Origin: Serinicoccus sediminis
GTDB lineage: Bacteria > Actinomycetota > Actinomycetes > Actinomycetales > Dermatophilaceae
Direction: 5' to 3'
Assembly: GCF_004153545.1 (NCBI RefSeq)
Contig: NZ_SDVA01000001.1
Span: forward strand, 124,001-188,000
Length of the DNA: 64,000 bases
Shown here: positions 1 through 64,000 of the stretch, piece by piece
Layout: each line of letters opens with the position of its first letter
Position numbering within the stretch: position 1 is the stretch's first letter
Translations under genes and position numbers: made by a program
Notes under the pieces: generated by a model
Told to the model about the DNA's origin: nothing
The model's database searches: none
Seen by the model: the letters and a program-made list of their open reading frames with translations, nothing else

Positions 1-985
1 GCGGCTGGCACACCTCGTCGCGCAGCAGGTAGGCACCCTGGACCCCCATGGCCGCCTGGAGCGCCGCGGGGTCGCGCACGATGCACAGGCCGCTGTCGTA
101 GGGCACGTTGAGCGTCTTGTGGGCGTCGGTCGCCCACGAGTCGGCGCTCGCGTGGCCGCGCACGAGGTGCCGGTATGCCGGTGACCCGGCAGCCCACAGC
201 CCGAAGGCGCCGTCGACGTGCACCCAGGCGTCGTGCCGGTGCGCGGCGGCGACGGTCTCCTCGAAGGGGTCGCTGGCGCCGGAGTGGATGTTGCCGGCCT
301 GCAGGGACACCAGGGCCGGTCCTGGCGCTCCCTCGGCCAGGGCCTCCTCGAGCGCGTCGGGCCTCATCCGTCCCTGGTCGTCGACGGCCACCGTCTCGGG
401 GGCCCCGAGGCCGAGGTAGCGCAGCGCGACGTCGACGGTGTCGTGCCGCTCGGCGCCGACGAGCACCCGGACGCGCGGGCCCCCGGCCAGCCCGTGCCGC
501 GCGACGTCCCACCCCGCGCGGCGGAGCACGGCGTCACGCCCGGCGGCGAGCGCGGTGAAGTTGGCCATGGTGGCGCCGGTCGTGAAGCCGACGGCGCTCT
601 GCGCGGGGAGCCCCAGCAGGTCGAGCAGCCAGTCACTGGCGATGTCCTCGACCGCGCTGTGGGCCGGCGTGACCGTGCGCAACCCGGTGTTCTGGTCCCA
701 GGCGCTGACCAGCCAGTCGGCGGCCAGCGCGGCCGGGTGCGTGCCACCGATGACGAACCCGAAGAACCGCCCCGAGGCCATGGCGGTCAGCCCGGCGTCG
801 CTGGCCTCCGCGAGCAGCGCGACGGCCTCCTCCGGGGGGCAGCCTCGCTGCGGCAGCTCGGGCCCGAGCGCGGTGATGAGCTCCTCGATGGACGCCTGCG
901 GGGGCACCGGCCGCTCCCGCAGCGAGCCCAGCCAGTGGAGGGCTCGCTCGTGCGCCACCTCCAGCGCCCGGGAGTAAGAGCTCAT
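1..985 (-). CDS. pyridoxal-dependent (group II) amino-acid decarboxylase, partial
   Basis: The reading frame is open from an ATG at 985 to the window edge, so the C-terminal part is missing. The roughly 328 visible residues follow the group II PLP decarboxylase fold (aromatic-amino-acid/glutamate decarboxylase family). There is a helical N-terminus, a 'TTGATMANFTAL' cofactor-phosphate segment near residue 140, 'HVDGAFGLW' with the conserved Asp that pairs with the pyridine nitrogen, and 'DAHKTLNVPYDSG' containing the Schiff-base lysine near residue 296. The family removes the alpha-carboxylate of amino acids in the cytoplasm. The substrate cannot be read from this fragment. The upstream gene 1030-1827 is on the same strand, 44 bp away. 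Confidence 0.9.
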   Translation of the reverse strand, partial: MSSYSRALEVAHERALHWLGSLRERPVPPQASIEELITALGPELPQRGCPPEEAVALLAEASDAGLTAMASGRFFGFVIGGTHPAALAADWLVSAWDQNTGLRTVTPAHSAVEDIASDWLLDLLGLPAQSAVGFTTGATMANFTALAAGRDAVLRRAGWDVARHGLAGGPRVRVLVGAERHDTVDVALRYLGLGAPETVAVDDQGRMRPDALEEALAEGAPGPALVSLQAGNIHSGASDPFEETVAAAHRHDAWVHVDGAFGLWAAGSPAYRHLVRGHASADSWATDAHKTLNVPYDSGLCIVRDPAALQAAMGVQGAYLLRDEVCQP

Positions 986-1029
986 CTCCGGAGTGTGCTC
1001 CTGCCGCGCTCCTCCCGACAAGCAGGTGC

Positions 1030-1827
1030 TCAGGCCTGAACGTGCTGGTCCAGCAGCTGTCGGATCGCCCGGGTGATGGCCGGGTCGGTGGCGTGGTGGG
1101 TCGTCAGCCAGCCCAGGACGGCTCGCGCGGCGTCCGCGTTGCGCTCGTAGCCCGGGACCATCCGGGGCAGGGGGAGGTCCGTCGGCAGGTCGGCCTGCTC
1201 GATGCGGCGGGTCGACTCGAATCGGTCGGGGTGGTCGAGCCGCGAGGCGGGGTCGAGGCGCACGAGCGCGAGGACGCGGTCCACGGCATACACCTGGATG
1301 AAGCGCATCGCGGTCAGGCGCTCCCCGCGCAGCTCGCGGTGGAGCCCGACGTAGAGGTTGGTGAGTGCCTCGTCGAGGTGGACGTCGACGGTGTCGAGGA
1401 CGGTCGGGCTCGGCGGCGGCGCGCCCGTCAGGAGGTCGCGGCCGTCACGGGACCAGACCACCCGGGCGCCGACGACGGGCAGGTCGGCGAGCTCGTCGGG
1501 GGTGAAGACGGCGTACTCGACGAAGAGCCCGTCCTCGAACAGCGCCTTGCGGCCGTTCGGGTCGTTGGCGAAGCTGTAGGCGACTCGGCCGCCGAAGCCG
1601 GCGAGCCAGCCCGGGTCCTGCTGGTAGCGCTGCTTGGTCGAGGCGCTGTCGACGACGACGAAGACGTCGATGTCGGAGTGCTCGTCGAAGCGGTGGGTCT
1701 CCTCCCCCGCCGACCCCAGGCCCAGGACGGCCAGGACGTGGTCGTCGTGGCCCAGGTGGGCGGCCAGGTCGTCCAGCCGCAGCAGGGTGGGGTGCAGGGG
1801 TCGAGCGAGAGGTTCCGGTCGCGACAT
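1030..1827 (-). CDS. nucleotidyltransferase-fold protein
   Basis: This 265-residue soluble protein has a variant nucleotidyltransferase active site near residues 37-56: 'LGLGSAGEETHRFDEHSDID', that is G-S followed after an unusually long loop by D-x-D. The C-terminal half is helical, as in aminoglycoside- and lincosamide-nucleotidyltransferase-like proteins. The family transfers a nucleotidyl group to a small molecule or protein, but the substrate here is unknown and resistance should not be assumed. The start is an ATG preceded by AAAGGA. It reads toward the decarboxylase and could be co-transcribed with it. Confidence 0.7.
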   Translation of the reverse strand: MSRPEPLARPLHPTLLRLDDLAAHLGHDDHVLAVLGLGSAGEETHRFDEHSDIDVFVVVDSASTKQRYQQDPGWLAGFGGRVAYSFANDPNGRKALFEDGLFVEYAVFTPDELADLPVVGARVVWSRDGRDLLTGAPPPSPTVLDTVDVHLDEALTNLYVGLHRELRGERLTAMRFIQVYAVDRVLALVRLDPASRLDHPDRFESTRRIEQADLPTDLPLPRMVPGYERNADAARAVLGWLTTHHATDPAITRAIRQLLDQHVQA

Positions 1828-1934
1828 GTCGTCGTCCTTTCGGTGAAGGTCGACGTGTCAGCCCGTATGGGGTGCTCCCACCGGGGTCGCGACATGGTCA
1901 GCGTAGTCCTGCGCCACCGACCAGCCGTTCCGCC

Positions 1935-2591
1935 TCAGCGGTCAGACGCCACCTGGGTCTCGACGCGGTCACGAATGCCCCGCAGCATCCGCTCGGTCAT
2001 GACGAAGCTGGCGACCGACACGGTCTCGACCAACGGCAAGGCCCACCGGCTCAGGTAGCGGTAGCGCTCCCGGACGACGAGCCGCGTGCGTCCGTCGGAC
2101 CTCGGGTGCAGGACGAAGGCCCAGGTGAAGTCGTAGGGCATGGAGGGATCGCCAGAGCCGTCCTGGCCGGTGGCTGAGACCGCACCTCGCACGACCAGGG
2201 CGTGCCGCGGCTCGACCATCGCGACCTCCAGCGCGACGTCGGGGTGCAGCCGGAAGTCGTCCCCGACCGCGGGGTGCTGCCACTCCTGCACCACCCGGGT
2301 CGCGCTGGCCATCTGGCACCCGACCAGGTTCTCGAGCCAGTCGTAGGAATAGAGGCCCCCTCGGCCCTGACCCATCTGCGCCACCCACGGCCACACGGCT
2401 TCGGCCGGGGCGTCGATGCTGATCGCACGGGTCGCCACCAGGTCGGGACGGGGCAGGAGGTCGTCACCCGGCAGGCTGCTGAAGACCTCGTCAGGTGCGG
2501 CACCCCAGGTGAGCAGGCGGGGTCGCAGGACGACGAGGTGCAGCACCGTCACTCCCAGGACGGTCGACGCTGCCCTCGCCAGCACCCGCAT
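1935..2591 (-). CDS. SRPBCC-family (polyketide cyclase-like) protein
   Basis: The 218-residue product begins 'MRVLARAASTVLGVTVLHLV', a hydrophobic N-terminal segment that could anchor it or act as a signal. An SRPBCC-type ligand-binding fold follows, with 'ATRAISIDAPAEAVWPWVAQM' split around the typical strand-helix start of this superfamily, then a Trp-rich beta region and a long C-terminal helix. Such proteins bind lipids or other hydrophobic ligands, and the ligand cannot be deduced. The frame is open much further upstream (to 2888), but the ATG at 2591 has an AGGAG four bases before it and sits where the family homology begins. It is divergent from the DUF2252 gene. Confidence 0.72.
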   Translation of the reverse strand: MRVLARAASTVLGVTVLHLVVLRPRLLTWGAAPDEVFSSLPGDDLLPRPDLVATRAISIDAPAEAVWPWVAQMGQGRGGLYSYDWLENLVGCQMASATRVVQEWQHPAVGDDFRLHPDVALEVAMVEPRHALVVRGAVSATGQDGSGDPSMPYDFTWAFVLHPRSDGRTRLVVRERYRYLSRWALPLVETVSVASFVMTERMLRGIRDRVETQVASDR

Positions 2592-2833
2592 GCTCCTAGC
2601 GTGGCACCGACACGGGCCTGTGGGAACCACGTCGGGCAGTTCACTCCGCCCTGGACACGGCCACCTCGTCCTTTCCTCCGGCCCTCGCCTGAGGCCGGGC
2701 CTCTGGGCCGGGTGTTGCACCATCGACGCTGACCCGCGAGGGTGAGGTCTGTGCCACACGACCCCGTCCGCGCCGCGCTGGCCAGAGCTCTCCCCCGCAG
2801 ACCCCGGCACACCGCACCGAACCACCGGGCCCG

Positions 2834-4285
2834 GTGACCCCCGCGACCACCGGCCACCGGGTGCTCGCCACGGTCGACAGCACGGCATACGCCTCCATCC
2901 GCAAGCGGCCCACCTCGCGGGCGGAGCGCTATGCCATGGGCAAGGCGCTGCGCAAGGAGGTCCCGCGCAAGAGCCTGGGTGACTGGTCTCTCCGGGCGGG
3001 GCGGCCGGACCCGGTGGCGCTGATCCAGGAGTCGCACGAGGGGCGGCGCAGCGAGCTGATCCCGGTGCGCGTGGGTCGGATGATCACGAACCCCTACGGC
3101 TTCCTGCGGGGCACCGCCGTGGTCATGGCCGACGACGTCGCGCACCTGCCCGCGACCGGGATCATGCCGGTGATCGGCGGCGACGCGCACTTCGGCAACT
3201 TCGGGTTCTACGCCTCCCCCGAGGGCGAGCTCGTCATCGACCTCAACGACTTCGACGAGGCCCACCCCGGGTGCTGGGAGTGGGACCTGCGCCGCCTCGT
3301 CGCCAGCATCCACGTCGCCGGGCGCACGAACGGCCTGTCCGAGAAGGAGTGCGAGGCCGCCGTGCGGGCCTGCGTCGCGGCATACCGCAGCGAGCTGAGG
3401 TTCCTCGCCGAGCAGCCGCTCCTCATGCGCTCCTACAACCGGCTCGACGTGAACCGCCTGCACGAGACCGCGACCGAGAAGACCTTGCGCAAGGAGATCC
3501 ACCGGTCGGCCAAGCGCGCCCGCAAGCGCACGAGTGATCGCGCGCTCCCGAAGTTCACGACCGAGCAGGCCGGGCGACGGACGATCGTCGAGGACCCGCC
3601 CACGATCACCCGGGTCAGCGACCAGGAGCGGGACGCCCTGGCCGAGGCGCTCGACGGCTACCTCATGACCCTCGCGCCGCACTGGCGCCGGGTGGTCGGC
3701 GGCTACACCCTGGTCGACATCGCGCACAAGGTGGTCGGGGTCGGCAGCGTGGGGCTGCGCGCCTACGTCGCGCTGCTGGAGGGCAGCACCCCCGACGACG
3801 TGCTGTTCCTCCAGCTCAAGCAGGCCCGCCGCTCGGTCATCGCCCGCCACGTGCACGGTGACTCCGCGCAGCACGAGCACCAGGGCCAGCGGGTGGTGGA
3901 GTACCAGCAGGCGCTGCAGACGGTCAGCGACCCGCTGCTGGGGTGGGCGACCGTCGGCGACGACTACACCTACTACGTCCGACAGTTCCGCAACAGCAAG
4001 GGCACCATCCCCCTGGACGCGATCGACGCGCCGGCCCTGGCCGACTACGCCGGCATCGTCGGTCACCTGCTCGCCAAGGGCCACGCCCGCACCAGCGGAG
4101 CATCGATGATCGCGGGGTATGTCGGTGGCTCCGACAAGGTGGACGTCGCCCTGAGCCGGTTCGCCCGGCTGTATGCCGACCAGACCGAGGCCGACCACGA
4201 GCAGCTGCTGGCCGCGGTCACCCGCGGCGAGCTCCCCGTCCAGGAGGGTGCGCTGGACGGCGCGAGCTCCGCCTTCCGCCCCTGA
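2834..4285 (+). CDS. DUF2252 family protein
   Basis: This 483-residue protein matches DUF2252, a family distantly related to kinase-fold phosphotransferases. Recognisable blocks are 'YASIRKRPTSRAERYAMGKA' at the N-terminus, 'GDAHFGNFGFY' near residue 117 and 'DLNDFDEAHPGCWEWDLRRL' near residue 137, which resemble the catalytic and metal-binding loops of APH-type kinases. No substrate has been established for the family. The GTG at 2834 is the first start in frame; the next in-frame ATG, at 2936, would lose conserved N-terminal residues. Only 25 bp separate it from selO, which has its own apparent promoter. Confidence 0.8.
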   Translation: MTPATTGHRVLATVDSTAYASIRKRPTSRAERYAMGKALRKEVPRKSLGDWSLRAGRPDPVALIQESHEGRRSELIPVRVGRMITNPYGFLRGTAVVMADDVAHLPATGIMPVIGGDAHFGNFGFYASPEGELVIDLNDFDEAHPGCWEWDLRRLVASIHVAGRTNGLSEKECEAAVRACVAAYRSELRFLAEQPLLMRSYNRLDVNRLHETATEKTLRKEIHRSAKRARKRTSDRALPKFTTEQAGRRTIVEDPPTITRVSDQERDALAEALDGYLMTLAPHWRRVVGGYTLVDIAHKVVGVGSVGLRAYVALLEGSTPDDVLFLQLKQARRSVIARHVHGDSAQHEHQGQRVVEYQQALQTVSDPLLGWATVGDDYTYYVRQFRNSKGTIPLDAIDAPALADYAGIVGHLLAKGHARTSGASMIAGYVGGSDKVDVALSRFARLYADQTEADHEQLLAAVTRGELPVQEGALDGASSAFRP

Positions 4286-4298
4286 GGGGTCTCTCGCC

Positions 4299-4304
4299 TA
4301 CGCT
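4299..4304 (+). promoter_or_regulatory. -10 box for leaderless selO transcript
   Basis: TACGCT lies 6 bases before the ATG of selO. At that spacing transcription would begin at or next to the A of the start codon. No Shine-Dalgarno sequence fits in the gap. Confidence 0.55.
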
Positions 4305-4310
4305 CGATAG

Positions 4311-5774
4311 ATGAGTGTCGTGCCCCGGCAGACCGTGTCCTTCGACAACCAGTTCGCCCGAGAGCTGGGTCAGCTCGCCGTGCTGTGGCAAGCCGATGAC
4401 ACCCCGGACCCCCGGCTCCTGGTGCTCAACGAGTCGCTGGCCGCCGAGCTGGACCTCGACCCGTCCTGGCTGCGCAGTCCCGAGGGTCTGCGCCTGCTGA
4501 CGGGTCACCTCGTCCCCGACGGCGCCACCCCGGTGGCGCAGGCCTACGCCGGGCACCAGTTCGGCGGCTACTCCCCCCGCCTGGGCGACGGCCGCGCCCT
4601 CCTCCTCGGCGAGGTCGACGACACGGCGGGGCGGAAGGTCGACATCGCCCTCAAGGGCTCCGGTCGCACGCCCTTCGCCCGGGGCGGTGACGGACTGGCA
4701 GCGGTCGGTCCGATGCTGCGCGAGTACGTCATCAGCGAGGCGATGCACGCCCTGGGCGTGCCGACCACCCGGTCCCTGGCCGTGGTGGGCACCGGTCGGT
4801 CGGTGCAGCGGGAGACGCTGCTGCCCGGAGCGGTGCTCACGCGGGTCGCCTCCAGCCACCTGCGCGTGGGGACCTTCCAGTACGCCCGCGCCACCGGCGA
4901 CACCGATCTCCTGCGCCGCCTCGCCGACCACGCAATCAGCCGCCACCACCCCGATGCCACCGCGGCTCAGAACCCTTACCTCGCGCTGTTCGAGGCGGTC
5001 GTCGCCGGCCAGGCGCAGCTCGTCGCCCGGTGGATGCTGGTCGGGTTCGTCCACGGGGTGATGAACACGGACAACATGGCGATCTCCGGGGAGACCATCG
5101 ACTACGGACCGTGCGCGTTCATGGAGGCCGTCGACCCGGCGACGGTCTACAGCTCGATCGACACCGGCGGTCGGTATGCCTACGGCAACCAGCCCGGCGT
5201 CGCCCAGTGGAACCTCGCCCGCCTCGCCGAGGCGCTGCTCCCCCTCCTGCACACCGAGGAGGGGCAGGCGGTCGAGCTGGCGATGGGCTACCTCGGGACG
5301 TTCTCCGCGCAGTTCGCGTCGGCCTGGTCCAGCGGCATGAGGGCCAAGCTCGGCCTGGCAGACTCGGTGAGCGCCGACGTCGTCGAGCCCCTGGTCGCCG
5401 AGCTGCTGAGCCTGCTGCAGGACAACCACGTCGACCACACCTCCTTCTACCGCCAGCTCAGCGACGCGGTCCGCGGCGACGCCGAGCCGGCCCGCAGCCT
5501 CTTCGTGGATCTGGCGGGTTTCGACGCCTGGGCCGGGCGGTGGCTCGCCCTCAATCCGCGCGCCGAACGGATGGACCGGGTCAACCCCGTCTACATCCCC
5601 CGCAACCACCTGGTCGAGGAAGCCCTCGCAGCCGGCAGCGACGGCGACCTCGGGCCGATGGCCCGGCTCCTGGACGCCGTCACCGACCCCTACGAGGAGC
5701 GCCCCGGCCTCGAGCGGTATGCCGAGCCTGCGCCGGCGGACTTCGGTCGCTACCGGACGTACTGCGGCACCTGA
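4311..5774 (+). CDS. selO: protein adenylyltransferase SelO
   Basis: The 487-residue product is a full-length member of the SelO/YdiU (UPF0061) family, pseudokinase-fold enzymes that transfer AMP from ATP to protein Ser/Thr/Tyr residues in redox stress. Diagnostic blocks are '[20 protein letters not shown]' near residue 71, '[14 protein letters not shown]' near 113, and the metal-binding '[20 protein letters not shown]' near 244 with its Asn and Asp. The protein ends in '-TYCGT'; a C-terminal cysteine occupies the place of selenocysteine in eukaryotic SelO. The ATG at 4311 follows a TACGCT -10 box by 6 nt, indicating a leaderless start. It follows the DUF2252 gene, also kinase-like; a functional link is only inference. 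Confidence 0.9.
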
Positions 5775-5810
5775 CTCGCCGCACACCGGAACCGCTGTAG
5801 CGGGCCGTCG

Positions 5811-6875
5811 TCAGCTCGACGGCGCTGCGACGGACTCCCGCTCGACGAACGTGGTTGGCATCAGCTCGCTGTGGGGCGGGTCCTCGGAGCCAGCCATGCG
5901 GGCGATGAGCAGCTCACCGGCGCGCTGACCGAGCGCCTGGGCGGGCTGGGAGACGACGGTGATCGCGGGGGTGACGACCCGCGTCCAGTCGGCGTCGTCG
6001 AACGCGACGAGCGAGATGTCGTCCGGCACCCGCAGCGAGGCCTCGCGGACGGCCCGCAGGACCCCGAGCGCGACGCGGTTGTCGGAGGCGAACAGCGCTG
6101 TGGGGGGCTCAGCCGCGGCCAGCAGGTCCCGGGTGGCGGCATAGGCTCGCTCCGGGGTGCCGGCAGCCGTCCTCAGGTAGCGCTCCGGCTGCGGGATGTC
6201 TGCATCGCGCATCCCGCGGAGAAACCCCTCGACGCGGTCGCGACCGGTCGACACGCCGGTCTGGTCGGACGCCACCGGGTCCGCGGCGCGCATGCCGCCG
6301 GTGACCAGCGCGATCCTCTGGTGCCCGGCCCGGATGAGATGGGCCACCACGTCGGCGCTCGCCCTGTCGTTGTCCACCAGCACCGTGTCGAGCTCCACAC
6401 CCTCGGCGCGCCGGTCGAGCAGGACGACCGGGCAGCCCGATCGCTGCGCGTGGACCAGGTGCTCCGCACTGCCCGCGGTAGGAGCGACGATGAGCCCGTC
6501 GACCCGCTTGGCGAGCAGGACGTCCACCGCCGACCGCTCCCGCGCGGGGTCCTCGTCGGTGTTGGCGAGCAGCACCTCGTACCCCCCGGCCCGGGCCGCA
6601 TCGCTCACACCCCGCACCGCCGCAGCGAAGAACGGGTTCTCGATGTCTGCCACCACCAGACCGATGGTGTCGCTGCGGCCGGTGATGATCGCCCTGGCCA
6701 GGTCGTTGCGCTGGTAGCCCAGCTCTGCGGCCGCGGCCAGCACCCTCTCCCGAGCCTCCTGGCTGACCGACCCATAGCCCCCCAGCGCACGGCCCGCCGT
6801 CGCCGTCGACACTCCGGCGGCCTGTGCCACCTGCGGTATGGAGACCTGGTCGCGTCGTGTGCGTCCCTTGCCCAT
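5811..6875 (-). CDS. LacI-family transcriptional regulator of the fructosamine operon
   Basis: This 354-residue regulator has the LacI arrangement. An N-terminal helix-turn-helix and hinge ('VSIPQVAQAAGVSTATAGRA', residues about 11-30) is followed by a periplasmic-binding-protein-like sensor domain starting near residue 70 ('TIGLVVADIENPFFAAAVRG'). The start ATG has GGAGGG at good spacing. It is divergent from the catabolic operon beginning at 6993, and two LacI-type palindromes lie in the 117-bp gap, so it most likely represses that operon and possibly itself. The inducer is unknown; an Amadori compound or its phosphate is a reasonable inference from the operon content. Confidence 0.9.
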   Translation of the reverse strand: MGKGRTRRDQVSIPQVAQAAGVSTATAGRALGGYGSVSQEARERVLAAAAELGYQRNDLARAIITGRSDTIGLVVADIENPFFAAAVRGVSDAARAGGYEVLLANTDEDPARERSAVDVLLAKRVDGLIVAPTAGSAEHLVHAQRSGCPVVLLDRRAEGVELDTVLVDNDRASADVVAHLIRAGHQRIALVTGGMRAADPVASDQTGVSTGRDRVEGFLRGMRDADIPQPERYLRTAAGTPERAYAATRDLLAAAEPPTALFASDNRVALGVLRAVREASLRVPDDISLVAFDDADWTRVVTPAITVVSQPAQALGQRAGELLIARMAGSEDPPHSELMPTTFVERESVAAPSS

Positions 6876-6926
6876 GGCGGCCCTCCAAGAAATTGTCTAC
6901 CGACCCCTTGACGATCCGCAGACCGT

Positions 6927-6944
6927 GGTGAGAACGTTATCACC
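6927..6944. promoter_or_regulatory. LacI-type operator 1 (imperfect palindrome)
   Basis: GGTGAGAACGTTATCACC is an 18-bp dyad with one mismatched pair around the central AACGTT, the usual core of LacI-family operators. Its centre is 25 bp from that of the perfect palindrome downstream. Confidence 0.75.
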
Positions 6945-6952
6945 TCAACCAC

Positions 6953-6968
6953 TTGAGAACGTTCTCAA
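6953..6968. promoter_or_regulatory. LacI-type operator 2 (perfect palindrome)
   Basis: TTGAGAACGTTCTCAA is a perfect 16-bp palindrome with the central CG typical of LacI-family sites. It lies 24 bp before the first structural gene, downstream of a plausible -35 TTGACG at 6908-6913, so a bound repressor would block initiation. Confidence 0.8.
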
Positions 6969-6992
6969 CCACTCACGCAGAGGAAGACCCAG

Positions 6993-8120
6993 ATGACAGA
7001 ACGCGTGCACGCCTCCCGGGTCGCCGTCATCGGCGGCGGTGTCCTCGGAGCCGCGACCGCCGCGGCCCTGACGAGAGAGGGTGCCCAGGTCACTCTCATC
7101 ACGGACGCCAAGCCGTCCAGCGGAGCCTCGGGGCGCTCCCTCTCCTGGCTCAACTCCTACGGTCGTCGCGGCGAGCCCTACCACCAGCTGCGCATGCTGG
7201 GCCTGGACCGCTACCGCAGCCTCGCCTCCCGGAACGACGTGGGCGCGTGGCTCCGGTTCGACGGCGGGCTCACCTGGGCGCCGCCCGGCCGGCCGGACAA
7301 GCACCAGGCGGACTTCGACCACATGCGGCAGAACGGGTATGACGCCCGCTGGCTCAGTCGTGAGGAGGTCGCCGCCACCATCCCAGGGGTCGACCCGGCG
7401 GCCATCCCCGACGAGGGCGCGATCTTCAACCCCAGCGAGGGCTGGGTCGAGCTTCCCCCGTTGGTCGACCACCTCGTCGGTGAGCTCGTCGCCGCCGGCG
7501 GCACGGTCGTCACCGACGCCGGCCCGTCTGCCGTCGTCGTGACCGACGGCGCGGTGAGAGGCGTCCGCACCGCTGCTGGCGACGTGTACGAGGCCGATGC
7601 GGCGGTGCTCGCCACCGGCCCCGCCGTTCCGGCCACCCTCGCCGAGCTCGGGGTCGACATACCGGACGCCACCCCGGTGTCGTTGCTGGTGCGCACGCCG
7701 CCGGTCGACGTCGCCCTGCGCGCTGTCCTCAACACCCCGCGGGTCGCGATCCGCCCGACGCCCGACGGGTCACTCGTCATGGACGCGGGCTGGTCCGAGC
7801 GCGAGGTGGTCACCCGCGAGGACGGCACCCACCAGGTCAGCGACACCACGATCAGCGGGCTGCTCGAGGAGGGCTCCCGCGTGCTCGCAGGAAACCCGAC
7901 GTTGGAGCTCGCCTCCTACGGCGTCGGGCCCAAGCCCATCCCGGGTGACGGCGAGCCCGTCGTGGGCGAGGTGCCCGGCGTCCGCGGCTACCACGTCGTC
8001 TTCACCCACTCCGGCGCGACCCTCGCGCTCATCGTCGGGGAGCTCCTCGCCCGGCAGATCGTCACCGCCACGCCCCACCCCCTGCTCAGCTCCTTCCGCC
8101 CCGACCGCTTCGCGGCCTGA
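6993..8120 (+). CDS. FAD-dependent oxidoreductase (DAO family), possible fructosyl amino-acid oxidase
   Basis: The 375-residue enzyme starts with a dinucleotide-binding motif ('VAVIGGGVLGAATAAAL', residues about 10-26). It continues as a D-amino-acid-oxidase-type flavoprotein, ending with the C-terminal FAD loop 'GYHVVFTHSGATLALIVGEL' near residue 330. The family oxidises C-N bonds of amines and amino acids. Bacterial fructosyl-amino-acid oxidases belong to this family and are of similar length. The neighbouring frlB/frlD-like genes make an Amadori substrate plausible, but a D-amino-acid or sarcosine-type substrate is not excluded. The start follows GAGGAAG. It is the first gene of the LacI-controlled operon. 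Confidence 0.82.
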   Translation: MTERVHASRVAVIGGGVLGAATAAALTREGAQVTLITDAKPSSGASGRSLSWLNSYGRRGEPYHQLRMLGLDRYRSLASRNDVGAWLRFDGGLTWAPPGRPDKHQADFDHMRQNGYDARWLSREEVAATIPGVDPAAIPDEGAIFNPSEGWVELPPLVDHLVGELVAAGGTVVTDAGPSAVVVTDGAVRGVRTAAGDVYEADAAVLATGPAVPATLAELGVDIPDATPVSLLVRTPPVDVALRAVLNTPRVAIRPTPDGSLVMDAGWSEREVVTREDGTHQVSDTTISGLLEEGSRVLAGNPTLELASYGVGPKPIPGDGEPVVGEVPGVRGYHVVFTHSGATLALIVGELLARQIVTATPHPLLSSFRPDRFAA

Positions 8121-8147
8121 CCACCACCCACCAGATCGGACACCACC

Positions 8148-9029
8148 ATGATGCGAACCACCTCCCGCTTCGCCCGGGGCGCCGCCCTGCTCGCCGCCAC
8201 CACGCTGGCCCTCTCCGCCTGCAGCGGGGACGACAGCACCCCGGGCAGCAGCGCAGCCGCCGACCAGGGTGAGGACTTCGACCTCATCGATCCCGGCACC
8301 ATCCGGGTCGCCAGCATGGGCGACGCCCGGCCGTATACCTTCACCGACGAGAACGGCGAGTTCACCGGCTTCGACGTGGAGTTCTTCAAGGAGGTCGCCG
8401 GGTGCGTCGGCATCGACGACGTCGTCTTCACCGGGCAGGACTTCTCGGCCATCCTCCCCGCCGTCGCCAACGGCCAGTTCGACGTCGGCGTGGCCGCCAT
8501 CGGCATCACCGAGGAGCGCCAGCAGACGGTGGACTTCTCCGACGGCTACCTCGCCGGCTACCTCACCGTCATCACGCCGGAGGGTGCGGGCATCACCGAG
8601 CCGGAGGACCTCGCCGGGCAGCGGCTCGGTGTCGTGCAGGGCACGCTCCAGGAGACGTACGCCGCCGAGAACTTCCCCGACGTCGAGCTCGTGCGGTTCC
8701 CGGACAACAACGCCGGCATCTCCGCGCTCAACAGCGGCACCATCGGCGCCCACTTCGCCGACTACGAGGCGGCCAAGCAGTACGCCAGCCAGTACGACGT
8801 GGACCTGGCGATCAACATCCCCTCCTTCGACGCCCCCGCCGGGTTCGCGCTGAAGCCGGGCAACGACGACTTCCGCGAGGCACTCAACACCTGCCTCGAG
8901 CAGAAGATGGAGGACGGCACCTGGCGCGACCTCTACCAGGAGTGGTTCCCGGGCTCCCCCATGCCCGACCAGTACCTGCCGTCCTCGGAGCAGGGCTCGG
9001 ACGACGCCAGCGAGACGACCACGCCCTGA
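8148..9029 (+). CDS. amino-acid ABC transporter substrate-binding lipoprotein
   Basis: This 293-residue family-3 solute-binding protein has a lipoprotein signal ending in the lipobox 'LALSAC' near residue 24. The mature domain follows the polar-amino-acid-binding fold: '[20 protein letters not shown]' near residue 50, then '[12 protein letters not shown]', '[20 protein letters not shown]' and a closing '[11 protein letters not shown]'. It would be anchored outside the membrane and deliver ligand to the permease encoded at 9113. An acidic Ser/Thr tail follows the domain. A strong hairpin after the gene may make it more abundant than the permease and ATPase. Confidence 0.92.
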
Positions 9030-9043
9030 CCCCCTGACCCCAC

Positions 9044-9075
9044 GGCCGGCCGGACGTCCTCCCGTCCGGCCGGCC
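9044..9075 (+). terminator. GC-rich hairpin after the binding-protein gene
   Basis: The 13-base arm GGCCGGCCGGACG (9044-9056) pairs perfectly with 9063-9075 around a 6-base loop. No T tract follows. Lying inside an operon between binding-protein and permease genes, it is better read as an attenuator or mRNA-stabilising structure than as a full terminator. Confidence 0.7.
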
Positions 9076-9112
9076 CGGGGCCTGCGGGTCCACGAACGGC
9101 AAAGGAGCCACC

Positions 9113-9907
9113 ATGACCGACTGGCTGGAGCTGCTGCGGCGCACCTTCCTCGACTTCGACGCCATGTGGCTGGTCTTCCCGCAGATGCTGGGAACCGGCC
9201 TGAAGAACACCCTCATCATCTCGGCAGCCGCCACCGTCATCGGGCTGGTCCTCGGCATGGTGCTGGCCATCATGGGCATCTCCCGCAGCATCTGGCTGCG
9301 GTTGCCGGCCCGGATCTACACCGACATCTTCCGCGGCCTGCCGGCCATCCTCACGATCTTGCTCATCGGGCAGGGCTTCGCCCGGTTCAGCCAGTCGGTG
9401 TTCGGGCCATCGCCCTACCCGCTGGGCATCCTGGCCCTCTCGCTCATCGCGGCGGCCTACATCGGCGAGATCTTCCGGGCCGGCATCCAGGGGGTGGACA
9501 AGGGTCAGCTCGAGGCGTGCCGAGCTCTCGGCATGAGCTGGCCCAGGGCCATGCGCCTGGTCGTCGTGCCACAAGGGGTGCGACGCGTCCTCCCCGCGCT
9601 GGTCAACCAGTTCATCGCCATCGTCAAGGACTCCTCCCTCGTCTACTTCCTGGGCCTCCTGGTGTCCGAGCGCGAGCTGTTCCGCGTCGGCCAGGACGCC
9701 GCCGTGCTCACCGGGAACCTGTCGCCCCTCGTCCTCGCCGGCGCGTTCTACATGGTCATCACGGTCCCTCTGACGCATCTCGTCAACTACTTCGACAACC
9801 GGTTCCGCACCGGCCGGCGGCCGACCGCGGGCCCCACCAGCGGACTCAAGGAGGTCCACGAGATGGACCGCGACGTCGATCCCCTCGTCCACGGAGAGAA
9901 CACATGA
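9113..9907 (+). CDS. amino-acid ABC transporter permease
   Basis: The 264-residue integral membrane protein is of the His/Glu/Gln/Arg permease type. Several hydrophobic segments include '[20 protein letters not shown]' near residue 25. The cytoplasmic EAA loop near residue 140 ('[20 protein letters not shown]') contacts the ATPase. Only one permease gene is present, so a homodimer is likely. AAAGGAG precedes the start. The stop overlaps the ATPase start (ATGA), indicating coupled translation. Confidence 0.92.
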
Positions 9908-10674
9908 GCGCCACGACCACCGGCCGCCCGTCCGACACCGCCACCTACCGCGGCTCCAGCCTCGACCTGGTCGACCTGCGGATGGCCTACGGCTCCTTCG
10001 AGGTGATCCGCGACGTCAGCTTCACCGTCCCCGCCGGGACCACCACCTGCGTGATCGGACCATCCGGCTCGGGCAAGTCGACGCTGCTGCGCGGGGTCAA
10101 CCGCCTGCACGAGCCCACCTCCGGCGACGTCCTCATCGCGGGCGAGAGCGCCCTCGAGGTCCACCCCGACCGGCTTCGCCAGCGCATCGGCATGGTGTTC
10201 CAGCACTTCAACCTCTTCCCCGACCACACCGCCCTGCAGAACGTCGCCCTGGCCCTGCACAAGGTGAAGGGGGTGCCGAAGGCGGACGCCTTGGAGGTGG
10301 CGCGGGAGCGGCTGGACGAGGTCGGTCTGGGCCCCCGCGCCGACCACCGCCCCCGCGACCTGTCCGGCGGACAGCAGCAGCGGGTGGCCATCGCCCGCGC
10401 GCTGGCGATGCAGCCCGAGGTCATGCTCTTCGACGAGGTGACCAGCGCGCTGGACCCGGAGCTGGTCAAGGGCGTGCTCCGCCTCATGGCCTCGCTCGCG
10501 AGCAGCGGCATGACCATGGTCGTGGTGACCCACGAGATGAACTTCGCCCGCAAGGTCGCCGACCAGGTGGTCTTCATGGACGAGGGCGAGGTCGTCGAGG
10601 CCGGACCCCCGGCGCGGCTGTTCGACCAGCCGCAGAGCCGGCGGCTGCGGGCCTTCCTCTCGGAGGTGCTGTGA
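9904..10674 (+). CDS. amino-acid ABC transporter ATP-binding protein
   Basis: The 256-residue ATPase has Walker A 'GPSGSGKST' near residue 50, the Q-loop in '[12 protein letters not shown]', signature '[15 protein letters not shown]' near 153, Walker B 'VMLFDE' and switch His in 'VVTHEM'. It powers the amino-acid-type importer encoded just upstream. The frame is open far upstream inside the permease gene, but the ATG overlapping the permease stop by ATGA is the natural start. Its last codons overlap the GTG of the next gene. Confidence 0.93.
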
Positions 10675-11711
10675 GCATCCGCACCGGGATCATCGGGTAC
10701 GGCACGGCTGGTCGCGTCTTCCACGCACCGTTCCTCGGAGCCGACCCGGCCTTCGAGGTCACCGCCGTCGTGACCGGCGACCACGACCGGGCCGCCCACG
10801 CAGCCACGGACCATCCGGACGCCCAGGTCGTCCCCGACCTCGACGCGCTGCTCGAGCGGTCCGGGGACCTCGACCTCGTCGTGGTGGCGACACCGCCCGC
10901 ACGACATGCCGGCCAGGCCCACGCCGCGCTGGACGCGGGCCTCCACGTCGTCGTCGACAAGCCCCTGTCCGTCACGGCGCAGCAGGGGCACGAGCTCATC
11001 GACCATGCCGACCAGGCCGGACGGGTTCTCAGCGTCTTCCAGAACCGGCGCTGGGACGGTGACTACCTCACCCTCCGCCGCCTGGTCGAGGAGGGCGCGC
11101 TGGGCACGGTCCGGCGGTTCGAGTCCCGGTTCGAGTGGTGGAAGCCCGAGGAGACCAAGGCCTGGAAGGCCGGCGCACCGGCGGACCACGGCGGCGGGAT
11201 CCTGTATGACCTCGGCCCGCACCTCCTCGACCAGGCGGTCCAGCTCTTCGGGCCGGTCGAGGACAGCCACGCCGAGCTCGTCCGGTACCGGCCCGGCGAA
11301 GGAGCCGACGACGACGCCTTCGTGGCCCTACGGCATACCGGCGGGGTCATCTCCCACCTGTGGATGAACAGCCTCGCACCCCGGCTCGGCCCCCGCTTCA
11401 GGGTGATGGGCTCCGAGTCCGCCTACACGACCTCGGGCCTGGACCCGCAGGAAGCCTCGCTCAAGGCGGGGTCGAGACCGACGGACCCCGGCTTCGGGCA
11501 GAAGCCGAGAGACGACTGGGGCACCCTCGGCCGTACCGGGTCGGAGAGCGCCGTCGCGACCCAGCACGGCGACTACGCCGCGTTCTACCGCGGGCTCGCC
11601 GCCACCCTCCAGGACGGCGCACCGCCGCCGGTCGACCCACGCGACAGCGTGGCCGTCGTCGAGCTCATCGAGTCGCTGCACCGGCGGTTCCCCGTGCGGC
11701 ACGCCAGCTGA
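10671..11711 (+). CDS. Gfo/Idh/MocA family oxidoreductase
   Basis: The 346-residue protein begins with a Rossmann fold ('[20 protein letters not shown]', residues 4-23) and has the family's '[18 protein letters not shown]' block near residue 98, containing the catalytic Lys of the E/D-K-P motif. The C-terminal half is the Gfo/Idh/MocA alpha/beta substrate domain, including '[20 protein letters not shown]' near 172. Members use NAD(P) to oxidise or reduce sugars and sugar derivatives. In this operon a sugar-moiety redox step is likely but the substrate is not readable. GTGA overlap with the ATPase gene shows operon membership. Confidence 0.88.
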
Positions 11712-11771
11712 CCGCGTCACCCCCCTGACCACCCGCCTCCATCTCCCCACCTCTCGACAGAAGGGTCAACC

Positions 11772-12794
11772 ATGTCCGTCACCACCCCCGCCGCGCCCGT
11801 CCGCGCCGTCCCCGAGGACTTCCCGGCACGCATCGAGGCCGCCCTCGCCCTGCGCCCCGACATCGAGGCGCACGTCGACCGCGCCGTCGCGGCCGGCGTC
11901 GACAACATCTTCCTCGTCGGCTGCGGCGGGTCCCTCTTCGGTTTCGGTCCTCTCCGGGTCCTCCTGGACCGCAGCCCGATCCCGTGCTTCACGGTGAACG
12001 CCGACGAGCTGGTCACCCGCCGTCCCGCGGCGCTCGGCGCCCGTTCCTTCGTCGTCATCAGCAGCACCAACGGTGGGACCGCGGAGACGGCCCGAGCCGC
12101 CGAGCTCGCCACCCAGGTCGGGGCGCAGGTCCTGGGGGTCACCCAGGACCCGACCAGCGTCGTGGGGCGGGCGTGCCCCGAGCTGGTGCTCCACCAGGGC
12201 ATCGAGGCCAAGCAGGTCGTCCTGGCCCTCATCGGCTGGTCCCTGCTCGACGCCCTCGGGGCCGCGCCGGAGCACACCGAGGCCCTGACCGCGCTGCGGG
12301 CCTCGCCCGCAGCCTTCCGCACGGCCATCGACGAGATGGACGCCGACCTCGACCGCATCGCAGCAGCCCTGCACGCCGAGCCGGTGGTCTACGTGGTCGG
12401 GTCCGGCCCTCTGGAGTCGGCCGCCGACACCCTCGCCATGTGCTACCTGCAGGAGATGCAGTGGAAGCACGCGGTGGCGGTGGGATCCGGCGAGTTCCTG
12501 CACGGTCCCTTCGAGATGGTGACCGAGGACCTGCCGGTCATCGTCCTGACGGGTGAGGACACCACCCGGCCGATGGGTGAGCGCGTCATCCGGTTCCTCG
12601 AGCGCTACAGCGACAAGGTGCACGTCGTCGACGGCGCCCGGTTGACGCTGCCCGGTGTGCCGGAGGCGATGCGACCCTTCGTCGGCACCCTGGTCATGGC
12701 CAGCACCATCGTCGGCCGGCTGGCGGAGCACTTCGAGGCGTGGTCCGGCCACGCCCTCAGCGAGCGCCGCTACATGTGGAAGGTCGACTACTGA
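11772..12794 (+). CDS. frlB: SIS-domain fructosamine-6-phosphate deglycase (FrlB-like)
   Basis: The 340-residue protein carries two SIS (sugar isomerase) domains. The first has 'IFLVGCGGSLFGFGPLRVLL' near residue 44 and 'VVISSTNGGTAETARAAELA' near 96; the second has 'VYVVGSGPLESAADTLAMCY' near 204 and 'HGPFEM' near 247. Domain order and length match FrlB, which splits fructoselysine-6-phosphate into glucose-6-phosphate and the amino acid. The next gene encodes a FrlD-like kinase that would supply the phosphorylated substrate. The start is preceded by AGAAGGG. A glucosamine-type deaminase/isomerase remains an alternative. Confidence 0.78.
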   Translation: MSVTTPAAPVRAVPEDFPARIEAALALRPDIEAHVDRAVAAGVDNIFLVGCGGSLFGFGPLRVLLDRSPIPCFTVNADELVTRRPAALGARSFVVISSTNGGTAETARAAELATQVGAQVLGVTQDPTSVVGRACPELVLHQGIEAKQVVLALIGWSLLDALGAAPEHTEALTALRASPAAFRTAIDEMDADLDRIAAALHAEPVVYVVGSGPLESAADTLAMCYLQEMQWKHAVAVGSGEFLHGPFEMVTEDLPVIVLTGEDTTRPMGERVIRFLERYSDKVHVVDGARLTLPGVPEAMRPFVGTLVMASTIVGRLAEHFEAWSGHALSERRYMWKVDY

Positions 12795-13642
12795 TGGTCC
12801 GTATCGCGGCCATCGGCGACAACGTCACCGACTGCTACGTGGACCAGGGCGTGATGTTCCCCGGCGGGAACTGCGTGAACGTCGCCGTCCGGGCCGCTCG
12901 CGCCGGCGCCCACGCCGCATACATCGGTCAGGTCGGGCAGGACGAGCGCGGCCAGCTGCTCCTCGACGCGCTCTCCGCCGAGAGCGTGGACACGAGCGGC
13001 GTCCGGGTCGTGCCCGGCCGCACCTCCCGGACCGTGGTGCGGCACGTCGCCGGTGACCGCTACTTCGGCTCCACCGACAAGGGTGTCCGGGTCTTCGCCC
13101 CGCGGGCCGCAGACCTGGACCTCGTCGCGACGTACGACCTGGCGCACGTGAGCTACTGCAGCGAGCTCGACGAGGTCGTACCGGAGCTGTCCCGCCGCGT
13201 GCCGGTGTCCTACGACTTCGACGAGCGCCTGCACACGCCAGGGACCGAGGAACTGCTCAGGCACGTCACCGTCGCCGCGTTCTCCGGGGCGGCGCTCGAC
13301 GACGTCGAGGCGATGGACGTCGTCCGGTGGGCGCACGACCGGGGCGTGACCTGGGTCGTGCTCACCCGTGGACGCTCCCCCGCGCTGGTCTCGAACGGCC
13401 ACCAGGTGGTCCGAGCCGTCCCGCGAGAGGTGACGGCCGTCGACACCCTGGGGGCGGGCGACGCCTTCATCGCCCGCGCCCTGGTGGGAGTGGCCGGCGA
13501 CGAACCCCTCGAGACGCTGGCCTCTCGCGCGGCGCAGTCGGGGGCCGAGGCGTGCCTGGAGCAGGGAGGATTCGGCTACGGACGGCCGTTGACGGACGAC
13601 GATGCCGGGCTGCGCAGGCTGGTGTTCAGGGCCGCAGAGTGA
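12794..13642 (+). CDS. frlD: PfkB-family fructosamine kinase (FrlD-like)
   Basis: This 282-residue ribokinase-like enzyme opens with 'AAIGDNVTDCYVDQGVMFPG' and 'GGNCVNVAVRAARAGAHAAY', as in fructoselysine 6-kinase FrlD. It ends with the PfkB signature 'DTLGAGDAFIARALVG' near residue 217, whose Asp is the catalytic base. It would phosphorylate the fructosamine at C6 for FrlB. The ATG overlaps the frlB stop codon by one base (TGATG), so the two proteins are translationally coupled. This is the last gene of the operon. About 250 bp without a gene then separate it from the convergent GH13 gene. Confidence 0.8.
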   Translation: MVRIAAIGDNVTDCYVDQGVMFPGGNCVNVAVRAARAGAHAAYIGQVGQDERGQLLLDALSAESVDTSGVRVVPGRTSRTVVRHVAGDRYFGSTDKGVRVFAPRAADLDLVATYDLAHVSYCSELDEVVPELSRRVPVSYDFDERLHTPGTEELLRHVTVAAFSGAALDDVEAMDVVRWAHDRGVTWVVLTRGRSPALVSNGHQVVRAVPREVTAVDTLGAGDAFIARALVGVAGDEPLETLASRAAQSGAEACLEQGGFGYGRPLTDDDAGLRRLVFRAAE

Positions 13643-13892
13643 CCTCCGACCGGACGGGCGCCCAGCACCAGGGAGCCTCCGTGCGGGGGCTGGGTGTCCA
13701 CGGCCGGACGTCCGAGCGGTGACGCTTGGGGGTTCTGACCTCACGACGCACACCTCTCCGTGAAGCGGTCGTCGGCCAGGAACCCATCAGTGCGCCGCCG
13801 CGCGACCCCCACCGGGGGCACCCTTGCAGACTCCTCCGCCGGACCACCGACCGAGGGCCACCTTGGTGCGCCAGCTCAGCACCTTGCCACCC

Positions 13893-15626
13893 TCAGGACG
13901 TCCGGGGGGTGAGCCAGGCGGCGGCGTCGTGCTCGAGCACGGGTCCGTCGAGAGGGACGCTCGAGATCAGCACGTCCCACTCGGGATCCAGGGTGATGGG
14001 CTCTCCGGAGAGGTTCACGACACAGCGCAGGTGCGGGCCGCGCTGGAAGTCGAGCACCTCCGCCGGCGACTCTCGCCAGGCGAAGTCGTCGGTCCGGAAG
14101 GCAGGCAGCTCGCGGCGCAGGTGCAAGGCCCACCGGTGGACGTCGAGCGTCGACCCCGGGTCGGCGGCCTGGGCCTCGACGGTCAGGGCACCCCAGCCTG
14201 CCGGCTGCGGGAGCCACGGCTGCGAGATGGCGCCGTCGGGGCTGAAGCCGTACGGCGGCTCGTCACCGTGCCACGGCAGCGGCACCCGACAGGCGTCGCG
14301 GCCACGCAGCGTGTGCCCGGAGCGCTCCCAGATGGGGTCCTGGAGGCGGTCCTCGGGGATGTCGTCGACGCTGGGCAGCCCGAGCTCGTCTCCCTGGTAG
14401 ATGTAGGCCGTCCCTGGCAGCGCGAGCATGAGCAGGGCCGCGGCCCGGACCCGGCGGGTCCCGAGGGCCAGGTCGGAGGGGATGTCGGGGCTGACCCCGA
14501 CCTCGGAGCTGGAGTCCACGCGGCCATACCGCGTCGTCAGTCGCAGCTCGTCGTGACTGCCCAGCACCCAGGTCGCCGTCGCTCCCACCGGAGCGAGGGT
14601 CTCGCGGGTCTCGTCGATCACGCGGCGCAGCCCTACGTCCCACGGCACCTTGAGGAACTCGAAGTTGAACGCGGTGTGGATCTCGTCCGGCGCGAGGTAG
14701 CGCGCGAGCCGCTCCGGACTCGCCACGACCGCCTCCGCGACGAGGACGCGATCGCCGTCGTACTCCTCGGCCACGCGGCGCCACCGCTTGAAGATGTCGT
14801 GCACGTCGTCGACGTCCCAGTGCGGGTTGCCGACCCACTCCCCCGACCTGAACCGTAGGTCGCCGCCGTAGTCGGCGTCCGGCAGGCCGGGCGTCTTGAA
14901 GAACGCCGGTGCGGCGTCGACGCGGATGCCGTCCACGCCGCGGTCGAACCAGAAGCGCAGGATGCCGTCGAAGTCAGTCCTGACGTGCTCGTTCGTCCAG
15001 TTCAGGTCCGGCTGCTCGGGTGCGAAGGTATGCAGGTACCACTGCCCTGGCGTGCCGTCCGGGTTCGTGGTGCGCTCCCAGGCCGGTCCGCCGAACGCGC
15101 TGATCCAGTTGTTCGGTGGCTCGTTGCCGTCAGGGCCGCGCCCGTCGCGGAACACGAACCGCTCCCGCTCGGGCGAGCCCTCCGGTGCGGCCAGCGCCGC
15201 GGTGAACCACGGGTGGTCCAGTGCGGTGTGGTTCGCGACCATGTCGATGATGACCCGGATGCCCCGGGCGTGCGCCTCGGCGAGGAGCGCGACGGCGTCC
15301 TCGAGGCTGCCGTACCGCGGGTCGATGCTGCAGTAGTCGGAGACGTCGTAGCCGCCGTCGGCCATCGGTGAGGGGAACCACGGCGCGATCCAGAGGGCAT
15401 CCACACCGAGGTCCTGCAGATGGTCCAGCCCGGCGCGGATACCGTCGAGGTCGCCCTCGCCGTCGCCGTCGGAGTCCCGGAAGCTGCGCGGGTAGACCTC
15501 GTAGACCACGGCATCACGCCACCAGGGCCGGTGGGCGGTGTCCACCGCGCCGCCCGACTCGGTGCGCGGTCCGCCGAGCGGCCCCCAGGTCGACGGCTCG
15601 ATCGCAGCAGGTTCATTCACCGTCAT
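13893..15626 (-). CDS. GH13 alpha-glucosidase / oligo-1,6-glucosidase-type enzyme
   Basis: The 577-residue cytoplasmic enzyme (no signal peptide) has an alpha-amylase-type TIM barrel beginning 'WWRDAVVYEVYPRSFRDSDG' near residue 34. Conserved regions are visible: 'DMVANHT' (region I), 'GIRVDAAPAF' with the nucleophile Asp (II), 'VLVAEAVV' with the acid/base Glu (III) and 'LGSHDE' with the transition-state Asp (IV). It should release glucose from short alpha-glucosides such as maltose or isomaltose; linkage preference is not readable. GAGGAGAGG lies just before the ATG. It runs convergently to the fructosamine operon. Confidence 0.9.
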   Translation of the reverse strand: MTVNEPAAIEPSTWGPLGGPRTESGGAVDTAHRPWWRDAVVYEVYPRSFRDSDGDGEGDLDGIRAGLDHLQDLGVDALWIAPWFPSPMADGGYDVSDYCSIDPRYGSLEDAVALLAEAHARGIRVIIDMVANHTALDHPWFTAALAAPEGSPERERFVFRDGRGPDGNEPPNNWISAFGGPAWERTTNPDGTPGQWYLHTFAPEQPDLNWTNEHVRTDFDGILRFWFDRGVDGIRVDAAPAFFKTPGLPDADYGGDLRFRSGEWVGNPHWDVDDVHDIFKRWRRVAEEYDGDRVLVAEAVVASPERLARYLAPDEIHTAFNFEFLKVPWDVGLRRVIDETRETLAPVGATATWVLGSHDELRLTTRYGRVDSSSEVGVSPDIPSDLALGTRRVRAAALLMLALPGTAYIYQGDELGLPSVDDIPEDRLQDPIWERSGHTLRGRDACRVPLPWHGDEPPYGFSPDGAISQPWLPQPAGWGALTVEAQAADPGSTLDVHRWALHLRRELPAFRTDDFAWRESPAEVLDFQRGPHLRCVVNLSGEPITLDPEWDVLISSVPLDGPVLEHDAAAWLTPRTS

Positions 15627-15728
15627 GCCTCTCCTCGGACGTCCGGGCGCGATGCCTGGGCCCAGAGGTTACTCACTGGCCGGTGACGACTCTGTCAGCT
15701 CTCCGGGCGTCCGGCGGCGGAGAGCCGG

Positions 15729-16505
15729 TCAGCCTTGCAGCAGCGACTGCGCCCCGTCGACCCACACCTCGGTGCCGCTGATGTGGCCGGCCGCGTCCGA
15801 GGCGAGGAAGGCCACCAGCTCGGCCACCTGCTGCGCCGAGCCGGGGGTCCCCGCGGTGAGCGGGATCTCCCCTTGCGGGAACTCGACCGGGATCTTCACG
15901 TCCTCGTTCGCGGCCGTCGTGTTGTCGTCGATCTCGGTGTCGATCGCCCCGGGGCACACCACGTTGAGGCGGATCTTTCGCGGCCCGAGCTCGACGGCCA
16001 GCATCTTGGTCAGGGCGACCTGCCCCGCCTTGCTCGCGGCGTATGCCGTGGCACCGGAGTTGGAGAACATCCGCGTGCCGTTGACCGACGAGACCACCAC
16101 GACCGAACCGCCGCCCTCGGCCAGGTGCGGCACCGCGTGCTTGATGGTGAGGAAGGTCCCGGTCAGGTTGATGTCGACCGTGGACCGGAAGTCCTCCAGC
16201 TCGAGGTCCTCGATGCCGGCCCACGTGCCGTTGACCCCGGCGTTGGCGACGACGACGTCCAGCCCGCCGAAGCGCTCCACGGTCTCTGAGACCATCCGGC
16301 GCGCATCGTCCTCGTCACTGACGTCGCCGGTGACCACCAAGGCCTGGGCGCCGGCGTCCTCGAGGGCGGCCGCGACCTCCTCCAGCTCCTCCCGGGTGCG
16401 ACTGACCAGCGTGACGTTCGCTCCCTGCGCGGCCAGCGCCCGTGCGCTCGCCTCACCGATGCCCGACCCCGCACCGGTGACCAGCGCGACCTTGCCCTTC
16501 AGCAT
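15729..16505 (-). CDS. short-chain dehydrogenase/reductase (SDR)
   Basis: The 258-residue classical SDR has 'ALVTGAGSGIGEASARALAA' (TGxxxGxG cofactor motif, residues about 7-26), 'NAGV' near 88, the catalytic Ser in 'VVVSSVNG' and 'YAASKAGQ' (YxxxK) near 156. It is an NAD(P)-dependent oxidoreductase of unknown substrate. An in-frame extension upstream to 16619 lacks family features; the ATG at 16505 has GGAGAGGAG in front. It stands alone, 102 bp upstream of the glucosidase on the same strand. Confidence 0.9.
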   Translation of the reverse strand: MLKGKVALVTGAGSGIGEASARALAAQGANVTLVSRTREELEEVAAALEDAGAQALVVTGDVSDEDDARRMVSETVERFGGLDVVVANAGVNGTWAGIEDLELEDFRSTVDINLTGTFLTIKHAVPHLAEGGGSVVVVSSVNGTRMFSNSGATAYAASKAGQVALTKMLAVELGPRKIRLNVVCPGAIDTEIDDNTTAANEDVKIPVEFPQGEIPLTAGTPGSAQQVAELVAFLASDAAGHISGTEVWVDGAQSLLQG

Positions 16506-16553
16506 GCTGTGCTCCTCTCCTGCCGTCGCTCGAGATGAGACGGCCCGATCTAA

Positions 16554-16566
16554 CCTACGAGGTAGG
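16554..16566. promoter_or_regulatory. short palindrome upstream of the SDR gene
   Basis: CCTAC-GAG-GTAGG is a perfect 5-bp dyad about 50 bp before the SDR start. On the minus strand it overlaps a possible -10 TAGGTT, so it could be an operator. No regulator can be assigned. Confidence 0.3.
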
Positions 16567-16839
16567 GCAGTGATCGGCAGTGTGCGTAGCCAGCGCCGGT
16601 AGCCGGTCGGCGTGCTCACCGTCGATGACCTCGTGGCGGCACACGGTGCGGACGCCCTGGTCGTCGCCCACCTTGATGACCTCGGGTTCGGCTACCGGTT
16701 CCCAGCCGATAAGGCACGCGAAGCAGGTGAGCCATGGACGAGCGCACCCCGAGATGATCAAACGGGCAGTGGTTGCGCCACCGGGGCGCGGGCCGGTGAC
16801 TAAGGCCTTCTCAGCTCCGACATCATTGAGCTCGAGCAC
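16555..16839 (-). other. unassigned stretch with a possible 94-codon frame
   Basis: Between the SDR gene and the small protein at 16847 there is no gene I recognise. The minus strand has a 94-codon frame with five Cys (for instance 'CARPWLTCFACLIGW'), and the plus strand has a competing 63-codon frame starting near 16612. Neither has a convincing ribosome-binding site or a family match. It may be a decayed gene. Confidence 0.2.
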
Positions 16840-16846
16840 CGAGAAG

Positions 16847-17050
16847 TCATGCAGTGTCGGTGGATCCTGCCGCCTCTCGCGCTGCCCGCGCTTCCGCGAC
16901 CTTCGCAGCTCGTGCCTGCTCCATGCGAGTCTGAGGGTCCTGGCGAGGGTCCAGGCGGGGCGGGCCGAAGAAGATCAACAACGTGTACTTGACCCTCCAG
17001 GTGAAGCGATACCACAGCGACAGGCCGTCACGCTCGAACCTTGCACTCAC
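16847..17050 (-). CDS. small conserved-looking protein of unknown function
   Basis: This 67-residue protein has an aromatic, membrane-like stretch ('LSLWYRFTWRVKYTLLIFFG', residues 10-29) followed by a charged Ala/Arg/Glu-rich helix. It starts at GTG 17050 with GGAG eight bases upstream and is divergent from the MarR-type gene across a 73-bp gap containing a palindrome. The composition and placement suggest a real small membrane-associated protein under the same regulator. I do not recognise a named family. Confidence 0.5.
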   Translation of the reverse strand: MSARFERDGLSLWYRFTWRVKYTLLIFFGPPRLDPRQDPQTRMEQARAAKVAEARAAREAAGSTDTA

Positions 17051-17072
17051 GAAGACTCCATATTATTAGTGG

Positions 17073-17085
17073 ACGAAGAGTTCGT
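17073..17085. promoter_or_regulatory. likely MarR-type operator
   Basis: ACGAA-GAG-TTCGT is a perfect 5-bp dyad in the A/T-rich gap between the divergent small gene and the MarR-type gene. A shared regulator binding here could control both promoters. Confidence 0.5.
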
Positions 17086-17110
17086 ATGCAGTGTAACGAC
17101 TCTCGTCGGC

Positions 17111-17116
17111 TACGGT
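17111..17116 (+). promoter_or_regulatory. -10 box for leaderless marR-type gene
   Basis: TACGGT is 7 bases before the ATG at 17124. An in-frame GTG at 17115 falls inside this hexamer, which argues for the ATG as the start. Confidence 0.5.
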
Positions 17117-17123
17117 GTCACGC

Positions 17124-17600
17124 ATGACGCCCGCTCCGCAGCCGACTCCCGAGCCGACGCGTCAGGATCCGCTTGAGCTAGATCAGCAGGTCTGCTTCGC
17201 GCTGGCCGTGGCCTCTCGCAACGTCATCGCGCTGTACCGGCCGTTCCTAGACCCCCTGGGCATCACACATCCGCAGTACCTGGTCATGCTCGCGCTCTGG
17301 GAGGAAACGCCAGTGAGCCTGGGTCGACTGAGCCGACGCCTCTGCCTGGAGCCGGCCACCGTGTCTCCTTTGCTCAAACGCCTTCAAGCGCGAGGTCTGA
17401 TCACACGCGAGCGCCGCCCCGAAGACGAGCGTGCGTTGGACATCTCCCTCACCCCCCGGGGTCGCGACATGCGAGCGGAAGCCGAACGCATCCCCCCAGG
17501 GATCCTCGCCGCGCTCGATATGAGTCTCGAGGAGCTGGAAGACCTACGTGACGTGCTCCACCGCCTGATAGACGCCAGCACCAAGGCCGCGGCGGGCTGA
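17124..17600 (+). CDS. OhrR-like MarR-family regulator
   Basis: The 158-residue protein has the MarR winged helix: 'HPQYLVMLALWEETPVSLGR' near residue 49 and 'PATVSPLLKRLQARGLITRE' near 79, with wing 'EDERALDISLTPRG'. Near residue 19 'QVCFALAVASRNVIALYRPF' places a Cys where OhrR-type organic-peroxide sensors carry their reactive cysteine. Such regulators release DNA on oxidation by hydroperoxides. No ohr peroxidase gene is next to it in this window; the divergent neighbour is the small protein at 16847. The assignment to OhrR rather than a general MarR rests on the Cys and the LxHPQYLVML block. Confidence 0.8.
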   Translation: MTPAPQPTPEPTRQDPLELDQQVCFALAVASRNVIALYRPFLDPLGITHPQYLVMLALWEETPVSLGRLSRRLCLEPATVSPLLKRLQARGLITRERRPEDERALDISLTPRGRDMRAEAERIPPGILAALDMSLEELEDLRDVLHRLIDASTKAAAG

Positions 17601-17678
17601 CACGGGCTCTCGCACCCCGGCGCTTACACACGATTGCGGGGCTCCACTCTGGTCGCCGACGCCAAGACGTTCACGAAT

Positions 17679-17692
17679 CTGTTTACAAGACA
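17679..17692. other. left attachment core (attL candidate)
   Basis: CTGTTTACAAGACA matches exactly the anticodon stem-loop segment of the tRNA-Thr at 32481-32494. It is followed 56 bp later by the 20-bp repeat shared with the right end, as expected for a core plus arm site. Confidence 0.65.
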
Positions 17693-17748
17693 TCCGGGTG
17701 AAACGCGCTGACCTGGACTTATCGCACGTAACAGCGGCGCGACGACGG

Positions 17749-17768
17749 TTTCGTGCAACATACGTGCA
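17749..17768. repeat. left copy of 20-bp element-end repeat (integrase arm site)
   Basis: TTTCGTGCAACATACGTGCA is identical and in the same orientation as 32320-32339. The GTGCAAC/GTGCA halves are 11 bp apart, typical of integrase arm-type binding sites. The next 340 bp (to 18109) hold no gene that I can support. Confidence 0.7.
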
Positions 17769-18109
17769 TCACGCATGCCCCCTTGTGACCCGTTCTGCCG
17801 GCTCGTGCCCTTGAGCGCACAACCGGCGCTGAGCTCTAGCAACTCGTCTTGCGCGAGGCCACCCTTCAGCCAGTCGTATGCCACACGTCATGTCGAGGCG
17901 ATCGAGGATGCGGTAGCGCATCGTCTGGCCCCCGGCCTGGTGGACTCCGGATCACCACGGGGCCGGAGACGGCGTAGATGCAGAGCGGCACGTTGGGCCA
18001 TTGGAGTTCGGCCATCACACCGAGACCGAGGTCGAGAGGCGGCAGGTCGATGGAGCGCCTGACGTCGACGCAGACGGTCGTGACATCGCCCTCACGGGTC
18101 CTCTCTATA

Positions 18110-19296
18110 TCAAGAGGCGGATGGCAGGGCGGTCGTAGGGTGGGTGGTGACGGGTCCGGGAAGTGGCTTGTCCGAAGAGCCGGTGTGAGGTTGTGAGCCG
18201 GTCGCGCTGGAGTCAGAGTCGTCACCTTGTTGCCCTCCCGGGCCCGTCCCGGCTGCGTTCGCGAGGTCGTCGAGCATGGTGCGGTAGACGAGGTCGGACA
18301 GGCGTCGTTTGAGGCAGCGCATGGCTTCCATGGAGGACTTGCCGGCGGTCTTCTTCCGGTCGAAGTACTCGCGTCCTTCGGTGGGGTTGCGCAGCTGGAC
18401 GACGGCCATGGTGTGCAGGACGCGGTTGATCTGTCTGTTGCCGCGGCGGGACAGGCGGTGCCGGACGTGCTCGCCGGAGGAGGCGTCGATGGGTGCGGTG
18501 CCGGTCCAGGAGGCGAAGTGGTGCCCGGTCGGGGAAGCGGCTGATTTGGCCGGGCTCGACGAGCAGCATCGCGGCGCCGGTGGGGTCGATGCCGTGCGGG
18601 TCCAGCAGGCTGGTGCCGGTCTCGCGCAGGGCGGCGGTCAGGGCCTTATCGGCGTCCTTGGTGCGGGCGTAGACCTTCTCCAGGTCGGTCACGAGCTCGA
18701 CGGCCAGGGCCTTGCGGGTCTTGCCCGCGGCGTCCTTCGGGCGGACGGTGGTGAGGATCTTGCGGGCCTGCCGGGCGGAGAGGTAGATCTTGGCTCCGCC
18801 GGGGACGAGCTCCAGCAGCAGGCGGTGGACCTGGGAGATCTTGCGCGTGTGCTCCTCACCGAACATGCGGCGTCGGTCGACCAGGACCCGGAGCAGGTCG
18901 AGCTGGGCGTCGCTGACGACAGGCCGCAGGCCGGCGGCGCGAACCCCGACGATCGCGATGGAGTGGGCGTCGGCCTGTCGGTCTTGCGACCGTTGCCGGA
19001 GGTGACCAGTCGCACCCGGTGCGACAGGCGGGCGGGCACGTCGACCACCCGTCCGCCGTCACTGATGAGGCGGGTGGCGATGTGACGGCCGATGCCGGCG
19101 CAGCCCTCGATCGCCCAACCCGGTCGGGGAACGCCTCGACCGGGTCCAGCATGGCCGCGTACCCGGCGGGGTCGGTGCCGAAGCGGCCGCGGGCCAGGAC
19201 CGACTCGTCGGCGGCCATGACCTCGATCGAGACCGATCGCTTGTGAGGGACCATCCCGATCACCACTGGCGCTTCGGGTGGGGTGTTCGTCTTCAT
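18110..19296 (-). pseudogene. IS110-type transposase, frameshifted
   Basis: Pieces of one IS110-family transposase are spread over different minus-strand frames. The N-terminal part is 'VVIGMVPHKRSVSIEVMAAD' from an ATG at 19296. The middle part has 'KISQVHRLLLELVPGGAKIY' and 'LLDPHGIDPTGAAMLLVEPG'. The C-terminal part (18409 to 18110) has 'LRNPTEGREYFDRKKTAGKS' and 'AMRCLKRRLSDLVYR'. At least two frame changes, near 19130-18860 and near 18540, prevent a full product. Intact members encode a DEDD-type transposase with a C-terminal serine region. No clear ends were found. It is a remnant within the integrated element. Confidence 0.75.
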
Positions 19297-19705
19297 CGCT
19301 GCTCCCTTGCTCGCAGCTTCTTGTCGAGCACGGGAGGGCATAGCTACTTCGGGCGTCGCATACCTCTCTTGAGCCTCTCCCGGCCCAGGTGGTGCCCAGG
19401 GCCGCGCAGACCGATAGAGAGCCTCACCCACGGGCGGGCAGCCGATGTGAGAGCGACAGCCCCGGACACCTCAGACCCAACCTGGCCGGGCCGGGTCCTG
19501 CAACCGACTCTCTAAGTAGCCGATGAGCGGGCGCTGACTGTCGCTGCCGCGAAGGACGGGTTTCTCATCAGGGCCCAAGACTTGAGACTTACCGTGGAAG
19601 CACGAGCAACGAACAGCCGCGAGACCTTGGGACGCGCCGCCGCACCAGCGCTCAGGCTGCCGACCTCAGAGGAACCGACCTGAGGGACAAGCGCGTTTCA
19701 GACTC
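19297..19705. other. gene-free stretch
   Basis: No coding frame with a supported start and no recognisable RNA or repeat was found here. It separates the transposase remnant from the promoter of the hydrolase gene. Confidence 0.4.
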
Positions 19706-19711
19706 TAGGCT
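19706..19711 (+). promoter_or_regulatory. -10 box for leaderless hydrolase gene
   Basis: TAGGCT lies 6 bases before the ATG at 19718, giving a start-codon-first transcript. Confidence 0.5.
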
Positions 19712-19717
19712 GGCCGC

Positions 19718-21031
19718 ATGACTGACATGAGTCCGGAGGACGCGGGTGGCTTCGAGCCCGTCGGGGATTCACTCACCGCGGCGGGCGGACCTGAATTTGA
19801 ACCTGAGAATGTTTGCCGGGCCGCTGGGCTCGCTTCACTGACTGGCGCGCGCCCATCGCTGTTGGAGCCCGTACATCACGAACTGTCGCTCCTTGGCTTT
19901 TCGGATACCGCGTTGCGCGGAATACCAGTCACCCGAGATAGATTCGCAGTTCTGGAACAGCCTGTCGCGCTAGAGACCGGCGAATTGTATGATGCCGCGC
20001 GCGTGGCTATATGGAACCAGGTGAACGAAAACGCTGACCGCCTATCCGCGCAACGGTTCTTAGTTGCTCTCCTTGCCAGCACGCTAGAGCGTGAGTCCAT
20101 AGCAGCCGCCGTAGCCCTTCTGCGGACAGTCAACGACGACTTGACGGCTGCTGGGATGGACCTGCAACTACCCGCTCCATTTCCGGTCTACCCATCTAAT
20201 TTGTTTTGGGAGTCCGCAACAAGCAGGTCAGTCGATAGAAACGGTTGGCCACCAGGCGACATTTCCGCAAGCGGGTGGCGTGGAGCCAACTGGTCCGATT
20301 TTGTCCAGGCCAATCTCGCCGAAATGCTAGGCACAGAAGCGTGGGGGCGCGTCTGGCTGCTCGCGGCGATCCGTGTCCTGGAAGGGCAGCGATCGGATGA
20401 CCCAACTACCCGTGAGCTTGCTGCGAGCAGTCGCCTCGTGTCAGCGTCTGACGACCGTCCCATGCCAGAGCCGCATGTTGAACCCCCTCCGGACTCACCA
20501 AACGTGTCCACGTTGGTTCATGGCACCTGGGGCTGGAAGGGTGATTGGTGGCGGCCTAGCGGCGGGTTTCATCGCTACATTCTCAAGGATTACCGCACCA
20601 ATTTGTACGCTGGAGGCGCGCGATTCAGTTGGAGCGGGGCTTATAGCCCCCGACATCGCGCACGTGCTGGTCAAGACTTCTGCGACTGGGCCGGCGAAGT
20701 GGCTCCGCGCGGTTTGCAGACCGTGCTAGCGCACAGTTACGGTGCCGAGGTAGTGGGAAGGGCAATTATTGCTGGAACGAGGGTTAGCGAACTCGCGCTT
20801 CTTAGTGCTCCAGGGACCGCGTTCGTGAACGCGGCGGCCACGATGGTCGGTCGAACGGTGGACGTCCGTCTGCCATTCGATCCCGTGCTCTCGCTCGCTC
20901 GTGTACCCCAGCGTCTCGACTTGTCGATTCCCCATCGGCTAGTTTTGACGTCGTGGCGTCTCGACCACTCAGCCACCCATGACGAGCAGGTTTGGATGAA
21001 TGAGGCGATCGGGATTCGCGCTGGCCTCTAG
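19718..21031 (+). CDS. alpha/beta-hydrolase-fold protein with unknown N-terminal domain
   Basis: The 437-residue protein has two parts. Residues 1 to about 260 are largely helical and match nothing I know. The C-terminal part looks like an alpha/beta hydrolase: 'VSTLVHGTWGWKGDWW' near residue 264 (oxyanion-loop position), then 'LQTVLAHSYGAEVVGRAIIA' near 332 with the nucleophile elbow H-S-Y-G, and a late His in 'WRLDHSATHDEQ' near 414. It has no signal peptide and would act in the cytoplasm, possibly as an esterase or lipase. Position among abortive-infection genes suggests a defence role, which is inference. GC content is lower than the flanking chromosome. Confidence 0.6.
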   Translation: MTDMSPEDAGGFEPVGDSLTAAGGPEFEPENVCRAAGLASLTGARPSLLEPVHHELSLLGFSDTALRGIPVTRDRFAVLEQPVALETGELYDAARVAIWNQVNENADRLSAQRFLVALLASTLERESIAAAVALLRTVNDDLTAAGMDLQLPAPFPVYPSNLFWESATSRSVDRNGWPPGDISASGWRGANWSDFVQANLAEMLGTEAWGRVWLLAAIRVLEGQRSDDPTTRELAASSRLVSASDDRPMPEPHVEPPPDSPNVSTLVHGTWGWKGDWWRPSGGFHRYILKDYRTNLYAGGARFSWSGAYSPRHRARAGQDFCDWAGEVAPRGLQTVLAHSYGAEVVGRAIIAGTRVSELALLSAPGTAFVNAAATMVGRTVDVRLPFDPVLSLARVPQRLDLSIPHRLVLTSWRLDHSATHDEQVWMNEAIGIRAGL

Positions 21032-21386
21032 CCATTCGCTTGTAGCCAGTCGAACTGGGCTTACCATGTAGGCCTGTTAATATCCAGTCGCCAGATCCTC
21101 GCGGCGATGAGTGGACGAGGTTGGGACGCGGCTTGCCCCTGTCATTGGCTCGTCAACCGCGAAGTCGTGGGTAGATCCCTGGGACGGCCAGCCGTGACTA
21201 GGCCGCTTGCCTGGCTCTGGTTGCGTTCGACGGCTGATTCGCTCCTGCCAATAGCAGCGCACATATCGGGGTAGGAGCCAGTCTCGCAACGCCTTCTCTC
21301 CCGTTATATGTGGTCGCGTCGCCATCGTCAGGCCGGGGACTGCCGCTGCGGGCCTACGACTCCGTTGTCGTGCCTTCGCATTGGGT
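21032..21386. other. gene-free stretch between convergent genes
   Basis: An 82-codon minus-strand frame (21325 to 21077) exists but has no ribosome-binding site or family match. I see no terminator hairpin that stands out. Confidence 0.35.
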
Positions 21387-22865
21387 TCAGAGGTCTCCAG
21401 AGTTCTCGGAGTTACTCGCTTTCGGGTAGACGCCCGGGAGCTCTCGTCGCCACAGCGACTCGTCCCTTATGAAGTCCTCCGACGAGGTGACCGCGTCTCC
21501 GAGCGTCTCGTCGTCGACGCCAGCCTCCTGGAGCATCCTGATGAGAAGGGCCCAACGCAACGACCGCACTTTGGAGACCATCTGCCACAGCGTTTCGTCA
21601 GCGTTGTCGCCATTGGAGCCAAGGGAGTGCGCTAGTCCAACCCGCAGGTCACGGATGCCGTTCTTCCACTGGGCGATCTCGCCAATGCACCTCGGCACTG
21701 CCGTTGAGACGTCGGCCGCAAGGCGTCTCATTCGTGTCGGGTAGCTGTCCTCTGCGAAGTAGAACTTCAAGGCGTTAATGAGTTCTCTGCTCACGTTTTT
21801 CGGCGCTCCGGACTCCTTGAGCACCTCAACGGTCATTGCCACCTCCTCCTTCGTGAAACGGTATGCGTCTGGGTATAGGACCCGGTCGAGGCCCTCAGCT
21901 GTCGTTGCCAGCGTGAGCGCCTCAGCCTCAACGGTCGGGAATATCCCCGACACGGCCGCTGCCACAACTTGTGGCGCTGGAGCGAGTTTCTGAGTCAAGG
22001 TGCACCAGGACGCGACCGTATCCAACGGAACTCCATCGCGCCGCAACAGAAGAGTGTCGGTGCTAGGGAGTGTAGCGTCAGGGTTGATGGAATCGCCATA
22101 CACCTGGCACCAGCGACCGCCCACTTGGACCTCGAACTGGAGAATTTCACAGTGCTCGCCAGCGAGCAGCGTTAAGAGCGCTTGCACGGGCCGAATAAAC
22201 CGAGCAAGAGTCTCCTCGAGCGTCCACCCGGAGGGACTTTCGAGGGCCAGGTAGTTTTTCGTGTGGATCCGTCCACCCCAGACGTCGGGCGGGCTTATCG
22301 TTCCCGTGGTCTCGAGCCTCAATTCGGCCGCTTGATCGTACCCTGTGAAAGGGACTGTGTCGGCGGTTGGTGGTACGAACTTCAATGTCACCCCCGTTGT
22401 TGGTTCGTACGTGTGCATCACGTCCAGGCCGTGGGACTGCGCCCAGAGTTCGAGGTGAGTGAAGCGCGCCCGGACGGCGGTGAACGTTGTATCGGGACCG
22501 TCGACGTGGGCGCCAGCAATGCACCAATCTGCACGAATTCGGTGCAGTTCCGGTGCTCCACCCAAGGGGACGTGGACAGCTCGTCGGTGAGTTGTACGCG
22601 AACCAAGGAAGGTGAGTTGACCAGGTGGGAACGGGATGTCCCCATGAACGACAAAATCGTCGCCTTCGGGCAGAGGGTTGATGGTGACGGAGTGTAAGTC
22701 ATGGTGGGCCTCCATCCACGGCGTCAGCGCCTCAGAAACCTCAATCTCGATGCGATCGGCCTCCGCTCGACACACTCCGGCGTGGGCTTGATCGGCATCA
22801 GTGCCGGCGATCCGGAATCGGCCAACAGACTGGCTTGGATCTGCTGGGAAACGCTGAGTAAGCAT
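21387..22865 (-). CDS. ApeA-like HEPN-domain protein (abortive infection)
   Basis: The 492-residue protein resembles the ApeA family of anti-phage proteins. The N-terminal domain begins 'SQSVGRFRIAGTDADQAHAG' near residue 11 and has the beta-rich pattern 'FTAVRARFTHLELWAQSHGL' near 138. A 'FIRPVQALLTLLAGEHCEIL' segment near 213 follows. The C-terminal HEPN-like helical bundle carries 'RDLRVGLAHS', an R-x4-H motif at about R408-H413. HEPN proteins are usually RNases that stop phage growth. The residue after Arg is Val instead of the usual Asn/Asp, which may weaken catalysis. The start was chosen at 22865, where the family begins; the frame is open to 23093 without homology. Confidence 0.7.
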   Translation of the reverse strand: MLTQRFPADPSQSVGRFRIAGTDADQAHAGVCRAEADRIEIEVSEALTPWMEAHHDLHSVTINPLPEGDDFVVHGDIPFPPGQLTFLGSRTTHRRAVHVPLGGAPELHRIRADWCIAGAHVDGPDTTFTAVRARFTHLELWAQSHGLDVMHTYEPTTGVTLKFVPPTADTVPFTGYDQAAELRLETTGTISPPDVWGGRIHTKNYLALESPSGWTLEETLARFIRPVQALLTLLAGEHCEILQFEVQVGGRWCQVYGDSINPDATLPSTDTLLLRRDGVPLDTVASWCTLTQKLAPAPQVVAAAVSGIFPTVEAEALTLATTAEGLDRVLYPDAYRFTKEEVAMTVEVLKESGAPKNVSRELINALKFYFAEDSYPTRMRRLAADVSTAVPRCIGEIAQWKNGIRDLRVGLAHSLGSNGDNADETLWQMVSKVRSLRWALLIRMLQEAGVDDETLGDAVTSSEDFIRDESLWRRELPGVYPKASNSENSGDL

Positions 22866-23114
22866 GCCGCGAGTATGGCCTACTGAGTACCAACCCGACC
22901 GAAAAAGGGACCCCACTCCGTTGCCGGGGCACCTTCCCAGCCCTGCCGAAGTAGCCCCCCGGCTATCGGCTAGTACGGACGGGGGCACCATCCCCGGGCT
23001 GTCGTCGGCCGCAAGGCGCGTAGGAGGCACGCTGCTGCCGCCAGGAGCGTGGTCGCACGCTGTTGCCGCACGTGGCTGACCGTTCAGCGCCAAGCGAAGG
23101 CGGTCCCCTGGCCA

Positions 23115-24275
23115 CTAGTCCCGAAGGTTCGCGAAAGGTCGTGCGCCGTGAGCGGTGCGGAACGCGGCAATCAGGCCGCGCTCCAGTTCCCGACCGGTCA
23201 CACCAGATGGGGCGGGAGCCCATGCGATCAAGAGGGCGTCCGCGTCTTCGAGCTGCCAGATGCTGCGCCCTCCCTTGTGTGAGGCTCCCGTTCCTGCGCC
23301 GTACTTGCGGTACTGATCCAGTCGGCTGCGCAGGGACACGTCCGCCTTACCGATGTTCAGAACGGCTGACTCGGTAATCCACCGTGCAGCGAGCTGATCG
23401 GTCCGGTACGCGAAGTGCTTGCTCGTGGTCTGTCGGCCTGGTCCGCGGTATGGCCGATCGGGTAAGAACGCGGGTTCGTCTATGCAGTCACGAACCACGA
23501 CGTAAACGCCCGGCACGTCCGGGACCGCGGCTGGATTCAGAGTAAGGAGTGGGGTGAATCCATCCCACCCGGCTACTTCGAGCCCTTCCTTGTCCCACAT
23601 CGTGGGGGTGAGCTGCTGAAGGGCGGCCACGGCTGGGCTCCCACCAGCTTGGGTGCTACTCGCGCCGTCGTTTGTCCAGATGATGATGTCCGCGGCTCGA
23701 AGCAGAGACAGAGGGCGGCCATCCGGCGTGCGGTAGCCCGCGGCGAGGGGTTCCAACCAGTTTAAATTTCTCCGAATGTCGTCATGGAGCCGCTCCCAAA
23801 GCAATGTGACTTGACCTGACGGGACGCCATAGAACTTCCTGACGTATGAATCCCGAATCGGAACGATCTGTGGTAGATGGCGGTGAAGAACCTTGGATAC
23901 TGTTACGGCGGTCCATCCCGTAACGTCCTCGGTTGCCATGTTGGCCTCTGTCAGGGGGACCAGCGCTCTTTCCAGCGTCGGGAAATCGCGGTACGTCTCG
24001 AACGGGGCTGCCACCGCCAGTTTCTGCAGCGCGGCGTTCATCGTCGCGAGGAGTGCCTGGTGCGGGCCGTTTCCCTCCGCGAACAGCGGGATGACATCGT
24101 GCCACGTCAGGCGGAGGCTGAGAAGGTTCGCCGCGAGGATGTCTTCGGGTAGCAGCATGTCGCGCCGAGTAGCAGGTGCCCGGTCGTAGGTGCCGAAGGC
24201 ATACAGACCAGCGGTGTCCGTGTACGCGTCCAAGCGTGCGGATGCTCGACCGCGGAGTTCACGCAAACTGTGCAT
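23115..24275 (-). CDS. DUF6308-like protein with C-terminal GIY-YIG-like nuclease domain
   Basis: The 386-residue protein has an N-terminal domain resembling DUF6308 ('GLYAFGTYDRAPATRRDMLL', 'EDILAANLLSLRLTWHDVIP', 'VPIRDSYVRKFYG'). From about residue 254 it has a GIY-YIG-like domain: 'VPGVYVVVRD', then 'AVLNIGKADVSLRSRLDQYR', 'HKGGRSIWQLEDADALLIAW', a Glu in 'GRELERGLIAAF' and a closing 'ARPFANLRD'. This preserves the GIY, (Y/N)IG, Arg, His and Glu positions of the nuclease fold. I infer a DNA-cutting effector. An ATG at 24302 is an alternative start. The IS3 element ends 43 bp upstream and may have separated it from its promoter. Confidence 0.62.
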   Translation of the reverse strand: MHSLRELRGRASARLDAYTDTAGLYAFGTYDRAPATRRDMLLPEDILAANLLSLRLTWHDVIPLFAEGNGPHQALLATMNAALQKLAVAAPFETYRDFPTLERALVPLTEANMATEDVTGWTAVTVSKVLHRHLPQIVPIRDSYVRKFYGVPSGQVTLLWERLHDDIRRNLNWLEPLAAGYRTPDGRPLSLLRAADIIIWTNDGASSTQAGGSPAVAALQQLTPTMWDKEGLEVAGWDGFTPLLTLNPAAVPDVPGVYVVVRDCIDEPAFLPDRPYRGPGRQTTSKHFAYRTDQLAARWITESAVLNIGKADVSLRSRLDQYRKYGAGTGASHKGGRSIWQLEDADALLIAWAPAPSGVTGRELERGLIAAFRTAHGARPFANLRD

Positions 24276-24318
24276 GCCGTGAAGCGTTCCACACGGGGCC
24301 ATAGCGCAGGGAGCGGAA

Positions 24319-24343
24319 GGGACTGCTGCACCGATAGGTGACA
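24319..24343. repeat. IS3 terminal inverted repeat (left)
   Basis: Twenty-five bases beginning GGGACTGCTGCACCGATAGG are the exact reverse complement of 25589-25613. Confidence 0.9.
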
Positions 24344-24351
24344 GTGGTTAG

Positions 24352-25254
24352 TCACGCAGCCTGATCGGCTGATGTGGTCATGATGGTTTCGTACTCGGTG
24401 GGGGTCAATCGGCCGAGCGCGTCCTGGCGCCGGCGGCGGTGGTAGGTGCGTTCGATCCAGGTGACGATCGCGATGCGCAGGTCGTGCCGGGTGGCCCAGG
24501 GCCGGCGGTCCAGGACGTTCTTCTGCAGCAGCGCGAAGAAGGACTCCATCGCGGCGTTGTCACCGGCTGCACCGACGCGGCCCATAGAGCCGACCATGCC
24601 GTGGTGCTTGAGGGCGTGGACGAACTTCCGGCTACGGAACTGCGATCCACGATCGGTGTGAACCACGCACCCGGTCACGTTTCCGCGGCGGGCGACGGCG
24701 TTGTTCAGGGCGGTGACGGCGATCCGCGACTTCATCCTGGCGTCGATGGAGTAGCCCACGATCCGGTTTGAGTACACGTCCTTGAACGCGCACAGGTAGA
24801 GCTTGCCCTCCCCGGTCCAGTGCTCGGTGATGTCACCGACCCACAGCTCGTTCGGGCCCCCGGCCGTGAACGCGTGCCGCGTCCGGCCGTGCTCATCGGT
24901 GATGGCGCACCGGTCATCGTGCACCGGCGGGCCGGGCTTCTTGCCGTTCTTGCCACGCTTCTTGCCGAAGGCCGACCACCAGCCGTGCTGCGAGCACAGG
25001 CGCCACGCGGTCCGCTCGCTCATGCCCTGGCCGGCCTCGCGGGCCTCGTCGAGAAGGAACCGGTAGCCGAACTCGGGGTCGTCGCGGTGGGCGTCGAACA
25101 GGGCGTTGGCGCGGTAGGCCGCGGTCAGCTCGGCGTCGGTGACCGGGTTGGCCAGCCACCGGTAGTAGGGCTGGCGGGCGATCTTGAGCACCCGGCACGT
25201 CACCGTCACGGGGATCCCGTCGTCGGCAAGGTCACGGACGAGCGGGTAGCTCAT
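24352..25254 (-). CDS. IS3-family transposase OrfB (integrase core)
   Basis: The 300-residue OrfB has an HTH_21-type region ('LFDAHRDDPEFGYRFLLDEA' near residue 53) and an rve integrase core. The core shows the DDE triad: Asp in 'ELWVGDITEHW', Asp in 'VVHTDRGSQF' and Glu in 'NAAMESFFALLQKNVL'. It ends with the usual 'RLTPTEYE' segment. The ATG overlaps the orfA stop (AAAATGA). Production may be by coupling or by a -1 slip at the A run to make the OrfAB fusion usual in IS3 elements. Confidence 0.92.
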   Translation of the reverse strand: MSYPLVRDLADDGIPVTVTCRVLKIARQPYYRWLANPVTDAELTAAYRANALFDAHRDDPEFGYRFLLDEAREAGQGMSERTAWRLCSQHGWWSAFGKKRGKNGKKPGPPVHDDRCAITDEHGRTRHAFTAGGPNELWVGDITEHWTGEGKLYLCAFKDVYSNRIVGYSIDARMKSRIAVTALNNAVARRGNVTGCVVHTDRGSQFRSRKFVHALKHHGMVGSMGRVGAAGDNAAMESFFALLQKNVLDRRPWATRHDLRIAIVTWIERTYHRRRRQDALGRLTPTEYETIMTTSADQAA

Positions 25255-25553
25255 TTTCCCGGCAGGTGCGCCTGCGAGAAGTAGGCAGCCGCGCGTCGCA
25301 GGACCTCGTTCTCCTGCTCCAGCAGCCGGATCCGCTTCTTGGCCTCGCGCAGCTCTGCGGAGGCGGCCGCGGTCGTGGCCGGCTGGTCACCGTCCTGCTC
25401 CTCGGCCTTCTTCATCCACGCGTACAGCGTCGTGAAGTGGATCCCGAAGTCCTTGGCGATCTGGTCGAGCCCGACACCTGGCTCACGGTTCCGAGCGACC
25501 CGGACGACATCGTCACGGAACTCCTGGGGATAGGGCTTGGTCACGGTCGACAT
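25251..25553 (-). CDS. IS3-family transposase OrfA (HTH)
   Basis: The 100-residue OrfA has an HTH ('LDQIAKDFGIHFTTLYAWMK', residues about 29-48) and a leucine-zipper-like helix ('AKKRIRLLEQENEVLRRAAA', near 74) used for multimerisation. It binds the IS ends. Stop and orfB start overlap by four bases. Confidence 0.9.
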   Translation of the reverse strand: MSTVTKPYPQEFRDDVVRVARNREPGVGLDQIAKDFGIHFTTLYAWMKKAEEQDGDQPATTAAASAELREAKKRIRLLEQENEVLRRAAAYFSQAHLPGK

Positions 25554-25588
25554 CCTTCCAGCCCAGCCCGAGGACTAGGCAGATCAGA

Positions 25589-25613
25589 TGTCACCTATCG
25601 GTGCAGCAGTCCC
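25589..25613. repeat. IS3 terminal inverted repeat (right)
   Basis: TGTCACCTATCGGTGCAGCA and the next five bases are the exact reverse complement of the left repeat. Confidence 0.9.
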
Positions 25614-25920
25614 CAGCGACAGGCTCCACCGCCGCCAGAGCCGTTGGTAGCTCCCCTTCCCCGGCATCGAACCGAGAGGTCACGGTGGCTTCCGTCGGCA
25701 CTGCCCGGTCCCCTGGCGTCGTCCTGGGCGTGGCTCGCACTCGGCGCGCCGGCCATGGCCCGAGCCGGCTCGCGGCCGGAGCGCAGGGCCACGGTCACAC
25801 CACGTGCTCGTACACGCCGCTGTTCGCCTCGCTCGTGTGCTCCCCCCAAGGACGCCGGACATCTGTGACGTACACAACGCTCCACCGCTTGCGACCCCTG
25901 TCAGTCACAACTGATTGGCT
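25614..25920. other. gene-free stretch upstream of the DUF4238 gene
   Basis: Several short overlapping frames exist on both strands without starts or family matches. The IS3 end lies on the left. It presumably holds the promoter of the DUF4238 gene, but I cannot point to a good -10/-35 pair. Confidence 0.35.
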
Positions 25921-26985
25921 ATGACCATGAGCGATAACCGCCGGCAACGTCATCACGTCGTTCCACGGCTACACTTGCGCGGTTTTGCCGACCAGGGCGG
26001 GCGACTAGTGCAGTTGGACCTCGGCACGGGCCGCCGGCGCAGAGTGTCCGTTAGTGATGCGGCCGTTATTAAGAACTTCTACACCGTTGTCCTTCCAGAC
26101 GGGACAGCCTCGGACGCGTGGGAGCGATGGCTGAGCGACGTGGAGAACGAGGTCGCGCCGGCCCTCCGGCGAGCCATAGGCATGCCAAGATTTGAGCTCA
26201 CGGCAGACGACCGTATACGGCTCGCGCGGTGGATCGGGCTGCAGTACCTCCGCGGTCCCGACAACCGGCGACAGATCGCGGAGATCGCTGCACTAACACT
26301 CAGAGCTCAAGTTGGCATGGGCGGCCTGGCCTATCTGCGCCATGCGATGAGCGAAGGTTCCGGTCGGGAGGTCTCCTTGGCAGAAGCCGAACGCGTGTGG
26401 GACGACATTCACTCGCTTAAAGGGCCTGAGGTGGTTATCGATGGCGAGGAACACCTACAGATCCTCGCCAAGGCATATCACTCCGTGAGCCAGATGATCA
26501 TGAATCGGTCCTGGTGCCGCGTTGTCTACGCTGAGAATCCACTCGCCGCCTCGGACGTCCCAGTCGCGATCGTGCCGGGGGAGGCCTACAACGAAGGAGG
26601 ATTGCAGGGCGCGATGGCAGTCGCCGTCCCCCTAGACCGGCGGACCCTGTTGTGGCTCGAGCGGCCCGACTGGCGCGGCCCAAGGGCGGACCGAGATCGT
26701 CAGCCCCGTGCTCTCTTCGCAGACATCTACAACCACACCGCCATACTCAGCGCAGAACGATTTTTGTACTATCACCCGGACGACGAGCCAGTACCCAAGG
26801 ACGCGAAAATCCCGCGACCACGCCCCGATCGCGTCGAGGTCGTGGGCGGGCTGGACCTCGCCAACCGCGACCGTCCTCTGGCGGATGCGCTTGAGCAAAT
26901 CGCTGATCACTGCGACCCCGCCGGCACCTCACTCATCGCGAACTATTCATGGCCGATTCCGGGATACCAGCCGCCAAGCCCATAG
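25921..26985 (+). CDS. DUF4238 family protein
   Basis: The 354-residue protein begins with the DUF4238 hallmark 'RHHVVPRLHLRGFADQGGRL' near residue 8 and continues with 'IKNFYTVVLPDG' and 'FELTADDRIRLARWIGLQYL'. The middle block is 'SWCRVVYAENPLAASDVPVA', and a late 'RFLYYHPDDE' follows. The invariant HHxVPR-type start resembles short nuclease motifs, but no activity is established for the family. Starts at 25915 (TTG), 25921 and 25927 are all possible; I took the first ATG. It is encoded among defence-like genes, so a defence or stress role is inferred only from context. Confidence 0.65.
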   Translation: MTMSDNRRQRHHVVPRLHLRGFADQGGRLVQLDLGTGRRRRVSVSDAAVIKNFYTVVLPDGTASDAWERWLSDVENEVAPALRRAIGMPRFELTADDRIRLARWIGLQYLRGPDNRRQIAEIAALTLRAQVGMGGLAYLRHAMSEGSGREVSLAEAERVWDDIHSLKGPEVVIDGEEHLQILAKAYHSVSQMIMNRSWCRVVYAENPLAASDVPVAIVPGEAYNEGGLQGAMAVAVPLDRRTLLWLERPDWRGPRADRDRQPRALFADIYNHTAILSAERFLYYHPDDEPVPKDAKIPRPRPDRVEVVGGLDLANRDRPLADALEQIADHCDPAGTSLIANYSWPIPGYQPPSP

Positions 26986-27120
26986 GCCCTCTGGCAGCTA
27001 GTCAGGCGCGATGGTGCGAACCATTCGCGGGCAGAGGCGTGTGTCGACGCTTGGAGCCCTAGGAGGCGCCGGGGTTACGTGATCGTCCGCATGTCCGTTG
27101 GGTGCTAGAGCGGCTCTGAC

Positions 27121-27939
27121 TCAAGCGCTGCTGTACCTGTCTAGTAGATCCAACATGTACTCGGCGACGGTCAGGGCCTCGCGTACGACGAGGAGCGCCA
27201 ACTCTTCACTCACGCCAGTCGGTAGGGTGCGACCGTGTCCGGTCCCCTGCAAGTTCCGCAACTCGTTGACCTGCTCAGCGATGCTCCATGTCGATTGGTG
27301 CACTTTCCGGATCGCGGAAGCTCCAGCAAGGTCTGGATCGACTTGTTGTGGCAAGACCCCAAGTCTTTCTCGGGCGATATGCCAAAGTTGGCCGAAGTCC
27401 TTCATACCCTCGGCCTCGATGCCAGTCTCCTCGAGTACGAACTTCGCAACGGACTCAAGCATTTCTTTCGCGGTGCCTATCAACAACGCTGGGTCGGCGG
27501 TGGACCTTCGCAACCGATCCAGTTGTACATCGAGGGCCTTTCGTCCCCCAGTACTCAGGTCGACTCCGGCGAACGCCTGCAGGTGGCCATCACCAGTGAG
27601 GTACCACCCCGCGGAACCCAAGGCCCGCCGTAACCTGATCGCCCCAGCACCGTCGTTGTCGGTACCAACGAGTCCATCGTGACGGAGCAGGCTCAGGAGG
27701 CCCTCCACTAGGTCTCGCGCCTTACCGGGTGACCGCTTAGCTTGGGTCAGTGCGGACAGGACTCGCTGTTCCTTATTCGGTCCAGATGCACCCGGGCGGT
27801 ACTCGTAGCCGTCAGAGAAGCCACTTTGGACCAACACGCGGGATATTGCCGAGTGCGAGGGGCCGGGCCCGTCCTTGCCGTGCCAGAAGGCGGCAAGCGC
27901 GCCGGCCACGTCGTCGCTCAGTGGGCCTGTGCTTGTCAC
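27121..27939 (-). CDS. abortive-infection family protein (Abi C-terminal HEPN domain)
   Basis: The 272-residue protein has an N-terminal region with no family I recognise. The C-terminal abortive-infection domain begins near residue 141 with 'DRLRRSTADPALLIGTAKEM'. It contains 'VNELRNLQGTGHGR', a canonical HEPN R-N-x5-H motif at about R228-H235. Such domains act as RNases in abortive infection and toxin-antitoxin systems. The GTG at 27939 lies 6 nt after a TACGCT -10 box on the minus strand, indicating a leaderless start; an upstream in-frame extension to 27987 is unnecessary. No antitoxin-like gene is adjacent on the same strand. It is divergent from the nucleotidyltransferase/phosphatase pair. 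Confidence 0.72.
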   Translation of the reverse strand: MTSTGPLSDDVAGALAAFWHGKDGPGPSHSAISRVLVQSGFSDGYEYRPGASGPNKEQRVLSALTQAKRSPGKARDLVEGLLSLLRHDGLVGTDNDGAGAIRLRRALGSAGWYLTGDGHLQAFAGVDLSTGGRKALDVQLDRLRRSTADPALLIGTAKEMLESVAKFVLEETGIEAEGMKDFGQLWHIARERLGVLPQQVDPDLAGASAIRKVHQSTWSIAEQVNELRNLQGTGHGRTLPTGVSEELALLVVREALTVAEYMLDLLDRYSSA

Positions 27940-27945
27940 ATCACG

Positions 27946-27951
27946 AGCGTA
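27946..27951 (-). promoter_or_regulatory. -10 box for leaderless Abi-family gene
   Basis: On the minus strand TACGCT is followed by six bases and the GTG start at 27939. Confidence 0.5.
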
Positions 27952-28053
27952 GCGGCCAGTAGGGCGAATCTGACCGCGCCCGCCCACGTTTGTGCAACGG
28001 TCGGACGCTACAAGGCGACGGCGGCCCGGCGTGTTGGCGGGCGTCCCTCGTCG

Positions 28054-28059
28054 TAGGGT
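28054..28059 (+). promoter_or_regulatory. -10 box for leaderless nucleotidyltransferase operon
   Basis: TAGGGT is followed by seven bases and the GTG at 28067. Confidence 0.5.
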
Positions 28060-28066
28060 CTTTGAT

Positions 28067-28852
28067 GTGATGCGTGACGTCGTCCGTGAAAGTTTGGAAC
28101 GGCTCGGGGTTCAGCCGGTACTCCTGGCCGATCTCCCGGAGTTGCCTGCAGACACCCAGGGGTTACTTGTCTACGGCAGCCAGGCGCGCGGGGACGCGGT
28201 AGCAGACTCTGACGTTGACTTGCTCGCTCTAGTAGAGATTCCTCGACCTAGCACCCACGCCGGGATCTTCAACGTCAGCTACTACACGAAAGAGCAACTG
28301 GGAACTGGTATCGGCACACTTTTCGGGAGTCACCTTAAGAGGGACTCCAGAATCATCTGGGATCCAGGCGAGATCCTAGGACCTGTCGTTGCAGCCATGG
28401 GAGACGTGGACACGACCCGCCTCCTGCGACGAGCGCGGGAGATGTCGCAACTCTTCACAACTCCGGAGCACGACCTGCCCAAATACCTCCCAGGCCTCCT
28501 TCGACAGGCCCGTTACCTTCTTCGAAGCTGCCTTTATGCGGAGACCATTGCGCGAGGCGAGCCTTGCTTCTCGGTACGCGAACTCGCCATACGCTATGGC
28601 GACCCCAGCTTGACTCGTCTCTTGGCGTCTCGACATGAGGGAGGCCACGCCTCGGAAGAAGACCTCTCTCAGTGCCTGACCCGGCTGGAGCACATCCTAG
28701 GCCCATTCCGGGTAAGTAGGCACGGGTCGCTGGAAGCGACGATCGTTAACCAGTGGGAGCACCCGGGTGACTTACTCTCTATGGCCTTTCTAGTTCTTGG
28801 CGTGACTGGACAAGGGTCCGACTACGCCGAGGTGGAGAAGATCCTGCTGTGA
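28067..28852 (+). CDS. MNT-type nucleotidyltransferase-domain protein
   Basis: The 261-residue protein has a minimal nucleotidyltransferase active site near residue 33: 'LLVYGSQARGDAVADSDVDL', with the G-S and D-x-D residues intact. A helical C-terminal domain of about 150 residues follows ('YLPGLLRQARYLLRSCLYAE'). MNT enzymes AMPylate toxins or tRNAs in several antitoxin and defence systems. It overlaps the next gene by GTGA, so the pair is co-translated with a PPP-type phosphatase. GTG 28067 fits the leaderless promoter; ATG 28070 is equally possible. GC content is below that of the flanks. Confidence 0.75.
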   Translation: MMRDVVRESLERLGVQPVLLADLPELPADTQGLLVYGSQARGDAVADSDVDLLALVEIPRPSTHAGIFNVSYYTKEQLGTGIGTLFGSHLKRDSRIIWDPGEILGPVVAAMGDVDTTRLLRRAREMSQLFTTPEHDLPKYLPGLLRQARYLLRSCLYAETIARGEPCFSVRELAIRYGDPSLTRLLASRHEGGHASEEDLSQCLTRLEHILGPFRVSRHGSLEATIVNQWEHPGDLLSMAFLVLGVTGQGSDYAEVEKILL

Positions 28853-29460
28853 GCACCGAACTAGCCTTTGTGGGCGACATACATGGCAATCTAACCGCAC
28901 TCGAAGGGATGTGGGACGCGCTCCACAAGCGACAAGTAGCTCATGTTGTTTTTCTAGGTGACTACATCAACAAAGGACCAAAATCAGCACAAGTGATGAG
29001 TCGCCTCCTGTCTCACGAGGAGTCTGGTCGCGCAACCCTCCTTGCTGGCAACCACGAGACGACGCTGGTCGACGCGCTCGAGAGACAGGACCTGAGCGGC
29101 TTCCTCAAAATCGGCGGAGCGTCGACCATTCGCTCCTACGTTGGCGGTCCCGTGGGCCCGAACGTCCTCCAAGACTTCCTCAAGAGCACTCCACTAGACC
29201 ACATACAGGCATTCCGCCGCATGCCCTTGACCTACGCAGCGCCCGGGTTACTGGCCCAACACGTTGCTCCGAGATCAAGGGCTTCTGACATATTCGCCAT
29301 AAGCGCACACGTTCCAACCGGCACGCTACCCAGGATCGGTAAGCATTCGGCGGAGTTGGACACCGGCTGTGGGACCCCTGCAGGGCGCCTCACTGCCCTA
29401 GTGTGGCCAACCCTCCACTACATCCAGGTGGACAACCTAGGGGTCCGCGTCAGGGACTGA
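28849..29460 (+). CDS. calcineurin-like (PPP-type) metallophosphatase
   Basis: The 203-residue enzyme has the metal-binding motifs of the PPP phosphoesterases in order: 'FVGDIHGNLTAL' (GDxHG, near residue 8), 'VVFLGDYINKGPKSAQV' (GDxxxRG variant, near 34), 'LLAGNHETTL' (GNHE, near 64), then 'ISAHVPTGTLP' and 'LDTGCG'. It could remove phosphate or hydrolyse a nucleotidyl linkage on a protein or nucleotide. Coupled translation with the nucleotidyltransferase upstream suggests opposing writer and eraser roles. That pairing is an inference. Confidence 0.8.
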   Translation: MSTELAFVGDIHGNLTALEGMWDALHKRQVAHVVFLGDYINKGPKSAQVMSRLLSHEESGRATLLAGNHETTLVDALERQDLSGFLKIGGASTIRSYVGGPVGPNVLQDFLKSTPLDHIQAFRRMPLTYAAPGLLAQHVAPRSRASDIFAISAHVPTGTLPRIGKHSAELDTGCGTPAGRLTALVWPTLHYIQVDNLGVRVRD

Positions 29461-29473
29461 TAGACCGCTCAGG

Positions 29474-30904
29474 TCAGCTTCGCAAATGGTCCAGCAGCCA
29501 CTGCGCTTTCTGCGCACCTTCAGGGTTGCTCATCACCTCGTTCAGCGCAAGGCATTCTTGAGCCCGGCTCTCAGCGTCGTCGTGCAAACCGGCCGCTCGC
29601 AGGCATTGAGCAAGAACTAGCAGGGAGATGGCCTCACCGGTCCTGTTCGCGAGCTGCCGATTGACCGCGACAGCCCACTCTGCGTGCGTGACCCCTTCCT
29701 CAGGGCGACCCTGCCGAAGGCGGACCTGGGCCGCTAGGACTTCGGCATTGGCGTGCAGGTTAGATGGCGGCAATTCGCGGAGGCTCGACACGACCTCTTC
29801 GGCGTACTCCGCACCCTTGTCGAGGCGACCTTGGCCGACCTCCAGCCTGGCAAGGTTGACCAGCGACTGACATATATTGGCCGGATCACCAATCTGGCGT
29901 CTGACCTCCAGGGCGGTCTCAAAGTGGCGCCGTGCGCTATCCGCATCACTCACCTTCATGTAGGCGAGACCGAGATCGTCCTGGATGCGGCAGCGGATGG
30001 CACGCGTGTACGCGTCGTCTCCGACCAGCAACGTCAGGGCTTGCTCAAGCCTCCCAATAGCGTCCCGGTACCGGCGCTGAGTGCTGAGAACCTTCGCTTG
30101 AGCGGAGACGGCGTCCGCCGCCATGGGCGAATACAGGGCTTCGCCAGCTGTGAAGTGCTCGATCGCACGTTGGGTCTCGGCGTAGGCACCCTCGAGGTCA
30201 CCGTGCCGACGCAAGTAGCGCGCATACGCTAGATTCTCGACGGGTCCTCCGAGGGCGGCCGCATCTCGCAGTGAATCGCGACCAGCATCGGTCTGGCCCA
30301 GCTCGATGAGTTTCTGACCCCTGATGCGAAGATTAGCAGCACGAAGCACGTCTTTTCCCGAGGAGGGCAGTAGCTCGACGTGTCTCGGCATCTTGGCTCC
30401 CATTAGTGCATCCCACGAGTTCAGCGAACCCTGCATCTTGTCCCGCAGGTCGCGCAGATCGGAGATTGACTCGAACATCAATGCATGTCGGTCGATCATC
30501 TGCTTCTTGAGTTTCACGACCCGTTCGTTCGGATTGTCATCTTCGACGAACCCAATCCAGACATCTCGCATAGGCTGGTCAACCTGCCCGAGTGACAGAA
30601 GCCCGGTGAAAAGTTCTTCCTCGGTTCCCGATGTGTAGCCCCAAGGACTACCCGGCGAGCTGCCCCAGGCACGCTTGAACAAGACGATCATGAAGTGACT
30701 CTCGGCGATCAGTTCGTTGATCGCTTCCTGCGGTCGGCGAGCGGTGCCACGCACTCGATCCCACTCCACAACTTCGTAGCTGACCCCCGTCTCGCGTTGA
30801 CGCTTAGCGTTGTGCTCAGCAACGCACGCACGCACGGCGGAGCGCTCATCTTCCAAGTCCGCCGGAGACGCCAGAAATATCCGGAACGGCAGTGCCTCAC
30901 CCAT
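29474..30904 (-). CDS. DUF4062/TIR-like domain protein with TPR repeats
   Basis: The 476-residue protein starts with a domain of about 150 residues related to DUF4062/TIR-like folds: 'FRIFLASPADLEDERSAVRA' near residue 7, 'EVVEWDRVRGTARRPQEAIN' near 44 and 'ESHFMIVLFKRAWGSSPGSP' near 68. From about residue 190 it consists of tetratricopeptide-type helical repeats, e.g. 'RRHFETALEVRRQIGDPANI'. This layout is seen in defence and signalling proteins where the first domain is effector or sensor and the TPRs bind a partner. ATG 30904 is 6 nt after a TATGGT -10 box. It is convergent with the phosphatase gene. Confidence 0.65.
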   Translation of the reverse strand: MGEALPFRIFLASPADLEDERSAVRACVAEHNAKRQRETGVSYEVVEWDRVRGTARRPQEAINELIAESHFMIVLFKRAWGSSPGSPWGYTSGTEEELFTGLLSLGQVDQPMRDVWIGFVEDDNPNERVVKLKKQMIDRHALMFESISDLRDLRDKMQGSLNSWDALMGAKMPRHVELLPSSGKDVLRAANLRIRGQKLIELGQTDAGRDSLRDAAALGGPVENLAYARYLRRHGDLEGAYAETQRAIEHFTAGEALYSPMAADAVSAQAKVLSTQRRYRDAIGRLEQALTLLVGDDAYTRAIRCRIQDDLGLAYMKVSDADSARRHFETALEVRRQIGDPANICQSLVNLARLEVGQGRLDKGAEYAEEVVSSLRELPPSNLHANAEVLAAQVRLRQGRPEEGVTHAEWAVAVNRQLANRTGEAISLLVLAQCLRAAGLHDDAESRAQECLALNEVMSNPEGAQKAQWLLDHLRS

Positions 30905-30910
30905 GCCGCG

Positions 30911-30916
30911 ACCATA
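30911..30916 (-). promoter_or_regulatory. -10 box for leaderless DUF4062/TPR gene
   Basis: On the minus strand TATGGT is followed by six bases and the ATG at 30904. The rest of the gap down to the integrase (to 31183) shows no gene. Confidence 0.5.
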
Positions 30917-31183
30917 CGCCAAACGGAGGCATGACTCTGGCAAGGACCACTCCTCCGCCGACTGTCAGCCATCGCCTAGCGCTGCCTGGGGACCTTGCTC
31001 GGCCGGCAGAGCGGCAATACGCGTTGCCGCGCGACCCGGCGTGTGACACGCCGCCCTCGTGGAGTGATCGGCCGCCATCTACCGGCGGTCGACCTCTTCG
31101 ATGGTGCCCACATAGAGTCCGCTATTCGCCGCGAGGTGATTCACGCCCCTGCCCGGACCGTCACCTTGCCGCAAACTGCGTAC

Positions 31184-32308
31184 TTACGTATCTCTGGGAC
31201 GGGCGAGGTCGGAGAGCTTAGCGGCGATCTCCGCGTCCCGACCTTGTGCGGCGTGCTGGTAGCGCAGCGCGGCGGCCACGGTCGAATGCCCGAGCCGCGC
31301 CTGCAGCTCGGCGAGGGTGGCTCCAGTCATGGCGGCCATCGTGGCGCCGGTGTGCCTGAGGTCGTGGATCCTGAGGTCCTCGCGGCCGGCAGCGGCTCGG
31401 GCTTTGCGCCACGCCGTGTGCAGGACCGTCGGCTGTAGATGACGTTGGTGATCACGCATGGAAGGGAACAGCAGGGCGTCCGCTCCGGGCCGCACGTGCT
31501 TCTCCATGTGCTGCTCCAGGACGGGGACGATGTGCGGCGGCACGCTCACTTCGCGGGTCCCGGCGGCCGACTTCGGCGTGCCGACGATCGGTTGGCCGCG
31601 GACCCATGAGACGGCCCGGGTCACCTTGACGACGCCGCGGTTCAGATCGAGGTCGCGCCGGCGCAGCTCGAGCACCTCCCCCACGCGCAGCGCGCACCAG
31701 GCGCACAGCAGGACGAGGGCACCGAGCTGGTCCGGCATCTCCTTCACGAGCACGTCCAGCTCGGCGAGCGTCGCCGGACGGATCTCCTTCTTGGTCGGCG
31801 GGTTTGAGGCGGCACGGACGCGGCACGGGTTGCTGGCGAGGAGCTCGTCGGTGACCGCGGTGGTGAGGATGGCTCGCAGCAGCGCGTAGGCGCGGGCGTT
31901 GACCGTGGGGTGCTCCGGGAACAGGCCGGCCCACCACCGGCGCACCAGGGCCGGCGTGAGGTCGGAGACGAGCAGGTCGCCGAACTCCGGCGCGAGGTAG
32001 CGCCGCAGCAGATGCTCATAGCCTTCGCGGGTCCGCGGCTTGAGGGACCGGTCGGCGAGCCACTGACGAGCAAACTCGGCGAACGTCGGTGGTGCCATCC
32101 GCCTGGCCAGCTCCGCCCGCCGCTTCGGGGCGACCCAGCCGTCCCCGTTCACCAGGGCCCACTCCTTCGCCAGCCAGGCCTCGGCGTCAACCTTCGCGGC
32201 GAAGGTGTGCGGAGCGGTGTGCCGCCCCAGATCCGGCCCGGTGTAGCTCGCCTGCCACCGCTTCGACGGCAGTCGCCGCAGTGCCCCGAAGCCTCGTCTC
32301 GTCGCCAT
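31184..32308 (-). CDS. int: tyrosine recombinase / element integrase
   Basis: The 374-residue integrase has an N-terminal arm-binding domain, a core-binding SAM-like domain ('FARQWLADRSLKPRTREGYE' near residue 93) and a catalytic domain. Catalytic residues are visible: Arg in 'CALRVGEVLEL', 'HDLRHTG' at about H315-R318, His in 'LGHS' and the nucleophile in 'ALRYQH' at about Y350. It catalyses integration and excision at the tRNA-Thr site next to it. ATG 32308 is chosen; ATG 32320 is possible, while the longer frame to 32476 would run into the tRNA gene and arm repeat. No excisionase gene was recognised. Confidence 0.9.
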   Translation of the reverse strand: MATRRGFGALRRLPSKRWQASYTGPDLGRHTAPHTFAAKVDAEAWLAKEWALVNGDGWVAPKRRAELARRMAPPTFAEFARQWLADRSLKPRTREGYEHLLRRYLAPEFGDLLVSDLTPALVRRWWAGLFPEHPTVNARAYALLRAILTTAVTDELLASNPCRVRAASNPPTKKEIRPATLAELDVLVKEMPDQLGALVLLCAWCALRVGEVLELRRRDLDLNRGVVKVTRAVSWVRGQPIVGTPKSAAGTREVSVPPHIVPVLEQHMEKHVRPGADALLFPSMRDHQRHLQPTVLHTAWRKARAAAGREDLRIHDLRHTGATMAAMTGATLAELQARLGHSTVAAALRYQHAAQGRDAEIAAKLSDLARPRDT

Positions 32309-32319
32309 CCCGCACCCCA

Positions 32320-32339
32320 TTTCGTGCAACATACGTGCA
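32320..32339. repeat. right copy of 20-bp element-end repeat (integrase arm site)
   Basis: TTTCGTGCAACATACGTGCA is identical to 17749-17768 and lies immediately upstream of int. The following bases extend it to two GTGCAAC units 11 bp apart. Confidence 0.7.
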
Positions 32340-32449
32340 ACAAGGGTGCCACTTCGCGACCACTTCTGACAACGGGTGACCGCATGGAGGTAGGCCGCGC
32401 CAGCGATGTTTACGCAGGTCAGAGGGGTGAGAACGCTGGTCCGAAGGAG

Positions 32450-32522
32450 AGCTGGCGAAGGGACTCGAACCCTCAACCACCTGTTTACAAGACAGGTGCG
32501 CTACCAATTGCGCCACGCCAGC
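32450..32522 (-). tRNA. tRNA-Thr (anticodon UGU)
   Basis: The cloverleaf is complete. The 7-bp acceptor stem is GCTGGCG/CGCCAGC and the D arm is GCGC-loop-GCGC. The anticodon stem CCTGT/ACAGG has loop CTTGTAA, giving anticodon TGT, which reads ACA. The T arm is GAGGG-TTCGAGT-CCCTT. No CCA is encoded. The anticodon stem-loop contains the attachment core, so the 3' half is supplied by the integrated element. Confidence 0.95.
32481..32494. other. right attachment core (attR) within the tRNA anticodon arm
   Basis: CTGTTTACAAGACA spans most of the anticodon stem-loop and is identical to 17679-17692. Sequence to the right is the host 5' half of the tRNA. Confidence 0.7.
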
Positions 32523-32565
32523 GCGTCCGACCCGAAGGCCGGACGGCGCGTCGATGCTACCTGCC

Positions 32566-33534
32566 TCAGCCGATGACGTTGCTGTTGAGCCACGTCTGCA
32601 GGCCGACGACCGTGCGGTGGTTCATGTAGGTCGAACCGTCGCGGGAGACGCCGATGTAGCTCTGCAGCGCCGCCTGCGACTTCGGACCCCACACGCCGTC
32701 GACACCGGTGCCGACCTTGGCCTGCACGGCCTTGATGGTCCGGGTGTCCCACGCGCCGGTCTCGGCGACGCCGACCCAGCGCTGGACCGCCTTGGTGGTC
32801 AGCGGGCCGCGGATGCCGTCGGCCACGAGCGGCGCCATGTCGGACGCGCTACCGCCACCACCGCCCCCGCCGCCGCTGTCGCCGCCCGGGCTCATGATGC
32901 TGGCGCTGATCCACCCCGAACGCCCGTCGAGCTTGACCCAGCCGCTGCTGGCGGTGCCCTGGAAGCGGGTGCCCTTCGCGGCGCCTCCGATGACGCCGTA
33001 GCTCGTGCCCGGTCCGGAGCGGATGTTGGCGCCGGCGCCGGCGGTCACGGTCCAGGTGGTCGAGGCTCCCGGAGGCGGCGTGGGGTCGGGCTGCGGCTCG
33101 GGCTCCGGGTCCGGCGCGGGAGCCGGGGAGCCGCCGCCGTAGGGCTCGAGACCGTTCTGCATCGTCAGCCCGGCGCGCACCGAGCACACCGGCCAGGCGC
33201 CCGGCCCCTGCACCCGCAGCACCCGCTGGGCCACGGTGATCTGCTCGGCCTTGCTGGCCTGGTGCGCATACCCGGCGAACTCCTGGCCGCCGAAGCCCTT
33301 CCAGGTCGGGTGCCAGAACTGCAGCCCGCCGTAGAACCCGTTGCCGCTGTTGATGCTCCAGTTGCCGCTGGACTCGCAGGCCGCGACCCGGTCCCACACG
33401 TTGTCGTCCGCCGCCGCACCCTGGGCGGTGAGGCCGACCGAGGCGAGGGAGGCGGTGCCGGCGAGCGTGGCCTGCCCGGCTCGACGCAGGGCGGCACCCG
33501 TGCGGGCGGCGCGGTGGCGGGCGTGGCGGGCCAT
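32566..33534 (-). CDS. secreted Rpf-like transglycosylase with SH3b and peptidoglycan-binding domains
   Basis: The 322-residue secreted protein has a basic signal peptide ending near 'AQGAAA' (residue 41). A resuscitation-promoting-factor-type lysozyme domain follows: 'DNVWDRVAACESSGNWSINS' with the catalytic Glu in 'ACESSG', then 'FYGGLQFWHPTWKGFGG'. Next come a Pro/acidic linker, an SH3-like domain ('GANIRSGPGTSYGVIGGAAK'), a poly-Gly linker and a C-terminal peptidoglycan-binding-like region ('VGTGVDGVWGPKSQAALQ'). It would cleave cell-wall glycan strands. GGAAGGA precedes the ATG. I see no long leader that would hold a c-di-AMP riboswitch. Confidence 0.88.
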   Translation of the reverse strand: MARHARHRAARTGAALRRAGQATLAGTASLASVGLTAQGAAADDNVWDRVAACESSGNWSINSGNGFYGGLQFWHPTWKGFGGQEFAGYAHQASKAEQITVAQRVLRVQGPGAWPVCSVRAGLTMQNGLEPYGGGSPAPAPDPEPEPQPDPTPPPGASTTWTVTAGAGANIRSGPGTSYGVIGGAAKGTRFQGTASSGWVKLDGRSGWISASIMSPGGDSGGGGGGGGSASDMAPLVADGIRGPLTTKAVQRWVGVAETGAWDTRTIKAVQAKVGTGVDGVWGPKSQAALQSYIGVSRDGSTYMNHRTVVGLQTWLNSNVIG

Positions 33535-33697
33535 GGAAGGTCCTTCCGTCTGGGGCGGGTGAGGCGCCTGGGACGAGGCGCCCGGACCACGTTAGGTCAA
33601 GCCGACACGCCTGGGAAGCCCAATGTGACGAGTCTCACGTGACGCGATGCAACGTGTGGGACGGGTGTGACGGTATGCACCCGCTCACCGCGACCTG

Positions 33698-35635
33698 TCA
33701 GCGCACCCCGAACGGCAGGTAGTCGAGCGGTGTCGTCCCGCCCGGCAGCGGCCACCACGACACCATGTCACCGTCCATCAGCGACCAGTACGCCAGACCG
33801 GCCCCGCCCACCAGGAACAGCGTGACGACCACCATCGTCGGCACCCCGGGAGGCACGACCCCGCGCACCACGGTCCTCGACCCGCGCCGCAGCGAGGTGC
33901 TGCCGAGCCCCCACCAGCCCAGCCAGCCTCCGATGAGCGACCCCGTGCCGACGGCGACCGGGTGGCCGAAGCCCACCCCCGGCGCCAGCTCGGTCGTGAC
34001 GAGGAAGCCCGACATCACCATCGCCACCACCGCGGCGATCGCGAGTGGGAGCAGCAGCGACAGCACGGTCGAGAACACCGCGGCGAGCAGGTGCCACGGC
34101 GAGGCCAGCACCGTCATCGGTACGTCGCTGGACCGGTGACCCATCTGGTGCCGCCGCAGCACCAGCCCGGTCAGCGCCCGGTCCACGGTGCGCGCCATGA
34201 CGCCCCACACGGCAAACAGCCCCCAGGCCAGCAGCGGCGCCGCAGCCGCCATCGCGGTGAAGCCGACGAGCATCGCCGCCAGCGTGCCCCGGCGCGCGCT
34301 GCGCCCGATCCTCGGGTCCGGCTGCTGCTCCGGCGCGATCGGGCTCGGCCGCCCCGCGCCCCGGGGGTATGCCGTGACCGCGCCACCCTGGGCGCCGTCC
34401 GGGTAGGGGCGCTGGGCGTCGGCACGGGCAGCGCCCGGGTAGACGCGCTGGTCGGGCTGGGCGGAGGCGGCCGCCCACCGCTGCGCCTCCCTCGGGTCGG
34501 CCGGCCACTGCTGCGGCTCGCGCGCCCACCCCGCCCCGGCGGCACCGGCATACGCACCGGCCGCCTGCCCGTCCCACTGCCTCGTCCTCGGACCGTTCGG
34601 CGCGGCCCGGGTCGGGTCCGGTCGGCGAACCGGCGCGTGCCGGGTCTGCGGCCCCTGCGGCGTCACCTGGGTGGCGTCGGCGCCCCGGTCCACACCCCGC
34701 TCCCCCGCGTCGTGCGGCACCCGCGGCAGCGCACCCGTGACGTCCTGGCCGCGGGCGTACAGCTCCACCGCCTCGAGCACCTCGCGGGCGTCCGGCCGCC
34801 ACGAGGGCTTGGGCGACAGCGCGAGCGCCAGCAGCGGCGCGAGCTCGGGGTCCACCCCGTCCAGCTGCACCCTCCCCCGCACGACCCGGTCCAGCACCAC
34901 CGTCATCGGGCCGCGGCCGAACGGCGGCTCCCCCGACGCCGCGAAGGCCAGGCACGCCGCCCAGCCCCACCAGTCCGTCGCCTCGGTGATGTCGCCGCCG
35001 TCGACGAGCTCGGGCGAGAGGTAGCCCGGGGTGCCCATGACCAGCCCGGTCGAGGTGAGCCGCACGTCGTCGGCCACCTGGGCGATCCCGAAGTCGATGA
35101 CGACCGGGTCCAGCTGGTCGCCGTCGCCCACCAGCAGCACGTTGCCCGGCTTGAGGTCCCGGTGCACGATCCCGACCCCGTGGATCGCCTGCAGCGCGTC
35201 GGCGAGCCCGCGGGCCAGCCGCAGCAGCGCCTCGCGCCCCAGCCCGCCGCGCTCCTCGATGACCACGTCCAGCGGCCGCCCGGGCACGAACTCGGTGACG
35301 ATGTAGGGCGCCGGCCCGTCGACGTCGGCGTCGATGACCGCCGCCACCCGCGGGTGGTTGACCCGGGCCAGGGTGTGCACCTCGCGGCGCAACCGCTCGC
35401 GGGCGCCGTCGTCGTGCGCGATGTGGCTGCGCAGCACCTTGATGGCCACCTCGCGGCCGCGGTCGTCGCACGCTCGCCAGACGACGCCCATACCCCCCTC
35501 GCCGATGCGCTCCTGCAGCGTCCACGGACCGAGCCGCCGGGGGACGACGATCTGCTGGGTGTCCGCGGAGCCGTCGCCGGAGTGCACCGGGCGGGTCACG
35601 TCCGGGTGGGTCGAGCGCGGCATCTCGGTGGTCAC
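33698..35635 (-). CDS. membrane-associated serine/threonine protein kinase
   Basis: The 645-residue protein begins with a bacterial Hanks-type kinase domain: 'ERIGEGGMGVVW' (glycine loop), 'VAIKVL' (Lys), 'IVHRDLKPGNVLLV' (catalytic loop) and 'VVIDFGIAQ' (DFG). A Pro/Gln/Ala-rich disordered region follows (about 290-430), then at least four hydrophobic segments at the C-terminus ('LVGFTAMAAAAPLLAWGLFA', 'VPTMVVVTLFLVGGAGLAYW'). No PASTA domains are present. GTG 35635 sits 7 nt after a TACCGT -10 box; GTG 35644 lies inside that box, and ATG 35623 is possible. Targets are unknown. Confidence 0.88.
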   Translation of the reverse strand: MTTEMPRSTHPDVTRPVHSGDGSADTQQIVVPRRLGPWTLQERIGEGGMGVVWRACDDRGREVAIKVLRSHIAHDDGARERLRREVHTLARVNHPRVAAVIDADVDGPAPYIVTEFVPGRPLDVVIEERGGLGREALLRLARGLADALQAIHGVGIVHRDLKPGNVLLVGDGDQLDPVVIDFGIAQVADDVRLTSTGLVMGTPGYLSPELVDGGDITEATDWWGWAACLAFAASGEPPFGRGPMTVVLDRVVRGRVQLDGVDPELAPLLALALSPKPSWRPDAREVLEAVELYARGQDVTGALPRVPHDAGERGVDRGADATQVTPQGPQTRHAPVRRPDPTRAAPNGPRTRQWDGQAAGAYAGAAGAGWAREPQQWPADPREAQRWAAASAQPDQRVYPGAARADAQRPYPDGAQGGAVTAYPRGAGRPSPIAPEQQPDPRIGRSARRGTLAAMLVGFTAMAAAAPLLAWGLFAVWGVMARTVDRALTGLVLRRHQMGHRSSDVPMTVLASPWHLLAAVFSTVLSLLLPLAIAAVVAMVMSGFLVTTELAPGVGFGHPVAVGTGSLIGGWLGWWGLGSTSLRRGSRTVVRGVVPPGVPTMVVVTLFLVGGAGLAYWSLMDGDMVSWWPLPGGTTPLDYLPFGVR

Positions 35636-35642
35636 GTACTCC

Positions 35643-35648
35643 ACGGTA
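35643..35648 (-). promoter_or_regulatory. -10 box for leaderless kinase gene
   Basis: TACCGT on the minus strand is followed by seven bases and the GTG at 35635. Confidence 0.45.
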
Positions 35649-35834
35649 GGGGCTCTTCCTGGATCTCACATGGCTGTCCGGCGACCCGGTGTGGCGGACG
35701 CGCGAGCATCCATCGGCCACGGGGCCTGCTCCGGGGTGGAACGAGCGAGGGGGGTGCCGGGTTCCCCGACGTCCGCGTCGCGCACCTCGTAGGCTGACCA
35801 CCGACCAACGGACGACGCACCTGGAGGTATGTCG

Positions 35835-37304
35835 ATGGGTTCGAGCACCAGGTACGACCTCGTCATCGCGGCGAACCGGCTGCCGGTGGACCAGCACACC
35901 ACCCCGGACGGCAGCACCGAGTGGCGCACCGCCCCCGGCGGGCTGGTCACCGCCATGGACTCGGTGATGCGCGGCTGGGACGGTGACGCCGCCTGGGTGG
36001 GCTGGCCCGGCTTCCCCGGGGAGGCCCCCGAGCCCTTCGACGAGGGCAAGCTGCGGCTGCACCCGGTGCCGCTGTCGGCCCAGGAGCTCTCCGACTACTA
36101 CGAGGGCTTCTCCAACGACACCCTGTGGCCGCTCTACCACGACGTCATCGTCCCGCCGACCTTCCACCGCTCGTGGTGGACCTGCTACCGGGCGGTCAAC
36201 CAGCGGTTCGCCGACGCGGTCTGCGAGGTCGCCGCCGAGGGCGCGACCGTGTGGGTCCACGACTACCAGCTGCAGCTCGTCCCCGCCCTGGTCCGGGACA
36301 AGCGCCCCGACGTGCGGATCGGCTGGTTCAACCACATCCCCTTCCCCCCGGTCGAGCTCTTCGCCCAGCTCCCCTGGCGCGAGAGCATCCTGCGCGGGCT
36401 GCTCGGTGCCGACTTCCTCGGTTTCCAGCGCCCCGACGACGCTCGCAACTTCGCCCGCTCCTGCCGCACCGTGCTGGGAGCCACCGCCCGCGGCGAGAAG
36501 GTCGAGTGGCAGGGCACCGACGACGACCGCCTCGGCGCCTCGCCCCGGACGGTGCGCGCCGCCGCCGTGCCCATCTCCATCGACGCCGCCGGGTTCCGCG
36601 AGCTCGCCGACTCCGACGCGGTCCGGGAACGGGCCGAGGAGATCCGCGAGTCGCTGGGCAACCCGGAGGTCGTGCTGCTCGGGGTGGACCGCCTCGACTA
36701 CACCAAGGGCATCCGGCACCGCCTGCGGGCCATCGGGGAGCTCTTCGACGACGGTGCGATCAGCCCCGACCAGGTGACCTTCATCCAGGTGGCGACGCCG
36801 AGCCGGGAGCGGGTCCAGGCCTACCGCACCCTGCGCGAGCAGATCGAGGGCACCGTCGGCCGCATCAACGGCGACGTCTCCCACCTCGGCGCCACCGCGA
36901 TCCACTACCTGCACCAGTCCTACGGCAGGGAGGAGATGGCCGCGCTCTACCGGGTCGCCGACGTCATGCTCATCACCCCGCTGCGCGACGGCATGAACCT
37001 CGTCGCCAAGGAGTACGTCACCGCCCGCCACGACGGCAAGGGCGCCCTCGTGCTCTCCGAGTTCACCGGCGCCGCGGAGGAGATGCCGCAGGCCTACCGC
37101 TGCAACCCGCACGACATCGCCGGGCTCAAGGAGACCATCCTGCGCGCCATCAACGACGAGCCGGCGGAGAAGGAGCGGCGCATGCGGGCGCTGCGCCGCC
37201 GGGTGCGCAAGCACGACGTGCAGACCTGGGCGGCAGACTTCCTCGCCGGCCTCGAGGCCGCACCCGAGCGCCCCTCCCGCAGTGCCGGGAAGGCCCAGGC
37301 GTGA
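35835..37304 (+). CDS. otsA: trehalose-6-phosphate synthase OtsA
   Basis: The 489-residue GT20 enzyme joins UDP- or ADP-glucose and glucose-6-phosphate to give trehalose-6-phosphate in the cytoplasm. Family blocks are 'LVIAANRLPVD' near residue 9, 'VWVHDYQLQLVPALVRDKRP' near 139, 'HIPFPPVELF', 'GVDRLDYTKGIRHRL' near 284 and 'PLRDGMNLVAKEYVTAR' near 383. The ATG at 35829 is one base after a GGAGG; the in-frame ATG at 35835 has a normal spacing of 7 and is preferred. A TAGGCT -10 box lies at 35790-35795. Stop overlaps otsB by GTGA. Confidence 0.95.
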   Translation: MGSSTRYDLVIAANRLPVDQHTTPDGSTEWRTAPGGLVTAMDSVMRGWDGDAAWVGWPGFPGEAPEPFDEGKLRLHPVPLSAQELSDYYEGFSNDTLWPLYHDVIVPPTFHRSWWTCYRAVNQRFADAVCEVAAEGATVWVHDYQLQLVPALVRDKRPDVRIGWFNHIPFPPVELFAQLPWRESILRGLLGADFLGFQRPDDARNFARSCRTVLGATARGEKVEWQGTDDDRLGASPRTVRAAAVPISIDAAGFRELADSDAVRERAEEIRESLGNPEVVLLGVDRLDYTKGIRHRLRAIGELFDDGAISPDQVTFIQVATPSRERVQAYRTLREQIEGTVGRINGDVSHLGATAIHYLHQSYGREEMAALYRVADVMLITPLRDGMNLVAKEYVTARHDGKGALVLSEFTGAAEEMPQAYRCNPHDIAGLKETILRAINDEPAEKERRMRALRRRVRKHDVQTWAADFLAGLEAAPERPSRSAGKAQA

Positions 37305-38110
37305 GTCGGTCGCCCGAGCTCGACCGGGCGCTCGCCGACTTCGCCGCCCACCAGCGGGTGCTCGTCGCCACCGACTTCGACGGCGTGCTGGCCCCCCTGG
37401 TCCTGGACCCGATGGACTCCCGCCCGGTCGACGGGGGTATGCCGGCGCTCGCCGCGCTCGCCGACCTCCCCGGGACGACGGTGGCGGTGGTCAGCGGCCG
37501 CGCCCTCGAGCCGCTGCGCGAGCTCTCCGGCGCCGACCCCGACGGCCCGCTCGTGCTCATCGGCAGCCACGGGGCGGAGGACTCCCGGTCCGACGGCGGG
37601 CTGGCCCTCGACGACGACCAGCACGCGCTGCTGGAGACCCTCGACGAGGACCTCGCCGCCCTCCGCGAGGAGCACCCCGGCCTGCGCGTGGAGGAGAAGC
37701 CGGCCGGCCGGGTCGTGCACACCCGGGGCCTCCCCGACGACGAGGCGCACGCCGCCCTGGACGCCGCCCAGGAGCTGGGGGCACGGCATACCGCCCTCGA
37801 GGTGACGCCGGGCAAGGGCGTCGTCGAGCTCGCTGTCGCGCACGTCGGCAAGGGCGTCGCGCTCGTGGCCCTGGCCGACGAGCTGGGTGCGCAGGCGGTG
37901 TTCTACGCGGGCGACGACCTCACCGACGAGCACGGGTTCGAGGCGCTCGCCGACGACGCGGACGCCGACCGGGCGGCGCGCCGGCTGACCGTGCGGGTCG
38001 GCGACGGCGACACCCTGGCCCGCTTCCGGGTGGCCGACGAGGAGGCGATGGTGGACCTGCTCGAGGCCCTGCTCGCCGCCCGCCGCGACCGCGGGCCCCG
38101 CCCGTCCTGA
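37301..38110 (+). CDS. otsB: trehalose-6-phosphate phosphatase OtsB
   Basis: The 269-residue HAD-superfamily phosphatase has the nucleophile motif 'VATDFDGVLAPLV' near residue 23, 'VAVVSGRALEPLRE' (motif II), 'EVTPGKGVVELAVAHVGKG' (motif III Lys region) and 'AVFYAGDDLTDEHGFEAL' (motif IV). It dephosphorylates trehalose-6-phosphate made by OtsA. The GTG start overlaps the otsA stop, so both enzymes are made together, giving trehalose for osmotic or desiccation protection. The frame is open upstream through otsA but that part is antisense-like noise. Confidence 0.93.
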   Translation: MSRSPELDRALADFAAHQRVLVATDFDGVLAPLVLDPMDSRPVDGGMPALAALADLPGTTVAVVSGRALEPLRELSGADPDGPLVLIGSHGAEDSRSDGGLALDDDQHALLETLDEDLAALREEHPGLRVEEKPAGRVVHTRGLPDDEAHAALDAAQELGARHTALEVTPGKGVVELAVAHVGKGVALVALADELGAQAVFYAGDDLTDEHGFEALADDADADRAARRLTVRVGDGDTLARFRVADEEAMVDLLEALLAARRDRGPRPS

Positions 38111-38122
38111 CCCCTCCCTTTC

Positions 38123-38212
38123 CCACCGAGCGCCGCGAATGGTTGCCCTCCCCACCCACCGAGCGCCGCGAATGGTTGCCCTCCCCACCCACCGAGCGCC
38201 GCGAATGGTTGC
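38123..38212. repeat. tandem repeat array 1 (3 units, 33-bp period)
   Basis: Three units start at 38123, 38156 and 38189. Each contains ACCGAGCGCCGCGAATGGTT, with a 9-bp C-rich spacer between the 24-base cores. The core is an imperfect dyad (ACC...CGC-C-GCG...GGT). The array fills the gap between the convergent otsB and lacI genes. The same core recurs in array 2, and a diverged inverted form in array 3. Confidence 0.9.
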
Positions 38213-38234
38213 TCACCGAGCGGTTGGAGCGCTC

Positions 38235-39305
38235 TCAGCGCCGGACCGGCCCCGTGGACTCCCGCAGGATGAGCTCGGGGTCGAAGAGGTACTCCCGCCG
38301 GTCCACCGGCTCCCCCGCGATCTCCTCGAGCACGGCCGTGACCGCCGCCTCCGCCATGCCCACGACGTCCATCCGGACCGTCGTCAGCGGCGGGTCGACG
38401 AAGGTCATGAACGGCACGTCGTCACCGCCGACGACCGAGAGGTCCCCCGGCACGGTCAGCCCCAGCTGCCCGGCGGCGCGCATCACGCCGAGCGCCATGA
38501 CGTCCGAGCCGCAGACGATGCCGGTCGCCCCGGCCTCGATGAGCTGCCGGCCCGCTGCCGCGCCGCCCTCGACCGAGAACAGGGTCGTGCAGATGAGCTC
38601 GTCGAGATCCACCCCGTCGCTGCCGTCCAGGTCCGCCATCGCCGCCCGGAAGCCCTCGATGCGCCGCTGGACGGGGACGTACCGCGCCGGGCCGGTCGCG
38701 AAGCCGATGCGGGTATGCCCGAGGTCGCGCAGGTGCCGCACCGCCAGCCGCATCGACGCATGGTCGTCGTGGCTGATGAAGGTCGCGTCGACGCCCTCGC
38801 GGTAGCCGTTGACCAGGGCGATCGGCAGGCCCCGGTCGCGCAGCGCGGTGTAACGCTCGATGCCGGCCCGGCTGTCGGCGTGGTAGCCGCTGACGAAGAC
38901 GATGGCCGAGACGCCCCGGTCCAGCAGCATCTGGACGTACTCGTCCTCGTGCACCCCGCCCGGCGTCTGGGTGCACAGCACCGGGGTGAAGCCGGCCGCC
39001 GCCATCTGCGTCTCGATGGACTGGGCGAACATCGGGAAGACGGGGTTGGTCAGCTCGGGGGTGATGAGCCCGACCAGCCCGGCGCTGTTGCGCGAGAGCT
39101 TGCTGGGCCGCTCGTAGCCGAGGACGTCCACCGCGGTGAGCACCGCCTGCCGGGTCGCCACCGCCACCCCGGGCTTGTCGTTGAGCACGCGGCTGACCGT
39201 CGCCTCGCTCACCCCCGCGTACGCCGCGAGGTCGGCGAGCCGGCCCCGCGGGGTGCCCGCGCCCTCGCCGGCACCCGGGCGCACAGGAGTGGGTGTGCTG
39301 CTCAC
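38235..39305 (-). CDS. LacI-family regulator of the maltodextrin locus (MalR-like)
   Basis: The 356-residue LacI-type regulator has an HTH ('LADLAAYAGVSEATVSRVLN' near residue 23), hinge and a sugar-sensing domain ('LVGLITPELTNPVFPMFAQS' near 77; 'TGIVCGSDVMALGVMRAAGQ' near 263). The GTG at 39305 overlaps the stop of the upstream GH13 gene (GTGA), so it belongs to the mal operon and likely represses it through the TTGCAA-type palindrome before malE. An in-frame extension to 39368 inside the GH13 gene is not needed. Confidence 0.88.
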   Translation of the reverse strand: MSSTPTPVRPGAGEGAGTPRGRLADLAAYAGVSEATVSRVLNDKPGVAVATRQAVLTAVDVLGYERPSKLSRNSAGLVGLITPELTNPVFPMFAQSIETQMAAAGFTPVLCTQTPGGVHEDEYVQMLLDRGVSAIVFVSGYHADSRAGIERYTALRDRGLPIALVNGYREGVDATFISHDDHASMRLAVRHLRDLGHTRIGFATGPARYVPVQRRIEGFRAAMADLDGSDGVDLDELICTTLFSVEGGAAAGRQLIEAGATGIVCGSDVMALGVMRAAGQLGLTVPGDLSVVGGDDVPFMTFVDPPLTTVRMDVVGMAEAAVTAVLEEIAGEPVDRREYLFDPELILRESTGPVRR

Positions 39306-41236
39306 CAACCACCTCGGTAGTTCTCGGGCACCGGCTCCCAGGCCGGTGCGTCGGTCGCCCAGGTCCACACCTGCACGGTCGGGCCCTGCGCGCTGACCCG
39401 CACGCCGCCGCCGGACACGTCGAGCGCTCCGGTATGCGGCGCGCGCCCCTGCGCGTCGCCCGCCCCGGGCACCTGGGTGACCGGGATGACGACGGTGTCG
39501 TGGGCCGCCCGCGCGACGTGCACGAGGGCGGTCTGCTCCGGGTGCTCCCGCAGGAACACCATGACGTCACCCTCAGCATAGAGCCAGCGCAGGCCACCGC
39601 CCCAGAGGGCCGGGCTGTCGTGCCGCAGCGCGATGAGGGCGCGGTAGTGCTCGACGAGCCCGGCGTCCCACAGCCCGTCGTCGGTGTCCCGCGACGCCCA
39701 GGGCATGGGCCGGCGCCCGTCCTCCCCGAAGTCGCCCGGCATCCCGATCTCGTCGCCGTAGGTGATCATCGGGATGCCCGGCAGGGTGAGCAGCAGGCCG
39801 GCGGCGACCTTGACCTGCTCCACGTCGTCGCCGACCAGCGTGCGCACCCGGGTGGTGTCGTGCGACCCGACGAGGGTCATCGAGTGGGTCCACGTCCGCC
39901 AGGACACGAGCGAGCCGAAGTCGCGCATCGTCTCGGCCACCAGCTCGGCCCCGAGCCGGGGCACCTGCAGCGGGCTGCCGAGGAACTTGGGCGCGAAGTC
40001 CGCCGCCCGCAGCCAGGTCCACACCGGACGGGTGAAGCCGGAGTAGTTCATCACCCCGTGCCAGCCGTCGCCGTCGACGTCCCGGCTGTGGTCGTGGGTG
40101 TGCTCGGCGACCAGCAGGCCCTGCCCGCCGGTCGCCCGGTCCACCGCGGCCCGGGTCTCCCGCGCCACCTGGTGGGTGAGGTCGGCGCCCTTGTAGCGCC
40201 CGGTCATGTTGGCGACGTCGACCCGCCAGGAGTCGAAGCCGTGCCCCTCGCCCAGCCACCGCTCGATGACGGACTCCGGCCCCTCGGTGAGCCGCTGGCG
40301 CAGCGCCGGGTTCGCGTGGTCCAGCTTGGGCAGGCTCTCGACGCCCAGCCAGGTCACCCACTCCCCCGGCCGGGCGTCGTCGCGGACGTACCAGGACGCG
40401 AACTCGCCGTCCGGGTCCTGGCGCGCGGCGGCATACCACTCGTGCGCGTCGCCGGTGTGGTTGGTGGTGATGTCGCCCATGAGGCGTATGCCGCGCTCGT
40501 GCGCCGCCTCCTGCAGCCGCAGCAGCGCCGCGTCACCGCCGAGCACCGGGTCGACCGCCTCGAAGGTCGAGGCGTCGTAGCGGTGGTTGGACCGGGCCGG
40601 GAAGACCGGGGTGAGGTAGAGCACGTCCACGCCGAGGTCGACGAGGTGGTCCAGCCGCTCCCGCGCGCCGTCGAGGGTGCCGCCGAAGACCTGCGCCGGG
40701 TTGTCCCCGCGGCCGGTGGCCACCGGGTCGTCCCAGCGGGCCGGGACCGCCCAGTCGGGCAGGTCGGCCCGCGGGCCGCCGGGGTCGCCGACCGGCTCCA
40801 CGCCCTCGTCGCGGGCGAACCGGTCCGGGAAGACCTGGTAGACGACCGCCCGCTGCGCCCACCCCGGCGGCGGCGCGTGGGTGACGAGGCGGAAGTCGCT
40901 GGTGTCGGGCACGTCGCGCAGGTGCACGCCGGTGCCGTTGAGCCAGCGGTATGCCGGCACGCCCTCCGCGTCGCTCTGCAGCAGGAACCGGTAGGTGGTC
41001 ACCGGGTTGTGGCAGAGCACCTCGCCCTGCCACCAGTCCTCGTCCTCGGTGCGCCGCACGACCCGCGCGTCGGTGAAGAACTGCTCGCCGTCCGGGGTGG
41101 TGCGCACGTGCACGGCGCCCACCGCCGCGGCGCGCGGCACCCGCACCCGCACCCGCACCACCGCGCCGGGCGCGGGGTGCTGGTCGCTGACGTAGAGCGG
41201 TGACCCGTCGTGGTGAGGATCGACCGCCCGGCTCAC
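39302..41236 (-). CDS. GH13 maltodextrin-degrading enzyme (neopullulanase/cyclomaltodextrinase-like)
   Basis: The 644-residue enzyme has an N-terminal beta domain of about 110 residues, resembling the CBM34 of neopullulanase-type enzymes. The amylase barrel starts 'GWAQRAVVYQVFPDRFARDE'. Catalytic sites are visible: 'GFDSWRVDVANMTG' (nucleophile Asp), 'LLVAEHTHDHS' (acid/base Glu) and 'LVGSHDTTRV' (Asp). Without a signal peptide it would cut imported maltodextrins in the cytoplasm. GTG 41236 overlaps the malG stop by GTGA. The frame continues upstream in another frame of malG but is not coding. Confidence 0.9.
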   Translation of the reverse strand: MSRAVDPHHDGSPLYVSDQHPAPGAVVRVRVRVPRAAAVGAVHVRTTPDGEQFFTDARVVRRTEDEDWWQGEVLCHNPVTTYRFLLQSDAEGVPAYRWLNGTGVHLRDVPDTSDFRLVTHAPPPGWAQRAVVYQVFPDRFARDEGVEPVGDPGGPRADLPDWAVPARWDDPVATGRGDNPAQVFGGTLDGARERLDHLVDLGVDVLYLTPVFPARSNHRYDASTFEAVDPVLGGDAALLRLQEAAHERGIRLMGDITTNHTGDAHEWYAAARQDPDGEFASWYVRDDARPGEWVTWLGVESLPKLDHANPALRQRLTEGPESVIERWLGEGHGFDSWRVDVANMTGRYKGADLTHQVARETRAAVDRATGGQGLLVAEHTHDHSRDVDGDGWHGVMNYSGFTRPVWTWLRAADFAPKFLGSPLQVPRLGAELVAETMRDFGSLVSWRTWTHSMTLVGSHDTTRVRTLVGDDVEQVKVAAGLLLTLPGIPMITYGDEIGMPGDFGEDGRRPMPWASRDTDDGLWDAGLVEHYRALIALRHDSPALWGGGLRWLYAEGDVMVFLREHPEQTALVHVARAAHDTVVIPVTQVPGAGDAQGRAPHTGALDVSGGGVRVSAQGPTVQVWTWATDAPAWEPVPENYRGGW

Positions 41237-42207
41237 TTGACCGAGCCCGCGGTCATGCCGCCGATGAGCAGGCGCTGCAGGCTGAGGTACACGAGCACCA
41301 CGGGCAGCGAGGCCAGGAGCGCACCGGCGACGAACTGGCCGAAGTACTCGTTCTGGTTGGCGTTGCGCGTCGCGTAGAGGCCGACGGCCAGGGTCTGGTC
41401 GTCCGCCTGGGTGAGGAAGATGCTGGCGAGCAGGAACTCGCCCCACAGCCCGACGAAGGCGAGGATGCCGACGGTGGCGAGGATCGGGCGCACCAGCGGC
41501 AGGATGATGGTGAAGAAGACGCGGGCGTGGCTCGCACCGTCGATCTTCGCCGCCTCGTCCAGCTCCCGCGGGATGGTGTCGAAGTAGCCCTTGAACAGCC
41601 AGATGTTGGCGCCCATCGCCCCGCCCAGGTAGACGAGCAGCAGGCCCCACAGGGTGTTGAGGCCGATCTGCGGGATGACCTCGCCGACCGTGGCGAAGGT
41701 GATGTAGATCGCCACGAAGGCCAGCAGGGCGGGGAACATCTGCACGAGCAGGATGAAGAGCAGCCCGAACCGGCGGCCGGTCCAGCGGAGCCGGGAGAAG
41801 GCGTAGGCCGCCGCGGCACCCAGGACGAGGGTCGCCAGGGTGGCGACGCCGCAGATGATGAGCGAGTTCTTGTACCACGTCCAGTACGGCCGGGCGGGGT
41901 CGTTGAAGAGGGCGTCGAAGTTGCGCAGCCCGAACCGGGTGGGCAGCAGCCCCGAGGTCGACAGCGTGCCCGCGTTGTTGAACGCCGAGGAGACGATGAA
42001 GACGATCGGGAAGAGGGCGAAGGCCAGCGCCAGCAGGGCCAGCGCGTGCCGCCACCACACCGCCCGGAAGGAGGTCTGCCGTGACTTCCGGGTGACCGTG
42101 TAGACGTCGGCCGAGGCGGTGCCGAGCTGGCCGCCGCGGCCGCGGTCGCTGCCGTGGGCGTCGACCGACCCGAGGGTGCTGCTGGTGGGGTCCTGGGGAG
42201 AAGTCAT
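41233..42207 (-). CDS. malG: maltose/maltodextrin ABC permease MalG
   Basis: The 324-residue permease has a cytoplasmic Ser/Gly-rich N-terminus of about 50 residues and then six predicted membrane segments beginning 'HALALLALAFALFPIVFIVS'. The EAA loop near residue 225 is 'PRELDEAAKIDGASHARVFF'. It pairs with MalF to form the channel of a carbohydrate importer. It starts one base after the malF stop and its stop overlaps the GH13 start. Confidence 0.92.
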   Translation of the reverse strand: MTSPQDPTSSTLGSVDAHGSDRGRGGQLGTASADVYTVTRKSRQTSFRAVWWRHALALLALAFALFPIVFIVSSAFNNAGTLSTSGLLPTRFGLRNFDALFNDPARPYWTWYKNSLIICGVATLATLVLGAAAAYAFSRLRWTGRRFGLLFILLVQMFPALLAFVAIYITFATVGEVIPQIGLNTLWGLLLVYLGGAMGANIWLFKGYFDTIPRELDEAAKIDGASHARVFFTIILPLVRPILATVGILAFVGLWGEFLLASIFLTQADDQTLAVGLYATRNANQNEYFGQFVAGALLASLPVVLVYLSLQRLLIGGMTAGSVK

Positions 42208-42208
42208 G

Positions 42209-43843
42209 TCAGTTCACGTCCTCGAGCGCCGCGGTCCGGGTGAAGCCGAAGTAGCTGATGACGGCCACCAGGAAGAAGATGATGACCGAGATGGCCGAGG
42301 CGAAGCCGAAGTTCGGCGCCGCGCCGCCCAGGGCCAGCCGGTAGGCGAGGGTGATGAGCAGGTCGGTGGAGCCGATGGAGCTCTGCCCGCCGACGAACGG
42401 CCCGCCCTCGGTGAGCAGCCAGATGAGCCCGAAGTTGTTGAAGTTGAAGGCGAAGGACGCGATCATCAGCGGGCCCACGGCCACGAGCAGCAGCGGCATG
42501 ATGACCCGCCGGACCGTCATGAACGCCCCGGCACCGTCGATGGCCGCCGCCTCCTTGACGTCGCTCGGTATGGCCTGCAGCGCACCGGTGCAGACGATGA
42601 ACCAGTAGGGGAAGCCCAGCCACAGGTTCGTGATGAGCACCGCGACCCGGGCCCACCAGGCGCTGCCGAGCCAGTTGATGTCCAGCCCGAGGAGGTTGTT
42701 GATGAGACCGAAGTCCTGGTTGAACATCGACGCCCAGACGAGCGCCGTCACGTAGATGGGCAGCGCGTAGGGGAGGATGAGGATCGAGCGGTAGATCCCC
42801 TTGCCCTTGAGCCGCTCGTCGTTCATCAGGAGCGCGATCGCCATACCGAGCAGGAACGTCGCGACGACGGTGAACGCGGCGAAGAAGACGTTCCAGACGA
42901 ACACCTTGGTGAGACCCTCGCGCAGCGTGGCGTTGGTGAAGGCGTCGGTGTAGTTCTGGAGGCCCACGAACTCGCGCCAGCCCTGGGGCAGCGCCGCACC
43001 CTCGCCGTCCTCCGGCACGAAGTTGGCGTCCTCGGCGACGTAGACGGTGCCCGTCACCGTGTCCGTGATGGTGTCGGCCTCCTCGTCGTAGACCCTCGTC
43101 GGGGTGCCGATGAAGGCCTCGGACAGGCCCACCTGCCGGATGCCGGCCGTCTGCTCCCCCGCGTCGTTGAAGACCGGGACGCCGAAGTCGGCGAGGTCGT
43201 CGGAGCGCTCGTTGACCTCCTGCGGGGTCAGGGTGGTCCAGCCGGGGGCGGAGATGATGCGGCCCGTCGGGCCGGCCTCGACGCCGTCGGCGGGCAGCTC
43301 CTCCAGGCCCTCGAGGGTGCCGACGTAGTAGGTGCCCTCGGCGTCGGTGAGGAGGTAGGCCAGGTCACCGGTGGCGACGTTGCTGCCCTCCGGGACGGCG
43401 ATGTTGAGGCCGTAGCGGCTGCTGCCCTCGACCTCGCGCACCGAGTTGGCCACGATGGAGTTGACGGCCTCCTCCTTGCTGCTGATGTGGCCGTCGCCGA
43501 AGTTGGTGAAGGAGATCTGCACCGTGTAGAGCAGCGGCCAGATCTGCAGCAGCAGCATGAGCAGCACGCCGGGGAAGAGGTACTTCGCGGGGATCGCCCG
43601 CTTCGTGGCGTAGACGGCGATGATGCACAGCGCGATGAAGCCGATGAGGCTGACCATGAGCCAGTGGCCGGCCTCGATGACCTGCTGGGCCATCCAGCCC
43701 AGGACCGCGACGACCAGCAGGATCAGGCCCCACTTGACGACCTGCACCCACCAGGGCGTGTGCGAGCTGAACTCCAGGTGCTCGCCGGTCGGCTCGAGGC
43801 GGTCCAGGGCCTGGTCCACCTCGCTGCTGCGTGTCTCGGACAT
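42209..43843 (-). CDS. malF: maltose/maltodextrin ABC permease MalF
   Basis: The 544-residue permease has early membrane helices ('VVKWGLILLVVAVLGWMAQQ' near residue 35) and a large extracytoplasmic insertion (about residues 105-310) like the P2 loop of MalF. The permease core follows, with the EAA motif 'PSDVKEAAAIDGAGAFMTVR' near 432. The long loop presumably contacts the binding protein. It lies 146 bp downstream of malE, with a stable hairpin in between. Confidence 0.92.
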   Translation of the reverse strand: MSETRSSEVDQALDRLEPTGEHLEFSSHTPWWVQVVKWGLILLVVAVLGWMAQQVIEAGHWLMVSLIGFIALCIIAVYATKRAIPAKYLFPGVLLMLLLQIWPLLYTVQISFTNFGDGHISSKEEAVNSIVANSVREVEGSSRYGLNIAVPEGSNVATGDLAYLLTDAEGTYYVGTLEGLEELPADGVEAGPTGRIISAPGWTTLTPQEVNERSDDLADFGVPVFNDAGEQTAGIRQVGLSEAFIGTPTRVYDEEADTITDTVTGTVYVAEDANFVPEDGEGAALPQGWREFVGLQNYTDAFTNATLREGLTKVFVWNVFFAAFTVVATFLLGMAIALLMNDERLKGKGIYRSILILPYALPIYVTALVWASMFNQDFGLINNLLGLDINWLGSAWWARVAVLITNLWLGFPYWFIVCTGALQAIPSDVKEAAAIDGAGAFMTVRRVIMPLLLVAVGPLMIASFAFNFNNFGLIWLLTEGGPFVGGQSSIGSTDLLITLAYRLALGGAAPNFGFASAISVIIFFLVAVISYFGFTRTAALEDVN

Positions 43844-43932
43844 CGTCGTCCCTCTCTGGCTACGGCCGTGGGCCGTCGGGGTGTGGCTGCTGGGCGTGGT
43901 TCAGGAGGTGGTGCAGGGGGTGGTGCTGGGGG

Positions 43933-43976
43933 CCTCGGTCCGGCGGCGGGACGACGTCCGCACCGCCGGACCGAGG
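43933..43976 (-). terminator. hairpin between malE and malF
   Basis: CCTCGGTCCGGCGG (43933-43946) pairs perfectly with 43963-43976 around a 16-base loop that can itself fold. No T tract follows. It probably attenuates transcription or protects malE mRNA, so that the binding protein exceeds the permeases. Confidence 0.7.
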
Positions 43977-43989
43977 GATGAGGGACGGC

Positions 43990-45339
43990 TCAGCGGCCGA
44001 TGTTGGAGACGATCTCCTCCTGAGCGGCCTCGAGGCGCTCGGCGGGGTCGGCACCACCGACGATGTCGGAGGTGGCCTGGCCCAGGGGCTGCCACACGGC
44101 GTTCATCGCGGGGATGTTCGGCATCGGCGAGGCACCCTCACCGGCGGCCGACCAGGCCTCGATGTCCTCGTCCTCCGCGGACACGGTGTCCAGCGCGGAC
44201 TGCAGGGCCGGGGGACGCTGGCCGGCCTCGAAGAGCGCCAGCTGCATGTCCTCGGTCGTCACGTAGGTGTTGACGAACTCCTGCGCCAGGGTCGGGTTCT
44301 GCGCGCCGGAGGCGACGTAGAACATCTGGACGCCCAGGAACGGCACGGTCTCGCCGCCGTCCTCGAAGTCCGGGATCGGGTCGATGGCGTACTCGATCTC
44401 GGCGCCCTCGACGTTGGGGATGGCCCACGGCCCGGCCACCATGTAGGGGGTGCGGCCCTCGGCGAACAGCGACTCCATGGTCGGGAAGTCGACGTTGACG
44501 TTGAGCAGGCCCTCCTCGGCCATCCAGGCGATCTTCTCGCCGCCCTGGATGGACTCCTCGGAGCCGACGATGACGTTGTCCGGGTCCCAGCCGCCGTCGT
44601 CGTTCTTGCCGAAGATGCCGCCGCCGTAGGCGGACAGGTAGGGGTAGGCGTGGTAGGCGTCACCGACGTTGCTCACCGGGGTGACGAAGGCCTGGTCGGC
44701 GTCGCCGGAGTCGACGAGCCCGTTGCCGAAGGAGGCCAGCTCCTCCATGGAGGCCGGGGCGTCCGGGGCGAGGGCGGTGTTGCGGATGAGGCCGAGGGAC
44801 TCGGTGGCGTAGGGCACGCCGTAGATCTGGCCGTCGAACTGGGTGGCCGCGAGCGAGTCCTCGGTGAAGAGGGCCTGCGTGTCGGACGACATCTGGACCG
44901 GCTCCACGATGCCGTTCTGGACGAACTCGCCCAGCCAGTCGTGGGCGCCGACGACGATGTCCGGGCCCTGGTCGACGTTGGCGGCGTCCTTGAACTGCTG
45001 GCGCACGTCGGTCGCGACCTGCACCTGCGTGGTGATGCCGTACTCCTCGCCGAACTGCTCGGCCCACTCGGTGAGGATGGGGGCGCGGACGTCGTCGGCC
45101 CAGATGACGAGCTCGGCGTTCTCGTCGCGGACGGGGGCCTCGGTGGAGGCGGCCTCGTCACCCGCGGCCTCCTCGTCCTCGGCGGCCTCCTCGTCCTCGG
45201 CGGCGGCGTCGTCCTCCGCGGAGGTCTCCTCGGCGGTCGAGCCGGCGTCGGCGGTCTCCTCGCCGGAGTCGCCGCCGCAGGCGGACAGCAGCAGCGTCGC
45301 CGCGCTGACGATGGCTACAGCACCGGTGGTGCGCTTCAT
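43990..45339 (-). CDS. malE: maltose/maltodextrin-binding lipoprotein MalE
   Basis: The 449-residue family-1 solute-binding protein has a lipoprotein signal with lipobox 'LLLSAC' near residue 16-21. A long Glu/Ala/Asp-rich linker (about 22-70) precedes a binding domain starting 'ELVIWADDVRAPILTEWAEQ'. Typical sites include 'DIVVGAHDWLGEFVQNGIVE' and 'GPWAIPNVEGAEIEYAIDPI'. It captures maltodextrins outside the cell. GAAGGAG precedes the ATG. The acidic tether is unusually long and would hold the domain away from the membrane. Confidence 0.93.
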   Translation of the reverse strand: MKRTTGAVAIVSAATLLLSACGGDSGEETADAGSTAEETSAEDDAAAEDEEAAEDEEAAGDEAASTEAPVRDENAELVIWADDVRAPILTEWAEQFGEEYGITTQVQVATDVRQQFKDAANVDQGPDIVVGAHDWLGEFVQNGIVEPVQMSSDTQALFTEDSLAATQFDGQIYGVPYATESLGLIRNTALAPDAPASMEELASFGNGLVDSGDADQAFVTPVSNVGDAYHAYPYLSAYGGGIFGKNDDGGWDPDNVIVGSEESIQGGEKIAWMAEEGLLNVNVDFPTMESLFAEGRTPYMVAGPWAIPNVEGAEIEYAIDPIPDFEDGGETVPFLGVQMFYVASGAQNPTLAQEFVNTYVTTEDMQLALFEAGQRPPALQSALDTVSAEDEDIEAWSAAGEGASPMPNIPAMNAVWQPLGQATSDIVGGADPAERLEAAQEEIVSNIGR

Positions 45340-45445
45340 GGTTCTCCTTCGAACAGTGGTGAGGTCACCGGCCCGGCGCTGCTCGAGGAGCGGCGACGAT
45401 GCCGCGGTCACCGTCTCCCGGAGGGGTTCGACGACCGATGCCGCA

Positions 45446-45475
45446 AGTATGCAAGCACGCCCCGCAGTTTTGCAA
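45446..45475 (-). promoter_or_regulatory. malE promoter
   Basis: On the minus strand a -35 TTGCAA (45475-45470) and a -10 CATACT (45451-45446) are 18 bp apart. The -35 lies inside the palindromic operator, so a bound repressor would exclude RNA polymerase. Confidence 0.55.
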
Positions 45476-45485
45476 GATCTTGCAA
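45470..45485. promoter_or_regulatory. MalR-type operator
   Basis: TTGCAAGATCTTGCAA is a perfect 16-bp palindrome between the divergent malE and ATPase genes. Two further GCAAG half-sites lie at 45443-45456 around the malE -10. The LacI-type gene at the end of the mal operon is the obvious candidate regulator. Confidence 0.75.
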
Positions 45486-45656
45486 GAAGTTGCCAGGTCA
45501 CGATCTGCTAACGTGACGCCCGTCACCGGCAACGGCGCCTCTGACGGCATACCACCGCCACCCCCGCCGCCCGGAGATGATCCGGTGCCGACCGGCGCCG
45601 GGTCCGTCCTTTACAACGGATCGTCCGGCACGTACCTGCCGGTGAAGGAGCTGATC

Positions 45657-46739
<1,083 letters not shown>

Positions 46740-46790
46740 CCCACCACCCGCGGCGCCGCACCCGGCGTCGCGGCGAGCCGCACGGCATAC

Positions 46791-46826
46791 CGAGGCCGCC
46801 CGCCCCACCCGGGGCGGGCGGCCTCG
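46791..46826 (+). terminator. terminator hairpin after msiK
   Basis: CGAGGCCGCCCGCCCC (46791-46806) pairs perfectly over 16 bp with 46811-46826 around the loop ACCC. No T tract follows, as is common in high-GC actinobacteria. Confidence 0.8.
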
Positions 46827-46862
46827 CCGCGTCCCCCCACCCCTCGCCCCCATCCCCATCTC

Positions 46863-46950
46863 CCACCGAGCGCCGCGAATGGTTGCCCACGCACCCACCG
46901 AGCGCCGCGAATGGTTGCCCGCGCACCCACCGAGCGCCGCGAATGGTTGC
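46863..46950. repeat. tandem repeat array 2 (3 units, 32-bp period)
   Basis: Units start at 46863, 46895 and 46927 and share the 24-base core of array 1 exactly, including ACCGAGCGCCGCGAATGGTT. Only the 8-base spacers differ. The array lies between the msiK terminator and the AbiEi-like gene. Confidence 0.9.
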
Positions 46951-47045
46951 CCCGTCGTCCACATCGTCGGCCCGTGCAGGCACTCCGTCCACAGATGGAC
47001 GCACAGGTCTGGCGGGCGGACCCCTGACGCGGTCAGCGTGGCCCG

Positions 47046-48077
47046 ATGGCGACCCTCGACGACCTGCCCCCGACGCCGTTCCGGTATGCCGAGGCGCTGG
47101 CTCTCGGCTTGTCGCGTCAGCAGCTGCGTCGCCTCGTCGGCGACGGTCAGGTCGTGCGCCTGCGCCGCGGCTGGTATGCCGTGCTCGGGATCGCCCTGCC
47201 CGACGGGGAGCACTGGGATCTCACCCGGCGGCATCATCTGCAGAGGCTGCGGGAGGCGCTCCTCGATCACCCCGGATGCGTCGCCAGCCATGCGAGCTCA
47301 GCAATGGTGCACGACCTGCCGCTGCTCATCTCCCCGGCCGCGGAGGTGGAGCTCGTGCGCGTCGAGGACGCCCCGAGCTCACGGCGACTGCCCGGCGTGA
47401 CGATTCATCACACGGACACGATCGACCTCCCTGTCACGACCGTCGACGGACTGCGCACGACCACGATCGCCCAGACCTGCGCCGATGTCCTTCGCACGCG
47501 ACGCCTCCCGCACGGCCTGGCCATGCTCGACGAGGCGGTGCGCGCGTCGACGGTGACGGCCCGAGAGGTCCGTGCCGTCCTCGACGCCCAGCGGCGCTGG
47601 GTCGGTCGGCCCAAGGCGCTCGAGGTCATCGACCTGCTGGACGCGCGCCGCGAGAGCTGGGGCGAGGCATACTCCGCGGGCGTCATCCACCTCGCCGAGC
47701 TGCCGCAGCCGATCCCCCAGGTCGAGCTGTATGACGAACAGTTCCGTTTCGTCGCCCGGCTCGACGGCCTGCTGGACCACGAGCAGGTCGCCACGGAGTC
47801 CGACGGTCAGGGGAAGTACCGGGAGGGAGCGACGGCGGAGACAGGTGAGCAGGTGGCCCGGTCGGTCCTGGCGGCCGAGGCGGATCGCCAGCGACGCATC
47901 GAGCGGCTGGGACTGGAGGTCGCGCGCTGGATGACCGAGGAGGCCATGCACACGCCGGAGATCGTCGCGCAGCGCATCAACGCCGCACGGTCCAGAGCGC
48001 TGTCGCGGCCCTTCACCGGCTGGGTCAGGTGGGAGGGAGAATTCCGCAGGCTCCCGCTCCTGCCTCGGGCCGTGTGA
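47046..48077 (+). CDS. AbiEi-antitoxin-like winged-helix protein, solitary
   Basis: The 343-residue protein begins with a region like the AbiEi antitoxin N-terminal winged helix ('FRYAEALALGLSRQQLRRLV' near residue 12, 'VVRLRRGWYAVLGI' near 36). The C-terminal half ('RESWGEAYSAGVIHLAELPQ' near 199, then an acidic/basic pattern) resembles the restriction-endonuclease-like tail of similar actinobacterial proteins. AbiEi normally represses an operon with the AbiEii nucleotidyltransferase toxin, but no toxin gene is adjacent here. Two GGTATGCC octamers lie in its first 135 bases. The gene is flanked by inversely oriented repeat arrays. Confidence 0.65.
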   Translation: MATLDDLPPTPFRYAEALALGLSRQQLRRLVGDGQVVRLRRGWYAVLGIALPDGEHWDLTRRHHLQRLREALLDHPGCVASHASSAMVHDLPLLISPAAEVELVRVEDAPSSRRLPGVTIHHTDTIDLPVTTVDGLRTTTIAQTCADVLRTRRLPHGLAMLDEAVRASTVTAREVRAVLDAQRRWVGRPKALEVIDLLDARRESWGEAYSAGVIHLAELPQPIPQVELYDEQFRFVARLDGLLDHEQVATESDGQGKYREGATAETGEQVARSVLAAEADRQRRIERLGLEVARWMTEEAMHTPEIVAQRINAARSRALSRPFTGWVRWEGEFRRLPLLPRAV

Positions 48078-48107
48078 CCCCGTGCCACATCCGAGAGCGA
48101 CGACAGC

Positions 48108-48258
48108 CAACCACTCCCGACGCCCGGTGGCGACCAGAGCAACCACTCCCGACGCCCGGTGGCGACCAGAACAACCACTCACGACGCCCGGTGGCGACCA
48201 GAGCAACCACTCACGACGCCCGGTGGGGACCAGAGCAACCACTCACGACGCTCGGTGC
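48108..48258. repeat. tandem repeat array 3 (5 units, 32-bp period)
   Basis: Units start at 48108, 48140, 48172, 48204 and 48236 with core AACCACTCACGACGCCCGGT (C or A at the ninth base) and spacer near GGCGACCAGAG. The reverse complement differs from the core of arrays 1 and 2 at only four positions, all transitions. The array therefore belongs to the same family in opposite orientation. Confidence 0.88.
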
Positions 48259-48277
48259 GGGGAGGTCACGGCGGGCC

Positions 48278-48283
48278 TACGCT
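48278..48283 (+). promoter_or_regulatory. -10 box for leaderless DUF4032 gene
   Basis: TACGCT is followed by seven bases and the ATG at 48291. The start codon itself lies in a GGTATGCC octamer (48288-48295). Confidence 0.5.
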
Positions 48284-48290
48284 GGGCGGT

Positions 48291-49538
48291 ATGCCGCTCG
48301 ACATCAGCGCGATCAAGCTCGACCCGGCGATGCTCGACCTGCCGTGGGAGGTGCCGCTCGAGGAGTGGCCGGAGAGCCACCTCGCCGCGCTCCCCCGCGG
48401 CATCTCCCGGCACGTCGTGCGCTTCGTGCGCCTCTCCGGGGCGGTGATCGCGGTCAAGGAGATCTCCGAGCCGCTGGCCCGCCGCGAGTTCCAGACGCTG
48501 CGCAACCTGCGCCGCCTCGACCTGCCGACCGTCGAGCCGCTGGCCGTCGTGTCCGGCCGCACCGACGCCGACGGCGAGCCGCTGGACGCCTGCCTCGTCA
48601 CGCGGCACCTCAAGTTCTCCCTGCCCTACCGCGCGGTGTTCAGCCAGCGCATGCGCCCCGACACCGCGCGCCGCACCCTCGACGCCCTGGCCGTCCTGCT
48701 GGTGCGGCTGCACCTGGCGGGCTGCTTCTGGGGCGACGTCTCGCTGTCCAACACCCTGTTCCGTCGTGACGCGGGCGACTTCGCGGCATACCTGGTCGAC
48801 GCCGAGACCGCCGAGCTCCACCCGCAGCTCTCCCCCGGTCAGCGCGAGCACGACCTCTTCGTGGCGCACGGCAACATCGCCGGCGAGCTCATGGACCTCG
48901 AGGCCGCCGGTGCCCTGGACGAGGGCGACGACCCGATCGAGATCGCCAACCGGATCATGCACCGCTACGACCTGCTGTGGAACGAGCTCACCGGTGAGGA
49001 ACGCTTCGAGCGCGGCGACCGGTGGCGGGTCGACGAGCGGATGCGCCGGCTCAACAACCTCGGTTTCGACGTCGACGAGCTGGAGATGACCACCGACATC
49101 GACGGCGCCTACATCCGCATCCAGCCCAAGGTCGTCGACGCCGGGCACGCCTCGCGCCGCCTCATGCGGCTCACCGGTCTCGACGTCGAGGAGAACCAGT
49201 CCCGCCGGCTGCTCAACGACCTCGACTCCTACCGCGCCGCCACCGACCGGCAGGAGGACGACGAGGAGCTCGTCGCGCACGACTGGCTGTCCCGGGTCTA
49301 CGAGCCGGTCACCCGCACCGTCCCGCGCGAGCTGCGCAGCAAGCTCGAGCCCGCCGAGCTGTTCCACGAGATCCTCGAGCACCGGTGGTACCTCTCCGAG
49401 CGCGTCCGGCACGACGTCGACCTCGTCGACGCCGTCCAGGACTACGTCGCCACGGTCCTGCCGAAGAAGCCTGACGAGATGTCCATCCTCGGCGTCGACA
49501 CCGAGGAGATCCCCATCCGGGCGCGCGTCTCGGAGTGA
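48291..49538 (+). CDS. DUF4032 domain protein with kinase-like fold
   Basis: The 415-residue protein has an N-terminal segment resembling Kdo/WaaP-type lipopolysaccharide kinases. 'VIAVKEISEPLARREFQTLR' near residue 52 has a likely ATP-binding Lys. 'CFWGDVSLSNTLFRRDAGDF' near 145 (catalytic-loop Asp, Asn) and 'YLVDAETAEL' near 166 (metal Asp) follow. The C-terminal part is DUF4032 ('KVVDAGHASRRLMRLTGLDV'). Its substrate is unknown. The frame is open upstream through repeat array 3, but the leaderless promoter fixes the ATG at 48291. Confidence 0.82.
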   Translation: MPLDISAIKLDPAMLDLPWEVPLEEWPESHLAALPRGISRHVVRFVRLSGAVIAVKEISEPLARREFQTLRNLRRLDLPTVEPLAVVSGRTDADGEPLDACLVTRHLKFSLPYRAVFSQRMRPDTARRTLDALAVLLVRLHLAGCFWGDVSLSNTLFRRDAGDFAAYLVDAETAELHPQLSPGQREHDLFVAHGNIAGELMDLEAAGALDEGDDPIEIANRIMHRYDLLWNELTGEERFERGDRWRVDERMRRLNNLGFDVDELEMTTDIDGAYIRIQPKVVDAGHASRRLMRLTGLDVEENQSRRLLNDLDSYRAATDRQEDDEELVAHDWLSRVYEPVTRTVPRELRSKLEPAELFHEILEHRWYLSERVRHDVDLVDAVQDYVATVLPKKPDEMSILGVDTEEIPIRARVSE

Positions 49539-49552
49539 GGCCCCGAGATGCG

Positions 49553-50284
49553 TCAGGTGCCGACCCGCTCCGGTATGCCGCCCCGCTCGCGCAGCCTCGT
49601 CAGCGCCACCACTCCTGCAGCGACCGCGCCGATAGCCACGGCGATCCCGACCACGTAGAGCAGCACGCCGGCATACCCCTGCGGTGAGGCGACGGGGGTG
49701 GCCGGGTCCAGGAACGGGTAGGGGTACCACGATCCCGCGCCGGTGACGGGGTTCGTCGCGAGTGGGCCGCGCACCAGGGTGTAGCCGATCCACACAACCG
49801 GAACCGCGAGGACGGCCAGGACGCCACGCCAGGGCAGACCGCGCCGCGCCGGGGACAGGAACAGGTCGAGGAGGAGCAGCGCCGGGCCGACGACGTGCAG
49901 GACCTCGTTGGACCAGGCGACGGTCGTGCCCTGCGGCAGCTCGATGCCCCGCAGCAGGACGTTGTAGACGACGCCCGTGATCGCCATGTAGGTCGTCACG
50001 CAGGCGAGGGCGACGGCAAGGCTGAGTGGCTCCCGGCGGGCTCGGGCCGGACCTGCCCGCAGCAGCCAGACGCCTGCCCAGGTCAGGACCACGACGGACC
50101 CGACGTTGGACAGGATCGTGAAGAAGCTGAAGAAGTTGACGGTCGTGAGCGCTACGTCACGCCCCGCGTCGACCGCTCCGCTGATCGTCACCCGGGCCTG
50201 CGCGACCACGGCCGCGAGGATCAGGCCCGCCGACGCGAGTCGCACGGCCGCCCAGGTGCCCGCCGCCGGGGCCCATCTCGTCAC
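49553..50284 (-). CDS. Pr6Pr-family membrane protein
   Basis: The 243-residue protein has about six hydrophobic helices, including 'ASAGLILAAVVAQARVTISG' near residue 15, 'SNEVLHVVGPALLLLDLFLS' near 124 and 'GVLLYVVGIAVAIGAVAAGV' near 209. It has the family-typical 'NFFSFFTILSNVGSVVVLTW' and 'WYPYPFLDP' blocks. It is a polytopic membrane protein of unknown role. GTG 50284 lies 6 nt after a TATCGT -10 box on the minus strand. The gap from here to rlmB (50285-50540) shows nothing I can assign. Confidence 0.78.
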   Translation of the reverse strand: MTRWAPAAGTWAAVRLASAGLILAAVVAQARVTISGAVDAGRDVALTTVNFFSFFTILSNVGSVVVLTWAGVWLLRAGPARARREPLSLAVALACVTTYMAITGVVYNVLLRGIELPQGTTVAWSNEVLHVVGPALLLLDLFLSPARRGLPWRGVLAVLAVPVVWIGYTLVRGPLATNPVTGAGSWYPYPFLDPATPVASPQGYAGVLLYVVGIAVAIGAVAAGVVALTRLRERGGIPERVGT

Positions 50285-50290
50285 AGCAGG

Positions 50291-50296
50291 ACGATA
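50291..50296 (-). promoter_or_regulatory. -10 box for leaderless Pr6Pr gene
   Basis: On the minus strand TATCGT is followed by six bases and the GTG at 50284. Confidence 0.45.
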
Positions 50297-50540
50297 GCGG
50301 CTCCGCTCACGCGCCCACCGGACGCACGGCGGGCAGCACGGAGCGCACCCTCGGGACACATCGACCACGCGCCGGTGCCGCACGGGACGCGCTCAGCGGC
50401 GCTGGCGGCCTCGCGACCGAGGACACCGCATACTCGTGCATCTTCTTGCGACACGAGCGTGCTCAGGGGCACGCGCGTGACGCGAGGTTATGCACGACGA
50501 AATGCACAAGAGTGCACCGGCACCCGGCCGGGCACTCGGC

Positions 50541-51521
50541 TCAGCGGGTGCGGACGCGCGCAATCTCGTAGAGCGTGACCGCCGTGGCGATCCCGGCGTT
50601 GAGCGACTCGGTGACCGCCGCCATGGGGATCGAGACGATCTGGTCGCAGGTCTCCCGGACGAGCCGCGAGAGCCCCTTACCCTCCGACCCGACGACCACC
50701 ACGAGCGGCTGGTCGGCGAGCTCCAGGCCGGGCAGCTGCACGTCGCCGTCCGCGTCGAGGCCGATGACGAAGAAGCCCGCCTTGCGGTATGCCTCCAGCG
50801 CCCGGGTGAGGTTCGTGGCCTGGGCGACGGGGATCCGGGCGGCGGCACCCGCCGACGTCTTCCACGCGGCGGCGGTCATGCCGGCCGAGCGACGCGCCGG
50901 GACGACGACGCCGTGCGCGCCGAAGGCCCCGGCCGAGCGGACGATGGCGCCGAGGTTGCGCGGGTCGGTGATGCCGTCGAGCGCCACGACGAGCGGCACA
51001 CCCGGCAGCTGCTGGCTCATGAGGTCGTCGGGGTGGGCGTAGTCGTAGGGCGGCACCGCGAGGACCAGGCCCTGGTGCACCGCGCCGTCGGTCATCCGGT
51101 CGAGCTCGCCGCGCGGCGACTCCATGACCGCGATGCCCGCCTCGGTGGCCAGCGCGATGCTCTCCCGCACCCGGTCGTCGGACTCCATCCGCGACCCGAC
51201 GTGGAGCACCGTCGCGGGCACGCCGGTCCGCAGCGCCTCGAGCACGCTGTTGCGCCCGGCCACGAGCTCGGTCGAGGCCTTGGCCCCGCTCCGGCGGCCG
51301 CCCTGGGAGCCCCGGGACGCGCCCTGTCCCGCGCGCCCGCCGGCGGTGTCGCCGCCGGCGTCGCCACGGTTCCGCCGCGCGGCCGGGTGGCCGACGCGGT
51401 CCGCCGCACGCGGCGTCGGGCCCTTGCCCTTGAGCTGCTTGCGCCGCTGCCCGCCGGAGCCGACGACGGCGCCCTTCTTGTTGGTCGTGCGCGCCGCGCG
51501 GCGCCGCTGGTTGCCTGCCAT
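50541..51521 (-). CDS. rlmB: 23S rRNA (guanosine-2'-O-)-methyltransferase RlmB
   Basis: The 326-residue SpoU-family SPOUT methyltransferase has a basic Gly/Arg-rich N-terminus (about 80 residues) and a substrate-binding domain ('[20 protein letters not shown]'). The catalytic domain carries motif 1 '[17 protein letters not shown]', motif 2 '[20 protein letters not shown]' and motif 3 '[20 protein letters not shown]'. It methylates a ribose in 23S rRNA using S-adenosylmethionine. It is 14 bp downstream of cysS, as in Mycobacterium (Rv3579c-Rv3580c), so an operon is likely. Confidence 0.92.
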
Positions 51522-51535
51522 GGGTCTGCTCCTCC

Positions 51536-53044
51536 TCAGCGCAGGGCCCAGCGGGCCCCGGCCGGTGTGTCCTCGATGACCACGCCGAGCGCGGTCAGCT
51601 GGTCGCGGATGGCGTCCGCCGTCGCGAAGTCCTTGTCCGCCCGGGCCTGTGCCCGTGCGTCGAGCCGGTCCTGCACGAGGGCGGCGAGCACCTCGCCGGT
51701 CTGGTCGTCGCCGCCGGCGCCTCCGGTCCACCGCTCGTCGAGCGGGTCGGCGCCGAGCACGTCGAGCATGGCGACCACCTGCAGCACGGTATGCCGCAGC
51801 GCACCGCCGGTGGGCGCGCCTCCCTCAGCGTCCCCGGCGTCGCCGCCCGACGCGTCGCCCCCGGCTCCACCGGACTCCAGCGCCCGGTTGCCCTCCCGGA
51901 TCGCCCCGAAGACGACCGCCAGCCCCTCGGAGACGTTGACGTCGTCGTCCATCGCGGCCCGGAACGCCGTGGGGAAGGCGTCCTCCACGGGCAGCGCCCG
52001 CGACTCCTGCACCACCTCCGCGGCGGTGGCACCGATCTCCTCCAGGGCTCGGCCGAGGAAGCCCTCGATGCGCTCCACCGAGGCGGCGGCCTCGGTGAGC
52101 GAGCCCTCGGCATACTCGATGACCGAGCGGTAGTGCACCGCCCCGAGGTAGAAGCGCAGCACCAGCGGCCGCACGGTCCTCGTCAGCTCGGTGACCGCGA
52201 GCGCGTTGCCGAGGGACTTGCCCATCTTGGCGCCCTTGACCGTGACCCAGGCGTTGTGCAGCCAGAAGCGGGTGAAGTCGAGCCCGGCGGCGCGGGACTG
52301 GGCCTGCTCGTTCTCGTGGTGCGGGAAGCGCAGGTCGACGCCACCGCCGTGGATGTCGAAGGCGTCCCCGAGGTACTTCCGGGCCATCGCCGAGCACTCC
52401 AGGTGCCAGCCCGGGCGGCCGCGCCCCCACGGCGTCGGCCAGCTCGCCGTCTCCGGCTCGCCCTGCTTGTGCCCCTTCCACAGCGCGAAGTCGCGCGGGT
52501 CCCGCTTGCCGCGCGGGTCGGCGTCGCCGGCCGGCTCCATGTCGTCCAGCCTCTGCCGGGTGAGCGAGCCGTAGTCCGGCCACGACCGCACGTCGAAGTA
52601 GACGTCGCCGGAGCCGTCCTCCGCGGCATACGCGTGGCCGCGCTCGACCAGCGTCTCGATGAGCTCGACCTGCTCGGTGACGTGCCCGGTCGCCCGCGGC
52701 TCGTAGGTCACCGGCAGCACCCCGAGCAGCTCCAGCGCGCGGCTCGTCTCCCGCTCGTGCTGGTAGGACCAGGCCCACCACGGCTCCCCGGCCTCGGCGG
52801 CCTTGGTGAGGATCTTGTCGTCGATGTCGGTGACGTTGCGCACCAGTGTGACGTCGTAGCCGTGGCCCCGCTCCAGCCAGCGACGGAGGATGTCGAAGGC
52901 GACCGCGAAGCGCACGTGCCCGATGTGCGGGCTGCCCTGCGTCGTGAGCCCGCAGATGTAGATGCCGACGCGCCGACCCTCCGGGTCCAGCGGCGCGAAC
53001 GGCCGCAGCTCGCGGGTGGCGGTGTCGAACAGGTGCAGGGTCAC
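51536..53044 (-). CDS. cysS: cysteinyl-tRNA synthetase
   Basis: The 502-residue class I synthetase has '[20 protein letters not shown]' near residue 24 (zinc-ligand Cys and HIGH motif) and '[20 protein letters not shown]' near 217 with further Zn ligands. 'AKMGKSLGN' (KMSKS) follows near 277. An Ala/Gly/Asp-rich insertion lies near residues 390-420 before the C-terminal helical domain. It charges tRNA-Cys. GTG 53044 follows a TAACCT -10-like box by 8 nt; the longer in-frame start at 53143 precedes family homology. It is co-directional with rlmB. Confidence 0.95.
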
Positions 53045-53142
53045 AAGGGTCAAGGTTACGGGGCGGGCGGGGTATGCCGTGCCTCCCCGCTCGCGGGCGA
53101 CCGGGCCCGCCGGCCGGCGCGGAGGGGACCGGCCGGGACCCA

Positions 53143-53148
53143 TAGGGT
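53143..53148 (+). promoter_or_regulatory. -10 box for leaderless GH31 gene
   Basis: TAGGGT is followed by six bases and the ATG at 53155. Confidence 0.5.
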
Positions 53149-53154
53149 TGCGGC

Positions 53155-55452
53155 ATGCCGATCGTGCACCAGAACGACCGCTGCCGTCTCACCGCCCTCA
53201 CCCCGCACCTGCTGCGCATCGAGTGGTCCCCGAGCGGCACCTTCACCGACGACCCCACGCAGACGGTCGTCGACCGCGACCTGTGGCCGGCCGACCGCGG
53301 GGAGCTGCCGCTCCACGTCGAGCCGTGGCGCGGCGGGGTCCGGGCGGTCAGCGACGGCTTCGAGGTGCGCTACGACGGCGCCGACCCCTCCCCCGCCGGG
53401 CTGAGCGTGCAGGCCCGCGGCGGGCTCACGTCATACCACTCCACCTGGCGGTTCGGGGAGCCGCTGGACGCCGCGCTGCCGGGCACGACGCGCACCCTCG
53501 ACGACGCCGACGGGCGGGTGCCGCTCGAGCCTTCCATCCTGTCCCGCAGCGGGATCGGCATGCTGGACGACTCCCGGTCGCTGGTCCGGCACGGGCCGCA
53601 GCTGACCGACCTGACCCCGCGCGAGCCCGGCGCCGTGGACCTCTACGTCTTCACCCACGGGCTGGACTTCCGAGGGGCGCTGCGCGACTTCTTCGCGCTG
53701 ACCGGGCCGGTGCCGCGGGTGCCGCGCTTCGTGCTGGGCAACTGGTGGAGCCGCTACCACCCCTACTCCGCGGAGGAGTATGCGGCGCTGCTCGACCGGT
53801 TCGCCGCGGACCGGCTGCCGTTCTCGGTCGCGGTCATCGACATGGACTGGCACGTCGTCGACGTCGACCCGCAGATCGGCAGCGGGTGGACCGGCTACAC
53901 CTGGAACCGTGAGCTCTTCCCCGACCCGCAGGCCTTCCTCGACGACCTGCACCGCCGGGGCCTGAAGGTGACCCTCAACGACCACCCGGCCGACGGCATC
54001 CGCCGGCACGAGGAGGCCTATCCCGCCATGGCGCGGGCGATGGGTCTGGACCCGGAGGCCGGCGAGCCGGTCGAGTTCGAGCCCACGTCCGAGCGCTTCT
54101 GGCAGGCGTTCTTCACCCACGTCGCCGGGCCGCTGGCCGAGCAGGGCGTCGACTTCTGGTGGATCGACTGGCAGCAGGGCACGCACACCGCGCTGGCCGG
54201 GCTGGACCCGTTGTGGCTGCTCAACGAGCGGCACTTCGCGCAGCAGGAGGCGGACGGGCTGCGGCCGCTGGTCTTCTCCCGCTACTCCGGCCCCGGCTCG
54301 CACCGGACGCCCATCGGCTTCTCCGGCGACTCGCTCATCAGCTGGGAGTCGCTGGCGTTCCAGCCCGAGTTCACCGCGAGCGCGGCCAACATCGGCTACG
54401 GCTGGTGGAGCCACGACATCGGCGGGCACTGGGCCGGCGCCAAGGACGTCGAACTCGCGGTGCGCTGGGTGCAGCTCGGCGTGTGGTCGCCGGTCAACCG
54501 GCTGCACGCGAGCGCGAGCCCGTTCCAGGGCAAGGAGCCGTGGCGCTTCGGGCCCGAGGGTGAGCGGCTCATGGGCGAGGCGCTGCGGCTGCGGCACCGG
54601 TTGCTGCCCTACCTCGCGACGATGGCCGAGCGGGCCGCCGTCGAGGGCATCGCGCTCGTCGAGCCGGTCTACCACCGCCACCCCGGGCGCGACGAGGCGT
54701 ATGCCCACCGCGCCACCTTCTTCTTCGGCGAGGACCTGCTCGCCGCCCCCGCGGTGACCCCGCGCCTGCCCGGTGTCGACCTGTCGGCGACCCCGGTCTG
54801 GCTGCCGCCGGGCCAGTGGTTCGACCTCGAGACCGGCCGCCGCTACGACGCGGGCGAGCACGGGCGCAGCCTCACGGCATACCGCGACCTGGAGCACACG
54901 GCGGTCTTCGCCCGGGCGGGGACGGTGCTGCCGCTGACGGCCGGCGAGCCGGTCAACGGCGTCGACCTGCCCGAGCACCTGGAGCTCGTGGTCTTCCCGG
55001 GTTCGGACGGGGAGCACGTGCTCGTCGAGGACGACGACGGCCCGGAGGCCACGCGGCGGCTGGCGCGCACCCCGCTGCGCTGGGACGACGCCGCTCGTCG
55101 GCTGCTCGTCGGGCCGGCCACGGGCGACCTCGGCGTGCTGCCCGCCACCCGCACCTGGAGCGTGCGGCTGGCGGGGTCGGACCAGGTGCACACGCTGAGC
55201 TCCGTGCCGGTGGGCGAGCAGGCCGCGGTCGAGCTGCCCGAGGACGCCGCGCAGGACGTGCTGGGCCCGTGCTTCGCGCTGCTCGACGCCGCGCAGGTCG
55301 AGCACGCGGCCAAGGAGCGGGCCTGGGCGGTGCTGCAGCGCGGCCTCGCCGACGGCGGCCCCGGGCCGGGCCGGGTCGTGGACGAGCTGCGCTCGGCCCG
55401 GCTCGACGACGCCCTCGTGGGTGCGCTCACCGAGATCGTCACGGCGGGCTAG
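53155..55452 (+). CDS. GH31 alpha-glucosidase/xylosidase-family enzyme
   Basis: The 765-residue enzyme has an N-terminal beta domain and a GH31 barrel starting '[20 protein letters not shown]' near residue 185. The nucleophile Asp is in '[11 protein letters not shown]' near 339 and the acid/base Asp in '[13 protein letters not shown]' near 395. C-terminal beta domains follow, and an extra helical tail of about 80 residues ends the protein. No signal peptide is present, so it acts inside the cell. Glucosidase or xylosidase specificity is not readable. It is divergent from cysS. Confidence 0.92.
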
Positions 55453-55483
55453 CCGAGCGCCGCCGGCGGACTGGACCTGCGCG

Positions 55484-56248
55484 CTAGGCCGGCGCCGTCG
55501 GCGGCACCGCGCTGATCCGGCGCAGGCTCGCCCGCTCGAGCAGGCCCCATACCGAGCTGGTCACGAGGTAGAGACCCGCCGCCAGCGGCAGCGACACGAC
55601 GGCGAGCACGGTGAGGAACGACATCAGCGGCAGCACCTTTGTCATCTGCTCCATCGAGTCCTGCATCGCCCGCTGGGCGTCGGTGAGCCGCTCCCGCGCG
55701 CCGGGGTCGAGGGCGGCGGCACGGGCCCGGTCCTGCGCCATGTGACGGCGCATCTGACGGGCCGCGAACGCCGCGACGACGAGGGTCAGGCCCATGAGCC
55801 CGAGGAACACCCAGCGGTCACCGGCTCCGGCGGTCAGCAGGTGCTCGGACAGCCCGACCCCGAGGAAGGTGTGGTCCAGCAGCTCGTTGTGCTGACCGTT
55901 GATCTCGGGCGCGGTGAACAGCCGGTAGACCATCGAGAAGACCGGGATCTGGATGAGGATCGGCAGGCATCCCGGCAGCGGCGAGACCCCCTCGTCCCGG
56001 TGCAGGTCGAGGATGGCCTGCTGCAGGGCGCGCGGGTCCTCGCCGTGCTCGGCGCGCAGCGCCGCGATGCGCGGCTGCAGGTCGCGGCGCCGGACCGTGC
56101 CGTGGGCGAGGCCACGGTTCATCGGGTGCAGCGCCATCCGCACCGCCAGGGTGAGCGCGATGATGACGAGGGCGGGCGGCACCCAGGCGTCGAGGGCGGC
56201 GAGCAGGTCGTGGACGTGGATGAGCAGGGGGTCGAGGAAGGCGAACAC
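55484..56248 (-). CDS. YidC/Oxa1-family membrane protein insertase-like protein
   Basis: The 254-residue protein has the Oxa1/YidC arrangement. A first helix, 'PPALVIIALTLAVRMALHPM' near residue 24, is followed by a cytoplasmic hairpin ('AALRAEHGEDPRALQQAILD') and 'GVSPLPGCLPILIQIPVFSM' near 87. Two further hydrophobic regions include 'LMSFLTVLAVVSLPLAAGLY'. It lacks the large periplasmic domain and signal of classical YidC. It is probably a second, accessory insertase, since the main yidC normally sits near rnpA-rpmH. GTG 56248 has GGAG upstream. Confidence 0.85.
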   Translation of the reverse strand: MFAFLDPLLIHVHDLLAALDAWVPPALVIIALTLAVRMALHPMNRGLAHGTVRRRDLQPRIAALRAEHGEDPRALQQAILDLHRDEGVSPLPGCLPILIQIPVFSMVYRLFTAPEINGQHNELLDHTFLGVGLSEHLLTAGAGDRWVFLGLMGLTLVVAAFAARQMRRHMAQDRARAAALDPGARERLTDAQRAMQDSMEQMTKVLPLMSFLTVLAVVSLPLAAGLYLVTSSVWGLLERASLRRISAVPPTAPA

Positions 56249-56356
56249 GCGGGTCTCCGGAGGGCGCGGGCACACCGCTGGGGTATGCCGTGGGCAGGGG
56301 CTGGGGTCAGCCCGGCTCCTACCGGCGGTCAGGTCGTGACCGGGTGGGGAGCCGGG

Positions 56357-56635
56357 TCAGCCCCGCCCGGGTGCCCGCGGCCGGACCCAGCCAGAGCGGT
56401 CCGGGTCGCTGGAGCGCACCCCGGTGAAGCGGCATACCTCGCTGCGGTGGTGGACCGAGACGACCTGGGCCCGCAGCGGCAGCGCCCCGCGGTCGGCCGC
56501 GAGCGCCACGACGGCCGCGGCGGCGAGCGCCACCAGCAGGTGGTCGGGCGTCGTGGTGGCCGACAGCAACACCACCGCGGCCAACAGCGGCAGCAGCACC
56601 CCGATGAGGGGCAGCCGGTCGCCGCGGGAGGTCAC
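56357..56635 (-). CDS. DUF6412-like small membrane protein
   Basis: The 92-residue protein has two hydrophobic segments ('LIGVLLPLLAAVVLLSATTT', 'LLVALAAAAVVALAADRGAL') and a short basic cytoplasmic tail. Its size, topology and place just upstream of the YidC-like gene match DUF6412 proteins of actinobacteria. Its function is unknown; a partnership with the insertase is inferred from the pairing. Confidence 0.68.
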   Translation of the reverse strand: MTSRGDRLPLIGVLLPLLAAVVLLSATTTPDHLLVALAAAAVVALAADRGALPLRAQVVSVHHRSEVCRFTGVRSSDPDRSGWVRPRAPGRG

Positions 56636-56660
56636 GACCCGCAGCCTACTCCGGTGCCGC

Positions 56661-57290
56661 TCACTCCCCCCGGTCGATCCACTCCTGCCGGTGCGGCTTC
56701 TCCTCGCCGATCGTCGTGGTGTCGCCGTGGCCGGTGTAGACCACCGTGTCCTCGGGCAGGGCCAGCAGCCGGTCGGTGATGGACTCCACGATGACGTCGA
56801 AGTCGCTGAACGAACGGCCCGTGGCCCCCGGCCCGCCCTGGAAGAGCGTGTCCCCGGAGAAGACGACGCCGAGGTCGGCGACGTGGAAGCAGCAGGCGCC
56901 CGGCGAGTGACCGGGGGTGTGCAGCACCTCGATCGTCACGCCCGCGACCTCGATGCGCTGGCCGTCGGTGAGGTCCTGGTCCCACCGCGCCTCCGGGTTG
57001 GTGAGCTCCCAGACCGGGGCCTCGCCGGGGTGCAGGAGGAGCGGCGCACCGGTGCGCTCCTTGAGGTCGAGCGCGGCGTCGACGTGGTCGCTGTGGGCGT
57101 GGGTGAGCAGGATGGCGCGCACCTGCCGGTCGCCGACCACCTCCGCGATCGCGTCGGCGTCGTGCGGGGCGTCGATGACGACGCACTCGGTGTCGTCGCC
57201 CAGCACCCAGACGTTGTTGTCGACGTCCCACGAGCCGCCGTCCAGCTCGAAGGTGCCGCTGGTCGTCGCGTGGTCGATGCGCGCGCTCAT
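56661..57290 (-). CDS. metallo-beta-lactamase-fold hydrolase of the mycothiol pathway
   Basis: The 209-residue hydrolase has the metal-binding motif '[16 protein letters not shown]' (HxHxDH, near residue 62), then His in '[11 protein letters not shown]' and Asp in '[14 protein letters not shown]', with a late 'YTGHGD'. It is translationally coupled (ATGA) to the mycothiol-dependent formaldehyde dehydrogenase gene. It is therefore probably the thioesterase releasing formate from S-formylmycothiol. Confidence 0.88.
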
Positions 57291-58420
57291 GCGCCCACCT
57301 CCTCGCCGGTGGCGGCCTCGTCGAGGACCACGACCGAGCGCAGCACGTCACCGCCGTGCATCTTGGTGAAGGCGGACTCGACGTCGCCGATGCCGATGGT
57401 CTCGGTGACGAAACCGTCGAGGTCGAAGCGGCCCTGGCGGTAGAGGTCGATGAGCATGGGGAAGTCTCGGCTGGGCAGGCAGTCGCCGTACCAGCTCGAC
57501 TTGAGCGCGCCGCCGCGGCCGAACACGTCGATGAGCGGCAGCGTGACCTCCATCTCCGGCGTGGGGACGCCGACGAGCACCACGGTGCCGGCCAGGTCGC
57601 GGGCGTAGAACGCCTGCCGGTAGGTCTCGGGCCGGCCGACCGCCTCGACCACGACGTCGGCGCCGTTGCCGTCGGTGAGCGCCTGGATCGCCTCGACCGG
57701 GTCGGTCTCCTTGCTGTTGACGGTATGCGTCGCCCCGAACCTCTTCGCCGTCTCCAGCTTGCGGTCGTCGACGTCGACGGCGATGACCTTCGTGGCCCCG
57801 GCGAGCGAGGCGCCGGCGATCGCGGCGTCCCCGACCCCGCCGCAGCCGATGACCGCGACCGAGTCGCCACGGGTGACGGCACCGGTGTTGACGGCCGCGC
57901 CGAAGCCGGCCATGACGCCGCAGCCGAGGAGCCCGGCCGCCACGGCGGAGGCCTCGCGGTCGACCTTGGTGCACTGGCCCGCGTGGACCAGCGTCTTCTC
58001 GATGAACGCGCCGATGCCCAGGGCCGGGGAGAGCTCGGTGCCCGCCATCTCGTCACCCTCGGCGAGGGTCATCTTCTGGCTGGCGTTGTGGGTGGCGAAG
58101 CAGTACCACGGCTTGCCCTTCGCGCACGCCCGGCACTGACCGCAGACCGCGCGCCAGTTGAGGATGACGAAGTCGCCGGGCTGGACGTCGGTGACCCCCT
58201 CGCCCACCGCCTCGACCGTCCCGGCCGCCTCGTGCCCGAGCAGGAACGGGAACTCGTCGTTGACCCCGCCCTCGCGGTAGTGCAGGTCGGTGTGGCACAC
58301 CCCGCACGCGTCGACCTTGACGACGGCCTCGCCCGGCCCCGGGTCGGGGACGACCACGTCCACCACCTCGACGTCGGCGCCCTTGCTGCGGGCGATGACG
58401 CCCTTGACGGTCTGCGGCAT
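57287..58420 (-). CDS. S-(hydroxymethyl)mycothiol dehydrogenase
   Basis: The 377-residue zinc alcohol dehydrogenase matches the mycothiol-dependent formaldehyde dehydrogenase family (AdhE2/MscR). It has the catalytic-Zn segment '[20 protein letters not shown]' near residue 37, '[16 protein letters not shown]' near 60, structural-Zn cysteines in '[16 protein letters not shown]' near 92 and NAD site '[20 protein letters not shown]' near 188. It oxidises the formaldehyde-mycothiol adduct in the cytoplasm and can reduce S-nitrosomycothiol in relatives. Its presence marks an actinobacterium. Confidence 0.93.
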
Positions 58421-58582
58421 GCTGCGGTCCCTCTCTCACGGCTGGTCACGATGCTGCGCCCACGGTATGCCGTCCGCTCCCCCGCGCGCAGCCGGACCCC
58501 ACGCACGGTCGCCGGGCGACTGTCCGCGCGCGGGGTCGCGCTGCCGATCCTCGACCTCAGGGCGCCACTGGGAGCCGCCGCG

Positions 58583-58656
58583 TCATCTGAGAGCCGGTAT
58601 GTCAGCTGACAGCCTGTTCGAGGGGGCTGTCAGATGACCTCGAGGCTGTCAGTGGA
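58583..58656. repeat. 74-bp nested inverted repeat upstream of the dehydrogenase gene
   Basis: Four copies of a 13-bp unit close to TCATCTGACAGCC lie at 58583 and 58602 (forward) and at 58625 and 58644 (reverse). Spacing is 19 bp within each pair, so the block is symmetric about 58619.5. It could be an operator array or a long imperfect hairpin ending the ispF transcript. It lies between ispF (3' end) and the dehydrogenase gene (5' end). Confidence 0.8.
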
Positions 58657-58705
58657 CGACGCGGCCGCCAGAGGGACAGGTCCGTGGCGCGTGAGGCCGC
58701 CGGGC

Positions 58706-59194
58706 TCAGGCGCGCGGGACGACGAGCGCGGTGGCGATGCAGGCGGCCCCCTCGCCGCGGCCGGTGAGGCCGAGGCCGTCGGTGGTGGTGGCGCTCACCG
58801 ACACGGGGGCGCCGCCCAGGGCGGCGGACATCGCGGCGGCCGCCTCGTCCCGGCGCGGCCCCACCTTGGGCCGGTTGCCGACGACCTGCACGGCCACGTT
58901 GCCGACCTGCCACCCGGCTGCAGCGAGCAACCCGACGACGTGCTCCAGCATCTGCCGGCCGCTGGCACCCGCCATCTCCGGCCGGCCGGTGCCGAACACC
59001 GACCCCAGGTCTCCCAGGCCGGCAGCGGACAGCAGCGCGTCACACGCGGCGTGGGCCGCCACGTCGCCGTCGGAGTGGCCCTCGATGCCCCGCTCCCCCG
59101 GCCACTCCAGGCAGGCGAGCCACAGGGTGCGGTCGTCGTCGGCATACCCGTGGACGTCCACCCCGATCCCGGTGCGCGGCAGGGACGTCGTCAT
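58706..59194 (-). CDS. ispF: 2-C-methyl-D-erythritol 2,4-cyclodiphosphate synthase
   Basis: The 162-residue enzyme has the N-terminal metal site '[20 protein letters not shown]' (DxH), '[20 protein letters not shown]' (His ligand) and '[19 protein letters not shown]' near residue 61. It ends with '[20 protein letters not shown]'. It forms the cyclic diphosphate in the non-mevalonate isoprenoid pathway. Position 'FGTGRPE' differs from the common 'FPDTDP' loop but keeps its place. Start overlaps the ispD stop (ATGA). Confidence 0.93.
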
Positions 59195-60495
59195 CGGCAG
59201 GCCTCCTCGATGAGAGCGGTGGCATCCTCGACGGTGGTGGTCGCTGTGTCGATCGTCAGCTCGGCGCCCGCCCAGGAGGACCAGTCCTGCGAGCGGACCT
59301 CCTCCCAGGTGGGCACTTGGTGGCCGTCGATGTCGGCGACCCGGCCCTGCACCCGGCTGCGGTGCGCGGAGGCATCCGAGCACCGGAGCTCCACCCGGAC
59401 GAGTCGGGCCCCGACGTCCACCGCGAGGCTCTCCCACGCCGCCCGTGCCTCGGGCACGGCGTTGACCATGTCGGCCACCACGGGCCGCCGCACGGCGACC
59501 TGATCGGCGGCGAGAGCCAGCGCGACGGCATACCCCTGTGGCCCCACCTCGGAGGAGGGCGTGCCCCCGCGCACCAGCGCCTGCTCGACGGTGTCGACCC
59601 GCACGTGGGCCGCAGCGAGCCGCCGGCACACGGCCCGTGCGAGGGTGGTCTTGCCGACCCCCGGCAGCCCGGCGAGGACCACCAGGAGCGGCTCGGCCTC
59701 GGCGTGGTCGTCCGCCACCCAGCGGGCCGCCAGCTCGAGGTCGCCGGGAGTCGTGACCTTGAGCGCACGCGGGTCGCCGGGGACGACCGCGACGTGGCCG
59801 CCGGCCGCCTCCACCATCCCCGCGTCGTCGGTATGCCGCACCTCACCGCGGCCCTGCGCGTGCGCCCGTTCGAGGGTCTCGCGCAGGAAGCCCTGCGGGG
59901 TCTGCACGGCCCGGAGCCCGGCACGGTCCGGGGTGGCGGTGACGCGCTCCACGTCGCCGGCGCCGACCACCTGCTTGACCGTGTCGGTCACCGGCAGGGC
60001 CGGGACCACGGCGGGGTGGCCGGACCTCACGGCGTGGACGACACGCTCGAAGACCTCCGGCGGGGTGAAGGCGCGCGCGGCGTCGTGCACCAGGATGATG
60101 CCCACGTCGGCCGGCAGCGCCGCCAGCCCGGCGGCCACGGAGTCGACCCGCTCGGCGCCGCCCGGGACGACGTCCAACGTGGGCGCCTCATCCGGCTCCG
60201 GCGACCCAGCGGCAGCAACGGAACCTCCGCCGCTGCTGCCGGGCGGGTGACTCGAGGCTCGGAGGGGACCGTCGTGCTCCTGCAGGACGTCACGGACCTG
60301 CTGCAGCGCGGCATCGTCGGGTGGTGCGACGACCACGACGTGCCGCAGGCCCGCCGTCGCGCGCACCCGCTCGACAGCATGGACGAGCAACGGACGGGCC
60401 GTGGGACCGGAGCCCACCGGCACGAGCGCCTTCGGCATCCCCGCCCCGAGGCGGGTGCCCTGGCCTGCTGCGACCAGGACGAGCCCGACGTTCAG
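59191..60495 (-). CDS. ispD: IspD cytidylyltransferase fused to a P-loop kinase domain
   Basis: Residues 1 to about 255 are 2-C-methyl-D-erythritol 4-phosphate cytidylyltransferase. The nucleotide loop is '[20 protein letters not shown]', and '[20 protein letters not shown]', '[20 protein letters not shown]' and '[12 protein letters not shown]' follow. Residues about 265-434 form a separate P-loop domain with Walker A '[20 protein letters not shown]', resembling AAA_33-type kinases. The nucleotide loop lies upstream of the first ATG (60438), so translation must begin earlier. The only sensible position is a CTG at 60495 overlapping the carD stop (CTGA). The kinase substrate is unknown. Confidence 0.85.
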
Positions 60496-60974
60496 GAGGC
60501 GAGGACCTCGTCGAGGGTGGCCTCCGCGGTGTCCTCGTTGGTCTTCTCGGCGAGCGCGAGCTCGCTGACGAGGATCTGGCGGGCCTTCGACAGCAACCGC
60601 TTCTCACCCGTGGACAGGCCACGGTCCTTGTCGCGGCGCCACAGGTCACGCACCACCTCGGCGACCTTGATCACGTCGCCGGAGGCCAGCTTCTCCAGGT
60701 TGGCCTTGTAGCGGCGCGACCAGTTGGTCGGCTCCTCGGTGTGCTCGGCCCGCAGCACGGCGAAGACCTTGTCCAGGCCGTCCTTGCCGACGACGTCACG
60801 GACGCCGACCAGGTCGCAGTTGTCTGCGGGAACTTCGATGGTGAGGTCGCCCTGGGCGACCTTCAACTTCAGATAGAGCTTCTCCTCGCCCTTGATGGTT
60901 CGCGTCTTCATCTCTTCGATGAGAGCGGCCCCGTGGTGGGGGTAGACAACCGTCTCTCCGACCTTGAACGTCAT
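60492..60974 (-). CDS. carD: CarD-family transcriptional regulator
   Basis: The 160-residue protein is a typical actinobacterial CarD. The N-terminal RNA-polymerase-interacting Tudor-like domain begins '[20 protein letters not shown]'. The C-terminal helical DNA-binding domain contains '[20 protein letters not shown]', with the Trp that stabilises the open promoter complex. It binds RNA polymerase beta and helps initiation at housekeeping promoters. GAAAGGGG precedes the ATG. Gene order with ispD and ispF is as in mycobacteria. Confidence 0.95.
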
Positions 60975-61331
60975 CGTGGTAAAGCCCCTTTCGCGGACTC
61001 CTAGGATACCACGAGTGGCGCAGGTCACGTAATCCTCAGAACGATGTTTCCGCAGGTCAAAGGCTTGACAACCACCAGGGTATGTGCCTTCCGCACCGTT
61101 CCGATAGCCCCCGGGGTATGCCGTGGCGAGCCCCCCGTCACCCCCTCGGCGCAGGTCCGCGGGCGGGCTCGGCGCACCCCGGCAGGCAGGCCCGGCGCGC
61201 CCCGCCAGAGGGGTCCGGGGCGCCCGCTCCGGGCTGGCCCGGTGTGCCCTCTCGGCAGGTCCGGCACCCCACGTCGTGGGTGCGTCCGCGCAGGTCGCGG
61301 GGGAAGCCCGCCCCCTGCGACCCTCGGACGA
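60975..61331. other. divergent intergenic region of carD and lpqE
   Basis: The half next to carD is relatively A/T-rich and must hold its promoter; TTGACC and TTGTCA candidates on the minus strand are visible but no spacing is decisive. The other half (about 61120-61330) is extremely GC-rich. An in-frame extension of lpqE runs through it, but the composition is unlike coding sequence and a leaderless start lies downstream. Confidence 0.4.
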
Positions 61332-61337
61332 TAGGCT
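61332..61337 (+). promoter_or_regulatory. -10 box for leaderless lpqE
   Basis: TAGGCT is followed by seven bases and the GTG at 61345. Confidence 0.5.
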
Positions 61338-61344
61338 GTCCCTC

Positions 61345-61896
61345 GTGACGACTGCACGCACCTCCCGCACCCGCCGCACGGCGGCCCTGGCGACCGGGGC
61401 GCTCGCCGCCCTCGCGCTGACCGGCTGCTCGATCAACTCGCCCCAGGCGACCACCTTCGTCTACGCACCGGCCGACGGCGTGCAGATGAACGGCGAGGCC
61501 TTCGAGGTGCGCGACATGCTGCTCGTGAGCAACGGCGACGGCGCCCCCGCCGTGGTCTCCGGTGCGGTCGTGAACCAGACCGCCGAGCCGCTCACCGTCA
61601 CCGTCACCGTGGCGGGCGAGACCGTCAGCCCCGAACTCGAGGTCGACGCCAACGCCGCGGCGCGGTTCGACGGCGGGCTCCCGGACGGCAGCGTGGAGGG
61701 CGAGCGCCTCATCGTGCCCTCGCTGGAGGGCCCCTCCGGCCAGCACGTCGAGGTCCGGGTCCGCGCGGCGGGTGAGACGCTGTCGTCGACGGCCCCGGTG
61801 CTGCTGCCGCTCGGTCCCTACGCCGTGTTCGCCGACGACGCCGGCGGCCCGGTCGAGCCCCCGGAGGGGCACGAGGAGGGCGAGGGCGACCACTGA
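61345..61896 (+). CDS. lpqE: LpqE-like lipoprotein
   Basis: The 183-residue protein has a basic signal peptide with lipobox 'LALTGC' near residue 24-29, a beta-rich exported domain ('[20 protein letters not shown]', '[20 protein letters not shown]') and an acidic/His tail ('[10 protein letters not shown]'). Location divergent from carD matches lpqE (Rv3584) next to carD (Rv3583c) in Mycobacterium tuberculosis. It would be anchored outside the membrane; its function is unknown. The His/Glu tail could bind metal, which is speculative. Confidence 0.78.
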
Positions 61897-61917
61897 CCCG
61901 ACCCTGAGCACCGACGA

Positions 61918-61944
61918 GGCCCCGGACCGAGCAGGTCCGGGGCC
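61918..61944. terminator. bidirectional terminator between lpqE and phoU
   Basis: GGCCCCGGACC (61918-61928) pairs perfectly with 61934-61944 around a 5-base loop, followed by TT. It serves two convergent genes. Confidence 0.8.
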
Positions 61945-61965
61945 TTCGCCGTGCGCGGGAGCGGC

Positions 61966-62664
61966 TCAGCTCTCCCGCGGCACGCTGCCGGGGTAGCGGT
62001 CGTCGTCACCGGGCAGCTGCTCGTCGTGCCACACACCGGTCACGAGGTAGACGACGCGCAGCGCGACCGAGACGGCGTGGTCGGCATACCGCTCGTAGTA
62101 GCGCGAGAGGAGCGTGGCGTCGACGGTCACCTGCGCCGGCTGCCGGGTCGAGGGCTCCAGCAGCACCCGGAAGACCTCCCGGTGCAGCCGGTCCATGGTG
62201 TCGTCGGCGCGGATGAGCTCGCTGGCCCCCTCGGCGTCCTTGCTGTCGATGATGTCGCCCGCCCGCAGGATCATCGCCTCGGCCGTGGTCGCCATCTCCG
62301 CGAAGGTCGGGCGGAGCTCGTCGGGCAGGGCGTGCGCCGGGTAGCGCAGCCGGGTGAGCTTGGCGACGTGCCGCGCGAGGTCCCCGCTGCGCTCGAGGTC
62401 CGAGCTCATCCGCAGCGCGGTCACCATCTGCCGCAGGTCGGTCGCGACCGGCTGCTGCCGGGCCAGGACGTCGATGGCCCGGTTGTCCAGCTCCCGGCGC
62501 AGGGCGTCGATGAGCTGGTCGTCGGAGATGACCTCCTGGGCCAGGGACAGGTCGGTCTCCATGAGCGACCTCGTCGCGCGCTGCAGCGCCGTCGCCGACA
62601 GCCGGCTCATCTGCACCAGCTGCCCGCTGATCAGGTCGAGCTCCTCGATGAACGCGCCTCGCAT
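61966..62664 (-). CDS. phoU: phosphate signalling protein PhoU
   Basis: The 232-residue protein consists of two PhoU three-helix repeats. It starts 'MRGAFIEELDLISGQLVQMS' and has 'DNRAIDVLARQQPVATDLRQ' near residue 73 and 'ASELIRADDTMDRLHREVFR' near 148, with the acidic metal-binding positions. PhoU dampens phosphate-starvation signalling through the Pst transporter and the SenX3-RegX3 system. ATG 62664 has GAGGAGG upstream; in-frame codons to 62787 cross the divergent promoter region and are not family-like. Confidence 0.92.
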   Translation of the reverse strand: MRGAFIEELDLISGQLVQMSRLSATALQRATRSLMETDLSLAQEVISDDQLIDALRRELDNRAIDVLARQQPVATDLRQMVTALRMSSDLERSGDLARHVAKLTRLRYPAHALPDELRPTFAEMATTAEAMILRAGDIIDSKDAEGASELIRADDTMDRLHREVFRVLLEPSTRQPAQVTVDATLLSRYYERYADHAVSVALRVVYLVTGVWHDEQLPGDDDRYPGSVPRES

Positions 62665-62756
62665 GCCTGCCTCCTCGGGGTCGGGGGTGGGACGGCCGTC
62701 TGCGACCATTCTCGGGCACTGACAGGTGCCACCAGCGTGCGACGGTGACAGGCCGA

Positions 62757-62859
62757 CGTGAACGCGGTACGACCCGCAGGTGAACACTCGCCCGGCAGGG
62801 CCCCGGACGGACCCCTGTCGTGCACGGGGTGGTCACCGGCAGACCCTAGGCTGGTCACC
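62757..62859. promoter_or_regulatory. candidate PHO-box region between phoU and senX3
   Basis: GTGAAC occurs at 62758 and 62780, and GGTCACC at 62831 and 62853. Each pair is exactly 22 bp apart, twice the 11-bp period of actinobacterial PHO boxes (GTTCACC or its complement GGTGAAC). This would fit autoregulation by RegX3 or PhoP. The units between are poorly conserved. Confidence 0.4.
62847..62852 (+). promoter_or_regulatory. -10 box for leaderless senX3
   Basis: TAGGCT is followed by seven bases and the GTG at 62860; no Shine-Dalgarno sequence is present. Confidence 0.45.
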
Positions 62860-64000
62860 GTGGACCCCCTCATCGCCGGGCTCCTCGGATTCGTCCTGGG
62901 CCTGCTGCTGGCAGCGCTGGTCTGGTCGCTCGCGCGACCGGCCGAGCGCCGCGCCGTCGACCCCGGGGACGCCCAAGAGGCCGACGTCGTGCCCGAGGGG
63001 GCCAAGCAGGTGCTGTCCGTGCTGCGCTCGGGGGCCATCGTCGTCGACGGCTCCGCCCGGGTGCACGTCGCGACCGGGGCGGCCCTGGCCTTCGGGCTGG
63101 TCCGCGGGGACGACCTCGTCAACACCCGGCTGCGCGAGCTGCTCGGCGAGGTCCTCACCACCGGCCAGGTCACCGAGGACGAGCTCGAGTACGTCCGCGG
63201 GCCCCTGTCCACCGGCAAGGTGCTGCTCGCGGTGCGGGTCGCGCCGTTCGGTGAGGGCCTGGCTCTCATCCTCGTCGACGACCGCACCCAGGCCCGACGG
63301 GTCGAGGAGGTCCGCCGCGACTTCGTCGTCAACGTCAGCCACGAGCTCAAGACCCCCGTCGGCGGCCTCGCCCTGCTCGCCGAGGCGATCGCGGACGCGG
63401 CGGACGACGCCGAGGCGGTGAGCCGCTTCGCAGGCCGGATGAAGGTGGAGACCGAGCGGCTGACCCGGCTGGTCACCGAGATCGTCGACCTCTCCCGGCT
63501 CCAGGCCGGTGACCTGCTCGCCGACATGGTCGTCGTGGACGTCGCGGCGTGCGCCGAGGAGGCGGTGGACCAGGCGCGTGTGGTCGCCGGGTCGCGCACC
63601 GTGGTCGCGGCGCCCGCGGGGCGGCCGGAGCACCTGCGCATCTACGGCGACCAGGACCTCGTCACGACCGCCATCCGCAACCTCGTCACCAACGCCATCG
63701 CCTACTCCGACGACAACACCCGGGTCGGGGTGGTCACCCGCCGGGTCGACGACACGGTCGAGGTGTCCGTCTCGGACCAGGGCCGCGGCATCTCGGCCGC
63801 GGACCAGGAGCGGATCTTCGAGCGCTTCTACCGCGTCGACCCAGCCCGGTCCCGCCGCACCGGCGGCACCGGGCTGGGGCTGTCGATCGTCAAGCACATC
63901 AGCGCCGGCCACGGCGGGAGCGTGTCGGTCTGGAGCGAGGAGGGGCAGGGCTCGACCTTCACCCTCCGCTTCCCTGCCGCCGTCGGCGAGACCCGCCCCG
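62860..64000 (+). CDS. senX3: sensor histidine kinase SenX3, partial
   Basis: The frame is open to the window edge, with 380 codons visible and only the last residues missing. It has one or more N-terminal membrane helices ('IAGLLGFVLGLLLAALVWSL'), a PAS-like region, the H box 'DFVVNVSHELKTPVGGLALL' near residue 160, N box 'AIRNLVTNAIAYSDDNT' near 270 and the G boxes 'SDQGRGISAADQERIFERFY' and 'GGTGLGLSIVKH'. The architecture and the divergent phoU identify SenX3 of the phosphate-responsive SenX3-RegX3 pair; regX3 should follow outside the window. Confidence 0.93.
   Translation, partial: MDPLIAGLLGFVLGLLLAALVWSLARPAERRAVDPGDAQEADVVPEGAKQVLSVLRSGAIVVDGSARVHVATGAALAFGLVRGDDLVNTRLRELLGEVLTTGQVTEDELEYVRGPLSTGKVLLAVRVAPFGEGLALILVDDRTQARRVEEVRRDFVVNVSHELKTPVGGLALLAEAIADAADDAEAVSRFAGRMKVETERLTRLVTEIVDLSRLQAGDLLADMVVVDVAACAEEAVDQARVVAGSRTVVAAPAGRPEHLRIYGDQDLVTTAIRNLVTNAIAYSDDNTRVGVVTRRVDDTVEVSVSDQGRGISAADQERIFERFYRVDPARSRRTGGTGLGLSIVKHISAGHGGSVSVWSEEGQGSTFTLRFPAAVGETRP

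Follow-up and report, generated by a model that had tools for sequence, protein, structure and literature searches.

A conserved three-gene unit in a tRNA-Thr-integrated island of Serinicoccus sediminis resembles a suicide switch against viruses that has not been described before

Among the immune systems of bacteria, those in which a nucleotide signal holds an effector back are a recent idea with few examples, namely Hailong, Clover and Panoptes. According to the accessible part of PMC12657230, Hailong works by inhibition, and in Panoptes a nucleotide-signal enzyme restrains a membrane-protein effector. Hailong, as far as it is described in the accessible sources, has no phosphatase. In Clover, following the accessible part of PMC12265719, the nucleotide-signal enzyme restrains a dGTPase effector, and CloB is a Pol-beta-type nucleotidyltransferase. 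In addition, a 2026 preprint (PMC13174449) reports that DUF4062 is an NADase of TIR-like type. In the present study, we analysed a 64-kb stretch of DNA from S. sediminis (the window) that carries a nucleotidyltransferase, a PPP-type phosphatase and a DUF4062-TPR protein side by side. No description of this combination was found in the literature searched, most subscription papers, including the Hailong paper, lying outside its reach. The unit is small and makes a testable three-gene system.

The integrated element and its cargo

The first-pass annotation had described a 14-bp core at both ends, the right one in a tRNA anticodon arm, a 20-bp direct repeat inside both ends and a complete tyrosine integrase, and all of these were recovered. 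By exact search of the window, the core, CTGTTTACAAGACA, occurs on the plus strand at 17679 and 32481 only; the left core (attL, 17679..17692) is an exact copy of the right one (32481..32494), which lies within the anticodon arm of tRNA-Thr(UGU) (32449..32522, minus strand). The direct repeat, TTTCGTGCAACATACGTGCA, forms part of a 62-nt pair that is 74% alike; its two copies are arm-type repeats of 20 bp at 17749..17768 and 32320..32339, both on the plus strand. The integrase (31184..32320, minus strand) is complete, with 378 aa read from 32320, and matches Phage_integrase of Pfam (4.8e-19) and phrog_1 (1.8e-66). The integrase adjoins the tRNA and matching cores stand at both ends, which confirms a tRNA-Thr-integrated tyrosine-integrase island. 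GC inside the element is about 0.60-0.68, against about 0.72 before the drop, and we infer that the 3' half of the tRNA gene is element-derived. The left end is without the 45- to 48-bp duplicate of the tRNA 3' half that is kept in G007, G021, G004 and G002.

The layout of the window is repeated in four relatives (G007, G011, G004 and G002), with core, 56 bp and arm repeat on the left, arm repeat and then the core inside the tRNA on the right, and 0-2 mismatches in the arm repeats and 0-1 in the cores, and therefore it is not due to chance. Furthermore, DNA homology with G011 and G004 begins exactly at 17679 despite differing left flanks. The integrase is 87-97% identical in seven congeners (G001, G002, G003, G007, G011, G021 and G004, the last as two pieces in different frames), and the congeners carry a related integrase with different cargo at the same tRNA-Thr. 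This cargo includes restriction and Gabija-like genes and IS110 families, along with acyl-CoA, cadmium and antiporter genes. Defence is thus only part of what the element family carries, and the metabolic and resistance cargo of the relatives leaves the earlier view of a vehicle for anti-phage cargo unsupported for the family. By DNA comparison, the cargo block of the window was in none of the seven relatives compared, so that the pattern named beforehand as speaking against the island, a block conserved in all relatives without integrase or core, is absent. The comparison of tRNA-Thr loci that had been proposed yielded other cargo in the congeners and sites without an integrase within 1.5 kb (5 of 14 loci with a matched tRNA), but no clean empty site, since a search of those five stretches and of the 20 kb of G017 found no protein from the left flank of the window. 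Profile scans of the ten main proteins of the element gave no transfer, relaxase or replication gene; the reported lack of own transfer genes thus holds for these ten, and a self-transmissible element, AICE or other, was rejected.

The cargo begins with a broken IS110-type transposase remnant (18127..19260, minus strand; 67% DNA identity to G007, named by eye) and an alpha/beta hydrolase (19718..21031, plus strand; Abhydrolase_8, 22.3 bits, cut-off 20.5). An ApeA-like HEPN protein (21387..23093, minus strand; coding part probably from about 22859) has the ApeA N-terminal domain (ApeA_NTD1, 6.9e-11) and the ApeA HEPN (HEPN_Apea, 2.4e-5), both above the Pfam cut-off; PADLOC gave PDC-S58 alone (0.0086). 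The adjoining protein (23115..24302, minus strand), GIY-YIG-like by eye, matches only DUF6308 in Pfam, and the GIY-YIG label given to it earlier was dropped. Neither Pfam at 0.01 nor PDB at E 1 gave a match for its C-terminal 170 residues, and a second copy of the protein (95% aa; locus L116) lies elsewhere in the same genome. An IS3-family insertion sequence follows (24319..25613, minus strand; 82% DNA identity to G012 over the span), with orfB (24352-25254, minus strand; NCBIfam transpos_IS3, 8.4e-67) and orfA (25251-25553, minus strand; by position), and then a DUF4238 protein (25915..26985, plus strand; Pfam, 4.4e-28) and an Abi_C HEPN protein (27121..27987, minus strand; Pfam, 4.9e-16). 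Pfam bears out the first-pass impression of a cargo rich in defence-type families: the two HEPN proteins, the DUF4062 protein and the nucleotidyltransferase are all above cut-off. No linkage was found among the hydrolase, DUF6308, DUF4238 and ApeA-like cargo, where the tested pair was DUF6308 with the ApeA-like gene; this pair was rejected, as the DUF6308 genes of L099-L101 and L116 have no ApeA gene within 1.5 kb.

A conserved, co-inherited three-gene unit

The unit is made of the nucleotidyltransferase (28070..28852, plus strand), the phosphatase (28849..29460, plus strand) and, convergent to them and 13 bp from the second gene, the DUF4062 (TIR-like)-TPR gene (29474..30904, minus strand). 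The first two genes overlap by 4 bp and are probably translated as a pair. In a locus search seeded on the nucleotidyltransferase, 28 loci were examined, and the phosphatase gene was present at 27 (one truncated) and the DUF4062-TPR gene, whole or broken, at 24. At two others a DpnII/MboI-type nuclease replaces the third gene; in this sister pair of nucleotidyltransferase and phosphatase (G172 and G027), the nuclease is the immediate next gene (1.4e-33 and 8.5e-42). The unit is spread over many genera of actinobacteria in the same order, as an overlapping gene pair with a tightly convergent third gene; in 22 loci the distance between the ends of the phosphatase and DUF4062-TPR genes ranges from -37 to +47 bp. 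The protein distances of the three genes covary (Mantel r 0.91-0.96 over 18 loci; 0.84-0.88 over 12 loci of the closer clade). Within the order, sampled at 396 genomes, DUF4062-TPR of full length (E 1e-20) was confined to the two genomes with the close nucleotidyltransferase. These findings establish the three genes as a conserved, co-inherited unit, in agreement with the earlier suggestion that part of the cargo matches no complete known system and may be new. In the phylum sample the unit is rare (1 of 396, the source genome itself).

The DUF4062-TPR gene is broken in L074, L081 and L093 with the other two genes intact, and possibly in L072 (where only 112 aa remain, close to the end of the record), a count biased by seeding the search on the nucleotidyltransferase; L096 has truncated copies of both partner genes, and the third gene was not found there. 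Known defence families neighbour the unit at some loci only. A ThsA-like (Thoeris) gene stands upstream in L087, L129 and L078. The Abi_C HEPN gene stands beside it at two of the 24 three-gene loci, the window and Kineosporia (L092), and is therefore accessory; it was rejected as a core part. Phage origin or carriage was also rejected, as no relative of the DUF4062-TPR protein or the nucleotidyltransferase was in the viral contigs set and none of the unit in the phages set. A first genome-contig scan, seeded with the window protein alone, gave no relative. A fused-looking nucleotidyltransferase frame of 562 aa in G006 was taken as over-long, because the opposite-strand ORF has better codon-position GC.

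The window nucleotidyltransferase scores 85 bits against the NCBIfam HalB equivalog model, below the cut-off of 190, and all 21 nucleotidyltransferases match this model, up to 4.6e-27. PDB profile matches 1-3 are HalB (1.6e-13), and Foldseek matches 1-13 in PDB are all Hailong HalB, with TM to target up to 0.77, the next family following at 1.1e-5. The confident structural model thus has a HalB-like fold. The active-site motif SDxD is invariant in the 21 sequences, and we equate its Asp pair, residues 48 and 50 when counted from 28070, with D21/D23 of the HalB mutant 9dbi.

The phosphatase (Metallophos, 9.3e-11; 22 sequences aligned) carries the motif GDYxN, and its GNH motif is GHH in a few sequences. 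Canonical PPP enzymes have Asp where GDYxN differs, and with these two departures the substrate of the phosphatase is uncertain.

The third protein of the window matches DUF4062 modestly (27 bits, Pfam cut-off 24.7), and 17 of 18 third proteins match it at 1e-3. In its model, the DUF4062 part (pLDDT 87) has five alternating strands and helices, with a conserved Glu pair opening the third helix (SG(T/S)xEE in 18 of 18), and the C-terminal part is a TPR superhelix. In the window protein this pair falls at residues 96-97, counted from 30904. By position, the Glu would correspond to E97 of KpSwz. Since Foldseek with the full model gave TPR proteins only among the best 50 matches listed, the TIR-like assignment rests on Pfam, the strand-helix order and PMC13174449, the accessible part of which gives the Swarozyc NADase the same strand-helix order and Glu placement. 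By this analogy, the DUF4062-TPR protein is a probable NADase.

Proposed working of the unit and alternative explanations

We propose, at about an even chance of being right, a self-contained anti-phage unit in which a nucleotide signal restrains the DUF4062-TPR NADase and the phosphatase tunes that signal. The HalB-like nucleotidyltransferase and the phosphatase would together sustain the signal, which like the product of HalB is probably a short oligonucleotide, and the signal would keep the DUF4062-TPR protein inactive via its TPR repeats. The phosphatase may work on the product or on its 5' end, thereby setting the signal level. If a phage enzyme then breaks the signal down or draws it off, the restraint would be lost, and the released TIR-like domain would hydrolyse NAD+, so that the infected cell stops. 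The sign and chemistry of the signal cannot be read from sequence. A broader proposal, to which we give a little less than even weight, is that the nucleotidyltransferase and phosphatase form a general writer-eraser switch of bacterial immunity, its signal restraining an interchangeable executioner. At most loci this would be the TIR-like NADase with TPR repeats as sensor, and in the sister form the DpnII/MboI-type nuclease.

Nucleotide-activated TIR effectors are well known, and a writer, an eraser and an NADase are equally compatible with a CBASS-like arrangement, in which an infection-made signal activates the NADase and the phosphatase clears it as an off-switch. We consider this rather improbable, because HalB, the closest relative, is part of a system based on inhibition (PMC12657230), and because the effector and not the synthase was found broken alone, which, though on small numbers, agrees with a toxin held in check by the pair. 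A covalent scheme similar to type VII toxin-antitoxin systems, unlikely but the most serious of the alternatives, would have the nucleotidyltransferase adenylylate and silence the DUF4062-TPR or the Abi_C HEPN protein, with the phosphatase removing the mark. The fold list does include MntA-HepT and MNT-HEPN complexes (7bxo at rank 30, 7ae9 at rank 32), one with an AMPylated HEPN, the MntA model is weakly matched by 17 of the 21 nucleotidyltransferases, and an Abi_C gene adjoins the unit in two genomes; however, the best MntA match is 2.8e-6 against 4.6e-27 for HalB, which all 21 match, the fold resembles MNT less closely (TM to target 0.48 against 0.77), and two of 24 loci are few for a partner.

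The nucleotidyltransferase may instead itself be the toxin, with tRNA or some other molecule as its target and the phosphatase reversing its action, and the DUF4062-TPR gene would be a separate Swarozyc-like defence gene that happens to accompany it, as the pair without this gene in G172 and G027 would allow. This is very unlikely, as the position, orientation and evolutionary distance of the third gene all go with the pair, and the other form of the pair has the nuclease directly next to it. The lack of linkage found for the other cargo, by the one pair tested, would agree with chance cargo and no functional unit, but this gene trio recurs, whole or broken, at 24 loci in many genera, which makes chance scarcely credible. 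If the proposed restraint of an NADase by a nucleotide signal is true, immunity by inhibitory signals would gain, in the phosphatase, a component of a new kind. It would also follow that these switches accept new effectors by re-wiring, and the TPR-bearing DUF4062 proteins would have a partner that regulates them.

Comparison with known systems

The element itself we liken to the tRNA-integrating elements of actinobacteria, of AICE or IME type. It shares with them the tyrosine integrase, the core in the tRNA anticodon arm and the arm repeats, and differs in that its ten main proteins include no replication, relaxase or transfer gene. The MntA-HepT type VII toxin-antitoxin is alike in having an MNT-type enzyme beside a HEPN protein; however, the window nucleotidyltransferase reaches only 21.8 bits against the MntA model (cut-off 60), and the HEPN gene is no constant partner of the unit. 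Clover (CloA-CloB) and Panoptes resemble the proposed unit in that a signal-making enzyme restrains an effector, but in the accessible descriptions neither has a partner phosphatase gene, and their effectors are other than DUF4062-TPR.

Swarozyc, as presented in the accessible part of PMC13174449, shares the N-terminal DUF4062, the conserved Glu and, in the model, the TIR-like strand-helix order. It has a winged portal-binding domain where the unit has a C-terminal TPR superhelix, and its gene acts alone, whereas the DUF4062-TPR gene has the nucleotidyltransferase and phosphatase as constant partners. The main text of PMC13174449 makes no mention of a nucleotidyltransferase, phosphatase, phosphoesterase, tetratricopeptide/TPR or Hailong. 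With Hailong (HalA-HalB) the unit shares a nucleotidyltransferase of HalB fold, although the window enzyme stays under the equivalog cut-off of the HalB model; no HalA-like partner was found among the ten window proteins with NCBIfam, a library that may hold no HalA model. In contrast to Hailong, the unit adds a PPP phosphatase and its third gene is DUF4062-TPR. By their defining features, the unit is neither Hailong nor Swarozyc, and if the proposed mechanism is true, it joins the Hailong and TIR-NADase worlds.

Integration site and ends of the element

The 14-bp core, CTGTTTACAAGACA, has two copies in the window, both on the plus strand, at 17679 and 32481, and the second falls within the anticodon arm of tRNA-Thr(UGU) (32449-32522, minus strand), the sole tRNA gene in the window. 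A 20-bp arm repeat lies inside the left and right ends (17749 and 32320, respectively), a complete tyrosine integrase adjoins the right end, and the GC content is about 0.60-0.68 inside the repeats versus about 0.72 outside. In the present study, this locus was compared with that of seven relatives (G021, G012, G007, G011, G004, G002 and G017). Altogether, 30 tRNA-Thr-region loci were retrieved, the tRNA itself was matched in 14 of them, and in 9 of these 14, own genome counted, an integrase lay within 1.5 kb of the tRNA. Identity to the window integrase was 87-97% in G001, G003, G007, G011 and G021 and 89% in G002; the G004 copy is in two pieces (90% and 93%) with a frame change between them, and that of G009 is more distant (54-77%). 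The layout of core, 56 bp and arm repeat at the left end, and of arm repeat then core at the right, recurs in G007, G011, G004 and G002 with 0-2 mismatches in the repeats, and DNA homology of G011 and G004 to the window begins exactly at 17679. In addition, the 3' half of the tRNA is duplicated over 45-48 bp (91-100% identical) left of the element in G007, G021, G004, G002 and G012; this duplicate was unrecognisable in the left flank common to the window and the outermost G021 site.

The claim of the first-pass annotation that a tRNA-Thr-integrated element is present was thus borne out by the cores, arm repeats and complete integrase and by the same layout in congeners; it is a well-supported tRNA island of an ordinary kind. 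Barring transposase sequence and short end pieces, no window cargo was found at the tRNA-Thr locus of the seven relatives (blastn, >100 bits). tRNA-Thr is thus a well-used integration site, and among the genomes compared the window cargo is peculiar to the window. The G021 locus (L048:8612 to L050:11195) has several cores in a row, together with arm repeats and duplicates of the tRNA 3' half, a series that suggests two or three elements in tandem at a single tRNA. The stretch left of the element varies as well, since the flanks that enclose a sugar-use operon in the window (5811-15626; LacI-type regulator, oxidoreductase, transporter parts, Gfo/Idh, SIS and PfkB proteins, glycosidase; named by eye) occur in G021 and G007 without that operon.

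Cargo of the element and its relatives

The window element carries, in order, a broken IS110-type transposase, an alpha/beta hydrolase, an ApeA-like HEPN protein, a DUF6308 protein, an IS3 element, a DUF4238 protein, an Abi_C HEPN protein, a HalB-like nucleotidyltransferase, a PPP-type phosphatase, a DUF4062-TPR protein and the integrase. For the ten window proteins scanned, PADLOC gave no more than weak or partial matches (best 1.6e-7). The DUF6308 gene has another copy elsewhere in the genome (G000:C7:2080-3237, L116), 95% identical to 23064-24318, and the homology stops at 24318, directly adjoining the IS3 element. Across the G021, G011, G002 and G007 elements, 104 proteins were called and 89 of them scanned; the 55 called in G004 were left out of the scan and those of G012 were not in the call. 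Among the matches listed (25 of 118 PADLOC families) were a type I methylase, RmrA/RmrT, GajA and a MADS protein, and among those listed for Pfam (25 of 77 families) were acyl-CoA dehydrogenases, enoyl-CoA hydratases, cadmium transporters and antiporter-type subunits. The element family is a general cargo carrier; the earlier term defence island suits the window copy better than the family, whose other members also bring metabolic and transporter cargo.

Organisation and distribution of the three-gene unit

The nucleotidyltransferase (28070-28852, plus), phosphatase (28849-29460, plus) and DUF4062-TPR (29474-30904, minus) genes form a recurrent unit. Searches with the nucleotidyltransferase gave 4 matches in 396 genomes of the order, own genome among them, and 3 in 72,556 plasmid records, and an overlapping phosphatase gene followed directly in all seven loci. 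A four-sequence alignment searched against one genome each of 84,980 species found 19 loci, in hosts including Umezawaea, Plantactinospora, Mycobacterium, Microbacterium, Nocardioides, Streptosporangium, Kineosporia, Rhodococcus, Williamsia and one bacterial MAG. Phosphatase and DUF4062-TPR genes, the latter whole or broken, were adjacent in 18; in the 19th (Leifsonia poae, L096), the nucleotidyltransferase and phosphatase are truncated and DUF4062-TPR is lacking. The class sample (394 genomes) gave four matches, namely own genome, G027, G929, which holds the complete unit (L129), and G1033, whose distant nucleotidyltransferase is without either partner. Within the genus the gene occurred in 2 of 31 genomes, own and G006, the latter with a complete unit (L132) and with no tRNA-Thr found within that 16-kb stretch; in the phylum sample it occurred in 1 of 396, own genome (an assembly of 97 contigs). 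All seeds were actinobacterial, and these searches leave room for the unit outside actinobacteria.

With duplicates merged (Kineosporia L092 and G144 are one locus), 28 loci were examined: the window, 19 species loci, 3 plasmids, G172, G027, G929, G006 and G1033, with genes at other loci called from open frames and codon-position GC, with no trained caller. The phosphatase was present at 27, including the truncated L096 copy, and DUF4062-TPR at 24; it is broken in L074, L081 and L093, and L072 has no more than a 112-aa fragment of it, close to the end of the record. In G172 and G027 (L076, L077), the next gene after the pair encodes a DpnII/MboI nuclease.

In L078-L095, 18 of the species loci, the last 4 bp of the nucleotidyltransferase gene (ATGA, GTGA or TTGA) are also the first of the phosphatase gene, with start codons assigned by us and the open frame beginning earlier in about half. 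The DUF4062-TPR gene is convergent, and its end and the phosphatase gene end are -37 to +47 bp apart (22 loci measured); Promicromonospora (L089) is the exception, with the gene upstream of the pair and on the same strand. Across the 18 loci, the three genes have correlated protein distances (r 0.91-0.96, inflated by a two-clade split), as they do within a 12-locus clade (r 0.84-0.88), values reached by 1-2 of 10,000 permutations. The window nucleotidyltransferase shares 70% identity with two Nocardioides copies versus 36% with Kineosporia of its own order, and G006 of the same genus carries a unit elsewhere in its genome; we read this pattern as horizontal transfer.

Among 121 neighbouring proteins from 18 loci, defence families occurred near the unit at some loci only, among the matches listed (25 of 46 PADLOC families). 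Two of the 121 match Pfam ThsA_Macro and PADLOC ThsA; they were assigned to L078 and L087, since the genes of these two loci make up one cluster (c10) and are similar to one another and to that of L129. L087, L129 and L078 each have a ThsA-like gene a few kb upstream of the unit, the L087 and L129 proteins being 91% identical to each other; the small gene beside it in L087 and L129 looks TIR-like by eye only. On a linear Rhodococcus plasmid (L072:5684-11733), a NACHT protein is encoded close to the plasmid end, upstream of the unit, and in Mycobacterium innocens (L090:988-4410) a large Swt1-like HEPN and DUF499 protein, possibly another defence gene, is directly upstream.

Predicted activities and proposed function

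The GSxAR and SDxD motifs are invariant in all 21 aligned nucleotidyltransferases. Each of these also matches the NCBIfam HalB model, the window protein below its cut-off. HalB holds the first three PDB profile matches and, for the predicted structure (pLDDT 86.7), the first 13 Foldseek matches (E 1.6e-9 to 5.9e-7), followed by an aminoglycoside nucleotidyltransferase (1.1e-5). The predicted fold places the first gene with HalB. The phosphatase is PPP-like, with PDB matches covering its N-terminal part; the best among those listed (60 of 106) were the metallophosphoesterase 4j6o, Rhizobiales-like phosphatase 2, PP2A and ApaH-type enzymes. Its GDxHG, GD and later His positions, which we take to be metal-binding, are invariant in 22 of 22 sequences, and GNH is GHH in a few.

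Pfam DUF4062 (at 1e-3) was matched in 17 of 18 third-gene proteins, and TPR_12 and the SG(T/S)xEE motif in all 18; the predicted model (pLDDT 87.4) alternates five strands with five helices, followed by a TPR superhelix. In a 2026 preprint, DUF4062 proteins are described as TIR-like NADases, and Swarozyc, a DUF4062 gene, as an abortive anti-phage system dependent on a conserved Glu (PMC13174449). By its domain, the DUF4062-TPR protein is likely an NADase. In the three loci with a broken DUF4062-TPR gene and an intact pair, insertion sequences split the gene (L074:12726-15058, L093:9379-10434) or the N-terminal part is lost (L081). These cases hint at a dispensable or harmful effector; no intact DUF4062-TPR gene with a broken pair was seen in a search seeded on the nucleotidyltransferase, in which most loci were judged by frame length. 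The two nuclease loci, although few, argue for the pair as a switch and the third gene as an exchangeable effector, because this sister pair has the nuclease in third place.

No description of the three-gene combination was found in the open-access literature covered, and the main text of PMC13174449 makes no mention of a nucleotidyltransferase, phosphatase, phosphoesterase, tetratricopeptide or TPR, or Hailong; the unit is a strong candidate for an anti-phage system not yet described. As the first gene is HalB-like by fold and the third a likely NADase by domain, the simplest reading is that the nucleotidyltransferase and phosphatase together would restrain the NADase. For comparison, Hailong is described as making single-stranded DNA oligomers that suppress the effector until phage exonuclease activity relieves the suppression (PMC12657230), and Clover as using an inhibitory dinucleotide (PMC12265719).
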